Positions 1-64,000 of a DNA stretch of 64,000 nt are shown here, in pieces. The DNA is taken from NCBI GenBank assembly GCA_004519485.1, contig CP038107.1, positions 62,001-126,000 of the forward strand. Direction: 5' to 3'. The stretch comes from Nannochloropsis oceanica (taxonomy: Eukaryota; Sar; Eustigmatophyceae; Eustigmatales; Monodopsidaceae). The notes under the pieces were generated by a model. That model did not search any database. It was not told the DNA's origin and saw only the letters and a program-made list of their open reading frames with translations. Every line of letters starts with the position of its first letter. Position 1 is the stretch's first letter. A program made the position numbers and the translations under genes.

Positions 1-438
1 GTGGAGGTCCCACATTGATTTTGTGTGTCTGCTTAACCTTATAAGTTCTCAAAAGTGTCCTTAGTTGAGTAATTGGAGGCACTGGACTGTCTGTTACACA
101 ATTACAACACGCTGCAGCACGTTCCTTTCCAAATATTACTGATCTATCGTTGTATCATCACAGAAATATTGTGGAAGAGGAAGAAAGGGAGTGATAAATC
201 CGAGCTTCTAATAAATCTGGGATTGCAAGGGCAGAAGTGGACAAGGGCGTACACCATAAATAATCGACACGCAAAAGATGCAGAAGAATTTCGACGCACT
301 TCTATGAAACAAATGAGATTCTTGCAACATTATCTTTGCAGGAGGCATAATTCCACACGTATTTTTTAACCATTTCAAATATCAACCACATGCATAATAT
401 TTTTATTGCTCACCCTCTTACTTAGTACACTTTTTTTT
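1..438. other. Intergenic, nothing recognised
   Basis: AT-richer sequence downstream of the minus-strand gene that ends at 439. Short open frames are present (for example 73-369 plus) but lack any recognisable domain, a convincing start or splice partners. I see no RNA gene or repeat here. Confidence 0.5.
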
Positions 439-2616
439 TTACCGGGGTATGCGCGGGGATGGCAGTGTACGCTTCTTATGCAACCTGAATGCGACAGCAA
501 GTACTACCACACCGAAGAGCACAGCGGAAATGATTTTTGCCTCTACCGAGGTGCCTTTAATTGCCCGCTGCAGCTTGGATGTCATCGTGCCCTCCGCGGC
601 CACAGTCGTTCCCTCCCTATTTTTAATCAAACGCAGCACCCCCACTCCGATGTCTTCGATAAACTCTGCCGTTTCTTGTCCTTGCTTATCAGCGGAGAGA
701 ATAGAGAGTCCTGCAACATGACTATCACCTTCGGGCGAGAGATGCAGCACGCCACCAATCGCGCCAACGGTAACAATGTTGTCCCCTGTAGCCTCTACGC
801 CCGCATAAAAAGGATTTGCCAACGCATTCAATGCTAAATTTCGATCGTAAAATTGGAGATTGGTGCGATCCTCTCCCGTTTCCAGATCCATGCCCAACAA
901 CGCCCATTGAGTGCTGCCTTTCTTCAAGCCCACACAATACGTCATTCGGCTATTGTTATGCGTGGAGATGAGGGGAATCGAAGTCCCGCAGCTGATGTCA
1001 TCGCGGGCCCACACACGCGCCACATCCTTTTGGTCCGGTCCTATAACCTCGTATACGGCAGCGCCAAACGCAGAGCAGCCAAAGATGACCGGGCAGGTCT
1101 TGGTGGGGAAAAGGTCTTGGGGATTCTTCGCATCCCTGCGCGATAAACAATAGTCTGCCAGCCGACGTCGAAGGCTACTCTCAGGCCGCGGGGCTGATGC
1201 ACACATTATGTCATCGTTAAGACGATCTGTACCCATATAGTTCTGCACCACGAAAGCCTTGCATCCAGCCACGGCCACGGACTGCTCGCTTGTGGTGGGG
1301 ACGTCACCGTCCGCGTCAGATCCAAACTGGACCTTGCGTTTGGCAACCAGCTCCCCTGTAGCCGCATCATACCAAAGCAAATGCATGGGTAAAACTCCAT
1401 CCGTAATAACCACAAGTTTCCGGCCATCGCATGTTGTGATCGAGGGCGTGGAGCCTGAGCCGGCTCCGAGTCGACCAACGAACCAGCTGGCTGTGGCGGC
1501 AGCGTCAGGCTGATAAAGCGCCGTCCACTTGAAGGATAGCTTGTGCGTCGTCGGGTCGTAGTCGACGCGTATGAGCTCGCGGTGAGTGACGACAAATATG
1601 GATTGCCCCGTAGAGGAGATGGAGTTGGAGACCCAGGAGGGCCCGCCTCGCGCAAATGGGTTCAGGGCCAGATGGTCTTTGTGAATCAGCTTCCCCTGCG
1701 AATCCAGGCGCACTGCCATAACTTCTCCCTTTTTAGAGCTGGAGATGATAGTGCCATCGTCCAACAAGGTCAAACCTACCAGGTGGTCGTCCCCAACCTC
1801 GTTTTTGCCTCCGGTGAGGGACGGCATGGGCGCTGGCAAGGTCACCTCACCCGCCTGCACGATATGCCACCCCTCCATGTCGTTGCCTCGCAAAACAAAT
1901 CGAAGGACCTGATCTTCCATCGTCGTGTAAAAGGCATTTTCTGTTCCGTTCGATGCCACAAAAGCGTATGATCCGTGGAAGCGCGTGTTCCGTCCATGAT
2001 TCAGCGTCGCCAGTCGCTGCAGCCCCCTTGCCCCCCGCAGCTGCCTATAGACCACCACGTTCCCAATCGTTGACGTCCAAAGGCGCGTCTCCGTGTCCGA
2101 CACACGCTCGGTTATTACCGAGACAGCGTTGGCATCGTCCTTCTTAAAGCCAACCATTGCCCCTGCCTCATCAAAAAAACTTGGCCCTGCCCCCCCCTCT
2201 GCCCGGCTGCCCAAGGGTCCGCCCACATTTTGCATAAGCAGCTGACCCATCCACAAGCTGTTGGTCTCCTCTTCTTCTTGGATGAGTTGTGTATTGAAAA
2301 GATAGAAGCCCTGAGTCGGGTCGCCGTGGGGCTGCTTGAGGATGGTGTGGTCAGCGGAGTCACGAGTGCCATGCACAATGGGCCATGAAGAAGGATCAAG
2401 GGTGACGCCTATGTTTTCACGGTCAAGCAACTTTTGCTGCTGCTGCAATAAAACGTCTCTCATTTTGTCAGTCATGTCTTCAAAGGCGGTCTGGCCGGAG
2501 ACAAAAATCTCGGAGGAGGAGGGGAGAACAGCCGCCATGGCGGGCTCGAGGGCAGCGGCTTCCTCATCGAAATTGAGCGAAGAGAGGGCGGCGGTGGTTG
2601 CTTGTGGATCAGACAT
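439..2616 (-). CDS. Tail-anchored protein with a probable beta-propeller (PQQ/WD-like) body
   Basis: Single-exon frame of 725 aa. I start it at the ATG at 2616 (MSDPQ); the frame runs three codons further up only through a TTG. There is no N-terminal signal peptide. The middle (roughly residues 90-640) is a series of short beta-strand-like blocks with Gly/Asp turns, as in 'DDGTIISSSKKGEVMAVRL' and 'TDGVLPMHLLWYDAATGEL', which resembles PQQ- or WD-type propeller blades. The last 45 residues hold one hydrophobic helix (about 693-711, IISAVLFGVVVLAVAF) followed by a basic tail (LHKKR), the layout of a tail-anchored membrane protein with the body facing the cytosol. I do not recognise a specific family. 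The propeller call is an inference from sequence texture only. No introns are needed. Confidence 0.7.
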   Translation of the reverse strand: MSDPQATTAALSSLNFDEEAAALEPAMAAVLPSSSEIFVSGQTAFEDMTDKMRDVLLQQQQKLLDRENIGVTLDPSSWPIVHGTRDSADHTILKQPHGDPTQGFYLFNTQLIQEEEETNSLWMGQLLMQNVGGPLGSRAEGGAGPSFFDEAGAMVGFKKDDANAVSVITERVSDTETRLWTSTIGNVVVYRQLRGARGLQRLATLNHGRNTRFHGSYAFVASNGTENAFYTTMEDQVLRFVLRGNDMEGWHIVQAGEVTLPAPMPSLTGGKNEVGDDHLVGLTLLDDGTIISSSKKGEVMAVRLDSQGKLIHKDHLALNPFARGGPSWVSNSISSTGQSIFVVTHRELIRVDYDPTTHKLSFKWTALYQPDAAATASWFVGRLGAGSGSTPSITTCDGRKLVVITDGVLPMHLLWYDAATGELVAKRKVQFGSDADGDVPTTSEQSVAVAGCKAFVVQNYMGTDRLNDDIMCASAPRPESSLRRRLADYCLSRRDAKNPQDLFPTKTCPVIFGCSAFGAAVYEVIGPDQKDVARVWARDDISCGTSIPLISTHNNSRMTYCVGLKKGSTQWALLGMDLETGEDRTNLQFYDRNLALNALANPFYAGVEATGDNIVTVGAIGGVLHLSPEGDSHVAGLSILSADKQGQETAEFIEDIGVGVLRLIKNREGTTVAAEGTMTSKLQRAIKGTSVEAKIISAVLFGVVVLAVAFRLHKKRTLPSPRIPR

Positions 2617-3935
2617 GGGCAGCAATGATAAAAAATACAGCAGTCTCTTCGTGTTTGTTGTGTTGTTTCCGTACTGGTGCCGGTGGTGGATGCAGTCGAT
2701 GCAGGGTGAAGAGTGCGACGACTATGCTTGTGGATCCCCGCGAAAGAGGAGACGGAAGCGTTGTCGTAAGTAAAAAGGTATGTCAGCGGAAATGGAGAAT
2801 GGTAAAAAGTGACAGGTGATGTAGGCTTATAGACACTGTGGGCATAATGGAGAGAAAACACACGAATATGAGAGTCGATCGATCTCTTCTACTCCCGCTC
2901 AGAATGCCGTTGGCTTAACGCCGTTGACTTGAAGTATTTGACATTCCTTCGCTTCTTTCCGCGTCTTATTTGTAAGGCAAAATTACTGTCAGCTCAAGGC
3001 GCAATATAATCCCACGATCAGCGTACAAATAGATCAGGATTTAAACATCATCGTCGCAAAAGCTACAGGCCTGGATCCTGCACAGAAAAGAATACGTCAA
3101 GACGATATCACTGTTGCCCTGGTTTGCTAATCTTTGCATATGGGCCAGAGGAGGTTGATACTGGCAGCAAGCTAAAAAAAGTCCATGAGGAGACATATCT
3201 TGTACCGCCCGTAATATTAATTCATGGAGACAAATAGAAATTAGAACTTCGATGTACCTCCGAGTAGCCAAGATGATCTAACGCGTTCTTGGTCTTGTAA
3301 ATATATATATATATATGTAATACATATATATTTTACGTGCACGACACTCAGAGAATGGCGACTCAGCCGCCGTCGATAAACCTCGCGATAACGTGGCCGA
3401 AAGGGGCTGTTCGTTTGTTTTTTGTTTCTAAACTATCAGCATCCATTTTTTGGGGTTGGACAAAGCGTCAACCACCATATATTTTGGGGGATCAAGTAAG
3501 AGTGGAAAGATTAGTTTCAAGGTCTCCGCAAGTGTCGATACAGCTCCTGGGGCTACACTCTGAATAAATAAGATAAAACAAGACAAGTAGTGACTATCCA
3601 CGTTTGATTTCTCCTGTCTCTCTTTCGTTCATTTCTTGTCTTCCATTTGTTCATTATTCCAGGAATGTCTACCTCCCGCGTCAAGGCATCTGTCCTCCCC
3701 CTCGGTTTAGACAGCTCGCAACCTCAAACTCCCCCATCCTTCCTGCAAGTCTCACTAACAAAACACCCTCTAATATTTTCAAAAAGCGGCACAAGGAGCT
3801 TCAATGTCCACAATTTTTCACTCTTTCCCTCCTATTCGTTCACCACATCATCGCTTGCTTCACTATACCACCCTTCCCCACGCTTGCATGGCCTTCTAGT
3901 CTGACGAGATGGCCTTTTTCGCTTTCCAGGCGCGA
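2617..3935. other. Intergenic spacer
   Basis: 5' region of the gene ending at 2616, then low-complexity AT-richer DNA. It holds a short alternating TA tract (about 3298-3331). Open frames at 3337-3567 and 3604-4068 show no domain, and I leave them out. Confidence 0.5.
3298..3331. repeat. (TA)n microsatellite
   Basis: Alternating TA run interrupted by 'tgtaatac', reading nearly the same on both strands (imperfect palindrome). No gene overlaps it. Confidence 0.8.
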
Positions 3936-4988
3936 TCAATGTACCCAGCGACCCCTCCTTGCCGACGCGCAGTGGACAAGTACGCCATTCCCTCCATCGT
4001 TGAAAATGCACGTCATATGGAACCACCCCCTGCATCCCTCACACTCGACCATGCTCTCAACCACCTGACTCACCCCCTTGCGGCACAAGCTGTAGCGCTT
4101 TGTCTTCTTGATCCTCTTCCTCCAGGCCACCGCTCTAACCGCAGCCACCGCGCCCTTATCAGGCCGCGCAACCGACACTTCCTCATCGTCCTTTGCCATC
4201 CCACAGCCCGGAGCCGCTACCTCCTTCTCAGGCGACTCTGGCGCCACACCCCCTCAGTGCGGTGCCGCATCATCATCGAAGGGGCGAACCTGCTCATAGC
4301 CATCTGCCACCTCTTGCCACTGCCGCGTCTATTTCTCTGCCTTCTTGGCCATGATGTCACTGCCGCCGTCGCTGCCCATGTCCGCCCTGCTCAAGGTCAA
4401 GCTCTCTCACTCGTCTCCTTTTTCCTCCGGCTCCTGCTGGTGCTGCTGCTCCTGCTCTTCCTCCTCCGCCCCATCGTTCTTCTCCTGCATTGCACGCATT
4501 CATCCCTCCCCATCCCCCTTCTCACCTTCTTCGTCCTTTTTCTCCCCTCCATCTTCGTGTCCTCCCCGCTCGAGTCCTCGCTCGATCCCGACGGCTTCTC
4601 CTCCTCGCGGCCTTTGCGCTCACGCGCCTTCGCCATGCGCTTGGCCTGCCGCAACTGCGGCACCTTGAACGTGACGGCAGCCTTATTCGGGAGCAGCTAC
4701 TCCCCCCATTTCTCGCCGTCCTAGCACCAGCCGCTTCCGGGTACCGTACGCCAAGCCTTTCTCTTTGCGGGTCGCACCTCGGAAAGACGATGCCCCACTC
4801 AGGTGGCCGATTGTCGATTGCCAGTGCCGGGGGGCGAAGGAGTCCAAGCCAGCCTGGCGCAGTACCAGCACGTAGTCATGATCGCCCATTTTGCTAGCCC
4901 CTATGCCTAGAAGAATTTCCGGCGTCATGAATCCGATCCCCCGCTGCGCCTTCACCACCTCCAGCGCCAGGACCTTGAGAATCTCCAC
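3930..4988 (-). pseudogene. Decayed nuclear-type gene with a PHD-finger remnant
   Basis: Three minus-strand frames follow each other but do not join cleanly. 4988-4683 reads like the start of a real domain (MTPEILLGIG, LRQAGLDSFAPRHW, GLAYGTRKRLVL). 4700-4397 continues as a very basic Lys/Arg/Ser linker (KVPQLRQAKRMAKARERKG). 4247-3936 carries a PHD-like block (MVECEGCRGWFHMTC, then LVHCASAR). In a PHD finger the pattern is Cys4-His-Cys3; here the first Cys pair is incomplete (YSLCR) and the last pair is lost. The frame change near 4690 could be a tiny intron, but in-frame stops between the blocks favour a dead gene. Known: PHD fingers read histone tails. Inferred: a broken chromatin gene next to the array's left edge. 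It could also be a live multi-exon gene that I failed to splice. Confidence 0.4.
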
Positions 4989-5081
4989 AGAAGTCAGAGA
5001 TAGATCACACTTCTTCCGTTCGATGGTCCTCTCCGCCGAGCCGTACGTTTGAGTCCCTGGCAGCAGCTCAGGACGAGGGCG

Positions 5082-5755
5082 TCAAACTTATGCTGGCCTG
5101 TCGGTCAGCCGCGTGACAAGGCGCATAGGCCACAAGTTATCCTCCTTAAGTCAAAGCGTTTGATTTCCATGTGACCGAGCGCAAACGAGAAACCAGGTTT
5201 TAGTTAGCCGGTTGAGCGCTGGGGTGGCCAGCAACATTGCAAACATATTATTTACTGGCTTCCTTGCTCGGCCTCCTTATTTTTGAAACTCACATGCCAT
5301 CCATCTATCGATTTGAGGCGCTGTGGACACCCAACCAAACCACCACGTTACAACCAACAGTCTCTGTATATATAAATGAGAATAAAAATGGTGGAGAAGA
5401 GCTCTGTGAGTGCTGACCGTTAGCCTAAGCAACAGAGCACCACACCGTAGCGACGGGAGGGCGACGGAGGGAGGAGCAATGGGGAAGCAGATGGTAAAGC
5501 CCCTTGTATTGCGCCTCCTCTTCCCTTCGCTACCTTTTCCCGCATACTACCCTGTCGTGACTACGAGTCTCACACCAAGCATGGCAGAAAGCACCGTTGG
5601 TCAGCCGCCTAACAAGGCGCATGTGACACAAGTGAAAGTGTTGGTCTCTCATGTGACCGAGCGCAAACGAGAAATCAGGTTTGAGCCGGTTGAACGCAGG
5701 GGGTGTCAAGCAAAACTGCAAACATATTGTTAACTGGCTTACCGGCTCGCACTGT
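5082..5755. repeat. Diverged outer copy of the array's inter-unit spacer (R1 family)
   Basis: Two R1-like segments in a row: about 5082-5395 and 5396-5755. The second matches 14759-15125 along its length (GAGAAGAGCT, ACACCAAGCATGGCAGA, CATGTGACCGAGCGCAAACG, AACATATTGTTAACTGGC), with many substitutions. The first carries the same CATGTGACCGAGCGCAAACG and CCATCCATCTATCGATTT blocks found at 14532 and 14658. Identity to the next unit becomes near perfect only from about 5709, so this is the old left edge of the tandem array. Confidence 0.7.
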
Positions 5756-6290
5756 TCTTCTTGACACTCACTTGCTACTCAAGCTCGCGAGAAAAGCGAA
5801 ACGCTTGGCCCTGTGATCACTTTTAAGCCGATATATACACCCCATCCAGTCGCAATCGCTTACTTTGCTGCAACAAGCGACCATGGGCCCCTCCAATCTC
5901 TTTTTGGCTCGCCCTACTCATTCTTCTTGGAACTCACCTGCCACTCAAGCTCGCGAGAAAGACAGGACCGCAAGGCCCCTTGCTCACTCTCGGTCACTTT
6001 GGAGATGACACGCATCCATCGAGTCGCAATCGCTCACTTTGCTACAATAAGCGACCATGAGCCCCTCCACTCTACTCGCTTCCTGTCTCGCCTTTTTCAT
6101 TCTTCTTGAAACTCACCTGCCGCTCAAGCTCGTGAGAATGACAGGACTGCTAGGCCCCTTGGCCACTCTTGGCCACTTTCAAGACGATGTACACCCGTTG
6201 GATCGCAATCGCTTACTTTGCTACAAGAACCGACCAAGCGGCACGCCAAATCATAGGCCCTTACAAGGACACTTTGGCGGTTGAATTGAA
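5756..6290. repeat. Promoter tandem repeat, unit A (three copies of about 170 bp)
   Basis: Three imperfect direct repeats upstream of gene A, beginning near 5769, 5936 and 6114. Each runs through CTCAAGCTCGYGAGAA, a GGCCCCTTG or GGCCCTGTG block, GTCGCAATCGCTYACTTTGC, a GCGACCATG or equivalent, and ends in CTCGCC..TTCTTCTTG. The array sits between the minus-strand gene's 5' side and the plus-strand start at 6485, so it may carry promoter or enhancer elements. No function is demonstrated. Confidence 0.8.
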
Positions 6291-6484
6291 TGGGGAACAA
6301 GCGTCCACCTCTCGGTTGAAATGACGCCTGCACTTATTGTTTCCATGCTCCCCATAAGCTATGTCGATGCACCCTCATAACCTCACACCACTCCACGCCT
6401 TCTCTTCCCCTTTCATGTAGACTACGCTGCAAGACGAGCAGAACAGAACACAGGGTCTCCGGCTGTCCGTATCATATCCATCCC

Positions 6485-9400
6485 ATGACTTCCGGAGCGA
6501 CCATGGGCGAGGCCGGGCCCCAAGAGGAGTCCCGATGCCGTCGCCGGCGTGTTCTACTGGGCTCGCTGGGTGCAGTGTGTCTGATCGTCGGTGCCGCGTT
6601 GGCCATAACCTTTGCTGGAAAGGGCCAGGGCAAGAATAAGCCGGAGCCGGCGGCTACCGTAGAGGGGGGCGTGTCTCCGATGGGAGACCTTCCAGGCCTT
6701 GTGAAGGATTCAGGTGAGAAAACATAAGGGGAGGACGGCAGGAAATGGAGGGTGCATACCCTGTGCGCAGAATTGATCCCCTGAGTTGACACCTCGTGCT
6801 GTTGCCTCTGCTGGTGCTGGTGGTGCTGCTCCTATGCTTCAAATTCGCATCCATTGCAACCCCTTTTTGAGTGCATTATCTTCTGTCGGCGATGACTTTC
6901 TCATGCCCCCATCGTTCTCTACTGAGCCGCTTTGATCGCATCAAAGGGCAGCTCTGACACCATCCGGGTGCATCCAGTGTATGATGCCTTTCCTCTTCTC
7001 AATCCCTCCTTTGCCCCTCCTCTCCTGATCTCCCCCCTGCACCGCTCTGATGATCAGCAGCATCACCCGCCTATCATAACGATTCAATCGTTTCTCTGAC
7101 ACTTCTCCGCTTTCCTCTTTCTCTCTCTTGCTCTACAGTGCTGTCATCCAACGCAGCCACCACCGGTGCCGCCCCGAAACCCGTTGCTACGATGGAACCC
7201 CTAGCTACGACGGTTACGCCCGCCGTCCCCACAGCGTCAAAGGCAGCGCCTGCTCAGGGCACTGGTGACCTCACATTTGCTCAGGAGCTCCTCGAAACCG
7301 GCACGGTGGGAGGCGTCACACTCGGCGCGGCACTGGGTGCTTTGCCCGGAGCTTCGACTGTGAATGGAGCCTTCAACGAATTAGCGAGCGATTTGGCCAA
7401 CCTGGCAGGCCTTCGCACTTGCTCCCCCGTGGATGGTCCTGATCTGGAGCGAATGGTGGCGGGCTCGAGCACTTGCGGCGTCATTCTCCTGACGAAGGGC
7501 TCTATGGTCCCGTACAATACAGAGAAGACGATGGTTGTGTCAACCCGCAAGATTATCGTGGGCCACCCTATTGATCTCCCCCAAATCATCACGGCCAGGA
7601 AAGTAGAGCGGGTCTTTGACGTGGTGTCGGGGGGCTCCTTGGACATTCGTTTCGTGACCATCTTCCGCGCATTCGGCTATGAACCGACAGATGAACTCCG
7701 CATCATCACCGGCGGTGTTGCGTTGGTGCGCTTGGGAGGCTTCTTCCGCGGTACGGCCGTGATTTTCCGCGACCCCACTCAGAATCTCGCCGGTTTTCAA
7801 GGCTCGCTGGCGCGCCCCTATCAGCGTCGCCGCACGTACGGCGGGCACGTCCTAGTGATGGGGGGCTCCTTCTTTTGTTACGGATGTCAGGTAATCCGGT
7901 GGGCCCCTTACGGCCTGGTTCTTTTGAACGTGTTCCAAGTTGGCCGTGATTTCTTGGTTGTTGCCGGGACGAGCGTCATGGTCGGCATGTATCATTTGTT
8001 CTTCACGCCTTTCCTCAGTGGTATCAGCGTCGGGAATGCTATCGCTGTCCTGGGCGGCGTCAGTGTTCGCATTGGTGGCGGAACAGAGGGGGTTGCGGTT
8101 CTTGTTGGACAATTTGGTAGGTCGTGCGTGTGTAAAGGAGACGAGGGGTAGTAAGGGAAGAGTGCTAAAGCACTATTAGTGGTCATGAAGGAGCAAGCAG
8201 AGAAGCCTTGGACGCACCTAACACTAACTCCCAGACGATGTACAACCCCTCCCGACCCCACCCCCACACACATGACAGGTGCGGGCCAGAATATATTTGT
8301 GGGCGGCGGGGTGCTCGTGAATGTGGGCCATCAGCAGCAGACCGCCTTTGTGTGCCTTATGCGTGCGGGCTACGGCATGACTGCTCTTGGTGCTGGGGTG
8401 TTTATTCACATTGCGGAACTTGAGAACCGTGCGTGGGGTGCGGCTGCCATCGTCGGTGCCGGGCAGGTGTACTCCAACGGCGCGGGCGTTTTCGACAAGA
8501 CTGGTGGAGAGGTCGTCAACAGTGCTATTTCGGCCTTCCAAGCCCTGGTCGGCGGGTCCGCGTACGTCAGATTTCTCTCTCCAAACCCCCTTCCTCCTGT
8601 CGTGTATCATAGTAGGCTTGAGTGTGTTTTTGTCTCGCTCAACTGTATGCATCGCCTCGTGTGTGTATTTTGTTTGTGTGATGAAACGGCTAAGGCACAA
8701 CACTCACTCCGTGTCCTCTCCTTTCTATCTTCTTCCTTTCTACCTATGATAGCTATTTTGGCACGGGCGACATGAACATTGTGGGCGAGCAATTTGCGCG
8801 ACTTGTTCTAACCCTGGACCAGAATGGCGTTGGCATGACATGGTTCAACGGAGCCGGAAGTGGGACACTGATCTTAACGCCCAGTATGGTGATTGCCCTG
8901 GTCCGTTCTCAGAAGATTCTTGGTGCCGAGGTACGTCAAGCTTTTCATGACGCAATTTACGTCTGCTTGTCTCTCATTTTTGGTGATTGACGCTTAATAT
9001 ATGCGTCCATTTCTTCCATAGATATTTCCACCAAGTGTGATCTAATTTGTCTTCATGCTCCACTTCCATTCCGTGTGTTTCACTCCCATTCCGTGTAGGT
9101 CTTTCAAGGAGCCGGCTTTTTCACAGAGGTCAACGGTACGCGGTGGACATTTCAGTTGGTGAATGCGCAAATTCCGGGGTATGAAGGCTGGATTGGGCTA
9201 GGCGCCGCCCTGCTTGTCCGCACCCGGACCACTGTCAGGCGTCTGGTGAACTACCGCGCTGGCAAGAAAGTGGCGTGGGTGGTGAATGGGGTCGGTGTCA
9301 ACGAATCGCTGCGAAACAACTTCAACATTCTCGCCACCAAGAACGGCACTCAAGCCCTCAAGCCGCAGCCTACTAAGCCTGGCAAGCACCGACTCCTGGA

Positions 9401-10946
9401 AGCTGTGGATGACCTTGTGAGCAGCGCTGTCACCAGAGCCGGCAGAGGCAAGGGCCGGGCCCTTATGAGAGGTTTTAGTCGTCCTGCTTTGAGCATGGCT
9501 GACAGTGTGATGGACTCGAAGAAGATCCAGCCTCCCAATCCCGGGATTCTGGCCGAAAAACTGCAGGCCCTGGTGTCGGGTTTGAAGAATAAACGCCGCC
9601 TCCAAGGCCAGCCCGCGGTCAACCCCACCCGTATCATGAACATGTTCAATGGCCTGTCGCCAGCCTCGCTCATGAAAGCTTGGCAAGAGGCCGTGGATGA
9701 AGCCAACAGCAGCCCAGACGATCGTGCCTTGGCTGCAGGAAACGATGCCGACGAGGTGGACGCCGACGGCCGGTGGGGCGAACAGGTGTACGTGGGCGGC
9801 GGTGATGCCTCGCAGTGTGTGCTGTGCGGGGTCGGTCCCGGGACGACCGAGTCCCACTGGAACAGGGACGCAGGCGACGACCCAGCCACCTGCCATATCA
9901 CGGAGGCATGCACTCCTGAAGATTCAGTCCAAGGCATCATGGGGAAGCTCAGAGGAGCCTTGCCGGACGGGGAAGACTTAGTAGTGCCGCCCGTGGCGAA
10001 GGGCTGGGCCAAGACGGTGGGCTCCAAGTACACGGCGCGTATCTTGCAGGATATGGACGATCACCAGGCGGAGAATCCGGGGGCGGATGTCAAGCTGCCG
10101 GACACGAACATTTTGACCTACGACATTTTCCTGTACTGCCCCGTGGCCGATGCGGAGTGTGAGTATAGCCAGGCAGACATGAAGACGGCATTCCAAGACT
10201 ATCTGGACGATGTGGCGCAGGAGGAGACTGCGTTCAGGATTTCGTCGGCGACTGCAGCGGTGCATCCGGCTATCTTCAAATCTGTCAATGATGCTGATGA
10301 AAGCTTCGTGTCGGCCATTGGGGCGCCGGCGCTAGAGGGGTGTGGGAAGGGCCTCTCGTTTTCTCTTTTCGTGACGACGCCCGACAAATCTTCGGTGACG
10401 GATGTGAAGACTATCCTGGAAAAAGCAGGTACCGACAGTGATGAACTTCTGGCCTTCATCAACGACCAAGGGGAGCAGGAAGCATCCTTCTGCAGCGTGA
10501 GCGTGACGAAGCGCTCAGCAATGTTTTTCCCGTCCGTGGACACGGCGGCAGGGAAGAGCTTCTATCAGAAGCTTTACACGGGCAACGCGCTGGATTCCGG
10601 GAGCCTCTGGCCCGACATCACGGTGGTGTCGGCGCACGAGGTGGCCCCCGTTCAGCACGCAGTGGCGGATCAGTCCTACACACTTTTGTTGGAGGGCTTT
10701 GCCATGAAGGCGGAAGTGGTGGTGGAGCTGTTCCAGGGCACGCAGAGCAGCGGGGTGGAGGTGGCCAGGGTCCCTGGTGGCATGGGCATCGGCGAGACAC
10801 GCGAGGTGGCTTGGACGGCTCCTGCGCCCATGAATGGGGACGGTGGGAATCGGGCTTACGTGCGCGCCTACCACGTTGGGATGCCGGGCATCTTTGCACA
10901 GAGCGAGGTCTTTGATCTCTTGCCCTTGTCTGTGCTGGATGACTAA
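6485..10946 (+). CDS. Type II membrane protein with Thr/Pro stalk, probable beta-helix and Kre9/KNH-like C-domain (copy A)
   Basis: Five exons: 6485-6713, 7139-8116, 8279-8561, 8753-8930, 9099-10946. All introns are GT-AG and all phases match, giving 1,171 aa. Residues 1-22 are cytosolic with an Arg cluster (CRRRR). Residues 23-44 are one membrane helix (VLLGSLGAVCLIVGAALAI), so the bulk faces the lumen or outside. Residues about 77-125 form a Thr/Pro/Ala stalk. Residues about 170-560 are repeated short Gly/Val/Phe strands spaced about 25-32 residues (GHVLVMGGSFFCYG, NIFVGGGVLVNVG, ALGAGVFIHIAEL), as in a right-handed beta-helix. A Cys-rich stretch lies near 790-820 (CVLCGVG, TCHITEAC). The last about 100 residues (VVVELFQG, VAWTAPAP, AYVRAYH, AQSEVFDLL) match the strand pattern of Kre9/KNH1 or Ser/Thr-rich GPI-type domains. 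The last two domain calls are inferences. This copy has Gly at residue 8 where B-D have Asn. The likely role is cell surface or wall; no enzyme motif is visible. Confidence 0.85.
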
Positions 10947-12419
10947 GCTCCCTGCGAAGCATTTCACACCGTGGAGGCGCGACAGTCCGACAGTCGTAAG
11001 GGGTGGAGGAATGAGAAGAGGATGGGAAAAGAGGGAGGCGTAATGAAAAAGAGTACTATGAGGCATTTCCAGGCATACATTTACGATTGATGTGTCCTTG
11101 CGCGAGGAGGAGGAGGGAAAGACAAAACCACCGACCTAGAAGGAGTAGATGAAGATGGGACGACTGAGGAATGGGAATAGAGAGAGAAAACTCAGCAGGA
11201 AGAGCGCAGCAGAGATCATGAGACAGATAGACAGGAAGCGCATATGAGGGCGAGAAGAGAGTGAGGGTCCAGGAAGAGGAGTGGAGACAAGGACGATGGA
11301 GGGACGGAAGAGCGAGCAATGACGGGTCTCTGGGGGTGGGATTGCTTGATTGATATATGTATGTATATTCATATGTATGAGAGATGCGAAAGCAGATAGA
11401 AGACGGATGTTATACAACGTTGAAACCATTTCCCCTTGTGGGGAGTGGTTTGGATGAGCAAAGGTCCTCTTGATGCCCCCCTAAGAGGTGTGGACTTGGA
11501 AGGGAAAGTGCATGTACGCTGCTCCAACCACATAGTCAAAATCGAGATATTTAATTGTTTTAAAACCCTTTACCCCTAAGTACAATACGGCGACGGTGTG
11601 CAATAAAAATGAAAGCAGCAGTTTAATCTTGGTTGGAAGGGTAGTCAACCCGAAAGTACAATTGTCATGGGGGCCTGTCAAATACATAGAAAATAAGAGA
11701 TAGGACTATTGCACAGACGCCTCTGCAAATCAACGACAAACGATTGCAAAATAAAGTAAACTGCACGTGATTTTTATGATCACATCTTGTTGCTTGCTTC
11801 GGAAAATATCCACAGGAATGTGGTAGAGGTGTTGCTTCCCTCGTTCTTAGTGTCGCTCGACGGCCACTTTATTGTAGGGCAAGGCCTCCATATCTAGCTG
11901 TCGAAGTAGTCTTTACGGCATATCCGCCATCCCTTTTGACACAAATGCCTGCAAGCCTATCACTCAAAATATCCAAAATAGAAAAAGGAAAAAGATCAGT
12001 CCCCGCTAAGCGCATGTGCATAAAATATAAGCTATACTTGCGCACATGCCCATGCATGATTGCCAATTCATTACAAGGCTACGAGTCGATCCAAAAACCT
12101 GTGTAGTGAAGGAACGTCAACAAAGCTGATTGGTCGTTTACGATCCACAAGTCTCGTTTGTTTGACTAAGAACGCCACCTAGAAGCATGCCGCTTGTAGC
12201 AGCCAATAAGCGAGGATAATAGCTCAGCACTTCGGTCTACCTCCAAATAGCATTATTCAATCTTTACACACGTTATTTCTTCCTTCTTTATCACAAAACG
12301 CTTGTGGATTTCGATCACCGGTAACAGAATTGTCAATAAACCTTTCTCGCATCCCGCCTTAGCCCTTCCCCCTGTCTCCCCTTTTATGTCCTGTCGCTTC
12401 CCTCGGTTCTCCTTCTTCT
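10947..12419. other. Convergent 3' spacer of unit A
   Basis: 1.47 kb between the stop codons of the two convergent genes. It starts purine-rich (GAGGAGGAGG), turns AT-rich after about 11340, and includes a TATGTATGTATATTCATATGTATG stretch at about 11356-11379 and an imperfect CATGTGCATAAAATATAAG / CGCACATG hairpin region near 12013-12050. Small open frames (for example 11869-12066 minus) lack support. The same spacer recurs at 20320-21792 and 29305-30777. Confidence 0.6.
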
Positions 12420-14219
12420 TTACTGGTCGCCCATGGAAGCCCCGACTCCGAAGAGCATGCTGGGATCCGTGAGCACCCTATGTAATGGTTGTGTAGAAAT
12501 ACAAAGTAAGTGCCTGTGCTGCTTGCCTTTTTCTCCCTTCCCCTTCTCTGCTTTTCTCTCTTTGAACGTACTTTTTCACAAGAGGGTCGTCGCCCGTGAT
12601 GAGGTCGAAGAACGCCGGATCCTCGTCCATGGTGATTTGGCGGAGCTGCTCGACGATGTCCGGTACTTTGCCCTTGAGCTCCGAGAGATCGATAGCTGGG
12701 CGGGGGTTAGAGAGTGGGGAAGAAAAGGGTGAATCATTGAGAGAGAAACTTTGTCATCCAGAGTGACGAAATTTAGTCACCCAGCAGAAATGACGCTTGA
12801 TATTGATTAGAAAAAAGCCGTGGCTATCGCAAGGAAGGTGTGATGGGGGGAAAAACTAGACGAGGCGGGGAGTGGTTGTTGGAGTGGAGTATCACGTAGA
12901 AAGTTGACTGAGACCAGACATTTCAGAGAAAGAATAGCAAAGGACATTCATCCGCAAGCATGTAGCCTTCCCACAACTCATTTCATCGCATACGAAAGCC
13001 CCCAGGAACAGCTATACAGAATGAAAGAGGTCACGTAGTTGAGGATAAACGCCCCATTCACACACCCACATATTGCGAAAAGTATCGTGTGCTTACCTCC
13101 ATTCCACAAGCTGTCGGCCACGTTGTCTTGAAGTTCATCGACGGCGGCAGAGTCGCCATTCTGTGGGTGGGGTACACGTTAAATTCATATGAGAAATGTC
13201 AGCCGAGGGATAAGGAACGCAATGAAGGGATGACGTATCGCCACACAAAGACAGAAACATACCTCGACGCGGGCGACAAGCTCAGTCATGCGCCGTTCCT
13301 CCGTCGTCAAGGCCCGGTGGGTGCCATCAGCCTGCAGAGTGCTGGGCTGCATTGAGTTCGCGACCTTCTGCATGGTTTCGGCTAGAGCGACGGGGTTCGC
13401 CATGTCTTTCATGCCCTTGATGGCCGTCGCCACAAACTTGCGATAGGTCTCAAGGATGGCCATGCTCTATAATTTCGATGAAGTGCGTATGTGATGGAAT
13501 GAGAAAGACGTGATGTCAGGGATGGAGGCAAAGGAAAAAAGGAAGCACATACGAAAAGCGTGCATTTGATCTTCTCCAAGGGAAGGATACAAGAGCTGCT
13601 TGATTCTCTCCCTTTTTGAAGAGAAGGACGCCGAGGGTCTGTGGAGGGGAAGGAATGCATACTTTTCTTAGATTCGCTTTCTCTTGTAATACGTACATCT
13701 GTTTTCGTGAAGTCCTCTTTGGCCTTGGCTCTCAAGGCCTTCACGCCGGGTAACACATTGAACAAGGGTGTGGCTGCAGGAAGAGGATGGAAGAGGGAGG
13801 AAGGGCGGGCGGGCGCAGGGAAACGGGGAAAATGCTGAGTGACGAGCGACAGGTCGTTGCCTTTTCATCTGTTCCATGAGCACAGTCTCTCCCTCTGTCT
13901 TACCTTGCAACATCGCGTAAGTGGTGTCCGGATCACTGAAAATCTCTTTCACCTCATTGCCCAAGCTCATGTCAACGACTAGGTTGGCGTGATCGCCATT
14001 CATAAGGCGTTTGGCGCTCTTGAGGATGGGATCAGTGGCCCACGAGTCTTGTATTTCATGGTCGCTGATAAAGGCCTTTGCTGTCGCCGCCGTGGTCGTG
14101 GTGTCTCCCTGAAGCATGCGCTTGACACGATTCAAGGGGCCACCGTTCTTGTCCGAGGCCTGGCCCATGGCAGTGGCGACCACGAGCACGGCGGCGAGGC
14201 GAAGACCAAGAAAGCGCAT
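12420..14219 (-). CDS. Small secreted protein of unknown function (copy A)
   Basis: Seven exons on the minus strand: 14219-13904, 13773-13697, 13638-13553, 13464-13263, 13160-13097, 12695-12572, 12477-12420. All splice sites are GT-AG and the phases join without conflict, giving 308 aa. The start MRFLG begins a clear signal peptide (RLAAVLVVATAMGQAS, cut near residue 22). The mature protein is soluble, mixed alpha, rich in Met, Asp and Lys, and has no membrane helix and almost no Cys. Two segments, SDPDTTYAMLQATPLFNVLP and GDDPLVKKVLTDPSMLFG, have the spacing of STI1-type DP motifs, which is only a weak hint. Exon 3 is read in the frame that satisfies both phases; an acceptor at ATAGAG joins exon 4. 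It is convergent with the surface-protein gene and head-to-head with the next unit, which suggests co-amplification. No known family is recognised. Confidence 0.75.
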
Positions 14220-14279
14220 ATTTTGGGGAAAGGAATACAACGTGTGTGTTGCTGTCTATGTAGATGAGAGTAGAGAACG

Positions 14280-14645
14280 GAGGAGAAGAGCTTTGTGAGT
14301 GCTGATGAGTAGCCCGAGCAATAGAGCACCATACCGTAGCGACGGAAGGGTGAGCAAGGGGGAAAGGCCACAGGTAAAGTTCCTTGTATTGCGCCTCCTC
14401 TTCCCCTTGCTACCTATTTTCGCCGTCGAGCCTGTCGTGACTACGTGTCTCACACCAAGCATGGCAGAGGGCACTGTTGGCCAGCCGCGTGACGGGGCGC
14501 ATGCGACACAAGTCAAAGCGTTGGACTCTCATGTGACCGAGCGCAAACGAGAAACCAGGTTTTTGAATCGGTTGAGTGCAGTGGGCAACCAGCAAAACTG
14601 CTGAGGACAGTATTTACTGGCTTTCTGGCTCCCCCTGTTCTTCTT
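14280..14645. repeat. R1 repeat at the 5' side of the secreted-protein gene (unit A)
   Basis: About 365 bp beginning GGAGGAGAAGAGCTTTGTGAG, immediately upstream of the minus-strand gene, ending near CCCCCTGTTCTTCTTG. It is repeated almost perfectly at 14759-15125 (5' two-thirds), 23653-24018 and 32638-33003, and in diverged form at 5396-5755. Its place suggests promoter and 5' UTR of the minus-strand gene. Confidence 0.8.
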
Positions 14646-15128
14646 GTAGCTCACAGGCCATCCATCTATCGATTTTAGGTCTCTTGAACAACCAACCAAA
14701 ACAAACTGCAACCACCAGTTTTTGTTTATGTAGATTAGAGCTCTTTTCTTAAAAAATGGAGGAGAAGAGCTTTGTGAGTGCTGATGAGTAGCCCGAGCAA
14801 TAGAGCACCATACCGTAGCGACGGAAGGGTGAGCAAGGGGGAAAGGCCACAGGTAAAGTTCCTTGTATTGCGCCTCCTCTTCCCCTTGCTACCTATTTTC
14901 GCCGTCGAGCCTGTCGTGACTACGTGTCTCACACCAAGCATGGCAGAGGGCACTGTTGGCCAGCCGCCTAACAAGGCGCATGCGCCATAACATATGCTCC
15001 TTGAGGGAAAGCGTCGGTCTCTCATGTGACCGAGCGCAAACGAGAAACCAGGTTTGAGCCGGTTGAGTGCAGAAGGCTACCAGCAAAACTGCAAACATAT
15101 TGTTAACTGGCTTACCGGCTCGCACTGT
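14646..15128. repeat. Extra R1 copy in the A/B junction
   Basis: A linker with CCATCCATCTATCGATTTTAG and an AT-rich stretch (about 14646-14758) is followed by a second R1 copy (14759-15125). The first about 215 bp of this copy repeat 14280 onward nearly base for base; it then switches to a variant with GCCTAACAAGGCGCATGC and AACATATTGTTAACTGGC that matches the array's left edge at 5608-5755. The B/C and C/D junctions lack this second copy, so their head-to-head spacers are shorter. Confidence 0.8.
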
Positions 15129-15663
15129 TCTTCTTGACACTCACTTGCTACTCAAGCTCGCGAGAAAAGCGAAACGCTTGGCCCTGTGATCACTTTTAAG
15201 CCGATATATACACCCCATCCAGTCGCAATCGCTTACTTTGCTGCAACAAGCGACCATGGGCCCCTCCAATCTCTTTTTGGCTCGCCCTACTCATTCTTCT
15301 TGGAACTCACCTGCCACTCAAGCTCGCGAGAAAGACAGGACCGCAAGGCCCCTTGCTCACTCTCGGTCACTTTGAAGATGACACGCATCCATCGAGTCGC
15401 AATCGCTCACTTTGCTACAATAAGCGACCATGAGCCCCTCCACTCTACTCGCTTCCTGTCTCGCCTTTTTCATTCTTCTTGAAACTCACCTGCCGCTCAA
15501 GCTCGTGAGAATGACAGGACTGCTAGGCCCCTTGGCCACTCTTGGCCACTTTCAAGACGATGTACACCCGTTGGATCGCAATCGCTTACTTTGCTACAAG
15601 AACCGACCAAGCGGCACGCCAAATCATAGGCCCTTACAAGGACACTTTGGCGGTTGAATTGAA
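15129..15663. repeat. Promoter tandem repeat, unit B (three copies)
   Basis: Same three imperfect about 170-bp direct repeats as at 5756-6290, offset by 9,373 bases, differing at isolated positions (for example TTTGAAGATG here against TTTGGAGATG in A). Confidence 0.8.
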
Positions 15664-15857
15664 TGGGGAACAAGCGTCCACCTCTCGGTTGAAATGACGC
15701 CTGCACTTATTGTTTCCATGCTCCCCATAAGCTATGTCGATGCACCCTCATAACCTCACACCACTCCTCGCCTTCTCTTCCCCTTTCATATAGACTTAGT
15801 TGCAAGACGAGCAGAACAGAACACAGGGTCTCCGGCTGTCCGTATCATATCCATCCC

Positions 15858-18800
15858 ATGACTTCCGGAGCGACCATGAACGAGGCCGGGCCCCAAGAGG
15901 AGTCCCGACGCCGTCGCCGGCGTGTTCTACTGGGCTCGCTGGGTGCAGTGTGTCTGATCGTCGGTGCCGCGTTGGCCATAACCTTTGCTGGAAAGGGCCA
16001 GGGCAAGAATAAGCCGGAGCCGGCGGCTACCGTAGAGGGGGGCGTGTCTCCGATGGGAGACCTTCCAGGCCTTGTGAAGGATTCAGGTGAGAAAACATAA
16101 GGGGAGGACGGCAGGAAATGGAGGGTGCATACCCTGTGCGCAGAATTGATCCCCTGAGTTGACACCTCGTGCTGTTGCCTCTGCTGGTGCTGGTGGTGCT
16201 GCTCCTATGCTTCAAATTCGCATCCATTGCAACCCCTTTTTGAGTGCATTATCTTCTGTCGGCGATGACTTTCTCATGCCCCCATCGTTCTCTACTGAGC
16301 CGCTTTGATCGCATCAAAGGGCAGCTCTGACACCATCCGGGTGCATCCAGTGTATGATGCCTTTCCTCTTCTCAATCCCTCCTTTGCCCCTCCTCTCCTG
16401 ATCTCCCCCCTGCACCGCTCTGATGATCAGCAGCATCACCCGCCTATCATAACGATTCAATCGTTTCTCTGACACTTCTCCGCTTTCCTCTTTCTCTCTC
16501 TTGCTCTACAGTGCTGTCATCCAACGCAGCCACCACCGGTGCCGCCCCGAAACCCGTTGCTACGATGGAACCCCTAGCTACGACGGTTACGCCCGCCGTC
16601 CCCACAGCGTCAAAGGCAGCGCCTGCTCAGGGCACTGGTGACCTCACATTTGCTCAGGAGCTCCTCGAAACCGGCACGGTGGGAGGCGTCACACTCGGCG
16701 CGGCACTGGGTGCTTTGCCCGGAGCTTCGACTGTGAATGGAGCCTTCAACGAATTAGCGAGCGATTTGGCCAACCTGGCAGGCCTTCGCACTTGCTCCCC
16801 CGTGGATGGTCCTGATCTGGAGCGAATGGTGGCGGGCTCGAGCACTTGCGGCGTCATTCTCCTGACGAAGGGCTCTATGGTCCCGTACAATACAGAGAAG
16901 ACGATGGTTGTGTCAACCCGCAAGATTATCGTGGGCCACCCTATTGATCTCCCCCAAATCATCACGGCCAGGAAAGTAGAGCGGGTCTTTGACGTGGTGT
17001 CGGGGGGCTCCTTGGACATTCGTTTCGTGACCATCTTCCGCGCATTCGGCTATGAACCGACAGATGAACTCCGCATCATCACCGGCGGTGTTGCGTTGGT
17101 GCGCTTGGGAGGCTTCTTCCGCGGTACGGCCGTGATTTTCCGCGACCCCACTCAGAATCTCGCCGGTTTTCAAGGCTCGCTGGCGCGCCCCTATCAGCGT
17201 CGCCGCACGTACGGCGGGCACGTCCTAGTGATGGGGGGCTCCTTCTTTTGTTACGGATGTCAGGTAATCCGGTGGGCCCCTTACGGCCTGGTTCTTTTGA
17301 ACGTGTTCCAAGTTGGCCGTGATTTCTTGGTTGTTGCCGGGACGAGCGTCATGGTCGGCATGTATCATTTGTTCTTCACGCCTTTCCTCAGTGGTATCAG
17401 CGTCGGGAATGCTATCGCTGTCCTGGGCGGCGTCAGTGTTCGCATTGGTGGCGGAACAGAGGGGGTTGCGGTTCTTGTTGGACAATTTGGTAGGTCGTGC
17501 GTGTGTAAAGGAGACGAGGGGTAGTAAGGGAAGAGTGCTAAAGCACTATTAGTGGTCATGAAGGAGCAAGCAGAGAAGCCTTGGACGCACCTAACACTAA
17601 CTCCCAGACGATGTACAACCCCTCCCGACCCCACCCCCACACACATGACAGGTGCGGGCCAGAATATATTTGTGGGCGGCGGGGTGCTCGTGAATGTGGG
17701 CCATCAGCAGCAGACCGCCTTTGTGTGCCTTATGCGTGCGGGCTACGGCATGACTGCTCTTGGTGCTGGGGTGTTTATTCACATTGCGGAACTTGAGAAC
17801 CGTGCGTGGGGTGCGGCTGCCATCGTCGGTGCCGGGCAGGTGTACTCCAACGGCGCGGGCGTTTTCGACAAGACTGGTGGAGAGGTCGTCAACAGTGCTA
17901 TTTCGGCCTTCCAAGCCCTGGTCGGCGGGTCCGCGTACGTCAGATTTCTCTCTCCAAACCCCCTTCCTCCTGTCGTGTATCATAGTAGGCTTGAGTGTGT
18001 TTTTGTCTCGCTCAACTGTATGCATCGCCTCGTGTGTGTATTTTGTTTGTGTGATGAAACGGCTAAGGCACAACACTCACTCCGTGTCCTCTCCTTTCTA
18101 TCTTCTTCCTTTCTACCTATGATAGCTATTTTGGCACGGGCGACATGAACATTGTGGGCGAGCAATTTGCGCGACTTGTTCTAACCCTGGACCAGAATGG
18201 CGTTGGCATGACATGGTTCAACGGAGCCGGAAGTGGGACACTGATCTTAACGCCCAGTATGGTGATTGCCCTGGTCCGTTCTCAGAAGATTCTTGGTGCC
18301 GAGGTACGTCAAGCTTTTCATGACGCAATTTACGTCTGCTTGTCTCTCATTTTTGGTGATTGACGCTTAATATATGCGTCCATTTCTTCCATAGATATTT
18401 CCACCAAGTGTGATCTAATTTGTCTTCATGCTCCACTTCCATTCCGTGTGTTTCACTCCCATTCCGTGTAGGTCTTTCAAGGAGCCGGCTTTTTCACAGA
18501 GGTCAACGGTACGCGGTGGACATTTCAGTTGGTGAATGCGCAAATTCCGGGGTATGAAGGCTGGATTGGGCTAGGCGCCGCCCTGCTTGTCCGCACCCGG
18601 ACCACTGTCAGGCGTCTGGTGAACTACCGCGCTGGCAAGAAAGTGGCGTGGGTGGTGAATGGGGTCGGTGTCAACGAATCGCTGCGAAACAACTTCAACA
18701 TTCTCGCCACCAAGAACGGCACTCAAGCCCTCAAGCCGCAGCCTACTAAGCCTGGCAAGCACCGACTCCTGGAAGCTGTGGATGACCTTGTGAGCAGCGC

Positions 18801-20319
18801 TGTCACCAGAGCCGGCAGAGGCAAGGGCCGGGCCCTTATGAGAGGTTTTAGTCGTCCTGCTTTGAGCATGGCTGACAGTGTGATGGACTCGAAGAAGATC
18901 CAGCCTCCCAATCCCGGGATTCTGGCCGAAAAACTGCAGGCCCTGGTGTCGGGTTTGAAGAATAAACGCCGCCTCCAAGGCCAGCCCGCGGTCAACCCCA
19001 CCCGTATCATGAACATGTTCAATGGCCTGTCGCCAGCCTCGCTCATGAAAGCTTGGCAAGAGGCCGTGGATGAAGCCAACAGCAGCCCAGACGATCGTGC
19101 CTTGGCTGCAGGAAACGATGCCGACGAGGTGGACGCCGACGGCCGGTGGGGCGAACAGGTGTACGTGGGCGGCGGTGATGCCTCGCAGTGTGTGCTGTGC
19201 GGGGTCGGTCCCGGGACGACCGAGTCCCACTGGAACAGGGACGCAGGCGACGACCCAGCCACCTGCCATATCACGGAGGCATGCACTCCTGAAGATTCAG
19301 TCCAAGGCATCATGGGGAAGCTCAGAGGAGCCTTGCCGGACGGGGAAGACTTAGTAGTGCCGCCCGTGGCGAAGGGCTGGGCCAAGACGGTGGGCTCCAA
19401 GTACACGGCGCGTATCTTGCAGGATATGGACGATCACCAGGCGGAGAATCCGGGGGCGGATGTCAAGCTGCCGGACACGAACATTTTGACCTACGACATT
19501 TTCCTGTACTGCCCCGTGGCCGATGCGGAGTGTGAGTATAGCCAGGCAGACATGAAGACGGCATTCCAAGACTATCTGGACGATGTGGCGCAGGAGGAGA
19601 CTGCGTTCAGGATTTCGTCGGCGACTGCAGCGGTGCATCCGGCTATCTTCAAATCTGTCAATGATGCTGATGAAAGCTTCGTGTCGGCCATTGGGGCGCC
19701 GGCGCTAGAGGGGTGTGGGAAGGGCCTCTCGTTTTCTCTTTTCGTGACGACGCCCGACAAATCTTCGGTGACGGATGTGAAGACTATCCTGGAAAAAGCA
19801 GGTACCGACAGTGATGAACTTCTGGCCTTCATCAACGACCAAGGGGAGCAGGAAGCATCCTTCTGCAGCGTGAGCGTGACGAAGCGCTCAGCAATGTTTT
19901 TCCCGTCCGTGGACACGGCGGCAGGGAAGAGCTTCTATCAGAAGCTTTACACGGGCAACGCGCTGGATTCCGGGAGCCTCTGGCCCGACATCACGGTGGT
20001 GTCGGCGCACGAGGTGGCCCCCGTTCAGCACGCAGTGGCGGATCAGTCCTACACACTTTTGTTGGAGGGCTTTGCCATGAAGGCGGAAGTGGTGGTGGAG
20101 CTGTTCCAGGGCACGCAGAGCAGCGGGGTGGAGGTGGCCAGGGTCCCTGGTGGCATGGGCATCGGCGAGACACGCGAGGTGGCTTGGACGGCTCCTGCGC
20201 CCATGAATGGGGACGGTGGGAATCGGGCTTACGTGCGCGCCTACCACGTTGGGATGCCGGGCATCTTTGCACAGAGCGAGGTCTTTGATCTCTTGCCCTT
20301 GTCTGTGCTGGATGACTAA
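15858..20319 (+). CDS. Type II membrane surface protein with beta-helix and Kre9/KNH-like domain (copy B)
   Basis: Exons 15858-16086, 16512-17489, 17652-17934, 18126-18303, 18472-20319; 1,171 aa. Architecture and intron phases are as in copy A, and the protein is identical except in the cytosolic tail: Asn for Gly at residue 8, and Arg for Cys in the basic cluster (SRRRRRR). The frame is fully open, so this is a recent, apparently functional duplicate. The promoter side carries three tandem repeats, as in A. Confidence 0.85.
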
Positions 20320-21792
20320 GCTCCCTGCGAAGCATTTCACACCGTGGAGGCGCGACAGTCCGACAGTCGTAAGGGGTGGAGGAATGAGAAGAGGATGGGA
20401 AAAGAGGGAGGCGTAATGAAAAAGAGTACTATGAGGCATTTCCAGGCATACATTTACGATTGATGTGTCCTTGCGCGAGGAGGAGGAGGGAAAGACAAAA
20501 CCACCGACCTAGAAGGAGTAGATGAAGATGGGACGACTGAGGAATGGGAATAGAGAGAGAGAACTCAGCAGGAAGAGCGCAGCAGAGATCATGAGACAGA
20601 TAGACAGGAAGCGCATATGAGGGCGAGAAGAGAGTGAGGGTCCAGGAAGAGGAGTGGAGACAAGGACGATGGAGGGACGGAAGAGCGAGCAATGACGGGT
20701 CTCTGGGGGTGGGATTGCTTGATTGATATATGTATGTATATTCATATGTATGAGAGATGCGAAAGCAGATAGAAGACGGATGTTATACAACGTTGAAACC
20801 ATTTCCCCTTGTGGGGAGTGGTTTGGATGAGCAAAGGTCCTCTTGATGCCCCCCTAAGAGGTGTGGACTTGGAAGGGAAAGTGCATGTACGCTGCTCCAA
20901 CCACATAGTCAAAATCGAGATATTTAATTGTTTTAAAACCCTTTACCCCTAAGTACAATACGGCGACGGTGTGCAATAAAAATGAAAGCAGCAGTTTAAT
21001 CTTGGTTGGAAGGGTAGTCAACCCGAAAGTACAATTGTCATGGGGGCCTGTCAAATACATAGAAAATAAGAGATAGGACTATTGCACAGACGCCTCTGCA
21101 AATCAACGACAAACGATTGCAAAATAAAGTAAACTGCACGTGATTTTTATGATCACATCTTGTTGCTTGCTTCGGAAAATATCCACAGGAATGTGGTAGA
21201 GGTGTTGCTTCCCTTGTTCTTAGTGTCGCTCGACGGCCACTTTATTGTAGGGCAAGGCCTCCATATCTAGCCGTCGAAGTAGTCTTTACGGCATATCCGC
21301 CATCCCTTTTGACACAAATGCCTGCAAGCCTATCACTCAAAATATCCAAAATAGAAAAAGGAAAAAGATCAGTCCCCGCTAAGCGCATGTGCATAAAATA
21401 TAAGCTATACTTGCGCACATGCCCATGCATGATTGCCAATTCATTACAAGGCTACGAGTCGATCCAAAAACCTGTGTAGTGAAGGAACGTCAACAAAGCT
21501 GATTGGTCGTTTACGATCCACAAGTCTCGTTTGTTTGACTAAGAACGCCACCTAGAAGCATGCCGCTTGTAGCAGCCAATAAGCGAGGATAATAGCTCAG
21601 CACTTCGGTCTACCTCCAAATAGCATTATTCAATCTTTACACACGTTATTTCTTCCTTCTTTATCACAAAACGCTTGTGGATTTCGATCACCGGTAACAG
21701 AATTGTCAATAAACCTTTCTCGCATCCCGCCTTAGCCCTTCCCCCTGTCTCCCCTTTTATGTCCTGTCGCTTCCCTCGGTTCTCCTTCTTCT
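20320..21792. other. Convergent 3' spacer of unit B
   Basis: Same spacer as 10947-12419 with a few substitutions (for example GAGAGAGAGAACTC here against GAGAGAGAAAACTC in A and D). No gene is supported. Confidence 0.6.
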
Positions 21793-23592
21793 TTACTGGT
21801 CGCCCATGGAAGCCCCGACTCCGAAGAGCATGCTGGGATCCGTGAGCACCCTATGTAATGGTTGTGTAGAAATACAAAGTAAGTGCCTGTGCTGCTTGCC
21901 TTTTTCTCCCTTCCCCTTCTCTGCTTTTCTCTCTTTGAACGTACTTTTTCACAAGAGGGTCGTCGCCCGTGATGAGGTCGAAGAACGCCGGATCCTCGTC
22001 CATGGTGATTTGGCGGAGCTGCTCGACGATGTCCGGTACTTTGCCCTTGAGCTCCGAGAGATCGATAGCTGGGCGGGGGTTAGAGAGTGGGGAAGAAAAG
22101 GGTGAATCATTGAGAGAGAAACTTTGTCATCCAGAGTGACGAAATTTAGTCACCCAGCAGAAATGACGCTTGATATTGATTAGAAAAAAGCCGTGGCTAT
22201 CGCAAGGAAGGTGTGATGGGGGGAAAAACTAGACGAGGCGGGGAGTGGTTGTTGGAGTGGAGTATCACGTAGAAAGTTGACTGAGACCAGACATTTCAGA
22301 GAAAGAATAGCAAAGGACATTCATCCGCAAGCATGTAGCCTTCCCACAACTCATTTCATCGCATACGAAAGCCCCCAGGAACAGCTATACAGAATGAAAG
22401 AGGTCACGTAGTTGAGGATAAACGCCCCATTCACACACCCACATATTGCGAAAAGTATCGTGTGCTTACCTCCATTCCACAAGCTGTCGGCCACGTTGTC
22501 TTGAAGTTCATCGACGGCGGCAGAGTCGCCATTCTGTGGGTGGGGTACACGTTAAATTCATATGAGAAATGTCAGCCGAGGGATAAGGAACGCAATGAAG
22601 GGATGACGTATCGCCACACAAAGACAGAAACATACCTCGACGCGGGCGACAAGCTCAGTCATGCGCCGTTCCTCCGTCGTCAAGGCCCGGTGGGTGCCAT
22701 CAGCCTGCAGAGTGCTGGGCTGCATTGAGTTCGCGACCTTCTGCATGGTTTCGGCTAGAGCGACGGGGTTCGCCATGTCTTTCATGCCCTTGATGGCCGT
22801 CGCCACAAACTTGCGATAGGTCTCAAGGATGGCCATGCTCTATAATTTCGATGAAGTGCGTATGTGATGGAATGAGAAAGACGTGATGTCAGGGATGGAG
22901 GCAAAGGAAAAAAGGAAGCACATACGAAAAGCGTGCATTTGATCTTCTCCAAGGGAAGGATACAAGAGCTGCTTGATTCTCTCCCTTTTTGAAGAGAAGG
23001 ACGCCGAGGGTCTGTGGAGGGGAAGGAATGCATACTTTTCTTAGATTCGCTTTCTCTTGTAATACGTACATCTGTTTTCGTGAAGTCCTCTTTGGCCTTG
23101 GCTCTCAAGGCCTTCACGCCGGGTAACACATTGAACAAGGGTGTGGCTGCAGGAAGAGGATGGAAGAGGGAGGAAGGGCGGGCGGGCGCAGGGAAACGGG
23201 GAAAATGCTGAGTGACGAGCGACAGGTCGTTGCCTTTTCATCTGTTCCATGAGCACAGTCTCTCCCTCTGTCTTACCTTGCAACATCGCGTAAGTGGTGT
23301 CCGGATCACTGAAAATCTCTTTCACCTCATTGCCCAAGCTCATGTCAACGACTAGGTTGGCGTGATCGCCATTCATAAGGCGTTTGGCGCTCTTGAGGAT
23401 GGGATCAGTGGCCCACGAGTCTTGTATTTCATGGTCGCTGATAAAGGCCTTTGCTGTCGCCGCCGTGGTCGTGGTGTCTCCCTGAAGCATGCGCTTGACA
23501 CGATTCAAGGGGCCACCGTTCTTGTCCGAGGCCTGGCCCATGGCAGTGGCGACCACGAGCACGGCGGCGAGGCGAAGACCAAGAAAGCGCAT
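21793..23592 (-). CDS. Small secreted protein of unknown function (copy B)
   Basis: Seven exons at the copy A positions plus 9,373: 23592-23277, 23146-23070, 23011-22926, 22837-22636, 22533-22470, 22068-21945, 21850-21793. It encodes the same 308-aa protein with an N-terminal signal peptide. No difference in coding sequence from copy A was noticed. The gene is intact. Confidence 0.75.
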
Positions 23593-23652
23593 ATTTTGGG
23601 GAAAGGAATACAACGTGTGTGTTGCTGTCTATGTAGATGAGAGTAGAGAACG

Positions 23653-24018
23653 GAGGAGAAGAGCTTTGTGAGTGCTGATGAGTAGCCCGAGCAATAGAGC
23701 ACCATACCGTAGCGACGGAAGGGTGAGCAAGGGGGAAAGGCCACAGGTAAAGTTCCTTGTATTGCGCCTCCTCTTCCCCTTGCTACCTATTTTCGCCGTC
23801 GAGCCTGTCGTGACTACGTGTCTCACACCAAGCATGGCAGAGGGCACTGTTGGCCAGCCGCGTGACGGGGCGCATGCGACACAAGTCAAAGCGTTGGACT
23901 CTCATGTGACCGAGCGCAAACGAGAAACCAGGTTTTTGAATCGGTTGAGTGCAGTGGGCAACCAGCAAAACTGCTGAGGACAGTATTTACTGGCTTTCTG
24001 GCTCCCCCTGTTCTTCTT
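23653..24018. repeat. R1 repeat, B/C junction
   Basis: Single R1 copy between the minus-strand gene of unit B and the promoter repeats of unit C; identical in arrangement to 14280-14645 but not followed by a second copy. Confidence 0.8.
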
Positions 24019-24400
24019 GAATCCACATGCTACCTACGCCAGAAAGACTGATAAAAAGCGATTGCTTGGCCCTGTGATCACTCGGCCCTTTTAAAGCTGA
24101 TTAGACACTTGTCGAATCGCAATCGCTCACTTTGCTGCAACATGCGACCAAGCGACATGCCAAACTATGGGCCCCTCGACTCTTCTCGCTTCCTGGCTCG
24201 CCCTGTTCTTCTTGGAACTCACGTGCCACTAAAGCTCGCGAGAAAAACAAATAGCGACCGCTAGGCGTCTTGCTTTCTTTTGGCCACTTTTGAAGCTGAA
24301 AGACATTTGTTGAACCGCATCGCTCACTTGACCGCAACGAGTTACCAAGCGGCACGCCAAATCATCGGTCCCCACCGAGGCATACGGGCGGTTGAGTTGA
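24019..24400. repeat. Promoter tandem repeat, unit C (about two copies, diverged)
   Basis: Same repeat family as 5756-6290 (AATCGCTCACTTTGCTGCAA, ACTAAAGCTCGCGAGAAA, GGCACGCCAAATCAT), but only about two copies and with many substitutions relative to A/B. One full repeat is therefore missing relative to A and B. Confidence 0.75.
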
Positions 24401-24617
24401 ATGGGAAGCAAGCGTCCACCGCCCGCTTGAAATGAAGTCTGTGATTGTTGGTCAGCCTCTTAAGAGCATTCCATGCTCCGCCTAAGCTATGGCCGTTCAC
24501 ATCCACACTATCACTCTCACACCACCCCTCGCCTTCCCTCCCCCTTTCCTGTAGACTTAGGTGCAAGACGAGCAGAACAGAACACAGGGTCCCAGCTGTC
24601 CGTATCATTTCCGTCCC

Positions 24618-27600
24618 ATGACTTCCGGAGCGACCATGAACGAGGCCGGGCCCCAAGAGGAGTCCCGATGCCGTCGCCGGCGTGTTCTACTGGGCTCGCT
24701 GGGTGCAGTGTGTCTGATCGTCGGTGCCGCGTTGGCCATAACCTTTGCTGGAAAGGGCCAGGGCAAGAATAAGCCGGAGCCGGCGGCCACTGTAGAGGGG
24801 AATTTGTCTCCGATGGGAGACCTTCCAGGCCTTGTGAAGGATTCAGGTGAGAAAACATAAGGGGAGGACGGCAGGAAATGGAGGGTGCACACCCTGTGCG
24901 CAGAACTGACCCCCTGAGTTGACATCTTGGAGCTCTAGTGGTGGTGGTGCTGGTGGTGCTGCCCGTACTATCTGAATTGTGTACAATGTCGAGCCCCCTC
25001 ATTGAATGTATCTTCTTATGCCTTCGACGAACGTATCTTGTGTCCCTGCCATTCTCTTCTTGGCCGCTTTAATCGCATCAAGGGGCAGCTCCGACACCTC
25101 CGGTGCACCGATTCTTTGCCGGCTTTGCTCCCCTAACTCGCTCCTTTTGCCCCTCTCCTTTTCCCCCTCTTGCATCGCTCTGATGATCAGCAGCATTACC
25201 CCTTACCATAACGATTCAATCGTTTCTCTGACACATCTCCGTTTCCCACCACCCTCTCTCCTGCGCTACAGTGCTGTCAACCAACGCGGGCACCACCGGT
25301 GCCGCTCCGAAATCCGTAGGTACGACGGTGACGCCCGCTGTCCCCACAGCATCGAAGGCAGCGCCTGCTGAGGGTACTGGTGACCTCACGTTTCAGAACT
25401 TCCTCGAAACCGGCACGGTGGGAGGCGTTGGCCTCGGCGCGGCACTGGGTGCTTTGCCCGGGGCCTCGACCGTGAATGGAGCCTTCAACGGCTTGGCGAG
25501 TAATTTGGCCAACCTGGCAGGCCTTCGTGTCTGCTCTCCCGTGGATGGTCCTGATCTGGAGCGAATGGTGGCGGGCTCGAGCACTTGCGGCGTCATTCTC
25601 CTGACGAAGGGCTCTATGGTCCCATACTTCACGGAGAACACGATGGTTGTGTCAACCCGCAAGATTATCGTGGGCCACCCTATTGACCTTCCTCAAATTA
25701 GGACGGTAGGGAAACTAGAGCGGGTCTTTGACGTGGTGTCGGGGGGCTCCTTGGACATTCGTTTCGTGAGCGTCTTCAAAGCATACGGCCGAGCACCCTC
25801 AGAGGACCTCCGTATCGTCGCCGGGGGTGTTGCGTTGGTGCGCTTGGGAGGCTTCTTCCGCGGTACGGCCGTGATTTTCCGCGAGCCTACTCAGACTTTC
25901 AAAGCCTTTCAAGGCGCGCTGCAGCGCCCGTATCAGCGTCGCCGCAAGTATGGCGGGCACGTCCTGGTCTTGGGAGGCTCCTTCTTTTGTTACGGATGTC
26001 AGATAATCCGGTGGAACCCTTATGGCGGGATTCTTTTGAACGTTTTCCAGCTTGGTCGTGATTTCTTGGTTGTTGCCGGGACGAGCGTCATGACTGGCGT
26101 CTATCATTTGGCCTTCACACCTTTCGGAAGCGCAGTCAGCGTTGGAAATGCTATCGCTGTCCTGGGCGGCGTCAGTGTTCGCATTGGCGGCGGAACAGAG
26201 GGGGTTGCGATTCTCAAGGGACAATTTGGTAGGTCGTGCGTGGGTGAAGGAGACGAGGGATAGAAGGGGAACAGTAGCAAAAAGGCATTCAATAGCATCA
26301 TGACAGGTCATCATTGGCGAAGTAGGAAAGCCTTGGACGCACGAAAGCCTTGGACGCACCTAACACTCATCCCCAACCAAAATACACACACGAACATAAT
26401 CATACTCGCGCACGACAGGTGCCGGCCAGAATATATTCGTGGGCGGTGGGGTGCTCGTGAATGTGGGCCATCAGCAGCAGACCGCCTTTGTGTGCCTTGT
26501 GCGTGCGGGCTACGGCATGACTGCTATGGGTGCTGGGGTGTTTGTACTTATTGCGGAGCTTGAGAACCGTGCGTGGGGTGTGGCTTCCATCTTCGGTGCC
26601 GGGCAGGTGTACTCCAACGGCGCGGGCGTTATGGACAAGACTGGTGGAGAGGTCGTCAACAGTGCTATTTCGGCCTTCCAAGCCCTGGCCGGCGGGTCCG
26701 CGTACGTCAGATTTCTCTCTCTATACCCCGTTCCTTCTCTCATGTTTCATTGCTTACAGAGGAGACTAGAGTGTGTTTTTGTCTTGCTGAAATATATGCA
26801 ATACCTTTTGGGGGTTGTGTGACAGGAAGCGGCCAAGGTACAGCACTCACTCCATCCATATTTTTTTCCTCCTTCTATTTCTCCCACCCATGATAGCTAT
26901 TTGGGCGCGGGTGACATGAACATTGTGGGCGAACAGTTTGCGCGACTTGCTTTAACCCTGGACCAGAATGGCGTTGGCATGACTTTCTTTAACGGGGCTG
27001 GGCACGGAACTATGATCTACGTCCCCAGTTTGGTGATTTGCCTCGTCCGTTCTCAGAAGATTCTCGGTGCCGAGGTACGTCTGGCTATGCGAGATGCGAA
27101 TTCCGTCTGTCCGTTTCGCGTTTTTGATGATCGATGTGTCTGTCGGTCCCTCTCCTCTGATTCTAATTTTGGTTTTTGTCCTTGTCCTCGTATGTATTGT
27201 TTCGCCTCTCTGTGTTTCCTGTATCGATTGTGTTTGTGCCCGCAACCTACTTGTCTCTGCACTCATCCACGGACTCTTAACTGAGTGCTCTCGCGGGACT
27301 GAACCCTGGTAGTTGAAGGGCTTGTCTGTAATCTGTCGGCGTTTTTTCCTCACACACACACACTCTCCCCATCGCTTTCTTCGATGAATATGCCCCCCCA
27401 TGAAGTGTGGTCTCATATATCTCTTTGATGTCTCACTCCAACTTGTTTAGGTCTTCCAAGGAGCCGGGTTTCACACAGAAGTCAACAATACACGCTGGAC
27501 AATTCAATTGGTGAATGCGCAAATGCCGGGTTATGAAGGCTGGATCGGGCTGGGTGCCTCTCTGATGATCCGGTCGCGGACCACTGTCAGGCGTCTGGTG

Positions 27601-29304
27601 AACTACCGCGCTGCCAAGAAAGTGGCTTGGGTGGTGAATGGGGTCGGTGTCAACGAATCGCTGAGGAGCAACTTCAACATTTTTACCGACAAGAACGGCA
27701 CGACAGTCCTGAAGCCGCACGCTAAAAATGGCAAGCACCGACTCCTGGAAGCTGTGGATGAACTTGTGAGCAGTGCTGCCAGCACATCCAACAGGCGGGC
27801 CCTTATTAAAGGTTTTAGTCGTCCTGCTTTGAGCATGGCCGACAGTGTGATGGACTCGAAGAAGGTTCAGCCTCCTAACCCCGGGATTCTGGCCGAAAAA
27901 CTGCAGGCCCTGGTGTCGGGTTTGAAGAATAAACGCCGTCTCAAAGGGCAAGCCGCGGTCAACCCCACCCGTATCATGAACATGTTCCAAGGCCTGTCGC
28001 CAGCCTCGCTCATGAAAGCTTGGCAAGAGGCCGTGGACGAGACTAACAACAACAATGCTCTCGGTAGCAACACCAACGATCGTGCCTTGGCTGCAGGAAA
28101 CGATGCCGACGAGGTGGACGCCGACGGCCGGTGGGGCGAACAGGTGTACGTGGGCGGCGGTGATGCCTCGCAGTGTGTGCTGTGCGGGGTCGGTCCCGGG
28201 ACGACCGAGTCCCACTGGAACAGGGACGCAGGCGACGACCCAGCCACCTGCCATATCACGGAGGCATGCACTCCTGCAGATTCAGTCCAAGGCATCATGG
28301 GGAAGCTCAGAGGAGCCTTGCCGGATGGGGAAGACTTAGTATTGTCGCCCGCGGCGAAGGGCTGGGCCAAGACGGTGGGCTCCAAGTACACGGCGCGTCT
28401 CTTGCAAGATATCGACGATCACCAGGCGGAGAATCCCGGGGCGGATATCAAGCTGCCGGACACGAACATTTTGACCTACGACATTTTCCTGTACTGCCCC
28501 GTGGCCGATGCGGAGTGTGAGTATAGCCAGGCAAACATGAAGGCGGCATTCCAAGACTATCTCGACGATGTGGCGCAGGAGGAGACTGCGTTCAAGATTT
28601 CGTCGGCGACTGCAGCGGTGCATCCGGCTATCTCTAAAATTGTGAATGATGCTGATGAAAGCTTCGTGTCGGCCATTGGGGCGCCGGCGCTAGAGGGGTG
28701 TGGGAAGGGCCTCTCGTTTTCTCTTTTCGTGACGGCGCCCGACAAATCTTCGGTGACGGATGTGAAGACTATCCTGGAAAAAGCAGGTACCGACAGTGAT
28801 GAACTTCTGGCCTTCATCAACGACCAAGGGGAGCAGGAAGCATCCTTCTGCAGCGTGAGCGTGACGAAGCGCTCAGCAATGTTTTTCCCGTCCGTGGACA
28901 CGGCGGCAGGGAAGAGCTTCTATCAGAAGCTTTACACGGGCAACGCGCTGGATTCCGGGAGCCTCTGGCCCGACATCACGGTGGTGTCGGCGCACGAGGT
29001 GGCCCCCGTTCAGCACGCAGTGGCGGATCAGTCCTACACACTTTTGTTGGAGGGCTTTGCCATGAAGGCGGAAGTGGTGGTGGAGCTGTTCCAGGGCACG
29101 CAGAGCAGCGGGGTGGAGGTGGCCAGGGTCCCTGGTGGCATGGGCATCGGCGAGACACGCGAGGTGGCTTGGACGGCTCCTGCGCCCATGAATGGGGACG
29201 GTGGGAATCGGGCTTACGTGCGCGCCTACCACGTTGGGATGCCGGGCATCTTTGCACAGAGCGAGGTCTTTGATCTCTTGCCCTTGTCTGTGCTGGATGA
29301 CTAA
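24618..29304 (+). CDS. Type II membrane surface protein with beta-helix and Kre9/KNH-like domain (copy C)
   Basis: Exons 24618-24846, 25272-26228, 26419-26701, 26897-27074, 27451-29304; 1,166 aa. Layout and phases are as in copy A. It differs clearly from A/B in the stalk (a seven-residue deletion), in many beta-helix positions, in introns 3 and 4 (intron 4 is about 376 bases against 168 in A) and in the first half of exon 5 (an inserted Asn-rich NNNNALGSN stretch). From about 28740 to the stop and beyond it is identical to A and B. An in-frame ATG exists 57 bases upstream, but A and B lack it, so I keep the common MTSGAT start. Confidence 0.85.
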
Positions 29305-30777
29305 GCTCCCTGCGAAGCATTTCACACCGTGGAGGCGCGACAGTCCGACAGTCGTAAGGGGTGGAGGAATGAGAAGAGGATGGGAAAAGAGGGAGGCGTA
29401 ATGAAAAAGAGTACTATGAGGCATTTCCAGGCATACATTTACGATTGATGTGTCCTTGCGCGAGGAGGAGGAGGGAAAGACAAAACCACCGACCTAGAAG
29501 GAGTAGATGAAGATGGGACGACTGAGGAATGGGAATAGAGAGAGAGAACTCAGCAGGAAGAGCGCAGCAGAGATCATGAGACAGATAGACAGGAAGCGCA
29601 TATGAGGGCGAGAAGAGAGTGAGGGTCCAGGAAGAGGAGTGGAGACAAGGACGATGGAGGGACGGAAGAGCGAGCAATGACGGGTCTCTGGGGGTGGGAT
29701 TGCTTGATTGATATATGTATGTATATTCATATGTATGAGAGATGCGAAAGCAGATAGAAGACGGATGTTATACAACGTTGAAACCATTTCCCCTTGTGGG
29801 GAGTGGTTTGGATGAGCAAAGGTCCTCTTGATGCCCCCCTAAGAGGTGTGGACTTGGAAGGGAAAGTGCATGTACGCTGCTCCAACCACATAGTCAAAAT
29901 CGAGATATTTAATTGTTTTAAAACCCTTTACCCCTAAGTACAATACGGCGACGGTGTGCAATAAAAATGAAAGCAGCAGTTTAATCTTGGTTGGAAGGGT
30001 AGTCAACCCGAAAGTACAATTGTCATGGGGGCCTGTCAAATACATAGAAAATAAGAGATAGGACTATTGCACAGACGCCTCTGCAAATCAACGACAAACG
30101 ATTGCAAAATAAAGTAAACTGCACGTGATTTTTATGATCACATCTTGTTGCTTGCTTCGGAAAATATCCACAGGAATGTGGTAGAGGTGTTGCTTCCCTT
30201 GTTCTTAGTGTCGCTCGACGGCCACTTTATTGTAGGACAAGGCCTCCATATCTAGCCGTCGAAGTAGTCTTTACGGCATATCCGCCATCCCTTTTGACAC
30301 AGATGCCTGCAAGCCTATCACTCAAAATATCCAAAATAGAAAAAGGAAAAAGATCAGTCCCCGCTAAGCGCATGTGCATAAAATATAAGCTATACTTGCG
30401 CACATGCCCATGCATGATTGCCAATTCATTACAAGGCTACGAGTCGATCCAAAAACCTGTGTAGTGAAGGAACGTCAACAAAGCTGATTGGTCGTTTACG
30501 ATCCACAAGTCTCGTTTGTTTGACTAAGAACGCCACCTAGAAGCATGCCGCTTGTAGCAGCCAATAAGCGAGGATAATAGCTCAGCACTTCGGTCTACCT
30601 CCAAATAGCATTATTCAATCTTTACACACGTTATTTCTTCCTTCTTTATCACAAAACGCTTGTGGATTTCGATCACCGGTAACAGAATTGTCAATAAACC
30701 TTTCTCGCATCCCGCCTTAGCCCTTCCCCCTGTCTCCCCTTTTATGTCCTGTCGCTTCCCTCGGTTCTCCTTCTTCT
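29305..30777. other. Convergent 3' spacer of unit C
   Basis: Same as the spacers of A and B, with isolated differences. No gene supported. Confidence 0.6.
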
Positions 30778-32577
30778 TTACTGGTCGCCCATGGAAGCCC
30801 CGACTCCGAAGAGCATGCTGGGATCCGTGAGCACCCTATGTAATGGTTGTGTAGAAATACAAAGTAAGTGCCTGTGCTGCTTGCCTTTTTCTCCCTTCCC
30901 CTTCTCTGCTTTTCTCTCTTTGAACGTACTTTTTCACAAGAGGGTCGTCGCCCGTGATGAGGTCGAAGAACGCCGGATCCTCGTCCATGGTGATTTGGCG
31001 GAGCTGCTCGACGATGTCCGGTACTTTGCCCTTGAGCTCCGAGAGATCGATAGCTGGGCGGGGGTTAGAGAGTGGGGAAGAAAAGGGTGAATCATTGAGA
31101 GAGAAACTTTGTCATCCAGAGTGACGAAATTTAGTCACCCAGCAGAAATGACGCTTGATATTGATTAGAACAAAGCCGTGGCTATCGCAAGGAAGGTGTG
31201 ATGGGGGGAAAAACTAGACGAGGCGGGGAGTGGTTGTTGGAGTGGAGTATCACGTAGAAAGTTGACTGAGACCAGACATTTCAGAGAAAGAATAGCAAAG
31301 GACATTCATCCGCAAGCATGTAGCCTTCCCACAACTCATTTCATCGCATACGAAAGCCCCCAGGAATAGCTATACAGAATGAAAGAGGTCACGTAGGTGA
31401 GGATAAACGCCCCATTCACACACCCACATATTGCGAAAAGTATCGTGTGCTTACCTCCATTCCACAAGCTGTCGGCCACGTTGTCTTGAAGTTCATCGAC
31501 GGCGGCAGAGTCGCCATTCTGTGGGTGGGGTACACGTTAAATTCATATGAGAAATGTCAGCCGAGGGATAAGGAACGCAATGAAGGGATGACGTATCGCC
31601 ACACAAAGACAGAAACATACCTCGACGCGGGCGACAAGCTCAGTCATGCGCCGTTCCTCCGTCGTCAAGGCCCGGTGGGTGCCATCAGCCTGCAGAGTGC
31701 TGGGCTGCATTGAGTTCGCGACCTTCTGCATGGTTTCGGCTAGAGCGACGGGGTTCGCCATGTCTTTCATGCCCTTGATGGCCGTCGCCACAAACTTGCG
31801 ATAGGTCTCAAGGATGGCCATGCTCTATAATTTCGATGAAGTGCGTATGTGATGGAATGAGAAAGACGTGATGTCAGGGATGGAGGCAAAGGAAAAAAGG
31901 AAGCACATACGAAAAGCGAGCATTTGATCTTCTCCAAGGGAAGGATACAAGAGCTGCTTGATTCTCTCCCTTTTTGAAGAGAAGGACGCCGAGGGTCTGT
32001 GGAGGGGAAGGAATGCATACTTTTCTTAGATTCGCTTTCTCTTGTAATACGTACATCTGTTTTCGTGAAGTCCTCTTTGGCCTTGGCTCTCAAGGCCTTC
32101 ACGCCGGGTAACACATTGAACAAGGGTGTGGCTGCAGGAAGAGGATGGAAGAGGGAGGAAGGGCGGGCGGGCGCAGGGAAACGGGGAAAATGCTGAGTGA
32201 CGAGCCACAGGTCGTTGCCTTTTCGTCTGTTCCATGAGCACAGTCTCTCCCTCTGTCTTACCTTGCAACATCGCGTAAGTGGTGTCCGGATCACTGAAAA
32301 TCTCTTTCACCTCATTGCCCAAGCTCATGTCAACGACTAGGTTGGCGTGATCGCCATTCATAAGGCGTTTGGCGCTCTTGAGGATGGGATCAGTGGCCCA
32401 CGAGTCTTGTATTTCATGGTCGCTGATAAAGGCCTTTGCTGTCGCCGCCGTGGTCGTGGTGTCTCCCTGAAGCATGCGCTTGACACGATTCAAGGGGCCA
32501 CCGTTCTTGTCCGAGGCCTGGCCCATGGCAGTGGCGACCACGAGCACGGCGGCGAGGCGAAGACCAAGAAAGCGCAT
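30778..32577 (-). CDS. Small secreted protein of unknown function (copy C)
   Basis: Seven exons at copy B positions plus 8,985: 32577-32262, 32131-32055, 31996-31911, 31822-31621, 31518-31455, 31053-30930, 30835-30778. It encodes the same 308-aa signal-peptide protein. The one exonic change I saw (GCA to GCT in exon 3) is silent; other changes fall in introns. The gene is intact. It is the last copy; unit D has none. Confidence 0.75.
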
Positions 32578-32637
32578 ATTTTGGGGAAAGGAATACAACG
32601 TGTGTGTTGCTGTCTATGTAGATGAGAGTAGAGAACG

Positions 32638-33003
32638 GAGGAGAAGAGCTTTGTGAGTGCTGATGAGTAGCCCGAGCAATAGAGCACCATACCGTAGCGA
32701 CGGAAGGGTGAGCAAGGGGGAAAGGCCACAGGTAAAGTTCCTTGTATTGCGCCTCCTCTTCCCCTTGCTACCTATTTTCGCCGTCGAGCCTGTCGTGACT
32801 ACGTGTCTCACACCAAGCATGGCAGAGGGCACTGTTGGCCAGCCGCGTGACGGGGCGCATGCGACACAAGTCAAAGCGTTGGACTCTCATGTGACCGAGC
32901 GCAAACGAGAAACCAGGTTTTTGAATCGGTTGAGTGCAGTGGGCAACCAGCAAAACTGCTGAGGACAGTATTTACTGGCTTTCTGGCTCCCCCTGTTCTT
33001 CTT
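32638..33003. repeat. R1 repeat, C/D junction
   Basis: Third near-identical single R1 copy upstream of the minus-strand gene, followed directly by the unit D promoter repeats. Confidence 0.8.
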
Positions 33004-33385
33004 GAATCCACATGCTTCCTACGCCAGAAAGACTGATAAAAAGCGATTGCTTGGCCCTGTGATCACTCGGCCCTTTTAAAGCTGATTAGACGCTTGTCGA
33101 ATCGCAATCGCTCACTTTGCTGCAACATGCGACCAAGAGACATGCCAAACTATGGGCCCCTCGACTCTACTCGCTTCCTGGCTCGCCCTGTTCTTCTTGA
33201 AACTCACGTGCCACTAAAGCTCGCGAGAAAAACAAATAGCGACCGCTAGGCGTCTTGCTTTCTTTTGGCCACTTTTGAAGCTGAAAGACATTTGTTGAAC
33301 CGCATCGCTCACTTGACCGCAACGAGTTACCAAGCGGCACGCCAAATCATCGGTCCCCACCGAGGCATACGGGCGGTTGAGTTGA
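33004..33385. repeat. Promoter tandem repeat, unit D (about two copies)
   Basis: Nearly identical to 24019-24400 in unit C; about two copies of the promoter repeat rather than three. Confidence 0.75.
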
Positions 33386-33602
33386 ATGGGAAGCAAGCGT
33401 CCACCGCCCGCTTGAAATGAAGTCTGTGATTGTTGGTCGGCCTCTTAAGAGCATTCCATGCTCCGCGTAAGCTATGGCCGTTCACATCCACACTATCACT
33501 CTCACACCTCTCCTCGCCTTCCCTCCCCCTTTCCTGTAGACTAAGGTGCAAGACGAGCAGAACAGAACACAGGGTCCCAGCTGTCCGTATCATTTCCGTC
33601 CC

Positions 33603-36600
33603 ATGACTTCCGGAGCGACCATGAACGAGGCCGGGCCCCAAGAGGAGTCCCGACGCCGTCGCCGGCGTGTTCTACTGGGCTCGCTGGGTGCAGTGTGTCT
33701 GATCGTCGGTGCCGCGTTGGCCATAACCTTTGCTGGAAAGGGCCAGGGCAAGAATAAGCCGGAGCCGGCGGCCACTGTAGAGGGGAATTTGTCTCCGATG
33801 GGAGACCTTCCAGGCCTTGTGAAGGATTCAGGTGAGAAAACATAAGGGGAGGACGGCAGGAAATGGAGGGTGCACACCCTGTGCGCAGAACTGACCCCCT
33901 GAGTTGACCTCTTGGAGCTCTAGTGGTGGTAGTGCTGGTGGTGCTGCCCGTACTATCTGAATTGTGTACAATGTCGAGCCCCCTCATTGAATGTATCTTC
34001 TTATGCCTTCGACGAACGTATCTTGTGTCCCTGCCATTCTCTTCTTGGCCGCTTTAATCGCATCAAGGGGCAGCTCCGACACCTCCGGTGCACCGATTCT
34101 TTGCCGGCTTTGCTTCCCTAACTCGCTCCTTTTGCCCTCTCCTTTTCCCCCTCTTGCACCGCTCTGATGATCAGCAGCATTACCCCTTACCATAACGATT
34201 CAATCGTTTCTCTGACACATCTCCGTTTCCCACCTCCCTCTCTCCTGCGCTACAGTGCTGTCAACCAACGCGGGCACCACCGGTGCCGCTCCGAAATCCG
34301 TAGGTACGACGGTGACGCCCGCTGTCCCCACAGCATCGAAGGCAGCGCCTGCTGAGGGTACTGGCGACCTCACGTTTCAGAACTTCCTCGAAACCGGCAC
34401 GGTGGGAGGCGTTGGCCTCGGCGCGGCACTGGGTGCTTTGCCCGGGGCCTCGACCGTGAATGGAGCCTTCAACGGCTTGGCGAGTAATTTGGCCAACCTG
34501 GCAGGCCTTCGTGTCTGCTCTCCCGTGGATGGTCCTGATCTGGAGCGAATGGTGGCGGGCTCGAGCACTTGCGGCGTCATTCTCCTGACGAAGGGCTCTA
34601 TGGTCCCATACTTCACGGAGAACACGATGGTTGTGTCAACCCGCAAGATTATCGTGGGCCACCCTATTGACCTTCCTCAAATTAGGACGGTAGGGAAACT
34701 AGAGCGGGTCTTTGACGTGGTGTCGGGGGGCTCCTTGGACATTCGTTTCGTGAGCGTCTTCAAAGCATACGGCCGAGCACCCTCAGAGGACCTCCGTATC
34801 GTCGCCGGGGGTGTTGCGTTGGTGCGCTTGGGAGGCTTCTTCCGCGGTACGGCCGTGATTTTCCGCGAGCCTACTCAGACTTTCAAAGCCTTTCAAGGCG
34901 CGCTGGAGCGCCCCTATCAGCGTCGCCGCAAGTATGGCGGGCACGTCCTGGTCTTGGGAGGCTCCTTCTTTTGTTACGGATGTCAGATAATCCGGTGGAA
35001 CCCTTATGGCGGGATTCTTTTGAACGTTTTCCAGCTTGGTCGTGATTTCTTGGTTGTTGCCGGGACGAGCGTCATGACTGGCGTCTATCATTTGGCCTTC
35101 ACACCTTTCGGAAGCGCAGTCAGCGTTGGAAATGCTATCGCTGTCCTGGGCGGCGTCAGTGTTCGCATTGGCGGCGGAACAGAGGGGGTTGCGATTCTCA
35201 AGGGACAATTTGGTAGGTCGTGCGTGGGTGAAGGAGACGAGGGATAGAAGGGGAACAGTAGCAAAAAGGCATTCAATAGCATCATGACAGGTCATCATTG
35301 GCGAAGTAGGAAAGCCTTGGACGCACGAAAGCCTTGGACGCACCTAACACTCATCCCCAACCAAAATACACACACGAACATAATCATACTCGCGCACGAC
35401 AGGTGCCGGCCAGAATATATTCGTGGGCGGTGGGGTGCTCGTGAATGTGGGCCATCAGCAGCAGACCGCCTTTGTGTGCCTTGTGCGTGCGGGCTACGGC
35501 ATGACTGCTATGGGTGCTGGGGTGTTTGTACTTATTGCGGAGCTTGAGAACCGTGCGTGGGGTGTGGCTTCCATCTTCGGTGCCGGGCAGGTGTACTCCA
35601 ACGGCGCGGGCGTTATGGACAAGACTGGTGGAGAGGTCGTCAACAGTGCTATTTCGGCCTTCCAAGCCCTGGCCGGCGGGTCCGCGTACGTCAGATTTCT
35701 CTCTCTATACCCCGTTCCTTCTCTCATGTTTCATTGCTTACAGAGGAGACTAGAGTGTGTTTTTGTCTTGCTGAAATATATGCAATACCTTTTGGGGGTT
35801 GTGTGACAGGAAGCGGCCAAGGTACAGCACTCACTCCATCCATATTTTTTTCCTCCTTCTATTTCTCCCACCCATGATAGCTATTTGGGCGCGGGTGACA
35901 TGAACATTGTGGGCGAACAGTTTGCGCGACTTGCTTTAACCCTGGACCAGAATGGCGTTGGCATGACTTTCTTTAACGGGGCTGGGCACGGAACTATGAT
36001 CTACGTCCCCAGTTTGGTGATTTGCCTCGTCCGTTCTCAGAAGATTCTCGGTGCCGAGGTACGTCTGGCTATGCGAGATGCGAATTCCGTCTGTCCGTTT
36101 CGCGTTTTTGATGATCGATGTGTCTGTCGGTCCCTCTCCTCTGATTCTAATTTTGGTTTTTGTCCTTGTCCTCGTATGTATTGTTTCGCCTCTCTGTGTT
36201 TCCTGTATCGATTGTGTTTGTGCCCGCAACCTACCTGTCTCTGCACTCATCCACGGACTCTTAACTGAGTGCTCTCGCGGGACTGAACCCTGGTAGTTGA
36301 AGGGCTTGTCTGTAATCTGTCGGCGTTTTTTCCTCACACACACACACTCTCCCTATCGCTTTCTTCGATGAATATGCCCCCCCATGAAGTGTGGTCTCAT
36401 ATATCTCTTTGATGTCTCACTCCAACTTGTTTAGGTCTTCCAAGGAGCCGGGTTTCACACAGAAGTCAACAATACACGCTGGACAATTCAATTGGTGAAT
36501 GCGCAAATGCCGGGTTATGAAGGCTGGATCGGGCTGGGTGCCTCTCTGATGATCCGGTCGCGGACCACTGTCAGGCGTCTGGTGAACTACCGCGCTGCCA

Positions 36601-38288
36601 AGAAAGTGGCTTGGGTGGTGAATGGGGTCGGTGTCAACGAATCGCTGAGGAGCAACTTCAACATTTTTACCGACAAGAACGGCACGACAGTCCTGAAGCC
36701 GCACGCTAAAAATGGCAAGCACCGACTCCTGAAAGCTGTGGATGAACTTGTGAGCAGTGCTGCCAGCACATCCAACAGGCGGGCCCTTATTAAAGGTTTT
36801 AGTCGTCCTGCTTTGAGCATGGCCGACAGTGTGATGGACTCGAAGAAGGTTCAGCCTCCTAACCCCGGGATTCTGGCCGAAAAACTGCAGGCCCTGGTGT
36901 CGGGTTTGAAGAATAAACGCCGTCTCAAAGGGCAAGCCGCGGTCAACCCCACCCGTATCATGAACATGTTCCAAGGCCTGTCGCCAGCCTCGCTCATGAA
37001 AGCTTGGCAAGAGGCCGTGGACGAGACTAACAACAACAATGCTCTCGGTAGCAACACCAACGATCGTGCCTTGGCTGCAGGAAACGATGCCGACGAGGTG
37101 GACGCCGACGGCCGGTGGGGCGAACAGGTGTACGTGGGCGGCGGTGATGCCTCGCAGTGTGTGCTGTGCGGGGTCGGTCCCGGGACGACCGAGTCCCACT
37201 GGAACAGGGACGCAGGCGACGACCCAGCCACCTGCCATATCACGGAGGCATGCACTCCTGCAGATTCAGTCCAAGGCATCATGGGGAAGCTCAGAGGAGC
37301 CTTGCCGGATGGGGAAGACTTAGTATTGTCGCCCGCGGCGAAGGGCTGGGCCAAGACGGTGGGCTCCAAGTACACGGCGCGTCTCTTGCAAGATATCGAC
37401 GATCACCAGGCGGAGAATCCCGGGGCGGATATCAAGCTGCCGGACACGAACATTTTGACCTACGACATTTTCCTGTACTGCCCCGTGGCCGATGCGGAGT
37501 GTGAGTATAGCCAGGCAAACATGAAGGCGGCATTCCAAGACTATCTCGACGATGTGGCGCAGGAGGAGACTGCGTTCAAGATTTCGTCGGCGACTGCAGC
37601 GGTGCATCCGGCTATCTCTAAAATTGTGAATGATGCTGATGAAAGCTTCGTGTCGGCCATTGGGGCGCCGGCGCTAGAGGGGTGTGGGAAGGGCCTCTCG
37701 TTTTCTCTTTTCGTGACGGCGCCCGACAAATCTTCGGTGACGGATGTGAAGACTATCCTGGAAAAAGCAGGTACCGACAGTGATGAACTTCTGGCCTTCA
37801 TCAACGACCAAGGGGAGCAGGAAGCATCCTTCTGCAGCGTGAGCGTGACGAAGCGCTCAGCAATGTTTTTCCCGTCCGTGGACACGGCGGCAGGGAAGAG
37901 CTTCTATCAGAAGCTTTACACGGGCAACGCGCTGGATTCCGGGAGCCTCTGGCCCGACATCACGGTGGTGTCGGCGCACGAGGTGGCCCCCGTTCAGCAC
38001 GCAGTGGCGGATCAGTCCTACACACTTTTGTTGGAGGGCTTTGCCATGAAGGCGGAAGTGGTGGTGGAGCTGTTCCAGGGCACGCAGAGCAGCGGGGTGG
38101 AGGTGGCCAGGGTCCCTGGTGGCATGGGCATCGGCGAGACACGCGAGGTGGCTTGGACGGCTCCTGCGCCCATGAATGGGGACGGTGGGAATCGGGCTTA
38201 CGTGCGCGCCTACCACGTTGGGATGCCGGGCATCTTTGCACAGAGCGAGGTCTTTGATCTCTTGCCCTTGTCTGTGCTGGATGACTAA
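33603..38288 (+). CDS. Type II membrane surface protein with beta-helix and Kre9/KNH-like domain (copy D)
   Basis: Exons 33603-33831, 34256-35212, 35403-35685, 35881-36058, 36435-38288; 1,166 aa. It is nearly identical to copy C, with at least two charge changes: Gln to Glu in the beta-helix (LERPYQ) and Glu to Lys in exon 5 (LLKAVDE). The basic cluster reads SRRRRRR as in B, whereas C reads SRCRRRR as in A. The frame is intact. Its 3' flank stops matching the other units at 38880, and no secreted-protein gene follows. Confidence 0.85.
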
Positions 38289-38880
38289 GCTCCCTGCGAA
38301 GCATTTCACACCGTGGAGGCGCGACAGTCCGACAGTCGTAAGGGGTGGAGGAATGAGAAGAGGATGGGAAAAGAGGGAGGCGTAATGAAAAAGAGTACTA
38401 TGAGGCATTTCCAGGCATACATTTACGATTGATGTGTCCTTGCGCGAGGAGGAGGAGGGAAAGACAAAACCACCGACCTAGAAGGAGTAGATGAAGATGG
38501 GACGACTGAGGAATGGGAATAGAGAGAGAAAACTCAGCAGGAAGAGCGCAGCAGAGATCATGAGACAGATAGACAGGAAGCGCATATGAGGGCGAGAAGA
38601 GAGTGAGGGTCCAGGAAGAGGAGTGGAGACAAGGACGATGGAGGGACGGAAGAGCGAGCAATGACGGGTCTCTGGGGGTGGGATTGCTTGATTGATATAT
38701 GTATGTATATTCATATGTATGAGAGATGCGAAAGCAGATAGAAGACGGATGTTATACAACGTTGAAACCATTTCCCCTTGTGGGGAGTGGTTTGGATGAG
38801 CAAAGGTCCTCTTGATGCCCCCCTAAGAGGTGTGGACTTGGAAGGGAAAGTGCATGTACGCTGCTCCAACCACATAGTCA

Positions 38881-40075
38881 ACTCAGTCAATTGGTGTTGA
38901 TTTTGAAGGAAAAGGCATGCTGCCTCCATCACATATTCAAATGTGTTTTTTTTTTTCATTTTATCATAAGTATAATGCGGCGACGGTGTGCAATTAAAAT
39001 AAAAGCGACAGTTTGATCCTTGGTTGGAAGGGTAGTCAGTCAACCCGAAAGTACGATTGTTATGGGACCCTGTCAAATACATAGAAAATAAGAGATAGGA
39101 CTATTGCACAGACGCCTCTGCAAATCAACGACAAACGATTACAAAATAAAGGTAAACTGCGCGCGATTTATGATCTCGTTAGTTACATACAAGATTGCTT
39201 TCTTTTGAAAATATCATCGACTATGGGTATGAGGTAGAGGCGTTGCTTTCAACGTTCTTAAGTGACGCTCGACGGCCATCTGTCCGATGACAATATCCCG
39301 GATTCGAACATCGCTATAGTTATCACAAGTTTCGAGTGCAGGAGCCATTCGAATTTGAGAAGGTTATCTCATGTTAACACTAGCAAAATATGATAAAGTT
39401 CTCGATTCTTTACCTAAAAGCATTGTCATATCTGCCAACACTCTTCCCTTCTCATTTTAATAAGACAAATACGTATTTTGTTGCGGTCACCGCCAAAGAT
39501 CCAACGTCCACCCCTTGTCTCCGTCCTTCACGTCGCGGTTGAATATGTCGTGTCGTTTTTTTTTTAACCCTAACAGAGTCGTTTTCGACATAGTGCACCT
39601 AAATCACGTATCCCACTCAGTGACAGGGTGCATGCGAGACCCACGTGCTTCATGAGTTTTGGTCGTACGTAAGGTGCTCACTGACCAAAAAGGTAAAGTG
39701 AAAATTTCTACACACTTTCATAACGCGTTTGACAGGCAAGCTGAGTTGCCCATGAGCGTAAGGTCGTATAAAATGGGTGTCAGGCAAATCGCACAACGTT
39801 GATCTGACACTTTGTTGATAAAATCTTGTTCCCCTCCTCGTCTAAATCTGCCTCCAACCGTATTCTTAATCTTGTAAACTCGTCATGCGGGGTGGGCTTA
39901 TTTTGGTGCTCAAAATATGATAGAAGAAGATGTCTTTATGCCGGTGACAAGGCTTGTAATGGTGATTAAAACCCCAAAAAAGTAAAAAGAGCAAAAACTT
40001 ACATTTCTGTATGGTCCGTACTGGTGCTGAGCTGCTCATTTATTGCAGGGGAGTGCCTCCATGTCTGGCTGTTCA
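38881..40075. repeat. Diverged right edge of the array, with an insertion of about 750 bp
   Basis: At 38880 near-perfect identity to the other units ends abruptly. 38881-39283 is still recognisably homologous to 11530-11862 (CGGCGACGGTGTGCAAT, GACTATTGCACAGACGCC, GCTCGACGGCCA), with substitutions and indels. The next homologous block (TTTATTG.AGGG..TGCCTCCAT.TCT) reappears only at about 40035-40075, so 39284-40034 is extra sequence. That insert holds a short stretch resembling R1 (about 39619-39643, GTGACAGGGTGCATGCGA). No terminal repeats or coding frame were seen. Confidence 0.55.
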
Positions 40076-40984
40076 TCCAAAGTAATTGGTTAGGGTTGGT
40101 CTTTATTTAACCAATGCTAACCTGTATCAGGCAAGAACTATCACCGTTCGAAAGAATGTGGCTCATGCTTTCCGTGTTAGGCCACGAACGCACCGTTGGT
40201 ATTAATAAAGTCGGGCCACAGCTTTTCGGGCACGATCATCGGTTGCTGCTGAGCTCGCTCCTGCCGTGTGTAAATTGATTTCAAGGTAGTAAGCGAACTC
40301 TACCTACTATAATCAGGTTTTTGCGTCCAACTCGAATGTCGAGACGGGGTAGATCCTCGTCCTTACCAAATATCATGATGATATTCAATATACATGACAT
40401 CTTGATTTTTTTCATTTTTGGAGGCTGTTTCTTTGATGCTCTAGACTTTAATTCCATCCTAGAGGCTATAACCATGTACTGTATTCGTATGGCGGAGCTG
40501 AATGTCTATGCATGACCATGTCGTCCTGCCAGATGCGTACGTTATGGTAGTATTTTGCCTAACACGATGCGTTGATTAGCCAGAAGCAAACCGATCTCCT
40601 TATTTGATCTTTATCATGTTATGATCCTCGGATCTGCGTGTCGAATCAAATCGAACGACTGACGACATGCGAGGTATGTAGCGGGTGTACGGCGGATGCG
40701 ACACCGGCCTGAAGACCTGAACGAGTGGGAGAAGCCGTGCGGCCTTAAACGACGATTTGATTTTTGGTGTACCGTTAAAAACACCGATACAGATCCAAGC
40801 ACGTGCGCGATATTCCTTCCAGGCACATGGCAGGGCATGTGCCTCGACATCTTTGATCATTACGCCCAATATATAGTATGTCAAGGCTTTCCGCTTCTTT
40901 CATCCTTTTTGATTTCTTCGTGGTACCCCCCAAACTCAGTACCTCCCCTACCACAACCACCATCTCGAAGCCTCAAAGCCGATA
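40076..40984. other. Intergenic, possible orphan exon
   Basis: Mostly AT-richer DNA with no supported gene. On the minus strand, 40262-40177 reads after a CAG acceptor as ERAQQQPMIVPEKLWPDF then INTNGAFVA and a stop, which looks protein-like. A basic frame lies upstream at 40475-40281 (GKDEDLPRLDIRVGRKNL), but I could not join the two with matching phase. Confidence 0.3.
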
Positions 40985-41998
40985 ATGGTCGCCCTCAAAA
41001 ATATCACCCAAGATCGGGCCGGGCCTATCACTGTGGATATTGTTCTGCTGGATAATGAGGTAGAGCTGGAGATTCAGACCCGCTCCCATCTCCTGAAGGA
41101 CGACGATGCCGGCAAGGAGAGCCTCGCCTTGTCTTGTCTCACCCCTGCCACCCGCGAGGACCCCGACGTGCTGCCTGAGGAACGGTGGAATGAGGCCTGG
41201 CAAAGTCACCTAGATCACATCAAGGTATACATTACAGGGAAAAGCGTGACTTGATTGATGAATCCATGTGCCCTGCCATTCCCACACACACAAAGTTGAC
41301 CAACTTAAAACCGGCTCAAACTCATCTGTACTACATAGAAATCCTACTCCGGCGCTGACGGCCTTCCAGACCACGAGTTGCGCAATTTTTTGATCTACAT
41401 GCAAGGAGATCCTAGCAAGGCAGGTGAACGTATCGACAGATGCCTTTCCTGGCGCCGCACCCACCTTCCCATTGACCGCTCAACCATTCAGCTCGCATTG
41501 AATCAGCGCCTCTTCTTTTTTCAAGGCAAGGACAGGGCGTGCCGTCCTGTTGGATACTTTCGCCTGCAGGGCCATGATCGCAAGAAGCGTAATTTGGAGC
41601 AGTATGTGCGTGCGGTGGTGTATGTGTCCGAGGCACTGGTGAAGCGTATGGGAGGGAGCGACTATCGTGTCACCCTGGTCATCGATCGCCGCGGGGCCAA
41701 TTTATTTAACCAAGACTTGGAGCTGTACAAAGCTTTTTTCAAAACCTTTGGGGAACTATATCCGATGAAGCTCTTCCGTGTCATTCTGTACCCGGCCACC
41801 ACCATGACGCGTGTGCTCTGGTCGATGCTCCGCCCTTTCGTCCATAGCCATGTGCAGCGACGCTTGGCCTTGGTATCAGACCTGGCAGATTTTGCTCCCT
41901 ACATAGATAAGGATCAACTGTTGTTGTCACTGGGTGGAGCATTGCCGGACATGGACGAGGATGATGCATTGGCGGTGGAGGAAGTGAAGGAGTCTTAG
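40985..41998 (+). CDS. CRAL-TRIO (SEC14-like) lipid-binding protein
   Basis: Two exons, 40985-41224 and 41339-41998, GT-AG, phase 0; 299 aa. Known family role: cytosolic transfer or presentation of phosphoinositides and other lipids. The N-terminal helical CRAL-TRIO-N block reads ELRNFLIYMQ..PSKAGERIDRCLSWRR, matching the FLRAR...A..ML...LKWR pattern. The lipid-binding fold follows: KDRACRPVGYFRLQG (strand and turn), VTLVIDRRGANL (the hallmark iiD..G), YPMKLFRVILYPATTM (the YPerl..v..vn.p position), LWSMLRPFVHSHVQRRL, and a closing LLLSLGGALPD. No signal peptide or GOLD domain, so it is a minimal SEC14. The Asp/Glu-rich tail (DMDEDDALAVEEVKE) is acidic. The N-terminal 80 residues encoded by exon 1 are not otherwise recognised. 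Substrate cannot be told from sequence. Confidence 0.88.
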
Positions 41999-42321
41999 GA
42001 CACGGGGGAGCTGTGAGAGCGAGGACAAGGAATGGAGAAGGAAGGCGCTGATAAAACGGGTATGGCTGGTAAAAATGTATGAATACTGCCATAGAGGAGG
42101 ACAAGCCGACTATTGACGAGAAAGAAACATGGAAAACACAAAGAATAAAAAAAGAACAAAAAAACGAAAATCGTCAGATGTGGAAGCCATGTCCAGAGAA
42201 TCGGTTGCGGTTCGCCGTAATTTGATCTTCCCTCATGTGGGAAAAACCACCTCCTCATGCACCAGCATTTCTTCTCATTACCCTTATCCTTACCTACGGC
42301 GCGCCACACACAGAGCCAACA

Positions 42322-45289
42322 ATGCGTGTCCCGATGCTCTCCGCCTTCACCCCCTTCTGCCGCCGCGCCACGGCCGCCTGTCTCACCGTTCCATTGGCTT
42401 TCCAGGTATGTCTGAGCCCGTGAGCTAGCAGTGCACCCGAATCTGTCCCGTCCAAGCCCCACATACACCCACGACGCCGACGTCCTTCTCCCAGGCTCTC
42501 TCTCATTCTATTCAGGGTCTCAATCGCTCCTAGTTATTTGCCTGAAGCCGTACATGTTGTCTCGCCTTATACATGATTTTCTTTGCCCCTCCCTCCAACC
42601 CCTCATTTTGTCATCCTCAACCTAGTCCAACGTCATGGCCCGCTCTAGTGCCCGCAACGACCGCAAGCAAACCCTCAGCAGTCCTTGGACGCTGCCGGTA
42701 CGCTCTCACAAGCACCATCCCATCTGGGAGGTGAGTTGGCGAAGGGAGAGAGGGAGGGAGAGAGGGAAAAGGAGGGAGGGAGTTACAGGAGTGAAGGCAA
42801 AGTGGCAGATTGGCATGTGCTTGAGAGTCGGGCTGCTGATGAGCGCTTCGGTCTTCGAACGGTTAAGTAAATGGTGGTACGTTGCGAATGTATGGCAACT
42901 CGCCGAGGATTCGGTCCCTTTCTTGCTTCGTTGACCCCTCGTGGCCTCCCTTTCCATCGCCATATTTACCATAAATGAACAGGACGCGGAGCTGAGCCAT
43001 ATCTTCGAGAACAACAAACGCTGGGTGGAGAACGCCTTAAAGGATGATCCTGATTTTTTCAAGAAATTAAAATACGGCCAGGTGGTTCGATGGGGACGAA
43101 AGGAGGGAGGGAGGGAGGGAGGGAGGGAGAGAGGGAGAGAGGGAGAGAGGGAAGCAGGCAGGAGGGCGGAACACGGGAAGGGAACTATCCAGAAAAGAGT
43201 CGTGTCGACAGAAAGGGAGAAATTAGTGAAACTGATGCTTCTGGGAGCATTCTTCTGCTTCCTTGTCGCGCTAGACGCCAAAGAGTCTTCGCGTATTAAA
43301 TCAGACCGGGCCTCTCGCTTGCCACTGCCGCCCGTCTTTATCAAGCCTTCCTTACCCTCCCTCCCTCCCTGCCTTTCTCCCTTCCTTCTTTTATCCCAGA
43401 AACCCGAATATTTATATATAGGATGTTCTGACTCGCGCGTCCCTGCTCAGGAGATCATGGGCCTGAAGGCCGGCGAAGGTGAGGAAGAGAGGGAGGGAGG
43501 GAGGGAGGGAGGGAGGGAGGGAGGAAGGGAAGGTTGGAAGTAGGAGAGTTGCCTAGTGGTCTCTGTATCCGAAAAACCTTCACATTAATCATCAATCCCT
43601 CCTTCCTCCTGTCTCTCCCATCCCCCCATTAGAAAATCGTTTGGTTCATTCCGCCCCTCATATCAACCTTCCCTTTCATCCCTCCCGCCCGCCCTCCCTC
43701 CCTCCCTCCCTCCCTTCCCAGTCTTCGTCGCCCGTAATATCGCGAATCTGGTGGTTAATACGGATATGTCCCTCCTAGCCGTCCTCGAGTACGCCGTGCA
43801 CGTCCTGGAGGTGAAGGATATATTCGTCGTCGGGCATTACCAGTGTACGTTCCTCCCTTCCTCCCTCCCTTCCTCTCTCCCTCCCTTCCTTCCTCACTCC
43901 CACCCTCCCTCCCGTCCTCATATAAAAACTGGACTCGTTCTCTCTGCACCACATCACACGTCACATTTTCCTCCCTCCCTCCCTTCCTCCCTCCCTCCCT
44001 CCCTCCCTCCCCAGGCGGTGGTGTCAAGGCCGCCGTGACCAACAAGGATCACAGCCTTCTCGAGCACTGAACTCACCCTCCCCCCCCCCCCCCCCCTCCC
44101 TCTACAGGCGGTGGTGTCAAGGCCGCCATGACTAACAAGGATCACGGCCTCCTCGAGCACTGGATCCGCAACATTCGAGACGTCCAACGCATCCACAAAG
44201 AAGAACTTGACGTGCGTTCCCCTCCCTCCCTCCCTCCCTTCCCCCCCCCCCCTCCCTCCCTCCTTCCTTCCATCCTTCCTTCCTTCCTTCCTTCCTTCCC
44301 TCCCCCCCTCCCCCCCCCCCCCCCCTCTCTCCTCTCCTCTCGGAAAGTGCACTAGGTCGCAACTTTTCAATCTGCTCCGCCCCTCCCTCCCTCCCTCCCT
44401 CCCTCCCTCCCTCCCTCCCTTCCTCCCACCAGGCCATATCCGACCCCGAAGCCCAGTGGAACCGTATGGTCGAGCTGAACGTGCAGGAGCAATGCATCAA
44501 TTTGTTCGCCAATCCCATTGTGCAGGTGTGGAGGGAGGGAGGGAGGGAGGAAGGGGGGCAGGGGGGGAAGGAAGGAAGAACATTGAGAAGGAGGATAACT
44601 TTCTATGAAATTACATATCTTCACTCCCTCCCTCCCTCCGACCCACCCTCCCTCCCTCCCTCAGCGCAAGCAGGTGGAGGCCGGTATTCCCCGCATCCAC
44701 GGTTTCGTCTACGATATTGGGGAGGGGCTGCTGCGGAAGCTGGATATCGACTTCAGGACTGAGGTAGGGAGGGAGGGAGGGAGGGAGGAGGGAGGGAGGG
44801 AGGAGGGATGGGTGAGTGTCTGGGATTTGGTCTGTGGCGTTGGTCAGGGGGGATGAAGGTAGGGAGGTAGGGAGGGAGGGAGGGAGGGAGGGAGGTAGGG
44901 AGGGAGGGAGGGAGAGAGGGGGGGAAGGAGGGAGAGACCAACACTTTGAACACGTACATTTAGTTTGCGCGCATTCAGCCCCTCCCTCCCTCCTTTCCTC
45001 CCTCCTTCCTTTTCCCCCTCCCTTTATATGACAACAGGTGAAGAAAAATTTGGCCATATACAAACTGTATGACTTCAAGAATTCAGGTAAGGAGGGGAGG
45101 GAGGGAGGGAGGGAAGGAGGGAAGGAGGAACGACATTATCTGGGGAGGGAGGGAGGGAGGGAGGGAGGGGAGGAGGGAGGGAAGGAGGGCTCTGACGGAT
45201 AGTGGTATATATACGACGACACAGGTATTTTTATGAAGCAGGCCTTGGACGACAAAGAGGGAGAGGACGCGAAGAGCGAGAAGAAGTAG
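42322..45289 (+). CDS. Beta-carbonic anhydrase, organelle-targeted
   Basis: Ten exons: 42322-42405, 42626-42730, 42983-43081, 43400-43478, 43722-43844, 44108-44211, 44433-44525, 44665-44763, 45038-45086, 45225-45289. All phases agree; 299 aa. It interconverts CO2 and bicarbonate. Zinc ligands are visible: Cys105 of CSDSR (with the Asp107-Arg109 dyad), then His161 and Cys164 of GHYQCGG. Other family marks are [21 protein letters not shown] and the C-terminal [11 protein letters not shown]. The first exon ([15 protein letters not shown], then a hydrophobic Ala/Thr/Leu stretch) looks like an organelle presequence; mitochondrion is likelier than plastid because no Ala-Phe motif follows. The start chosen is the ATG with A at -3. 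The gene is compact in coding terms, but its introns are almost entirely (GGGA)n and (CCCT)n. A truncated duplicate of exon 6 lies in intron 5 (see 44015-44070). Confidence 0.9.
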
Positions 45290-45625
45290 AGAGAGGGAAG
45301 GAGGGAGGGAAGGAGGGAGGGAGGGAAGGGGAGGGAGAAGGAGGGAGGGAGGGAGAAAGGGAGGAGAAAGAGATGGATAGATGTTACAAGAGGGTAGGAG
45401 GAAGATGTGTATATCGTGGGAAGGGGAAAAAGGAAGGAGGGGATGGGACGGAGGGAGGGAGGGAGAGAGGGAGAGAGGGAGTGAGGGAGGGCTTGCTCTG
45501 CGAATGTTTGTTGGAGTAGTATTGATTTAATGTATGATGTAGGCCTGCCTTGGTGTTGAAGGAGGGGATCTATTCGACGTGCGAGGGAGGGAGGGAGGGA
45601 GGGAGGGAGGGAGGGAGGGAGGGAG
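43085..45625. repeat. (GGGA)n / (CCCT)n tracts filling carbonic anhydrase introns and 3' flank
   Basis: Dense four-base purine or pyrimidine runs: GGGA runs near 43105, 43490, 44527, 44764, 44865, 45090-45190, 45295-45490 and 45580; CCCT runs near 43345, 43690, 43850-44010, 44215-44430, 44625-44660 and 44980. An 18-20 base poly-C lies at about 44080-44097. GGGAGGGAGGGAGGG fits the G-quadruplex pattern. Several introns are G-rich after the donor and C-rich before the acceptor. Confidence 0.9.
44015..44070 (+). pseudogene. Duplicate of carbonic anhydrase exon 6, ending in a stop
   Basis: The first 56 bases of exon 6 (44108-44163) are repeated here after a CCCAG acceptor, with a few changes: GCCGTGACC for GCCATGACT, CACAGC for CACGGC, and TGA at 44068-44070 where the real exon has TGG. 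Read in frame it would give [18 protein letters not shown] and stop. It lacks the rest of the exon and a donor. Either it is dead sequence that the splicing machinery skips, or using its acceptor makes a truncated product. Confidence 0.85.
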
Positions 45626-47258
45626 TGACGGGCCTGCCCCTCCTCTCTCTCTTTCTGCACACACAAGCACATACACACTCGCATACACACACACAAGCAA
45701 GGAAGCAAGAACATCAAAACAAACCACCAGCGACCCAAAAATCGTTTTGAAGAAAGAGAAGGATGGAAGAAGAGAGTGGCACGGGCGCTCTTGTTGTTGC
45801 ACTTGTTCTTCTCCTCCTCTTTTCCCCCCTTCCCCTTGACCTCATTCTTCTTCTCCTCCTCATCCTTCTCCCCCTCCCCTCTTCCTCATCCTCCTCCTCT
45901 GTTTCAATCTCTTTCCCTTTTTTATTGTCATAGCTTTCTCAACCTTAGTTCGCACCTCAACTTCTCTCCTTCGATCCCTCCTCCCTCCCTCCCTTCTTCC
46001 CTTCGTCTGAATTTCAGCCCCTCTTCTTCATTCGTTCCCTCCCTCCCCCCCTCCCTTTCCCCCTTATTCCTTCCACACACAACTGCAGCAATATTCTCTC
46101 TCGCTTTACTATTACACGCTTTACATTCCCTCCCTCTCTTCCTCCCTCCCTTCCTCCTCCTTACCTCCCCCCATTCTACAAATCCCTCGTATCGACACTT
46201 GACTCATTCTTCTCCCCTCCCTTCCTCCATTCCTCTCCCCCTCCCTCCCTCCCTACAACCCCTTCACCTTTTTAGCCACCCTCTCCGACCTCCGCACGAG
46301 ACTCTGCCCCCCCTCTTTTCCTCCCTCCCTCCCGCCCTCTGTCCCCACCTTCCAAGTCGCTCCTCTAAATCTGACTCTGGATGATATTCAACAGCTATGT
46401 CTTTTTGAGCACGCAGGTGCCTGCAATGATGTCCAGCGGCAGACTAAAGTATGTCTTTCTCGACACTTGCGTGGCTGAAGTGCTCACCGGAGAGAAAGGC
46501 GGATAAAATGTGGTTTGTATGCTGAGGGGGGAGAGGGGGAGAGAGGGGCGATCCGGTGGATCATAATTATGCCATCGCCCAGGATTGCACAAGGGCGTGA
46601 ATGGGTGTAGCAAGATGATAAAAAGAGCCGTGACGGAGGAATGTTAATGCGACAGGATTAGGAAGCATGCACGAGACCAGCTGGCGTACCATCTTGCCGC
46701 CTCCAGCTTCCACGCCCCTCCCCATGCCTGCTTTTCCAAGCACATACCCGTCGTTCAAATCCAAGTATGCGTTGCAAAAGCCGCGCTCCGCGTCCACGCC
46801 CTACGGCTGGAGGAGTAGGAGTAGGAGAAGGAGAAGCAGGGGAAGGATCTGGACAAGGAACGCATCTCTTGGCATTGGCGGGAGTGACGTGCGCTGCTTT
46901 CTTGGGCGATGCATGACCGGGGGCGAGAGCGAATTGATGACGAGAGGCCCGGCCGTGGGAAGTGGAATTTCTCGTGCTTGTGTGGTAGACCTCACAAGTA
47001 TAGCGGTGTGGTGTAGATGTCTGTGTGTGTGAGACAAGGCCTATTCGAAATCGGTGACCGTTCTAAGGCAAACCCGCTTCCAAGCGCTCGTCCGCCAGTT
47101 TATCATCAGCCCACAGCTTGCCTTGGACTTCTTTTACCTCCTCTTCTCTAACCACCATCTTCTCCGCCACACCACGATCATGACCACAGGCTAGCTACCG
47201 GTAGGAGCGCCGGACAGGACAAGCGAGACAGACGTCATACGAAGTGCGCTATAAAAGG
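45290..47258. other. Intergenic, low-complexity, no supported gene
   Basis: Continues the (GGGA)n tract to about 45625, then a CA-rich patch (45656-45700), then a long pyrimidine (CTTCC/CCTCC) stretch (about 45800-46345). 46380-47040 has balanced composition; frames at 46567-46797 minus (76 aa) and 46667-47032 plus (121 aa) exist but show no domain and overlap each other. I annotate neither. Confidence 0.5.
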
Positions 47259-48250
47259 ATGGAGAACGGCACAAGCAGCAGCGGTGGTCCCGAAGTTGAG
47301 CACCCTCTCCAGCAGCCTTGGCAGCTCTACCTCCACTATCCGACTATAACGCAGTCCCTGGAAAGTTATGGCAAGGAAGCGTACCAAGCATTGTGCGAGT
47401 TCTCGACGGTGGAGGGGTTTTGGGCCTACTTTCATTTCTTGCCCAGGCCCAGTGATATCTTCACTGAGGTGGTTGCAGGCAGCTACCCACCCCAGTTGCT
47501 GAAGCGGAAGTTAGACGGGAAGAATTTGGAGGCGTTTGGATTGTTTAAGAAGGTGCGTTTGATTCCTTTCCGGAGGGTGGGAGAGAGGGGAGGAAGGTGT
47601 GGTGGTAATTGTGCTTGGGTGAGGAGAAAGAAAGAGAATAGTGTGTAGGTTTGTCTAGGGGGAGGAGTCGAGAGGGGGCACTCATCTGCTCTTCATTCCA
47701 CCCACCTCTCCCCATTCCCCCCTCCACATCTCAGGGTGTCAAACCTGAATGGGAAGACCCACTTAACATGCAAGGCGGTCACTGGGAGTGTCGTCGTGAG
47801 CCGGCTTTCGACCTCCCTACCCTTGATAAAATGTGGCGCACGACTGTCATGGCCTTGATAGGTGAGACTTTGGAGGACGGAAATGCCATCACCGGTGCAA
47901 GGGTGGTGGATAAGAGTAGGAATAAGCGGCCGGAGTATCGCCTGGAAATTTGGACGGCTGTGAAGGAAGAGAGAGTGAACGAGGGAATTCGGATGAAGTT
48001 GATTGAGGCCCTGAAGGAGGGCCTAGGAGAGGGGGGAAGGGACGGAGGGAAGATCCCTGAGTTCGTTTGGAAGGAGCACAGTCAAATTGTGAATACAGGT
48101 CTGGAGGGATACGGGGGGTCGACGGTGAGCTTGAGTGGTAGTGCAGGCGGAGGCGGCGGCGGCGGAGGAGGGGGGGGAGGTAAGGCGGGAGGGTTGGGGT
48201 CGGCATCGGGGGTTATCAGGGACAAGGTTATGGGCGCGCTGAGTTCATGA
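47259..48250 (+). CDS. eIF4E-family mRNA cap-binding protein, class II / 4EHP-like
   Basis: Two exons, 47259-47552 and 47735-48250, GT-AG, phase 0; 269 aa. Known role: binds the 5' cap of mRNA in the cytosol, either to start translation (eIF4E) or to repress it (4EHP). Visible landmarks are HPLQQPWQLYLHYP (the HPL...W start of the fold), FSTVEGFW (the TVE.FW eIF4G-binding helix), and VKPEWEDPLNMQGGHW (cap Trp104 and the acidic Glu that contacts guanine). The first cap-stacking Trp of class I factors (human Trp56) is not present; the region reads LESYGKEAYQAL, with Tyr37 nearby, as in 4EHP/nCBP. The linker PSDIF...LFKK is longer than in class I. Exon 2 carries a run of 12 glycines near the C-terminus. 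The TATAAAA 9 bases before the ATG is too close to be its TATA box. Confidence 0.85.
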
Positions 48251-48541
48251 GGGAGAGAGGGAGAGAGGGAGGGAAGGAAGGAGAGATGGATTTCCGCAGT
48301 CGACGACATGAGACAGACTGCGGCTACAGTACAAATGACGTAAAGAAAGGGAGGACGGGGTAAAAGAAGACCCGAAAAGAAAAACGTTGGACCGACAGCA
48401 GTTATAAAAATCACGGGAAAACACACATACTCCGAAAGAACCTAGACAAACTCTACACGAACAAACTCTTAATTTATTTGAATCTGATTCTACAACCCCC
48501 TCCGCTTCTCTCCTTAATTCACTTCCCTACTACCTTCCTCT
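48251..48541. other. Convergent 3' spacer
   Basis: Short spacer between the eIF4E-like gene and the MsrB gene, which end facing each other. It begins with a GAGAGAGGGAGGGAAGG tract; nothing else seen. Confidence 0.6.
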
Positions 48542-49360
48542 CTACTTGCTTTTGGGCAACTTCGCTACCCACCCCTCCACCTCCCCCCGTGGGATGAACC
48601 GCAACGCCCCCGCGTTCATGCAATACCGCTTCCCCGTCGGAGCGGGCCCGTCATCGAAGACATGCCCAAGGTGCGTGCCACTTTTACGGTCCAACACCTC
48701 CACCCGCTGCAGAAACCGGGGCTTTCCCCCATCTTTCGGATCCAGCCTCTCAATCACATGGGCTGGGTCCGCAGCCTGGAAAAAGGAGGGCCACCCTGTC
48801 CCACTGTTGTACTTGGCCTGAGAATCAAAGAGAGGGACGCCGCTCACGGCGCTGACCCATACGCCATCCTCCTTGGTGCTGCCCTTGAAGCCATTAGCCG
48901 TCACTCCGGTACCAGGCATTTCAGTTCCCGCCTCGAAGAGTATCCTCCTTTCCATCCTCCCTAACTTGAGCTCATCGGCAGCTTTCAAGGCGTCGGTGGT
49001 CGAAAGAGGCGTCAAATCAATACCCATCCCGCTCTTCGGAACAGCGGTAGCGCTTCCTCCTGCTGCTGCAGCTGCTGCCGCTGTTGCATCATGCGGACGA
49101 CTGGGAAAAACAAATGCGCCGACCGCGGCGCTGGCTGCCACACCAAGCCCTATGCCTCCGAGCCATTTTCCCAGGAAGCCGCGGCGAGTGGGTTGGTTGG
49201 AAGGAGGAGGAGTCGGCGAGGAGGAGGAGGACATGGAAGTAGCTTGGGAAACGCGGTGCGGAAAGGAGAATGCGGTGGCACGACGCATGCTGAGGCTGGT
49301 GGTGGTCAAGACAAGGCCGAGCGAAAGCAAGGTGACTGGGTTGGTGAAGAGTAGGCGCAT
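48542..49360 (-). CDS. MSRB: Peptide-methionine (R)-S-oxide reductase, probable thylakoid-lumen form
   Basis: Single exon, 272 aa, ATG at 49360. MsrB reduces the R-epimer of methionine sulfoxide in oxidised proteins. The SelR/MsrB fold spans about residues 125-262: FEAGTEMPGTG (usual TE.P.TG), VSGVPLFDSQAKYNSGTGWP (F.S..K..SGTGWPSF hallmark), VEVLDRKSGTHLGHVFDDGP, and the catalytic Cys247 in RYCMNAGALRF. The two CxxC zinc-binding pairs of many MsrBs are absent. The 120-residue leader is tripartite: a signal peptide (LLSLGLVLTTTSLS) ending near ATAFSFP, which resembles the stramenopile plastid motif; a Ser/Pro-rich transit stretch; then a twin-arginine signal, RRGFLGKWLGGIGLGVAASA, typical of Tat export into the thylakoid lumen. 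The lumen location is inferred from that leader. It is transcribed toward the eIF4E-like gene. Confidence 0.9.
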   Translation of the reverse strand: MRLLFTNPVTLLSLGLVLTTTSLSMRRATAFSFPHRVSQATSMSSSSSPTPPPSNQPTRRGFLGKWLGGIGLGVAASAAVGAFVFPSRPHDATAAAAAAAGGSATAVPKSGMGIDLTPLSTTDALKAADELKLGRMERRILFEAGTEMPGTGVTANGFKGSTKEDGVWVSAVSGVPLFDSQAKYNSGTGWPSFFQAADPAHVIERLDPKDGGKPRFLQRVEVLDRKSGTHLGHVFDDGPAPTGKRYCMNAGALRFIPRGEVEGWVAKLPKSK

Positions 49361-50080
49361 TTGTTGCCGCCTGCGTTGTCATGGATGAGTAGGGGTGACG
49401 TGTGGGGGATGAGGTGAGAAGATCGACGTTGCTGACACAGAGGGGCTGGAAAATTGCCATAGCATGCCACACAACCGTGATGAAGGCAAGTCGAACCGGC
49501 AGAAGACACATACGCCAGGGGGGGACAGGTGATTGAGACATCAGATAGCAGCGAGTGCTTCCGGAAATGCTCGAAAATTGAAATGCTCGGTGTTCTCATC
49601 TTCTCGCTTTTCTGAAGGAGGAGTCTGCTCCTTGCCTGGATCATAATATATTTGGTGTGCATTATCGTTGAGCTGGGTGGCTTATCCTACCCTTGAAAGA
49701 AATACAGGCTTGTTCCTTGATGGTGAAGAGCTTCAGCAGCAGCACGGTACGACCGAATAGTGCTGCGCCCAGCGCGATGCACGATCTCCTCGCTTTTTCC
49801 TGCATACCTACTAGCCCCTCTCTGTCGGGATGAACGTGAAGCTACTCACACCACGGCAGCCCACCTCTCAAAAGCGCTCCTGTCTTTAACAGAGCCGTCC
49901 GCCCAGGCCTGCTGGCTCGCAACGGAGGCCATGCCGTGGCCATGTAGCGGGGCAAAGGCCGCCACTCTCCTCGCCTCGTGCACATGTTCATCAATAACTC
50001 CCTCCCTCCCCGCCCTTCTTTTCCATTACACAGTCACACACGGAGGGGCGAGGGTTTCGACCCCCTTCATTCAAGCACCA

Positions 50081-52471
50081 ATGTTCGTCGCCACATCGAG
50101 CTCGTCGCTGTCCTCGGCCTCGCGACGTCGCATGGAGAAGAAACTCAAGACCGTCAGCGGCGGCAGTAGCGGCGGCGCTCACCGCGGCACCAGCACAAGC
50201 AGCTGCAGCCACAGCTGCAGTGGCGGCGGTGGTGGTGGAGGACAAGGTATTACCCCATCATTTCCGACATGGGAGGAGATGGTGCCAGCCTGGGACCCAC
50301 AAGCGTTGGTGGGGGTTGAGACACGTACCCCTCCTTTGGACTCCACGGGGCCTGTAGTGACAGTGACGGCATTGGTAAATGCCTTGACCGCCTTACAACG
50401 ACGCCAGCAGGAGCAGCAGGAGGAGGGCCAGAATGGGGACGTTGAAGACCCGTTTCCTGATTTTCTGAACGAGGGCTTGCGGTCTCGGTCGTCATCGGTG
50501 TCGTCGCTGGTGTCGCCGAATTGTGGCGCTGCTGCGACTGCTGCTGCTGTTACTGGAGCTCCAGCTGCTGCAGCTGCTGCGACTGTTGTTACTGGAGCCA
50601 CTGCTTTCCCCCCCCTTGGCTCGGTGGTGTCAGCGGAAGTGGAAGAAGGCAAAGGGGAAGGGACTCTGACTCCAAATATGTTTGCAAGGAGCAGTAGTTG
50701 CATGTCCTTCTTGCCTCTCTCCCCCTTTGACCGTATGGGAAGTGATGAGGAAAAGGATGAAGAGGGGGAGGAAGGGGTAGAGGAAGTAGCGGCCAGACAG
50801 TTGCCCGCATTAGCCTCGGCTACCAACACGCTTGCAGCCACTTTCACGCAAGAACATGGCGCCCACCCTTTTCTCGCTCCCTCGCTCCCCCCCTACGTGT
50901 TCGTCACCTTCCTCGATGACACCACCGTCCCCGCCTCCCTCCCTGCCTCCCCACGAAACTTGAAGCTCTTCATCGGCCCTCTTGCAAGCGACCCGGTGTT
51001 ATGGGCTGCCTGGGGTTTGCCTGCTGATGCCTTCCCCTCGTTCTCCGCTGCAGTCAACGACGCGCCTTCCTCCCTCGATACCCACATTGCCGCCCTCCTT
51101 CCCTCCCTCCCTGCCTCGGCCCTGTCGTTCTACAATAGAGGAGGAGGGGAAGGAAGCGGAGGAGGAGCGGTGCTACTTCTCACCCTCCCCTCACCCTCCC
51201 TCCGCCCTGCTACCAGCCTTGAAGTCCTGGTGGCATCGTTTGCAACGTCCTCCCCCTCTTCCTGCCCCCTCCCCTCTCTGCTGGACCTCCTGAGGGCTCG
51301 CATCCTCCCTCCTTCCTTCTGGCGCGAATACTTCTCCCTCCCCTCCTTCACTCAACAAGAAGAAGTCTTACAGGAGGCAGGCAGGGAGGGAGGGACTGGG
51401 GGAGGGCTGACGGTCGTGTACGACTTTCTCCTTTCCTACCTCCTGTCCCCCTCCTCCCCTCCCTTCTCCTCCTCCTATTCCACCATCAACAAGCACTGGG
51501 TTGAAGAGGCATTAAACAACGGATTGCGTATCGTCCTTCACCCCGTCTTCCCCCTTGGCCTTCCCCCCGCCCTCCCTAGCCGAGGCGTCTCGCTCCAATC
51601 GTTGCCTCCCTTGGTGGCGGAGGAGTATGGGAGGGAGGAAGGGAGGAAGGGAGGGAGGGAGGGAGGGAGGGGGTCAAGTAACTTTGTTTTTGACGAGGCG
51701 GACCTCGAAGGATTGTTTGAGGAAGGGTCACTTAAGGAAGAGTTTCATTCCTTCCCTCCCTGGTCCCTTCCTTTCGCCCATGTGGGAGGAAAGCAACTGG
51801 CTCTTATGCAGCTGGCGCGGCATAGAGGAGGAGGAGGGGGGGAGGAGGAGATGGAGGAAGGGGAGAAGGGCACGGGACAGAGCGGCCGTGCCCTTCGTAT
51901 GCGCCGCGTGAAATACTACGATTGCGAAGATGACAAAGGCGAGGAAGAGGAAGAGGAAGAGGGAGGGGTGGAGGAAGGGCTCACCAAGACGAGCCATTCT
52001 AGCACCACCACTTCCACCTTCCCATCCTTCTCGTCTTCTTCCTCCTCTTCCCCCTCCTCCTTCTTCTCCTGCGCTTCCTCCTCCACTGCTAACACCACTC
52101 TCTTCCCTTACCACTACCCCGGCCGTCCGGCGCCCGTTGGAAAGGAGCTTCCCGATCGAGGGAGGCACAAGTGCCGTGTTCCAGGGTGCTCAGATGATTA
52201 CCGGTGGCCCGACTACAAGTGCAAGGCGCACGGTGGAGGCCGCTGTCAATTTATGTGGTGGAGGAGGGAAGGAGTGGGAGAGGGAGGGATGGAGGCGTGC
52301 CCGAAGTTCCATCAATCCAAGAATTCGCGTGGGGAATTACTGTGTGGTGAACATTGTCGTCTGACGGGAGCCGTCTATGGCGAGGTGTCAAGGAGAGGGG
52401 GGAAGGCGGCAAAAGGGGCGGGGGGATTAAAAAAAGGGAAGAGAACGGCGAAAAAAAAAGTCTGGGGTTGA
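50081..52471 (+). CDS. Large low-complexity protein with C-terminal Cys/His HGGG zinc motif
   Basis: Open single exon. I start at ATG 50081 (MFVATSSSS, good context), giving 796 aa; the same frame is open upstream with another ATG at 49931, so the N-terminus is uncertain. Residues 1-270 are Ser/Ala/Glu-rich disorder. About 270-520 is more ordered (YVFVTFLDDTTVPASLP, LKLFIGPLASDPVLWAAWGL, INKHWVEEALNNGLRIVLHP) but not recognised. Acidic runs, a [15 protein letters not shown] stretch coded by a (GGGA)n tract at about 51640-51672, and Ser runs follow. Near the C-terminus, CRVPGCSDDYRWPDYKCKAH then GGGRC, followed by CPKFHQS and LLCGEHC, resembles the C..C...C..HGGG.RC zinc repeats seen in WRKY19-type and oomycete proteins. 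The last residues are Lys-rich (KKGKRTAKKK), a possible nuclear signal. A nuclear role is an inference. Confidence 0.65.
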   Translation: MFVATSSSSLSSASRRRMEKKLKTVSGGSSGGAHRGTSTSSCSHSCSGGGGGGGQGITPSFPTWEEMVPAWDPQALVGVETRTPPLDSTGPVVTVTALVNALTALQRRQQEQQEEGQNGDVEDPFPDFLNEGLRSRSSSVSSLVSPNCGAAATAAAVTGAPAAAAAATVVTGATAFPPLGSVVSAEVEEGKGEGTLTPNMFARSSSCMSFLPLSPFDRMGSDEEKDEEGEEGVEEVAARQLPALASATNTLAATFTQEHGAHPFLAPSLPPYVFVTFLDDTTVPASLPASPRNLKLFIGPLASDPVLWAAWGLPADAFPSFSAAVNDAPSSLDTHIAALLPSLPASALSFYNRGGGEGSGGGAVLLLTLPSPSLRPATSLEVLVASFATSSPSSCPLPSLLDLLRARILPPSFWREYFSLPSFTQQEEVLQEAGREGGTGGGLTVVYDFLLSYLLSPSSPPFSSSYSTINKHWVEEALNNGLRIVLHPVFPLGLPPALPSRGVSLQSLPPLVAEEYGREEGRKGGREGGRGSSNFVFDEADLEGLFEEGSLKEEFHSFPPWSLPFAHVGGKQLALMQLARHRGGGGGEEEMEEGEKGTGQSGRALRMRRVKYYDCEDDKGEEEEEEEGGVEEGLTKTSHSSTTTSTFPSFSSSSSSSPSSFFSCASSSTANTTLFPYHYPGRPAPVGKELPDRGRHKCRVPGCSDDYRWPDYKCKAHGGGRCQFMWWRREGVGEGGMEACPKFHQSKNSRGELLCGEHCRLTGAVYGEVSRRGGKAAKGAGGLKKGKRTAKKKVWG

Positions 52472-53515
52472 GATGAGTAGGCACATACATACAAACAGGG
52501 CGAAACGGAAAGAGTCGGAGGACGGGAAGGAGGAAGAGGGGAATAGCGAAAGGCGTAGAGCAAGCTTGACGAGGAAAACTACCTAGTGTAAGAAAGTAAT
52601 AGACATAATTGTTGTGGATGTAAGTGGTAACGACCTAGTTCAAGATCGAGTCAAAACGAGAAAGAAGAAGAAGGAAGAAAAGGGAAGGAAAAGAAAAGAC
52701 TGGAAATTGAAGCCTATATTTACAACTTAAAATTGAGGAAGACGACGAGTCGAAGGCAAGACACTCACAATGTAAGAGAAACGAAGAAATAAGAAATGGG
52801 AGAGCAGCTTAAAATGAAGAATGAAGAGTAAAGCAGGCGTGTTGATTGTCTGTGGACAAGCAAAATACAATGCGCGTCGTTTTTTGTTTTTTCTTCTTCT
52901 CTCCTTTGTTTGAGTACGCCACTGGTTGTCATTCGGCAAGATAACCGCCAAGACTTTTTATTATCCATATAGCTCTCTTTATCCTCTCCTCTCAAAGTCC
53001 CACCGCATCCGTCTTTCCCCTTTTCCCCCAGGAGATGGTGAAGTGTGTTTTTGGGGGTTAACGGCCCTCCTCTAGAATTAAACGGTCGCTTAAACTGCGC
53101 GCGCATACGTTTGCCTTCCCGCCTTCGCGTTTTTGCATCGTTTGGCCCGCACACGACGAACCTCCAAAAATCGTTTGAAGGCATCGACTACCATTATGAA
53201 TACTGCATACATCTCATCACTTTCTATGCATTTGTGACTTCTTGCTATGGGAATCGCCTTAGAAGTCTCCTCTTCATTCCGGTCCGCGCGCACTCATCAC
53301 TCGTAAGAAACGTCTCACACTTTCGAGCCCTTGCATAGGCGCCTTAAAAAAGGACTACATCGACGTGGAAAACCACGACGCTCCTTATCTACAGGTATTT
53401 CAGAATCGCAATTATATCAGCCCTGTCTTCGCCGGTTTCCTCTGCCGCAAACCCGTCGCAGACGCCACCTTCGAGGTAGCGCAATCCTTTAATACCGCCA
53501 TCCCCACGACCAGCC
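52472..53515. other. Intergenic spacer
   Basis: Purine-rich then AT-richer sequence with only short, unsupported frames. 53365-53552 holds a frame followed by a CTACAG/GTATTT donor-like site at 53391, so a 5' non-coding or coding exon of the next gene is possible. Confidence 0.45.
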
Positions 53516-55561
53516 ATGCGCTCCGCCAACGGAAACCTAGTACGCACTCGTGAGTGGCATCAAATTAAGTGTTTTCACCAGTATCTGATGGTCCGACCCC
53601 ACCAGGCGGAATGGAAAGCTCTGCATCAAAGCAAAGCGCAATGGCTCGCCGACATGTTGCACTACAGCCCCAGCCTCCCCCACGATCGAGCCCTTGACCT
53701 CTTCAACGAGCATTTTGAGCGCATGGAGAACAAGGATCTCTTTCGGATGCGTTTCAATCGTCGCTCGGCCAACCCTTTAGAGTGGATTTCAGTGGATTTC
53801 TTCAGCAAAGGCCGGGCCTTGGACCCGTCTTTCCTCCGCTTTCTCATGGGGATGACCTGGCAGATGAAGACGCCCGCCTTCCGCGCCACAGTGAGCTTGG
53901 AGGAGTTTGTCCGAGATCGGACAGAGAAAGAGGATAAACAAGCTAAGGACACGTTTCTGCTGGCGCATCGTTTTTTGTATGACAGCTGCCCGCATGGCTT
54001 ACGGCTCGAGGTGGCCGGCGCGGGGGAGGGTGCCATAGTGAAGGACGAGGACATGAACGCGGATGCCGAAAGGCGTCCTACGGGACAACAGGAGTATCGA
54101 ATCATGGCCCAGTTGAAAGAATGGGAGGACCGCGGTCTTGTAATTGCTTTGGAGACCAGTCCGACCAAGAAAATCTTCTCACTTGCCCGGGAGGCCCTTG
54201 ACTTAATTACCTACGACTCGCCCTTGCTTCCGTCCATCCTACGCGCCATGACGACGCAGCGCCCGGAGGCCACGCAGCAGTACCGACGGATTATTGCAAA
54301 GGAAGCCAATAGCCGCACATGCTTTTTCCGCTTACATAAGAACTCCCGTTTCCTCACCCTCTTTGGCCCACTCAAGCCGGACCTGGCTGCTCTCATTGAA
54401 ACAGCGCCTGCGTCTTACTACTCCTCCTCTTCGGCTCCTGCCGCATCTGGTGCTGCTGATGGTGGCTGCAGCAGGATTTACAGAAGTAGCAATAATAATA
54501 TTGCCAAGCAGCCCCGAGCCCGTGGCAGCGTGTACAGGGGATTCAGAAAGCGACCTTATGCTGATGCCGTGGAATCGTCAAGCCTGAAAAAGTGTGCTGA
54601 TGCAGCTGTAGTCAAGAAGTCTTGCCGTCTCCCCAAGCGCGAAGAAGATGATTTTTACTACTACGACGATAATGACGACCTAGGTGATACGGAAGGGGAA
54701 GGGGGAGAGGAAGAGGAGACAGCGAAGATGGTGGGAAAGCAGGAACAGCGGAAGAAGGAGGAGGGGGGAGGGCAGATGAGCTTGGAGATGGCATTGGGGA
54801 TTATCAATGCAGTTCGCCCCTCCAACCATCAGTACCACTATCACACTCAAATAAGTCAGCACCAACCTTGGGCAATGCCAACAGCGACGATGACGACGGT
54901 GAAGGCAGCTGCGGTGGCTCCTCATTCCCGTTTGCTCTCGCCCGCCGACGACTTGACTACTTCCTCCTCCTCGTCCTCCGCAGCCTCGTGCTCCATAGAA
55001 ACTAATAGCGGAGGACTATCTGCGTGGGCACAAGAACCGTGGATGCGAGAGCTGGATGATTGCCTGAACCGTTGGTTTCCCCATACCCTCGAAGGAGATG
55101 ATACAACGATGTACGAGCCGCCTGTAGACCCAGACGACGTCTTCGAGAAGTGGTGCCGAGAGAATCTGGTGGTAGCAGGGGAAGGGATGGCCGGGAATTA
55201 TACAAGCAACAGAGCCAGCAACTGCAGCAGTATCACTAACATTAGCAGTACCAGCAGCAGCTGTCAAATCGGAGGGAAGGACAACATTGCAGCGACATCA
55301 TCTGCGGCGTCTGTGGTGTTGATGGATGAGCATGGAAAAGTCTCCACCGCTATCAGCACTGCGCGCTCGACCGCTTTCTCTTCTTTGTCAACGACTGTGG
55401 CGACGCAAGTGGAGGAAGTGATTGAAGAGAGAGAGATATGTAACGGGGGGGAGGGGACACAGGGCGGGGATGTTGGAATGCCGCTAATCGAGGAGGAGAA
55501 ACAGCAGCATTTTTGCTCGCTCATGCTCGAAGGCTTTCTCGTAACGGGTCCGTCTAAGTGA
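53516..55561 (+). CDS. Unrecognised 681-aa protein, ordered N-half and disordered C-half
   Basis: Single-exon frame from ATG 53516 to 55561. Residues 1-310 have normal globular composition with many aromatics and charges (HQYLMVRPHQAEWKALHQS, ALDLFNEHFERMENKDLF, NPLEWISVDFFSKGRALDP). The block around 200-300 (EYRIMAQLKEWEDRGLVIAL, KKIFSLAREALDLI) has the helix-helix-strand feel of a winged helix, but I cannot confirm that. The C-terminal half is Ser/Ala/Asn/Glu-rich, with acidic runs (DDNDDLGDTEGEGGEEEE) and basic patches (RKRPYADAVE). No signal peptide or membrane helix. It ends convergent with the FHA-RING gene. An upstream exon cannot be excluded: a CAACGGAAACCTAG acceptor-like site lies just inside the frame. 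Function unknown. Confidence 0.65.
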   Translation: MRSANGNLVRTREWHQIKCFHQYLMVRPHQAEWKALHQSKAQWLADMLHYSPSLPHDRALDLFNEHFERMENKDLFRMRFNRRSANPLEWISVDFFSKGRALDPSFLRFLMGMTWQMKTPAFRATVSLEEFVRDRTEKEDKQAKDTFLLAHRFLYDSCPHGLRLEVAGAGEGAIVKDEDMNADAERRPTGQQEYRIMAQLKEWEDRGLVIALETSPTKKIFSLAREALDLITYDSPLLPSILRAMTTQRPEATQQYRRIIAKEANSRTCFFRLHKNSRFLTLFGPLKPDLAALIETAPASYYSSSSAPAASGAADGGCSRIYRSSNNNIAKQPRARGSVYRGFRKRPYADAVESSSLKKCADAAVVKKSCRLPKREEDDFYYYDDNDDLGDTEGEGGEEEETAKMVGKQEQRKKEEGGGQMSLEMALGIINAVRPSNHQYHYHTQISQHQPWAMPTATMTTVKAAAVAPHSRLLSPADDLTTSSSSSSAASCSIETNSGGLSAWAQEPWMRELDDCLNRWFPHTLEGDDTTMYEPPVDPDDVFEKWCRENLVVAGEGMAGNYTSNRASNCSSITNISSTSSSCQIGGKDNIAATSSAASVVLMDEHGKVSTAISTARSTAFSSLSTTVATQVEEVIEEREICNGGEGTQGGDVGMPLIEEEKQQHFCSLMLEGFLVTGPSK

Positions 55562-56114
55562 ATAAATGAGAAGAAGGATGAAGAAGAAAGAGATAAAGAA
55601 GAAGAGGCAAAGGAGGAGGAAATAATAAGAGGGAAAATGAGGAAGAAAGTAAAATAATGAGTGGGAGAAAAAAGAGGACCACGAGCACTGGCATCTACCA
55701 GGCCATTGATGAAATCCAAGGATAGAAAAGTAAGGGAGGAAACACAACGTCAACAGTAAAGAGAAAGCGGCGATAAATAATCAAGAAGAACGGGCATCAA
55801 TAATTTTTAAAAAACCGGTCTGTATGTACGTGGAGAGAAGTTGACTGTCTCATGCAGAAACAAGTAAGTGTAGCGATCAAAGTACTAGTTAGAAAATGGG
55901 TTGCTCTTCCATCAATTCGAGAATTTGCAGCCAGATGCAACGCGATGCCACCACCCGCAGACACTCACTTAAAAGCATACGCTACTCTATGCGCTGTCTG
56001 CCATTCTATTTATTGATTCTTTACAGTGATCCATCGGGCGGAGCAAAAGCATCCAAACGACGCCCAAATCCGGGTATAGTATACACGCTCGCTCACACCA
56101 CATATTAGTTTGCT
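55562..56114. other. Convergent 3' spacer
   Basis: Purine-rich (GAAGAAGA..) for 120 bases after the stop at 55561, then AT-richer. No gene, RNA or repeat recognised. Confidence 0.5.
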
Positions 56115-58373
56115 TCACCATCCACTCCCTCGTTCAGAATCATCGTCTTCCCCCTGATCCTCCACAACTTCCTCTTCGTCTTGTTCCTCTTCCTCCTCTT
56201 CATCCTCCTGCTCCACCTCTACATGCGGACATTCCCCTATATCATGACCCTTCTCATTGCAGCCCTCACACCACACCTCCTCTTCTTCCTCCTCCTCCTC
56301 CTCCTCATCCTCCCTTCCCTCCTTCCCCGCTCCGTTCGTCGGGATATGCACTCCAGAAAAAGCCTCAACACCTCCGCTTCCTTTAACGCTGTTTCCCTTC
56401 TCCCCTTTCTCGTTTGCCCACCGCATCTTCCCACTCAAACCTCCCTCCCTCTCCCGCTTCGCCTGCTCTTTCCTCTCCGACGCCTCCCTCCGTTCCTCCT
56501 CCTCCTCCTCCACTGTCAGCCTCGGCGCATGAGGGTAACACACTACCTTCTCCCCTCCCCACCTTTCATACCTCTTCTTCGTCTGCCTGTCCCTCTTCAC
56601 CCACTCCTCCCTCTTCACCCCTCCCTCCTTCCAGCCCTCCACCACCATGGCCACAACTACGTCCATATTCGACGATCGGTAAGGAGGCAAGCTGGCTGGG
56701 ACAATCTCCCGACATACAGGACAACACCGATGCTGCTGCGGCTGCTGCTGAAAATGGGCACGTATACACGAGAAGCAGAAGGCATGGGAGCAGGGCAAGA
56801 CCCCCGCGTCCACCATCAGCTCCGAGCACAACGCACACCCCAGCTCTCCCTCCAATTCCGCTAACACCTCCGCCTTTCCCCTCCCCTCCCTTCCTTCCTC
56901 CATCGTCTTTGTCGTCCTAACCGCCTTGAGCTTGTCCAATTGCGTCTGCAAACTAGTCCTTGCTCTCCTCAACTCGATTATCTCGCCCTCCATCTCCTTC
57001 CTACGTTCCTCTCCCGCCTTCTCCTTCTCTACGACTGCGGTCGCTGCCGCCGCCGCTGCCACAGCCTGATTCTTCAGCTCCTCATTTTTAATCCGCGATT
57101 CTGCAACAGCAGCATCTGCTCTTGCTTCTGCTGCCATGAGCTCTGCATCCTTTGCTCGCAAGGCCTCTCTCCATCCTTCCCCCCTCTTCCGTTCCTCCTT
57201 CACTTCCTCCTCCACCTCTCGAGCCTTTTTTTCTGTTGCCACAGCTGCTGCCACTGCTGCTGCTGCTTGCCGAAGACCGAGGGAGGGAGCCATGTTGAGG
57301 GCCGCAAAGACCCACCCTTCCTCCTGTCGGGCTGTGGCGAGGGCCTCGCGCAAAGAGGCGATTTCCGCTTGCTGTTGTTCGATCTGCTCCAGCTGCAGCT
57401 GTTGCTGCTGCTCTTCCCGTAGGTTGGAAGAAATGGCTCTCATTGCCCCCGCCTTTTGCTTCATCGTCTTGATGGTGGTGGTACCGATGCTACTGCTACC
57501 TCTGCCACTGGCGGTGACAGCAGTAGCAGCAATGCCATTTGAGACCCGTCGTCGCTTACTCTCTGTGCCGCACCCTTGTCTTTCCTCTCCTTTTCCTCCT
57601 CCTCCTCCCCCTCCTCTTTCCGCACCTCTGCTCTTAAAACTCCCCGCGCCACTGCTAGTCTGACAGCCCGCCTTACCTCCCTCCCCCCCTTTACCTCGTT
57701 CCAAGTACCTGTAGACAATCGCTCTATTACTGACATGCCCCAATTCAGCCCCTTCTTGAAGACCCGCTGCTCCGCCAAATTGGACCAAATCGCCCGAATG
57801 CAGCCTCGCCCGTCTAATTTTCACTCGATTAATGAATATACCATTGAGCGAGCCCACGTCTTGGATATGCGTCGTGCCGTCCTCCGTGACCAAGACCTCA
57901 GCATGCTTCCTCGAGATGGTGTTTTGCGGTTGCCCCTGTGAGAGGATCACCTCAGATTTCAGAGAGCGACCAACGCTAATCAATCTGCGCGTGAGCTTAA
58001 TAAGAGTTGGGATCTTGTCTTGGGGCTGCCGGTTGGAGGGCTTAGGTTCCACGAGGCAGAGTGCTGGAGGGTAGGGAGGCAAGCAGGGAGGAGATTATCG
58101 GGAAAAAAGCCATGACAAGGATGAGCGGGGGAAGGCACAATATATTTGCGGCTATACAATGATTTGGAATCTTGCGCAAACTGTTGAGATCCACGGGATG
58201 ATCAAGCAGGGCAATCACACACGAGTAGAAGGAGGGTTTGGTCGAAGCATAACAAGGGACTCACTTCGTTCGACGCCATCCTCGATCAAGGCTGCCGGCT
58301 GCTGCGCTGCTTGGTCTTCGTTCCCCATTCTACTACGGCCTTCATCGGTACTGACGCTTGCTGCCGGTGCCAT
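56115..58373 (-). CDS. FHA-coiled-coil-RING E3 ubiquitin ligase with zinc knuckle
   Basis: Two exons on the minus strand, 58373-58265 and 58063-56115, GT-AG, phase 1; 685 aa. Residues about 66-135 are an FHA phosphothreonine-binding domain: ISVGRSLKSEVIL, TISRKHAEVLV and DVGSLNGIFINRVKI carry the GR, SRKH and SLNG marks. About 230-440 is a long Ala/Glu/Gln/Lys coiled coil. About 447-490 is a C3HC4 RING: CALCSELMVDAGVLPCSHAF followed by CFSCI, then CCPVCREI. Near 631 is CEGCNEKGHDIGECPH, a CCHC zinc knuckle, set in Glu/Asp runs coded by GAGGAGGAG tracts. FHA plus coiled coil plus RING is the layout of RNF8, CHFR and yeast Dma1, E3 ligases that read phosphorylated proteins in DNA-damage and mitotic checkpoints; the exact function here is inferred. 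The small first exon (MAPAASVSTDEGRSRMGNED) is called from a good donor and phase match. Confidence 0.88.
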
Positions 58374-59356
58374 GACCTGTGATTAGTGTGTTTGGTGGGG
58401 CGCGGCATAGGAAGGTGGACTGATTGATGATATGGTGTCACGAAGCAAACAAGCATTAGCGATGCTATTTTGTCCAGACAGCGACGGTTCCAAGGCTGCA
58501 AGGCTCTTACCTCCAAAGCTTCTTTTGAGACTGGGAGAATGATTTGCGAGTGCGGCACTCAGCATCGCTTATTCCATATTTATTTCAACATCCGTCGTCT
58601 CCGCCCTCCCTGCTGCGCCTTTCACCTCCGGTTATCGGATAGGGGGGCCGACGCAAGAAAAAGTAACGAAAAAAATAATGAGACCGTCTCTCCCATCCAA
58701 CCGAAAGTTTAATAGTAGTCTCATATCGTTTTATTCTTCCTCTACCCTGCTATTGCTCCATCCAATCTTGACTCGTCAGGCCCAGGAGGGCAGAGACGAC
58801 GGAGGCAACACTACCCATCCCAACCCAGCACAGGAGAAGAGGAAGGGACACAACTGATCACACGCATGCGACATACGATACGCATATGATAGGAAGCCCT
58901 ACTACGTACACATTACAATATCTTCTCCTTCTACCCCGTTCTCTCTTCCTCACCTTCCCCTCATTTTTTCCCACTTATCTCTCTCACACAAGACAAAAAC
59001 ATACGACACACGTTCACACATAAGACATCAATCACACACAAACAACAACACGGGACTCTCTCTCTCTCTATCGCGCGCCATTTCTCTCTCTTTCACACAA
59101 ACACACACGCGCACAAACTCGCTATGACGATATAAATAGGTTGTTAGAGAGTGGGAAAGTGAAAGCATTACTACAAAAAGCACCGCTCTTTCCCAGATCT
59201 CCCTTGCTCTGACTAGCTACTGCGCTCTTCCACTCTCTCCTCCTTTTCCTCCTCTTCCTCCTCCTCTTCTTCCTCTTCATCCCTCCTCCTCCTTCTCCTC
59301 CTCTTCTTCCTCTCCCCTCCCTGCCATCACTTAAACCCTCCCCGCCACCCCCTCAC
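58374..59356. other. Intergenic between FHA-RING gene and PDH E1 gene
   Basis: Upstream region of the FHA-RING gene and downstream region of the E1 gene. It holds CA-rich microsatellite DNA (about 58980-59115), an isolated TATAAATAG (about 59131) with no matching gene start, and a CTCCTCTTC pyrimidine stretch (about 59225-59330). The 20-base motif CCCTCACTTAAACCCTCCCC near the E1 stop occurs twice in part (about 59331 and 59350). No gene supported. Confidence 0.5.
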
Positions 59357-62300
59357 TTAAACCCTCCCCGCCACTAGGTCAAACACGGCCTCCACCAGGT
59401 CCGTGCTCCTCTTAACGACCGCCTTCTCCATGCTACTCGCATACGGCACCGGCGCATCATCCATACACAGCCTCTTCACCGGCGCGTCCAGCTCGTCGTA
59501 GCACTGCTCCGACACCAAGGCCGAGATGGTGGCCCCCACCCCTCCACTCGAGGTACTCTCGTCCAGGATCGCCAGCTTGTGCGTGCGTGACAAGCTCGCC
59601 CGAATCGTCTCCATGTCCAGGGGTTTCAAGGACCTTAGCTCAATCAAATCAATCTCGACGGTCGGGTCCCGTTCCTGGATTGCCGCCATGGCGATCTGGC
59701 TCTCCTTCACCCCGTGCAGGTACGTTAAAACCGTTACGGCCTTCCCGGCCCTAACGGCTTCGTCCGACGCCGCGCTGAGCGCAATGGCCTTGTTGAGCGG
59801 CAAGCACTGATCCAGGGGAGCATTCCCCTTGATCTCCTTCATCAATTTCACCGGCAAGAAGAGGATCCCAGGGCCGTTGTCTCGAATCATGGACTTGGTC
59901 AAGCCGTAGGCGGCGTAGGGGGAGGCTGCCGTGCAGATCTTGAGGCCGGGGATGCCCATCACATAGGCATGGAAAGGCTGCGAGTGCTCGGCGCCCAGGG
60001 CTTGGTTGGGGGCCGTGCCGCCGGCGCCAATGATGGTCATGGGCATGAGGAATTGCCCGCCGGTGGTGGCGTAAGTGTTGCCAGCGGAGGAGATCTCGGC
60101 CAGGCCATAAATGCCTAGAGCGGGAGGGAGGGAGGGAGGGAGGGAGGGAAGGGGGGCGTGGTTAGGATGAAGGAGGGAGGACGGCGGTGGCTCAACAAAT
60201 GGGGAGCGGATATTCTCCGGGAGAGAGAAGGGAGGGAGGGACGGAGGAAAGGAGGGAGGGAAGGAGGAGGGAACGTACCGAAGTTGGTGTTCATGAGCTC
60301 CACTATGGGACGATAGCCATTCATAGCCTCCCCGAGGGCCTTGCCGATAAAGTGTCCTTCGTCGATGATCTCATCCGCGGCCCGAAGTTTCCCGAATGTC
60401 TGCTGGGTTAGCTTTGGGATGTTGTAAGAGGAGCCGGCCTACACAGGGGAGGGAGGGAGGGAGGGAGGGAGGGAGGGAGGGGTGAGGACTGCCCGGAGGG
60501 AGAGGCGCCTTTTCCTTCACCCTCCCCTCCTTCCCTCCCTCCCTTCCTGCTGCCGTTTACTGATTTATTTGGGTCGGTGAAGAATGGGGCTTGAAGCTCT
60601 GACTTTCGTCTCAGGGAGATAATTAGTTTCGACACATCATCAGCACAGACCCACTGCCCACCCACCCACCCTCCCTCCCTCCCTCCCTCCCTCCCTCCTA
60701 CCTGCAAGTCCTCGGCGTGGATGGTGGTGGTGGGGTCACGAACCATCTCCTCCAGAATGGCCAGGTTGACAGCGTCTCCGATGGTCAAGAGGTTCTTCTC
60801 GCTGTTGCCCCGAAGGAGGGTGATGTACTGAGGGAGGGAGGGAGGGAGGGAGGGCGGGCGAGCGGGCAGGTGAGTGCCTGAGCAGGTCATTAACGATCAT
60901 TCTCGCAGGTGTCCTTGGGCAAAATGGTAAAGGAATGACAGTCGACATAAGGGGGGAAAAGACGGACGGAAGGAATCAAGAAAGGGAGGGAGGGAGGGTG
61001 GGAAGGGCGGACGGCGGGCAAACACACCTCCTTGCAGGCCGCCAGCGCCACACCATCGACAGTCTTCTTGGTGATGGCCTCGCCGTCCTTGGGGGGCGCG
61101 CGGAGGTTATAGTCCGTGTTGGGTACATCCGGGTACTCCAATTCCTGAGATAGAGGGAGGGAGGGAGGGAGGGAGGGCAAGTGGGTAAATGGATCAAAAG
61201 GTGTGGGAGGGGATACGAAAAGAACGACAAAATCCTCCCTTCCCCTCTTCCTTCCTTCCTTTCCTTCCTCCCTGCGTCCCTCCCTGCATCCCAACCTTGG
61301 CAAGCCCCGCGGGCGGAGGAGGAGAAGCATCGGCAAATTCCACGGCTTTCTTAACAGTAGCCTTGGCCTCGGCTCGGCATTTTTCCAAGTCGTCCTCACT
61401 GATCTTATTCCCGGGGGCGGTGACTTCCTCAAAGATGACGATGGGATCGGCCTCGGCTCGCGCCCATCGTTTCTCCTCCTTGCGCCCACGCTCGTGCTCC
61501 GGGTCAGCAGGGGAGTGGCCCGTGAAACGGTAGGTGTGGATCTTGGGAGGGAGGGAGGAAGGTTGGAAGGGGTTGGGTTCGATAAAAATAGAGACAGTCG
61601 GAAGTCCCCGCATCGTGACAAATATTCAAATAGGAGTGGATGAGTGGAGGGAGGGGAAGAGGGAAGGAGGGAGGGAGAAAGGGAGGGAGGGAGGGAAGAA
61701 GGGAGGGCACCATACCTGCAGGATCGCCGGTCCCTTCTCACGGACGTAATCCACGACGGCTCGGCCAGTCTTGAGGGTGTCAGCCACGTTCTGGCCATCG
61801 ACTTTCACCCCCGGGATGCCATAGTGCTGTCCTGCCTTGAACACGTCGCTGTTCTGCGCCACGTCGGGCGTAAAGGTATTGATGGCCCGGCCGTTATCAA
61901 TCACCAGGAAGAGGATGGGAAGACCTTCCTTGGCCGCCGCGTTCAGGCATTCCGCCATCCGACCGTTCTGTGCACCACCTTCTCCAATAAAGACAATGGT
62001 GATACGGTCGTCCGTCTTCGTCCCCTCGGGATCCAACTGTCGGTCAAGGAGGATGGATCTCGCAGCTCCGACGGCATAGGGCAGCTGTTCACTTACCAAC
62101 GCCCAGCCACCCTGGAAATTCTTGGTGGTGTCGTAGATATGCATCGACCCACCCGCACCTTTGCACGTCCCATCCACCTTTGCAAACAACTCCGCCATGA
62201 TCTTATCAGCGCTCACCCCCGACGCCAAGGCATGGGTGTGCTCCCGGTAGTACGAATGTTTAATGTCGCCTTCCCGGATCGTGTCCGCCACAAGCGCTGG

Positions 62301-62759
62301 GATGGATTCCTGCCCATTGTCCAAGTGCATGAAACCGCGAATTTTACCCTGCATGTAAGCCTGGTTACAGGCATTTTCGAACTGCCTCGACAGCTCCATC
62401 GTGGTGTATGCCTTAAGCAGATCCTCCTTCTTAACCGAGTCGTACTTGCTCAGTTCCTTTTCCGTGAGGCCAAAGGCGCTGGCAAGGTCTCCCCGAACCC
62501 GCTCCCAGTTCAAGCCCTCGGGACGGGGACGCATCTGCCCGCGGGCCATTGCCTCTGGATCCTCGTTATAGGTAGGCCGGTCTGTGGCCGTGACCCGTGC
62601 AGCGATCGCGGCGGCCGCGGGAGCTTGCATGGTGAGGGAGGAGCGGCGGGAGGAGCGAGTGGTGGAGGAGGACAGGAGGGAGGATGGGTTGAGGAAGGCG
62701 GTGGTGGTAGTGGCGAGGCCAGCACTGGCCCAAACGGCCAAGCTGACGGACAGACGCAT
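59357..62759 (-). CDS. Plastid pyruvate dehydrogenase E1, alpha and beta subunits fused
   Basis: Six exons on the minus strand: 62759-61716, 61541-61296, 61144-61028, 60827-60702, 60438-60279, 60114-59357; phases fit throughout, no stop between the halves; 816 aa. E1 decarboxylates pyruvate with thiamine diphosphate and feeds acetyl-CoA to plastid fatty-acid synthesis. Residues 1-30 are a signal peptide ending near TTAFLNP, the stramenopile plastid mark. About 85-430 is E1-alpha: AYMQGKIRGFMH, SYYREHTHALASGV, CKGAGGSMHIYD, a thiamine-binding region GEGGAQNG...DNGRAINT (usual GDG...NN), HTYRFTGHSPADPE. About 431-480 is a linker (ELEYPDVPNTDYNLRAPPKD). About 481-816 is E1-beta: LTIGDAVNLAILEEMVRDP, DEGHFIGKALGEAMNGYRPI, GAEHSQPFHAYVMGIPGLKI, and ILDESTSSGGVG near the end. 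E1-alpha and E1-beta are separate genes in plants and most algae. Introns are (GGGA)n/(CCCT)n-rich. Confidence 0.92.
60115..61715. repeat. (GGGA)n / (CCCT)n tracts in PDH E1 introns
   Basis: Runs of GGGA (plus strand) at about 60121-60150, 60225-60270, 60447-60480, 60829-60855, 60985-61000, 61152-61178, 61543-61560 and 61648-61710, and CCCT at 60520-60545, 60665-60700 and 61235-61290. They fill nearly all of each of the five introns, adjacent to splice sites, and do not enter the exons. Confidence 0.9.
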
Positions 62760-64000
62760 GGCGGCTGCTGGGATAGGGTGCAATAGCTAAACGGAAGTAT
62801 GAGGGAAAGGAGGAAGGCAGGGAGGGAAGGGAGGGTGAGTTAGAAGGGAAGCGCATATGAAGCGATGAGGGAAGTGTTCCATCGCATTAGTTGGCCTAAT
62901 GGCGATTTTAATAATGTTTGATCATTGATCAGGCAGAAGCATATAGGTACACGCACACACTTATTTCGTCACACCCGGTCACCCCTGAGCACAAGTAAAG
63001 CAAGGGATGGGCAGGCACTTACCACAAGTGACGCAAACAATAAAAAGCTGGATGCAGCAATGCGACCCAAGCTCCTGTGTATTATTTGATGGTTGTTTAA
63101 AGGGAAAAAGATATGAGGACGCGGATGTCGTCGTTGTCATCGTCGTCGTATATCATCGCCGCCTTTCTTTGGGTGAGGCCAGGTGGGTCGATCGTCAGTT
63201 GCTAGGCGTTGCTGAGACTGGACTGAAGAGATTGTAGAAAACATGACACACGCATAGAGATGAGGGTCCTGTGTTGTCATCTTGATGATCTGGCGCTCAT
63301 CGTGGTGGGAGCGCCCCAAGGGCAAAGAGCATAAGGCAAAACGAGGGCATGATGGCGAGCTCATTGGCTCGGGTTTGGCAATTACCTCATGCAAAGCGTC
63401 ACAACAAAGCACCATAAGAGGCCGTGGCGACAACTTAAGGCACTTAATCGAAAAATTAGTGACCGTGATGATCAGCCAGCTAAATGTGCCAGGAAAGATG
63501 CATCCAAGGCATGCCTGAGATCGAAAGTCGTCGTGGCGTTGGCTCCTCGTCGCTCGCCTACGCATCACTTTTTGGTGGGTGTGATGTTTGTCGTTCCACT
63601 TAAGCAAATACTAGTTTGCTGGCCTTCCTTCTTTGTTGTCCGTGTGCGATGGAGGAATTTTTGTTTGTTTCCGTTTTCTCTAAAGAAGTGCCCCGTCTTT
63701 TTGGGGTTTTTCTACAAACTTGTAGTGCTGTAAAGTTCTTGATTCGGGTGTGACGTCAAGAGTGGTCGAAACCCGCTGGGCCCGAAACAGTAGGAAAGGA
63801 AGAGGCCACGAATAGAGAGGATCGATAACTTTCAAAGCTAGCTGTTTCAAATGAATGGCCCACTTGCATGTCATCAAAGCACTTTCTGGTTACTGGGCTG
63901 TTCCCTCTTTTTTCTTAGAGCGCTCGAGAAGGGTAGCGGGAGCAAGCAAGAGCAGAAAACTGCCGCGCCCTTTCCGACAGCAAAGGAGTTGAGCTCAATT
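62760..64000. other. Upstream of PDH E1 gene, no supported gene
   Basis: 5' flank of the E1 gene, then AT-balanced DNA. A short near-palindrome TGATCATTGATCA lies at about 62920. Frames at 63007-63237, 63137-63607 (minus) and 63389-63733 have no domain or clear start, and I leave them out. No RNA gene recognised. Confidence 0.5.

What the first reader, a model, noticed from the sequence alone, without database searches (positions are those of the whole stretch)
5709..38880. Tandem amplification of a surface-protein / secreted-protein gene pair
Three complete units and one partial unit of about 9 kb each keep every reading frame, splice site and phase intact: four copies of a large type II surface protein and three of a 308-aa secreted protein. 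Duplicates that stay open in such low-divergence copies suggest a gene-dosage benefit or ongoing expansion. Neither protein matches a family I can name, and the two are always convergent within a unit and head-to-head between units. This is the strongest candidate for an undescribed system here. The link between the two products is an inference.
Basis: partly seen in the sequence, partly recalled or inferred. Interest (0 to 1): 0.85.

Follow-up and report, generated by a model that had tools for sequence, protein, structure and literature searches.

The report
Amplified surface-protein gene pair in alga
A single-celled marine alga carries side-by-side copies of a gene pair, a large membrane-anchored surface-type protein and a small secreted protein, and the same back-to-back pair recurs elsewhere in its genome, which suggests that the two undescribed proteins work together.

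Summary
The array is real in this assembly: four copies of gene A (five exons, 1171/1166 aa, apparent type II anchor) and three of gene B (signal-like start), all frames and splice sites intact. The genome is very probably Nannochloropsis oceanica. A belongs to a family with at least 32 matched places on 18 contigs; no convincing Pfam or PDB match was found for either protein. The conserved unit is not the convergent A-B unit but the divergent, head-to-head B-A pair: 7 of 7 confidently detected B genes, at five loci, lie head-to-head with an A gene, although proteins at different loci are only about 20-52% alike. A genes from these five loci form one clade, 100/100 (17 of 32 places). The array is a mosaic: two A isoforms (119 of 1160 residues differ, dN/dS 0.41) with a homogenised A 3' end and identical B proteins. 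B is more likely 280 aa than 308. Best reading: B is a dedicated secreted partner of a surface beta-solenoid protein; function is inferred, and exact copy number needs read-level proof.

The parts
5148..38881 (.). Tandem array: one A without its B, then three complete head-to-head B-A pairs
   Evidence: self-blastn, block identity
6485..10946 (+). A1: 5 exons, 1171 aa, isoform alpha; no B directly upstream
   Evidence: gene model
12420..14219 (-). B1: protein with signal-like start; 280 aa (6 exons) preferred, 308 aa (7 exons) also open
   Evidence: gene models
14220..15857 (.). B1-A2 divergent intergenic region, 1638 bp
15858..20319 (+). A2: isoform alpha, 2 aa different from A1
21793..23592 (-). 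B2, protein identical to B1
23593..24617 (.). B2-A3 divergent intergenic region, 1025 bp
24618..29304 (+). A3: isoform beta, 1166 aa
30778..32577 (-). B3, protein identical to B1
32578..33602 (.). B3-A4 divergent intergenic region, 1025 bp
33603..38288 (+). A4: isoform beta, 3 aa different from A3
5364..5763 (.). Probable relic of the 5' flank of a lost B0 (80% to 14252-14646, which begins 33 bp before the B1 start codon)
   Evidence: blastn
3323..3403 (+). Probable relic of B exon 5 (81 bp, 81% to 13111-13191, inverted), left of the array
   Evidence: blastn E 1.8e-11; protein profile only E 0.41
38967..39278 (.). Diverged copy (84%) of the A-B intergenic stretch, right of the array end
   Evidence: blastn

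Best explanation
The array is a tandemly amplified, partly homogenised locus of a two-gene module: a divergently transcribed pair of B (small protein with a signal-like start) and A (apparent type II membrane protein with a Gly-rich repeat region of 30-residue period, probably a beta-solenoid, and a Cys-containing C-terminal region). A is one of a large paralogous family. Most likely A is carried through the secretory pathway with its large domain outside the cytoplasm and ends at the cell surface or wall, B enters the same compartment and binds A's exterior domain as a dedicated subunit or assembly partner, and the shared intergenic region keeps their expression matched. Unequal crossing-over and conversion multiplied the locus, kept one B sequence and one A C-terminus, and left two A isoforms. 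Shown: gene structures, mosaic, paralogous family, head-to-head linkage of diverged copies. Inferred: surface location, beta-solenoid fold, physical binding, shared promoter, role in the wall or surface.
For: Intact gene models. 7 of 7 B copies found with confidence, at 5 loci, are head-to-head with an A gene: C10 x3, C16, C4, C20, C3; protein identity between these loci is low (A repeat region 33-52%, A C-terminal region 20-43%; B 22-32% for the three read in full), so the linkage is old. In the stretches in hand the only ORF matches between loci (50 aa or more, E 1e-4) are A, B and their antisense shadows (C20 was held almost only over A, and window rows at 15.3-38.9 kb were not printed). 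A genes from the five B-bearing loci are one side of a branch, 100/100. Start-to-start gaps 693, 1025, 1025, 1026, 1638 bp (5 of 7 pairs). Weak B-like exons also lie divergent from A-family genes at C17, C21 and C19. Gly columns repeat with a 30-residue period, autocorrelation 0.49. Cys at A1 positions 171, 189, 326, 796, 799, 821, 827 is kept in 13-16 of the 15-17 rows that cover them, which fits an exterior domain. Hydrophobic segment at about 22-45 after an Arg-rich start in A, and at the N-terminus of B.
Against: No expression, localisation or binding data. Block duplication can carry a pair along without functional need, so the five loci are not independent. Of the nine A copies at these loci two, A1 and the first C3 copy, have no B upstream; of the 32 A-family places 25 have none found with confidence. 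AlphaFold models of single exons failed (mean pLDDT 28.1 and 32.4), so the fold is unproven. The B-like exon at C10:596981 (86% to the C17 one) has no A-family match nearby. A possible A-B fusion at C6 did not pass a profile search (E 13).
Confidence: 0.5

Rival explanations
1. A is a Golgi-type, type II membrane enzyme that modifies wall or secreted polysaccharides (many such enzymes have a short cytosolic tail, one anchor, a stem, and some have a beta-helix), with B as its luminal cofactor.
For: Short Arg-rich N-terminus, one strong hydrophobic segment, Ala/Gly/Thr/Pro-rich stretch 47-165; possible beta-helix. The type II enzyme layout is recalled, not from a call.
Against: No invariant Asp, Glu or His in the repeat-region columns of the rows from the five B-bearing loci (columns with at least 5 of 6 rows; conserved Arg and Lys exist), and the 10 invariant columns of an 11-row family alignment, partial rows included, are all Gly; no enzyme family in Pfam or PDB profile searches.
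Confidence: 0.2
2. A and B are neighbours only by history: one ancestral neighbourhood was copied as a block several times and a compact genome keeps neighbours; the proteins have unrelated jobs.
For: Tandem and dispersed duplication is frequent in this family; the A genes of the B-bearing loci descend from one node.
Against: Deep divergence with the pair kept while other ORFs in the stretches in hand do not match; weak B-like exons beside members outside the clade.
Confidence: 0.25
3. Assembly artefact: fewer units exist and repeated reads were laid out as an array.
For: Mean read length 4.3 kb against units of about 9 kb (PMC6610115, passages); 4651-bp identical run between units 1 and 2.
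Against: Two A isoforms, unit-specific differences, a duplicated stretch before A2 and relics beside the array cannot all come from one unit; at least one alpha and one beta unit should exist. C3 shows the same A-B-A order with similar but not identical A copies.
Confidence: 0.1

Closest known systems
Right-handed beta-helix / pectate-lyase-like adhesins and enzymes (Pfam Pectate_lyase_5, Chlamydia Pmp passengers)
   Same: Long Gly-rich region of regularly spaced repeats; suggestive only. The Pmp comparison rests on the start of one abstract (PMC11166332, search listing) and recall; no Pmp sequence was compared.
   Different: No convincing Pfam or PDB match (Pectate_lyase_5 E 0.32 in 1 of 11 members; PDB 0 hits at E 10); apparent type II anchor; 30-residue period.
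Head-to-head (bidirectional-promoter) gene pairs
   Same: Divergent starts 0.7-1.6 kb apart in the 5 of 7 pairs measured, kept through duplication. Definition seen in the starts of abstracts of PMC7817982 and PMC3024869 (listing).
   Different: 4 of the 5 measured gaps exceed the 1 kb named in PMC7817982, and that limit concerns transcription starts, which are unknown here; co-expression untested; multiplied as a module.
Kre9/KNH-like Ig-like domain (Pfam PF10342)
   Same: Weak hit in the C-terminal region of 1 of 9 members, E 0.0078.
   Different: One member only; none for the window protein.
Tandem arrays of paralogous genes with gene conversion
   Same: Near-identical adjacent units, a homogenised tract and a diverged tract.
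   Different: The homogenised tract spans the A 3' end plus a second, unrelated gene; dN/dS 0.41 between the A isoforms, no sign of diversifying selection overall.

Membership tests
Right-handed beta-helix (pectate-lyase-like) superfamily | Sequence match to a known family or solved structure | tested here: not met
   Pfam best relevant E 0.32 in 1 of 11; PDB 0 hits at E 10 with the profile
Right-handed beta-helix (pectate-lyase-like) superfamily | Regular coil repeats | tested here: met
   30-residue Gly period, autocorrelation 0.49, second peak 0.37 at 60
Right-handed beta-helix (pectate-lyase-like) superfamily | Three-dimensional parallel beta-helix | tested here: inconclusive
   AlphaFold on exon 2 and exon 5 alone: mean pLDDT 28.1 and 32.4; no fold search was run
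Beta-helix polysaccharide lyase, hydrolase or epimerase | Conserved catalytic acidic or basic residues | tested here: not met
   Repeat-region residues invariant in the rows from the B-bearing loci include Arg and Lys but no Asp, Glu or His; family-invariant columns all Gly. A lyase using Arg or Lys alone is not excluded.
Head-to-head gene pair | Divergent adjacent starts | tested here: met
   7 of 7 confident B copies; gaps measured for 5 of 7
Head-to-head gene pair | Co-expression from a shared promoter | not testable with these tools
   no transcript data at hand
Tandem array with concerted evolution | Homogenised tract between paralogous units | tested here: met
   mostly 71-94% in the A 5' part against 98-100% for the A 3' end and B
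Type II membrane protein | One N-terminal anchor with positive residues before it | tested here: inconclusive
   Hydropathy only: best 19-residue windows start at 22-27, after RCRRRR; topology not measured

The most novel reading that the evidence does not exclude
A and B form an undescribed two-component surface system of eustigmatophyte algae: B-type secreted partners are ancestral to the whole solenoid family, sit head-to-head with many members (also C17, C19 and C21, where only weak exon matches are seen) and are fused to the membrane protein in one member (C6, not supported by the profile test), so that the alga displays a repertoire of matched solenoid-partner complexes that expands by tandem duplication and conversion.
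Probability: 0.2. Interest if true: 0.75.

Novelty: new variant of a known kind. Interest (0 to 1): 0.5.

Why it matters
Nannochloropsis oceanica is a biotechnology alga with a recalcitrant wall polymer whose assembly is still being worked out (PMC11211512, passages seen). A family with at least 32 places in a genome of 7,330 annotated genes (PMC6610115, passages), without a named domain and in part with a linked secreted partner, is a concrete set of candidates for wall or surface assembly, and the pair can be tested by knock-out and pull-down in laboratory strains. It also shows how an alga reported to have lost meiosis (same paper) keeps two isoforms of one protein while holding its partner constant.

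Tried and rejected
Fusion of A and B at C6 (L056, tail of 206 aa): the B profile gives E 13. Local alignment z is 3.1 against B1 (6 of 400 shuffles as high) but 0.71 (102 of 400) and -0.45 (268 of 400) against the other two; end-free alignment 3.1, 0.85 and 0.27. The tail has no other convincing homologue in the genome (one hit, E 3.19). Kept as a lead only.

B outside the five loci: the 24-aa C22 hit (E 0.085) was taken as chance. The B-like exon at C17 (profile E 0.014 among ORFs of 19 fetched loci) was followed: as a query it had 4 non-self hits, 2 of them (C21 E 9.4e-4, C19 E 0.156) within 5 kb upstream and divergent of A-family genes, 2 (C10:596981 at 86%, C10:243073 E 0.61) not. Under uniform placement 2 or more of 4 has probability about 4e-5, but the query was chosen after looking, so this is only suggestive.

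Relatives elsewhere: viral contigs gave none for the B alignment (61 pattern matches, 0 confirmed) or A exon 2 (6 matches, 0); prokaryote genomes gave none for A exon 5 (16 matches, 0). No eukaryote proteomes were available, so distribution in other algae is untested. The phage, plasmid and E. coli collections and the PADLOC library were not searched.

Structure: two AlphaFold jobs on single exons, each on an alignment of the four window copies, failed, so no fold search was run.

Chance-level hits set aside: PHBC_N E 0.057 for A1; three PDB chains E 0.66-7.6 for A1; one PDB chain E 0.82 for the B alignment; the remaining weak Pfam, NCBIfam and PHROGs rows.

Literature: the listings (12 of 1,979 papers shown; 10 of 2,533; 10 of 76; 15 of 235; 10 of 76; 1 of 1, PMC3886936, not opened) showed no title or abstract start naming this family or pair. 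These are capped lists from an open-access library, so absence from print is not shown. The red-body proteome of N. oceanica (PMC11211512, passages) lists 20 proteins in a supplement that could not be opened, so whether A or B is among them is unknown. PMC8780095 and PMC8570151 were seen by passages and did not mention it there.
Full report
What is there. The window holds a tandem array from about 5.1 to 38.9 kb. It contains four copies of gene A on the plus strand (A1 6485-10946, A2 15858-20319, A3 24618-29304, A4 33603-38288) and three of gene B on the minus strand (12420-14219, 21793-23592, 30778-32577). Every A copy has five exons and GT-AG introns; the proteins have 1171 or 1166 residues and one terminal stop; all three B copies are open.

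Source. The tool places the window at G000:C10:62001-126000 in an assembly of 29,264,788 bases in 32 contigs. Its contig C1 has 1,670,642 bases, exactly the length of the largest pseudochromosome of the N. oceanica assembly in PMC6610115, which reports 29,303,273 bases in 32 pseudochromosomes (passages seen). The totals differ by about 38 kb, so the source is very probably, not certainly, that genome. The paper reports PacBio reads of 4.3 kb mean length from a library size-selected near 20 kb, short for a 9-kb repeat: the longest identical run between units 1 and 2 is 4651 bp. The existence of two different unit types is safe; the exact number is not.

Mosaic. Units 1 and 2 are nearly identical, and so are units 3 and 4, apart from the upstream ends. 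Between the two groups the upstream region and A up to mid exon 5 are mostly 71-94% identical per 250-column block (one block with 80 aligned bases falls to 36%); two blocks are at 95-97%; from about 10.3 kb the 3' end of A, the intergenic stretch and B are 98-100% identical. A1 and A3 differ at 119 of 1160 aligned residues, A1/A2 at 2 and A3/A4 at 3, and the three B proteins are identical. In residues 1-960 dN is 0.076 and dS 0.184 (ratio 0.41; 0.28-0.62 in sub-regions): the isoforms have been kept under constraint, without a sign of positive selection overall. Probable relics show turnover at the edges: the 5' flank of a lost B0 at 5364-5763, a piece of B exon 5 at 3323-3403 (blastn E 1.8e-11, protein profile only E 0.41), and a diverged copy of the A-B intergenic stretch at 38967-39278. 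Profile scans of 8 kb to the left and of the rest of the window plus 4 kb to the right found no further A or B gene.

Gene model of B. Comparison with homologues at C16 and C4 favours 280 rather than 308 residues. If the small third exon is left out and the exon starting at 13466 is used, the frame stays open in all three copies and the match to B_C4 rises from 67.0 to 81.3 bits and to B_C16 from 43.1 to 58.2 bits. Both models remain possible without transcripts.

The A family. A search of the own genome with A1 and two with paralogues found 32 distinct places on 18 contigs, counting the four array copies and counting fragments as places (my tally over: 23, 6 and 3 new places; the tool calls such counts lower bounds). 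Several are in tandem: C3 (two), C16 at 836-847 kb (three), C18 (two), C6 at 1300-1311 kb (two). Members read over most of their length share an N-terminal hydrophobic segment (by eye), a long Gly-rich region and a C-terminal region with conserved Cys. In the long region Gly columns recur every 30 residues (autocorrelation 0.49 at lag 30, 0.37 at 60). Cys at A1 positions 171, 189, 326, 796, 799, 821 and 827 is kept in 13-16 of the 15-17 rows that cover them. This looks like a beta-solenoid, but the searches gave nothing convincing: Pfam for A, B and family alignments (best relevant rows Kre9_KNH E 0.0078 in 1 of 9 C-terminal pieces and Pectate_lyase_5 E 0.32 in 1 of 11 repeat-region pieces), PDB, NCBIfam and PHROGs for the repeat region only. 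AlphaFold on single exons gave useless models.

The B partner. Searches with B1, B_C4 and B_C16 found B genes at five loci: three copies in the array and one each at C16, C4, C20 and C3. All seven lie head-to-head with an A gene. Of the nine A copies at these five loci, seven have B directly upstream; A1 and the first C3 copy do not (the C3 B lies between the two A copies, convergent to the first and divergent from the second, as in the array). The sequences at C16 and C4 were read and modelled; of the C3 gene one exon was read; C20 rests on coordinates. The three B proteins read in full are 22-32% identical between loci, A repeat regions 33-52%, and in the stretches in hand no other ORF of 50 aa or more matches between loci apart from antisense shadows (for C20 hardly more than the A gene was held). 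The introns support homology: B1 and B_C4 both break after the aligned Asp 131, and all three models break in phase 1 before the IDL motif (my reading of the models).

Tree. In a tree of the repeat region of 17 of the 32 places (A2 and A4 left out as near copies, 13 not fetched or not used) the six rows from the B-bearing loci, A1, A3, C16, C4, C20 and the first C3 copy, form one side of a branch with 100/100 support (the program flags C6 as a long branch and C8b for letter make-up). So the pair was either formed once or its B is recognisable only there. The second option has weak support: a B-like exon (profile E 0.014) lies divergent from the C17 member, and that exon as a query hits C21 (E 9.4e-4) and C19 (E 0.156), each within 5 kb upstream and divergent of A-family genes outside the clade, but also C10:596981 at 86%, where no A was found, and C10:243073 (E 0.61). 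Against a wider pairing stand that C10 locus, the failed C6 fusion test and the many A members with no B found.

How it probably works. The conserved module is a divergent pair. Its parts seem to enter the secretory pathway: B by an N-terminal signal-like segment, A by a type II anchor (hydropathy only). I infer that B binds A outside the cytoplasm and that the shared intergenic region (0.7-1.6 kb in the 5 of 7 pairs measured) matches their expression. A surface or wall role is the most likely one for a repeat-rich, Cys-bearing exterior domain without conserved acidic residues in the repeats, but no call tests it. An enzyme with a cofactor, or neighbours by history, are the main rivals.

Compared with what is known. 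Tandem arrays with conversion and head-to-head pairs are known kinds. What seems new is the pair of families and their joint multiplication. The capped listings showed no paper naming them; that is a look at titles and abstract starts in an open-access library, not proof of absence.

Noticed in passing
window 43989-44162: A beta-carbonic-anhydrase-like gene (name recalled from its sequence, not from a call) carries a 93-bp tandem duplication of an exon; the first copy runs into a TGA right after the shared ...LLEH.
   Followed up: no
window 5837-6236 and 15210-15609: A 179-bp tandem repeat (2.3 copies) upstream of A1 and A2, not reported for A3 and A4: the two isoforms may differ in regulation.
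   Followed up: no
window 5168-5297, 5631-5797, 14515-14654, 15004-15170, 23888-24033, 32873-33005: A repeated element of about 150 bp in every B-A intergenic region and before A1; as a query it hits only this array in the whole genome (10 matches, four of them short).
   Followed up: partly
L056:1506-2123 (-), C6: One A-family member ends in a 206-aa tail that resembles B by eye; statistics do not support homology.
   Followed up: yes
L023, C10:370249 (+): An A-family member with a very long acidic Asp/Glu repeat tail in an open frame of 1809 aa.
   Followed up: no
G000:C10:596981-597151: An exon 86% identical to the B-like exon at C17, with no A-family match nearby.
   Followed up: no
G000:C3:1511145-1525892: Second tandem A-B-A locus: the two A copies score differently at the N-terminal end but identically at the C-terminal end, which hints at the same kind of mosaic as in the window.
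   Followed up: no
window 48545-49360, 56118-58082, 61629-62783: Ordinary neighbours on the minus strand: SelR domain, FHA plus RING finger, dehydrogenase E1 component; the other four of seven ORFs scanned had no Pfam match.
   Followed up: yes
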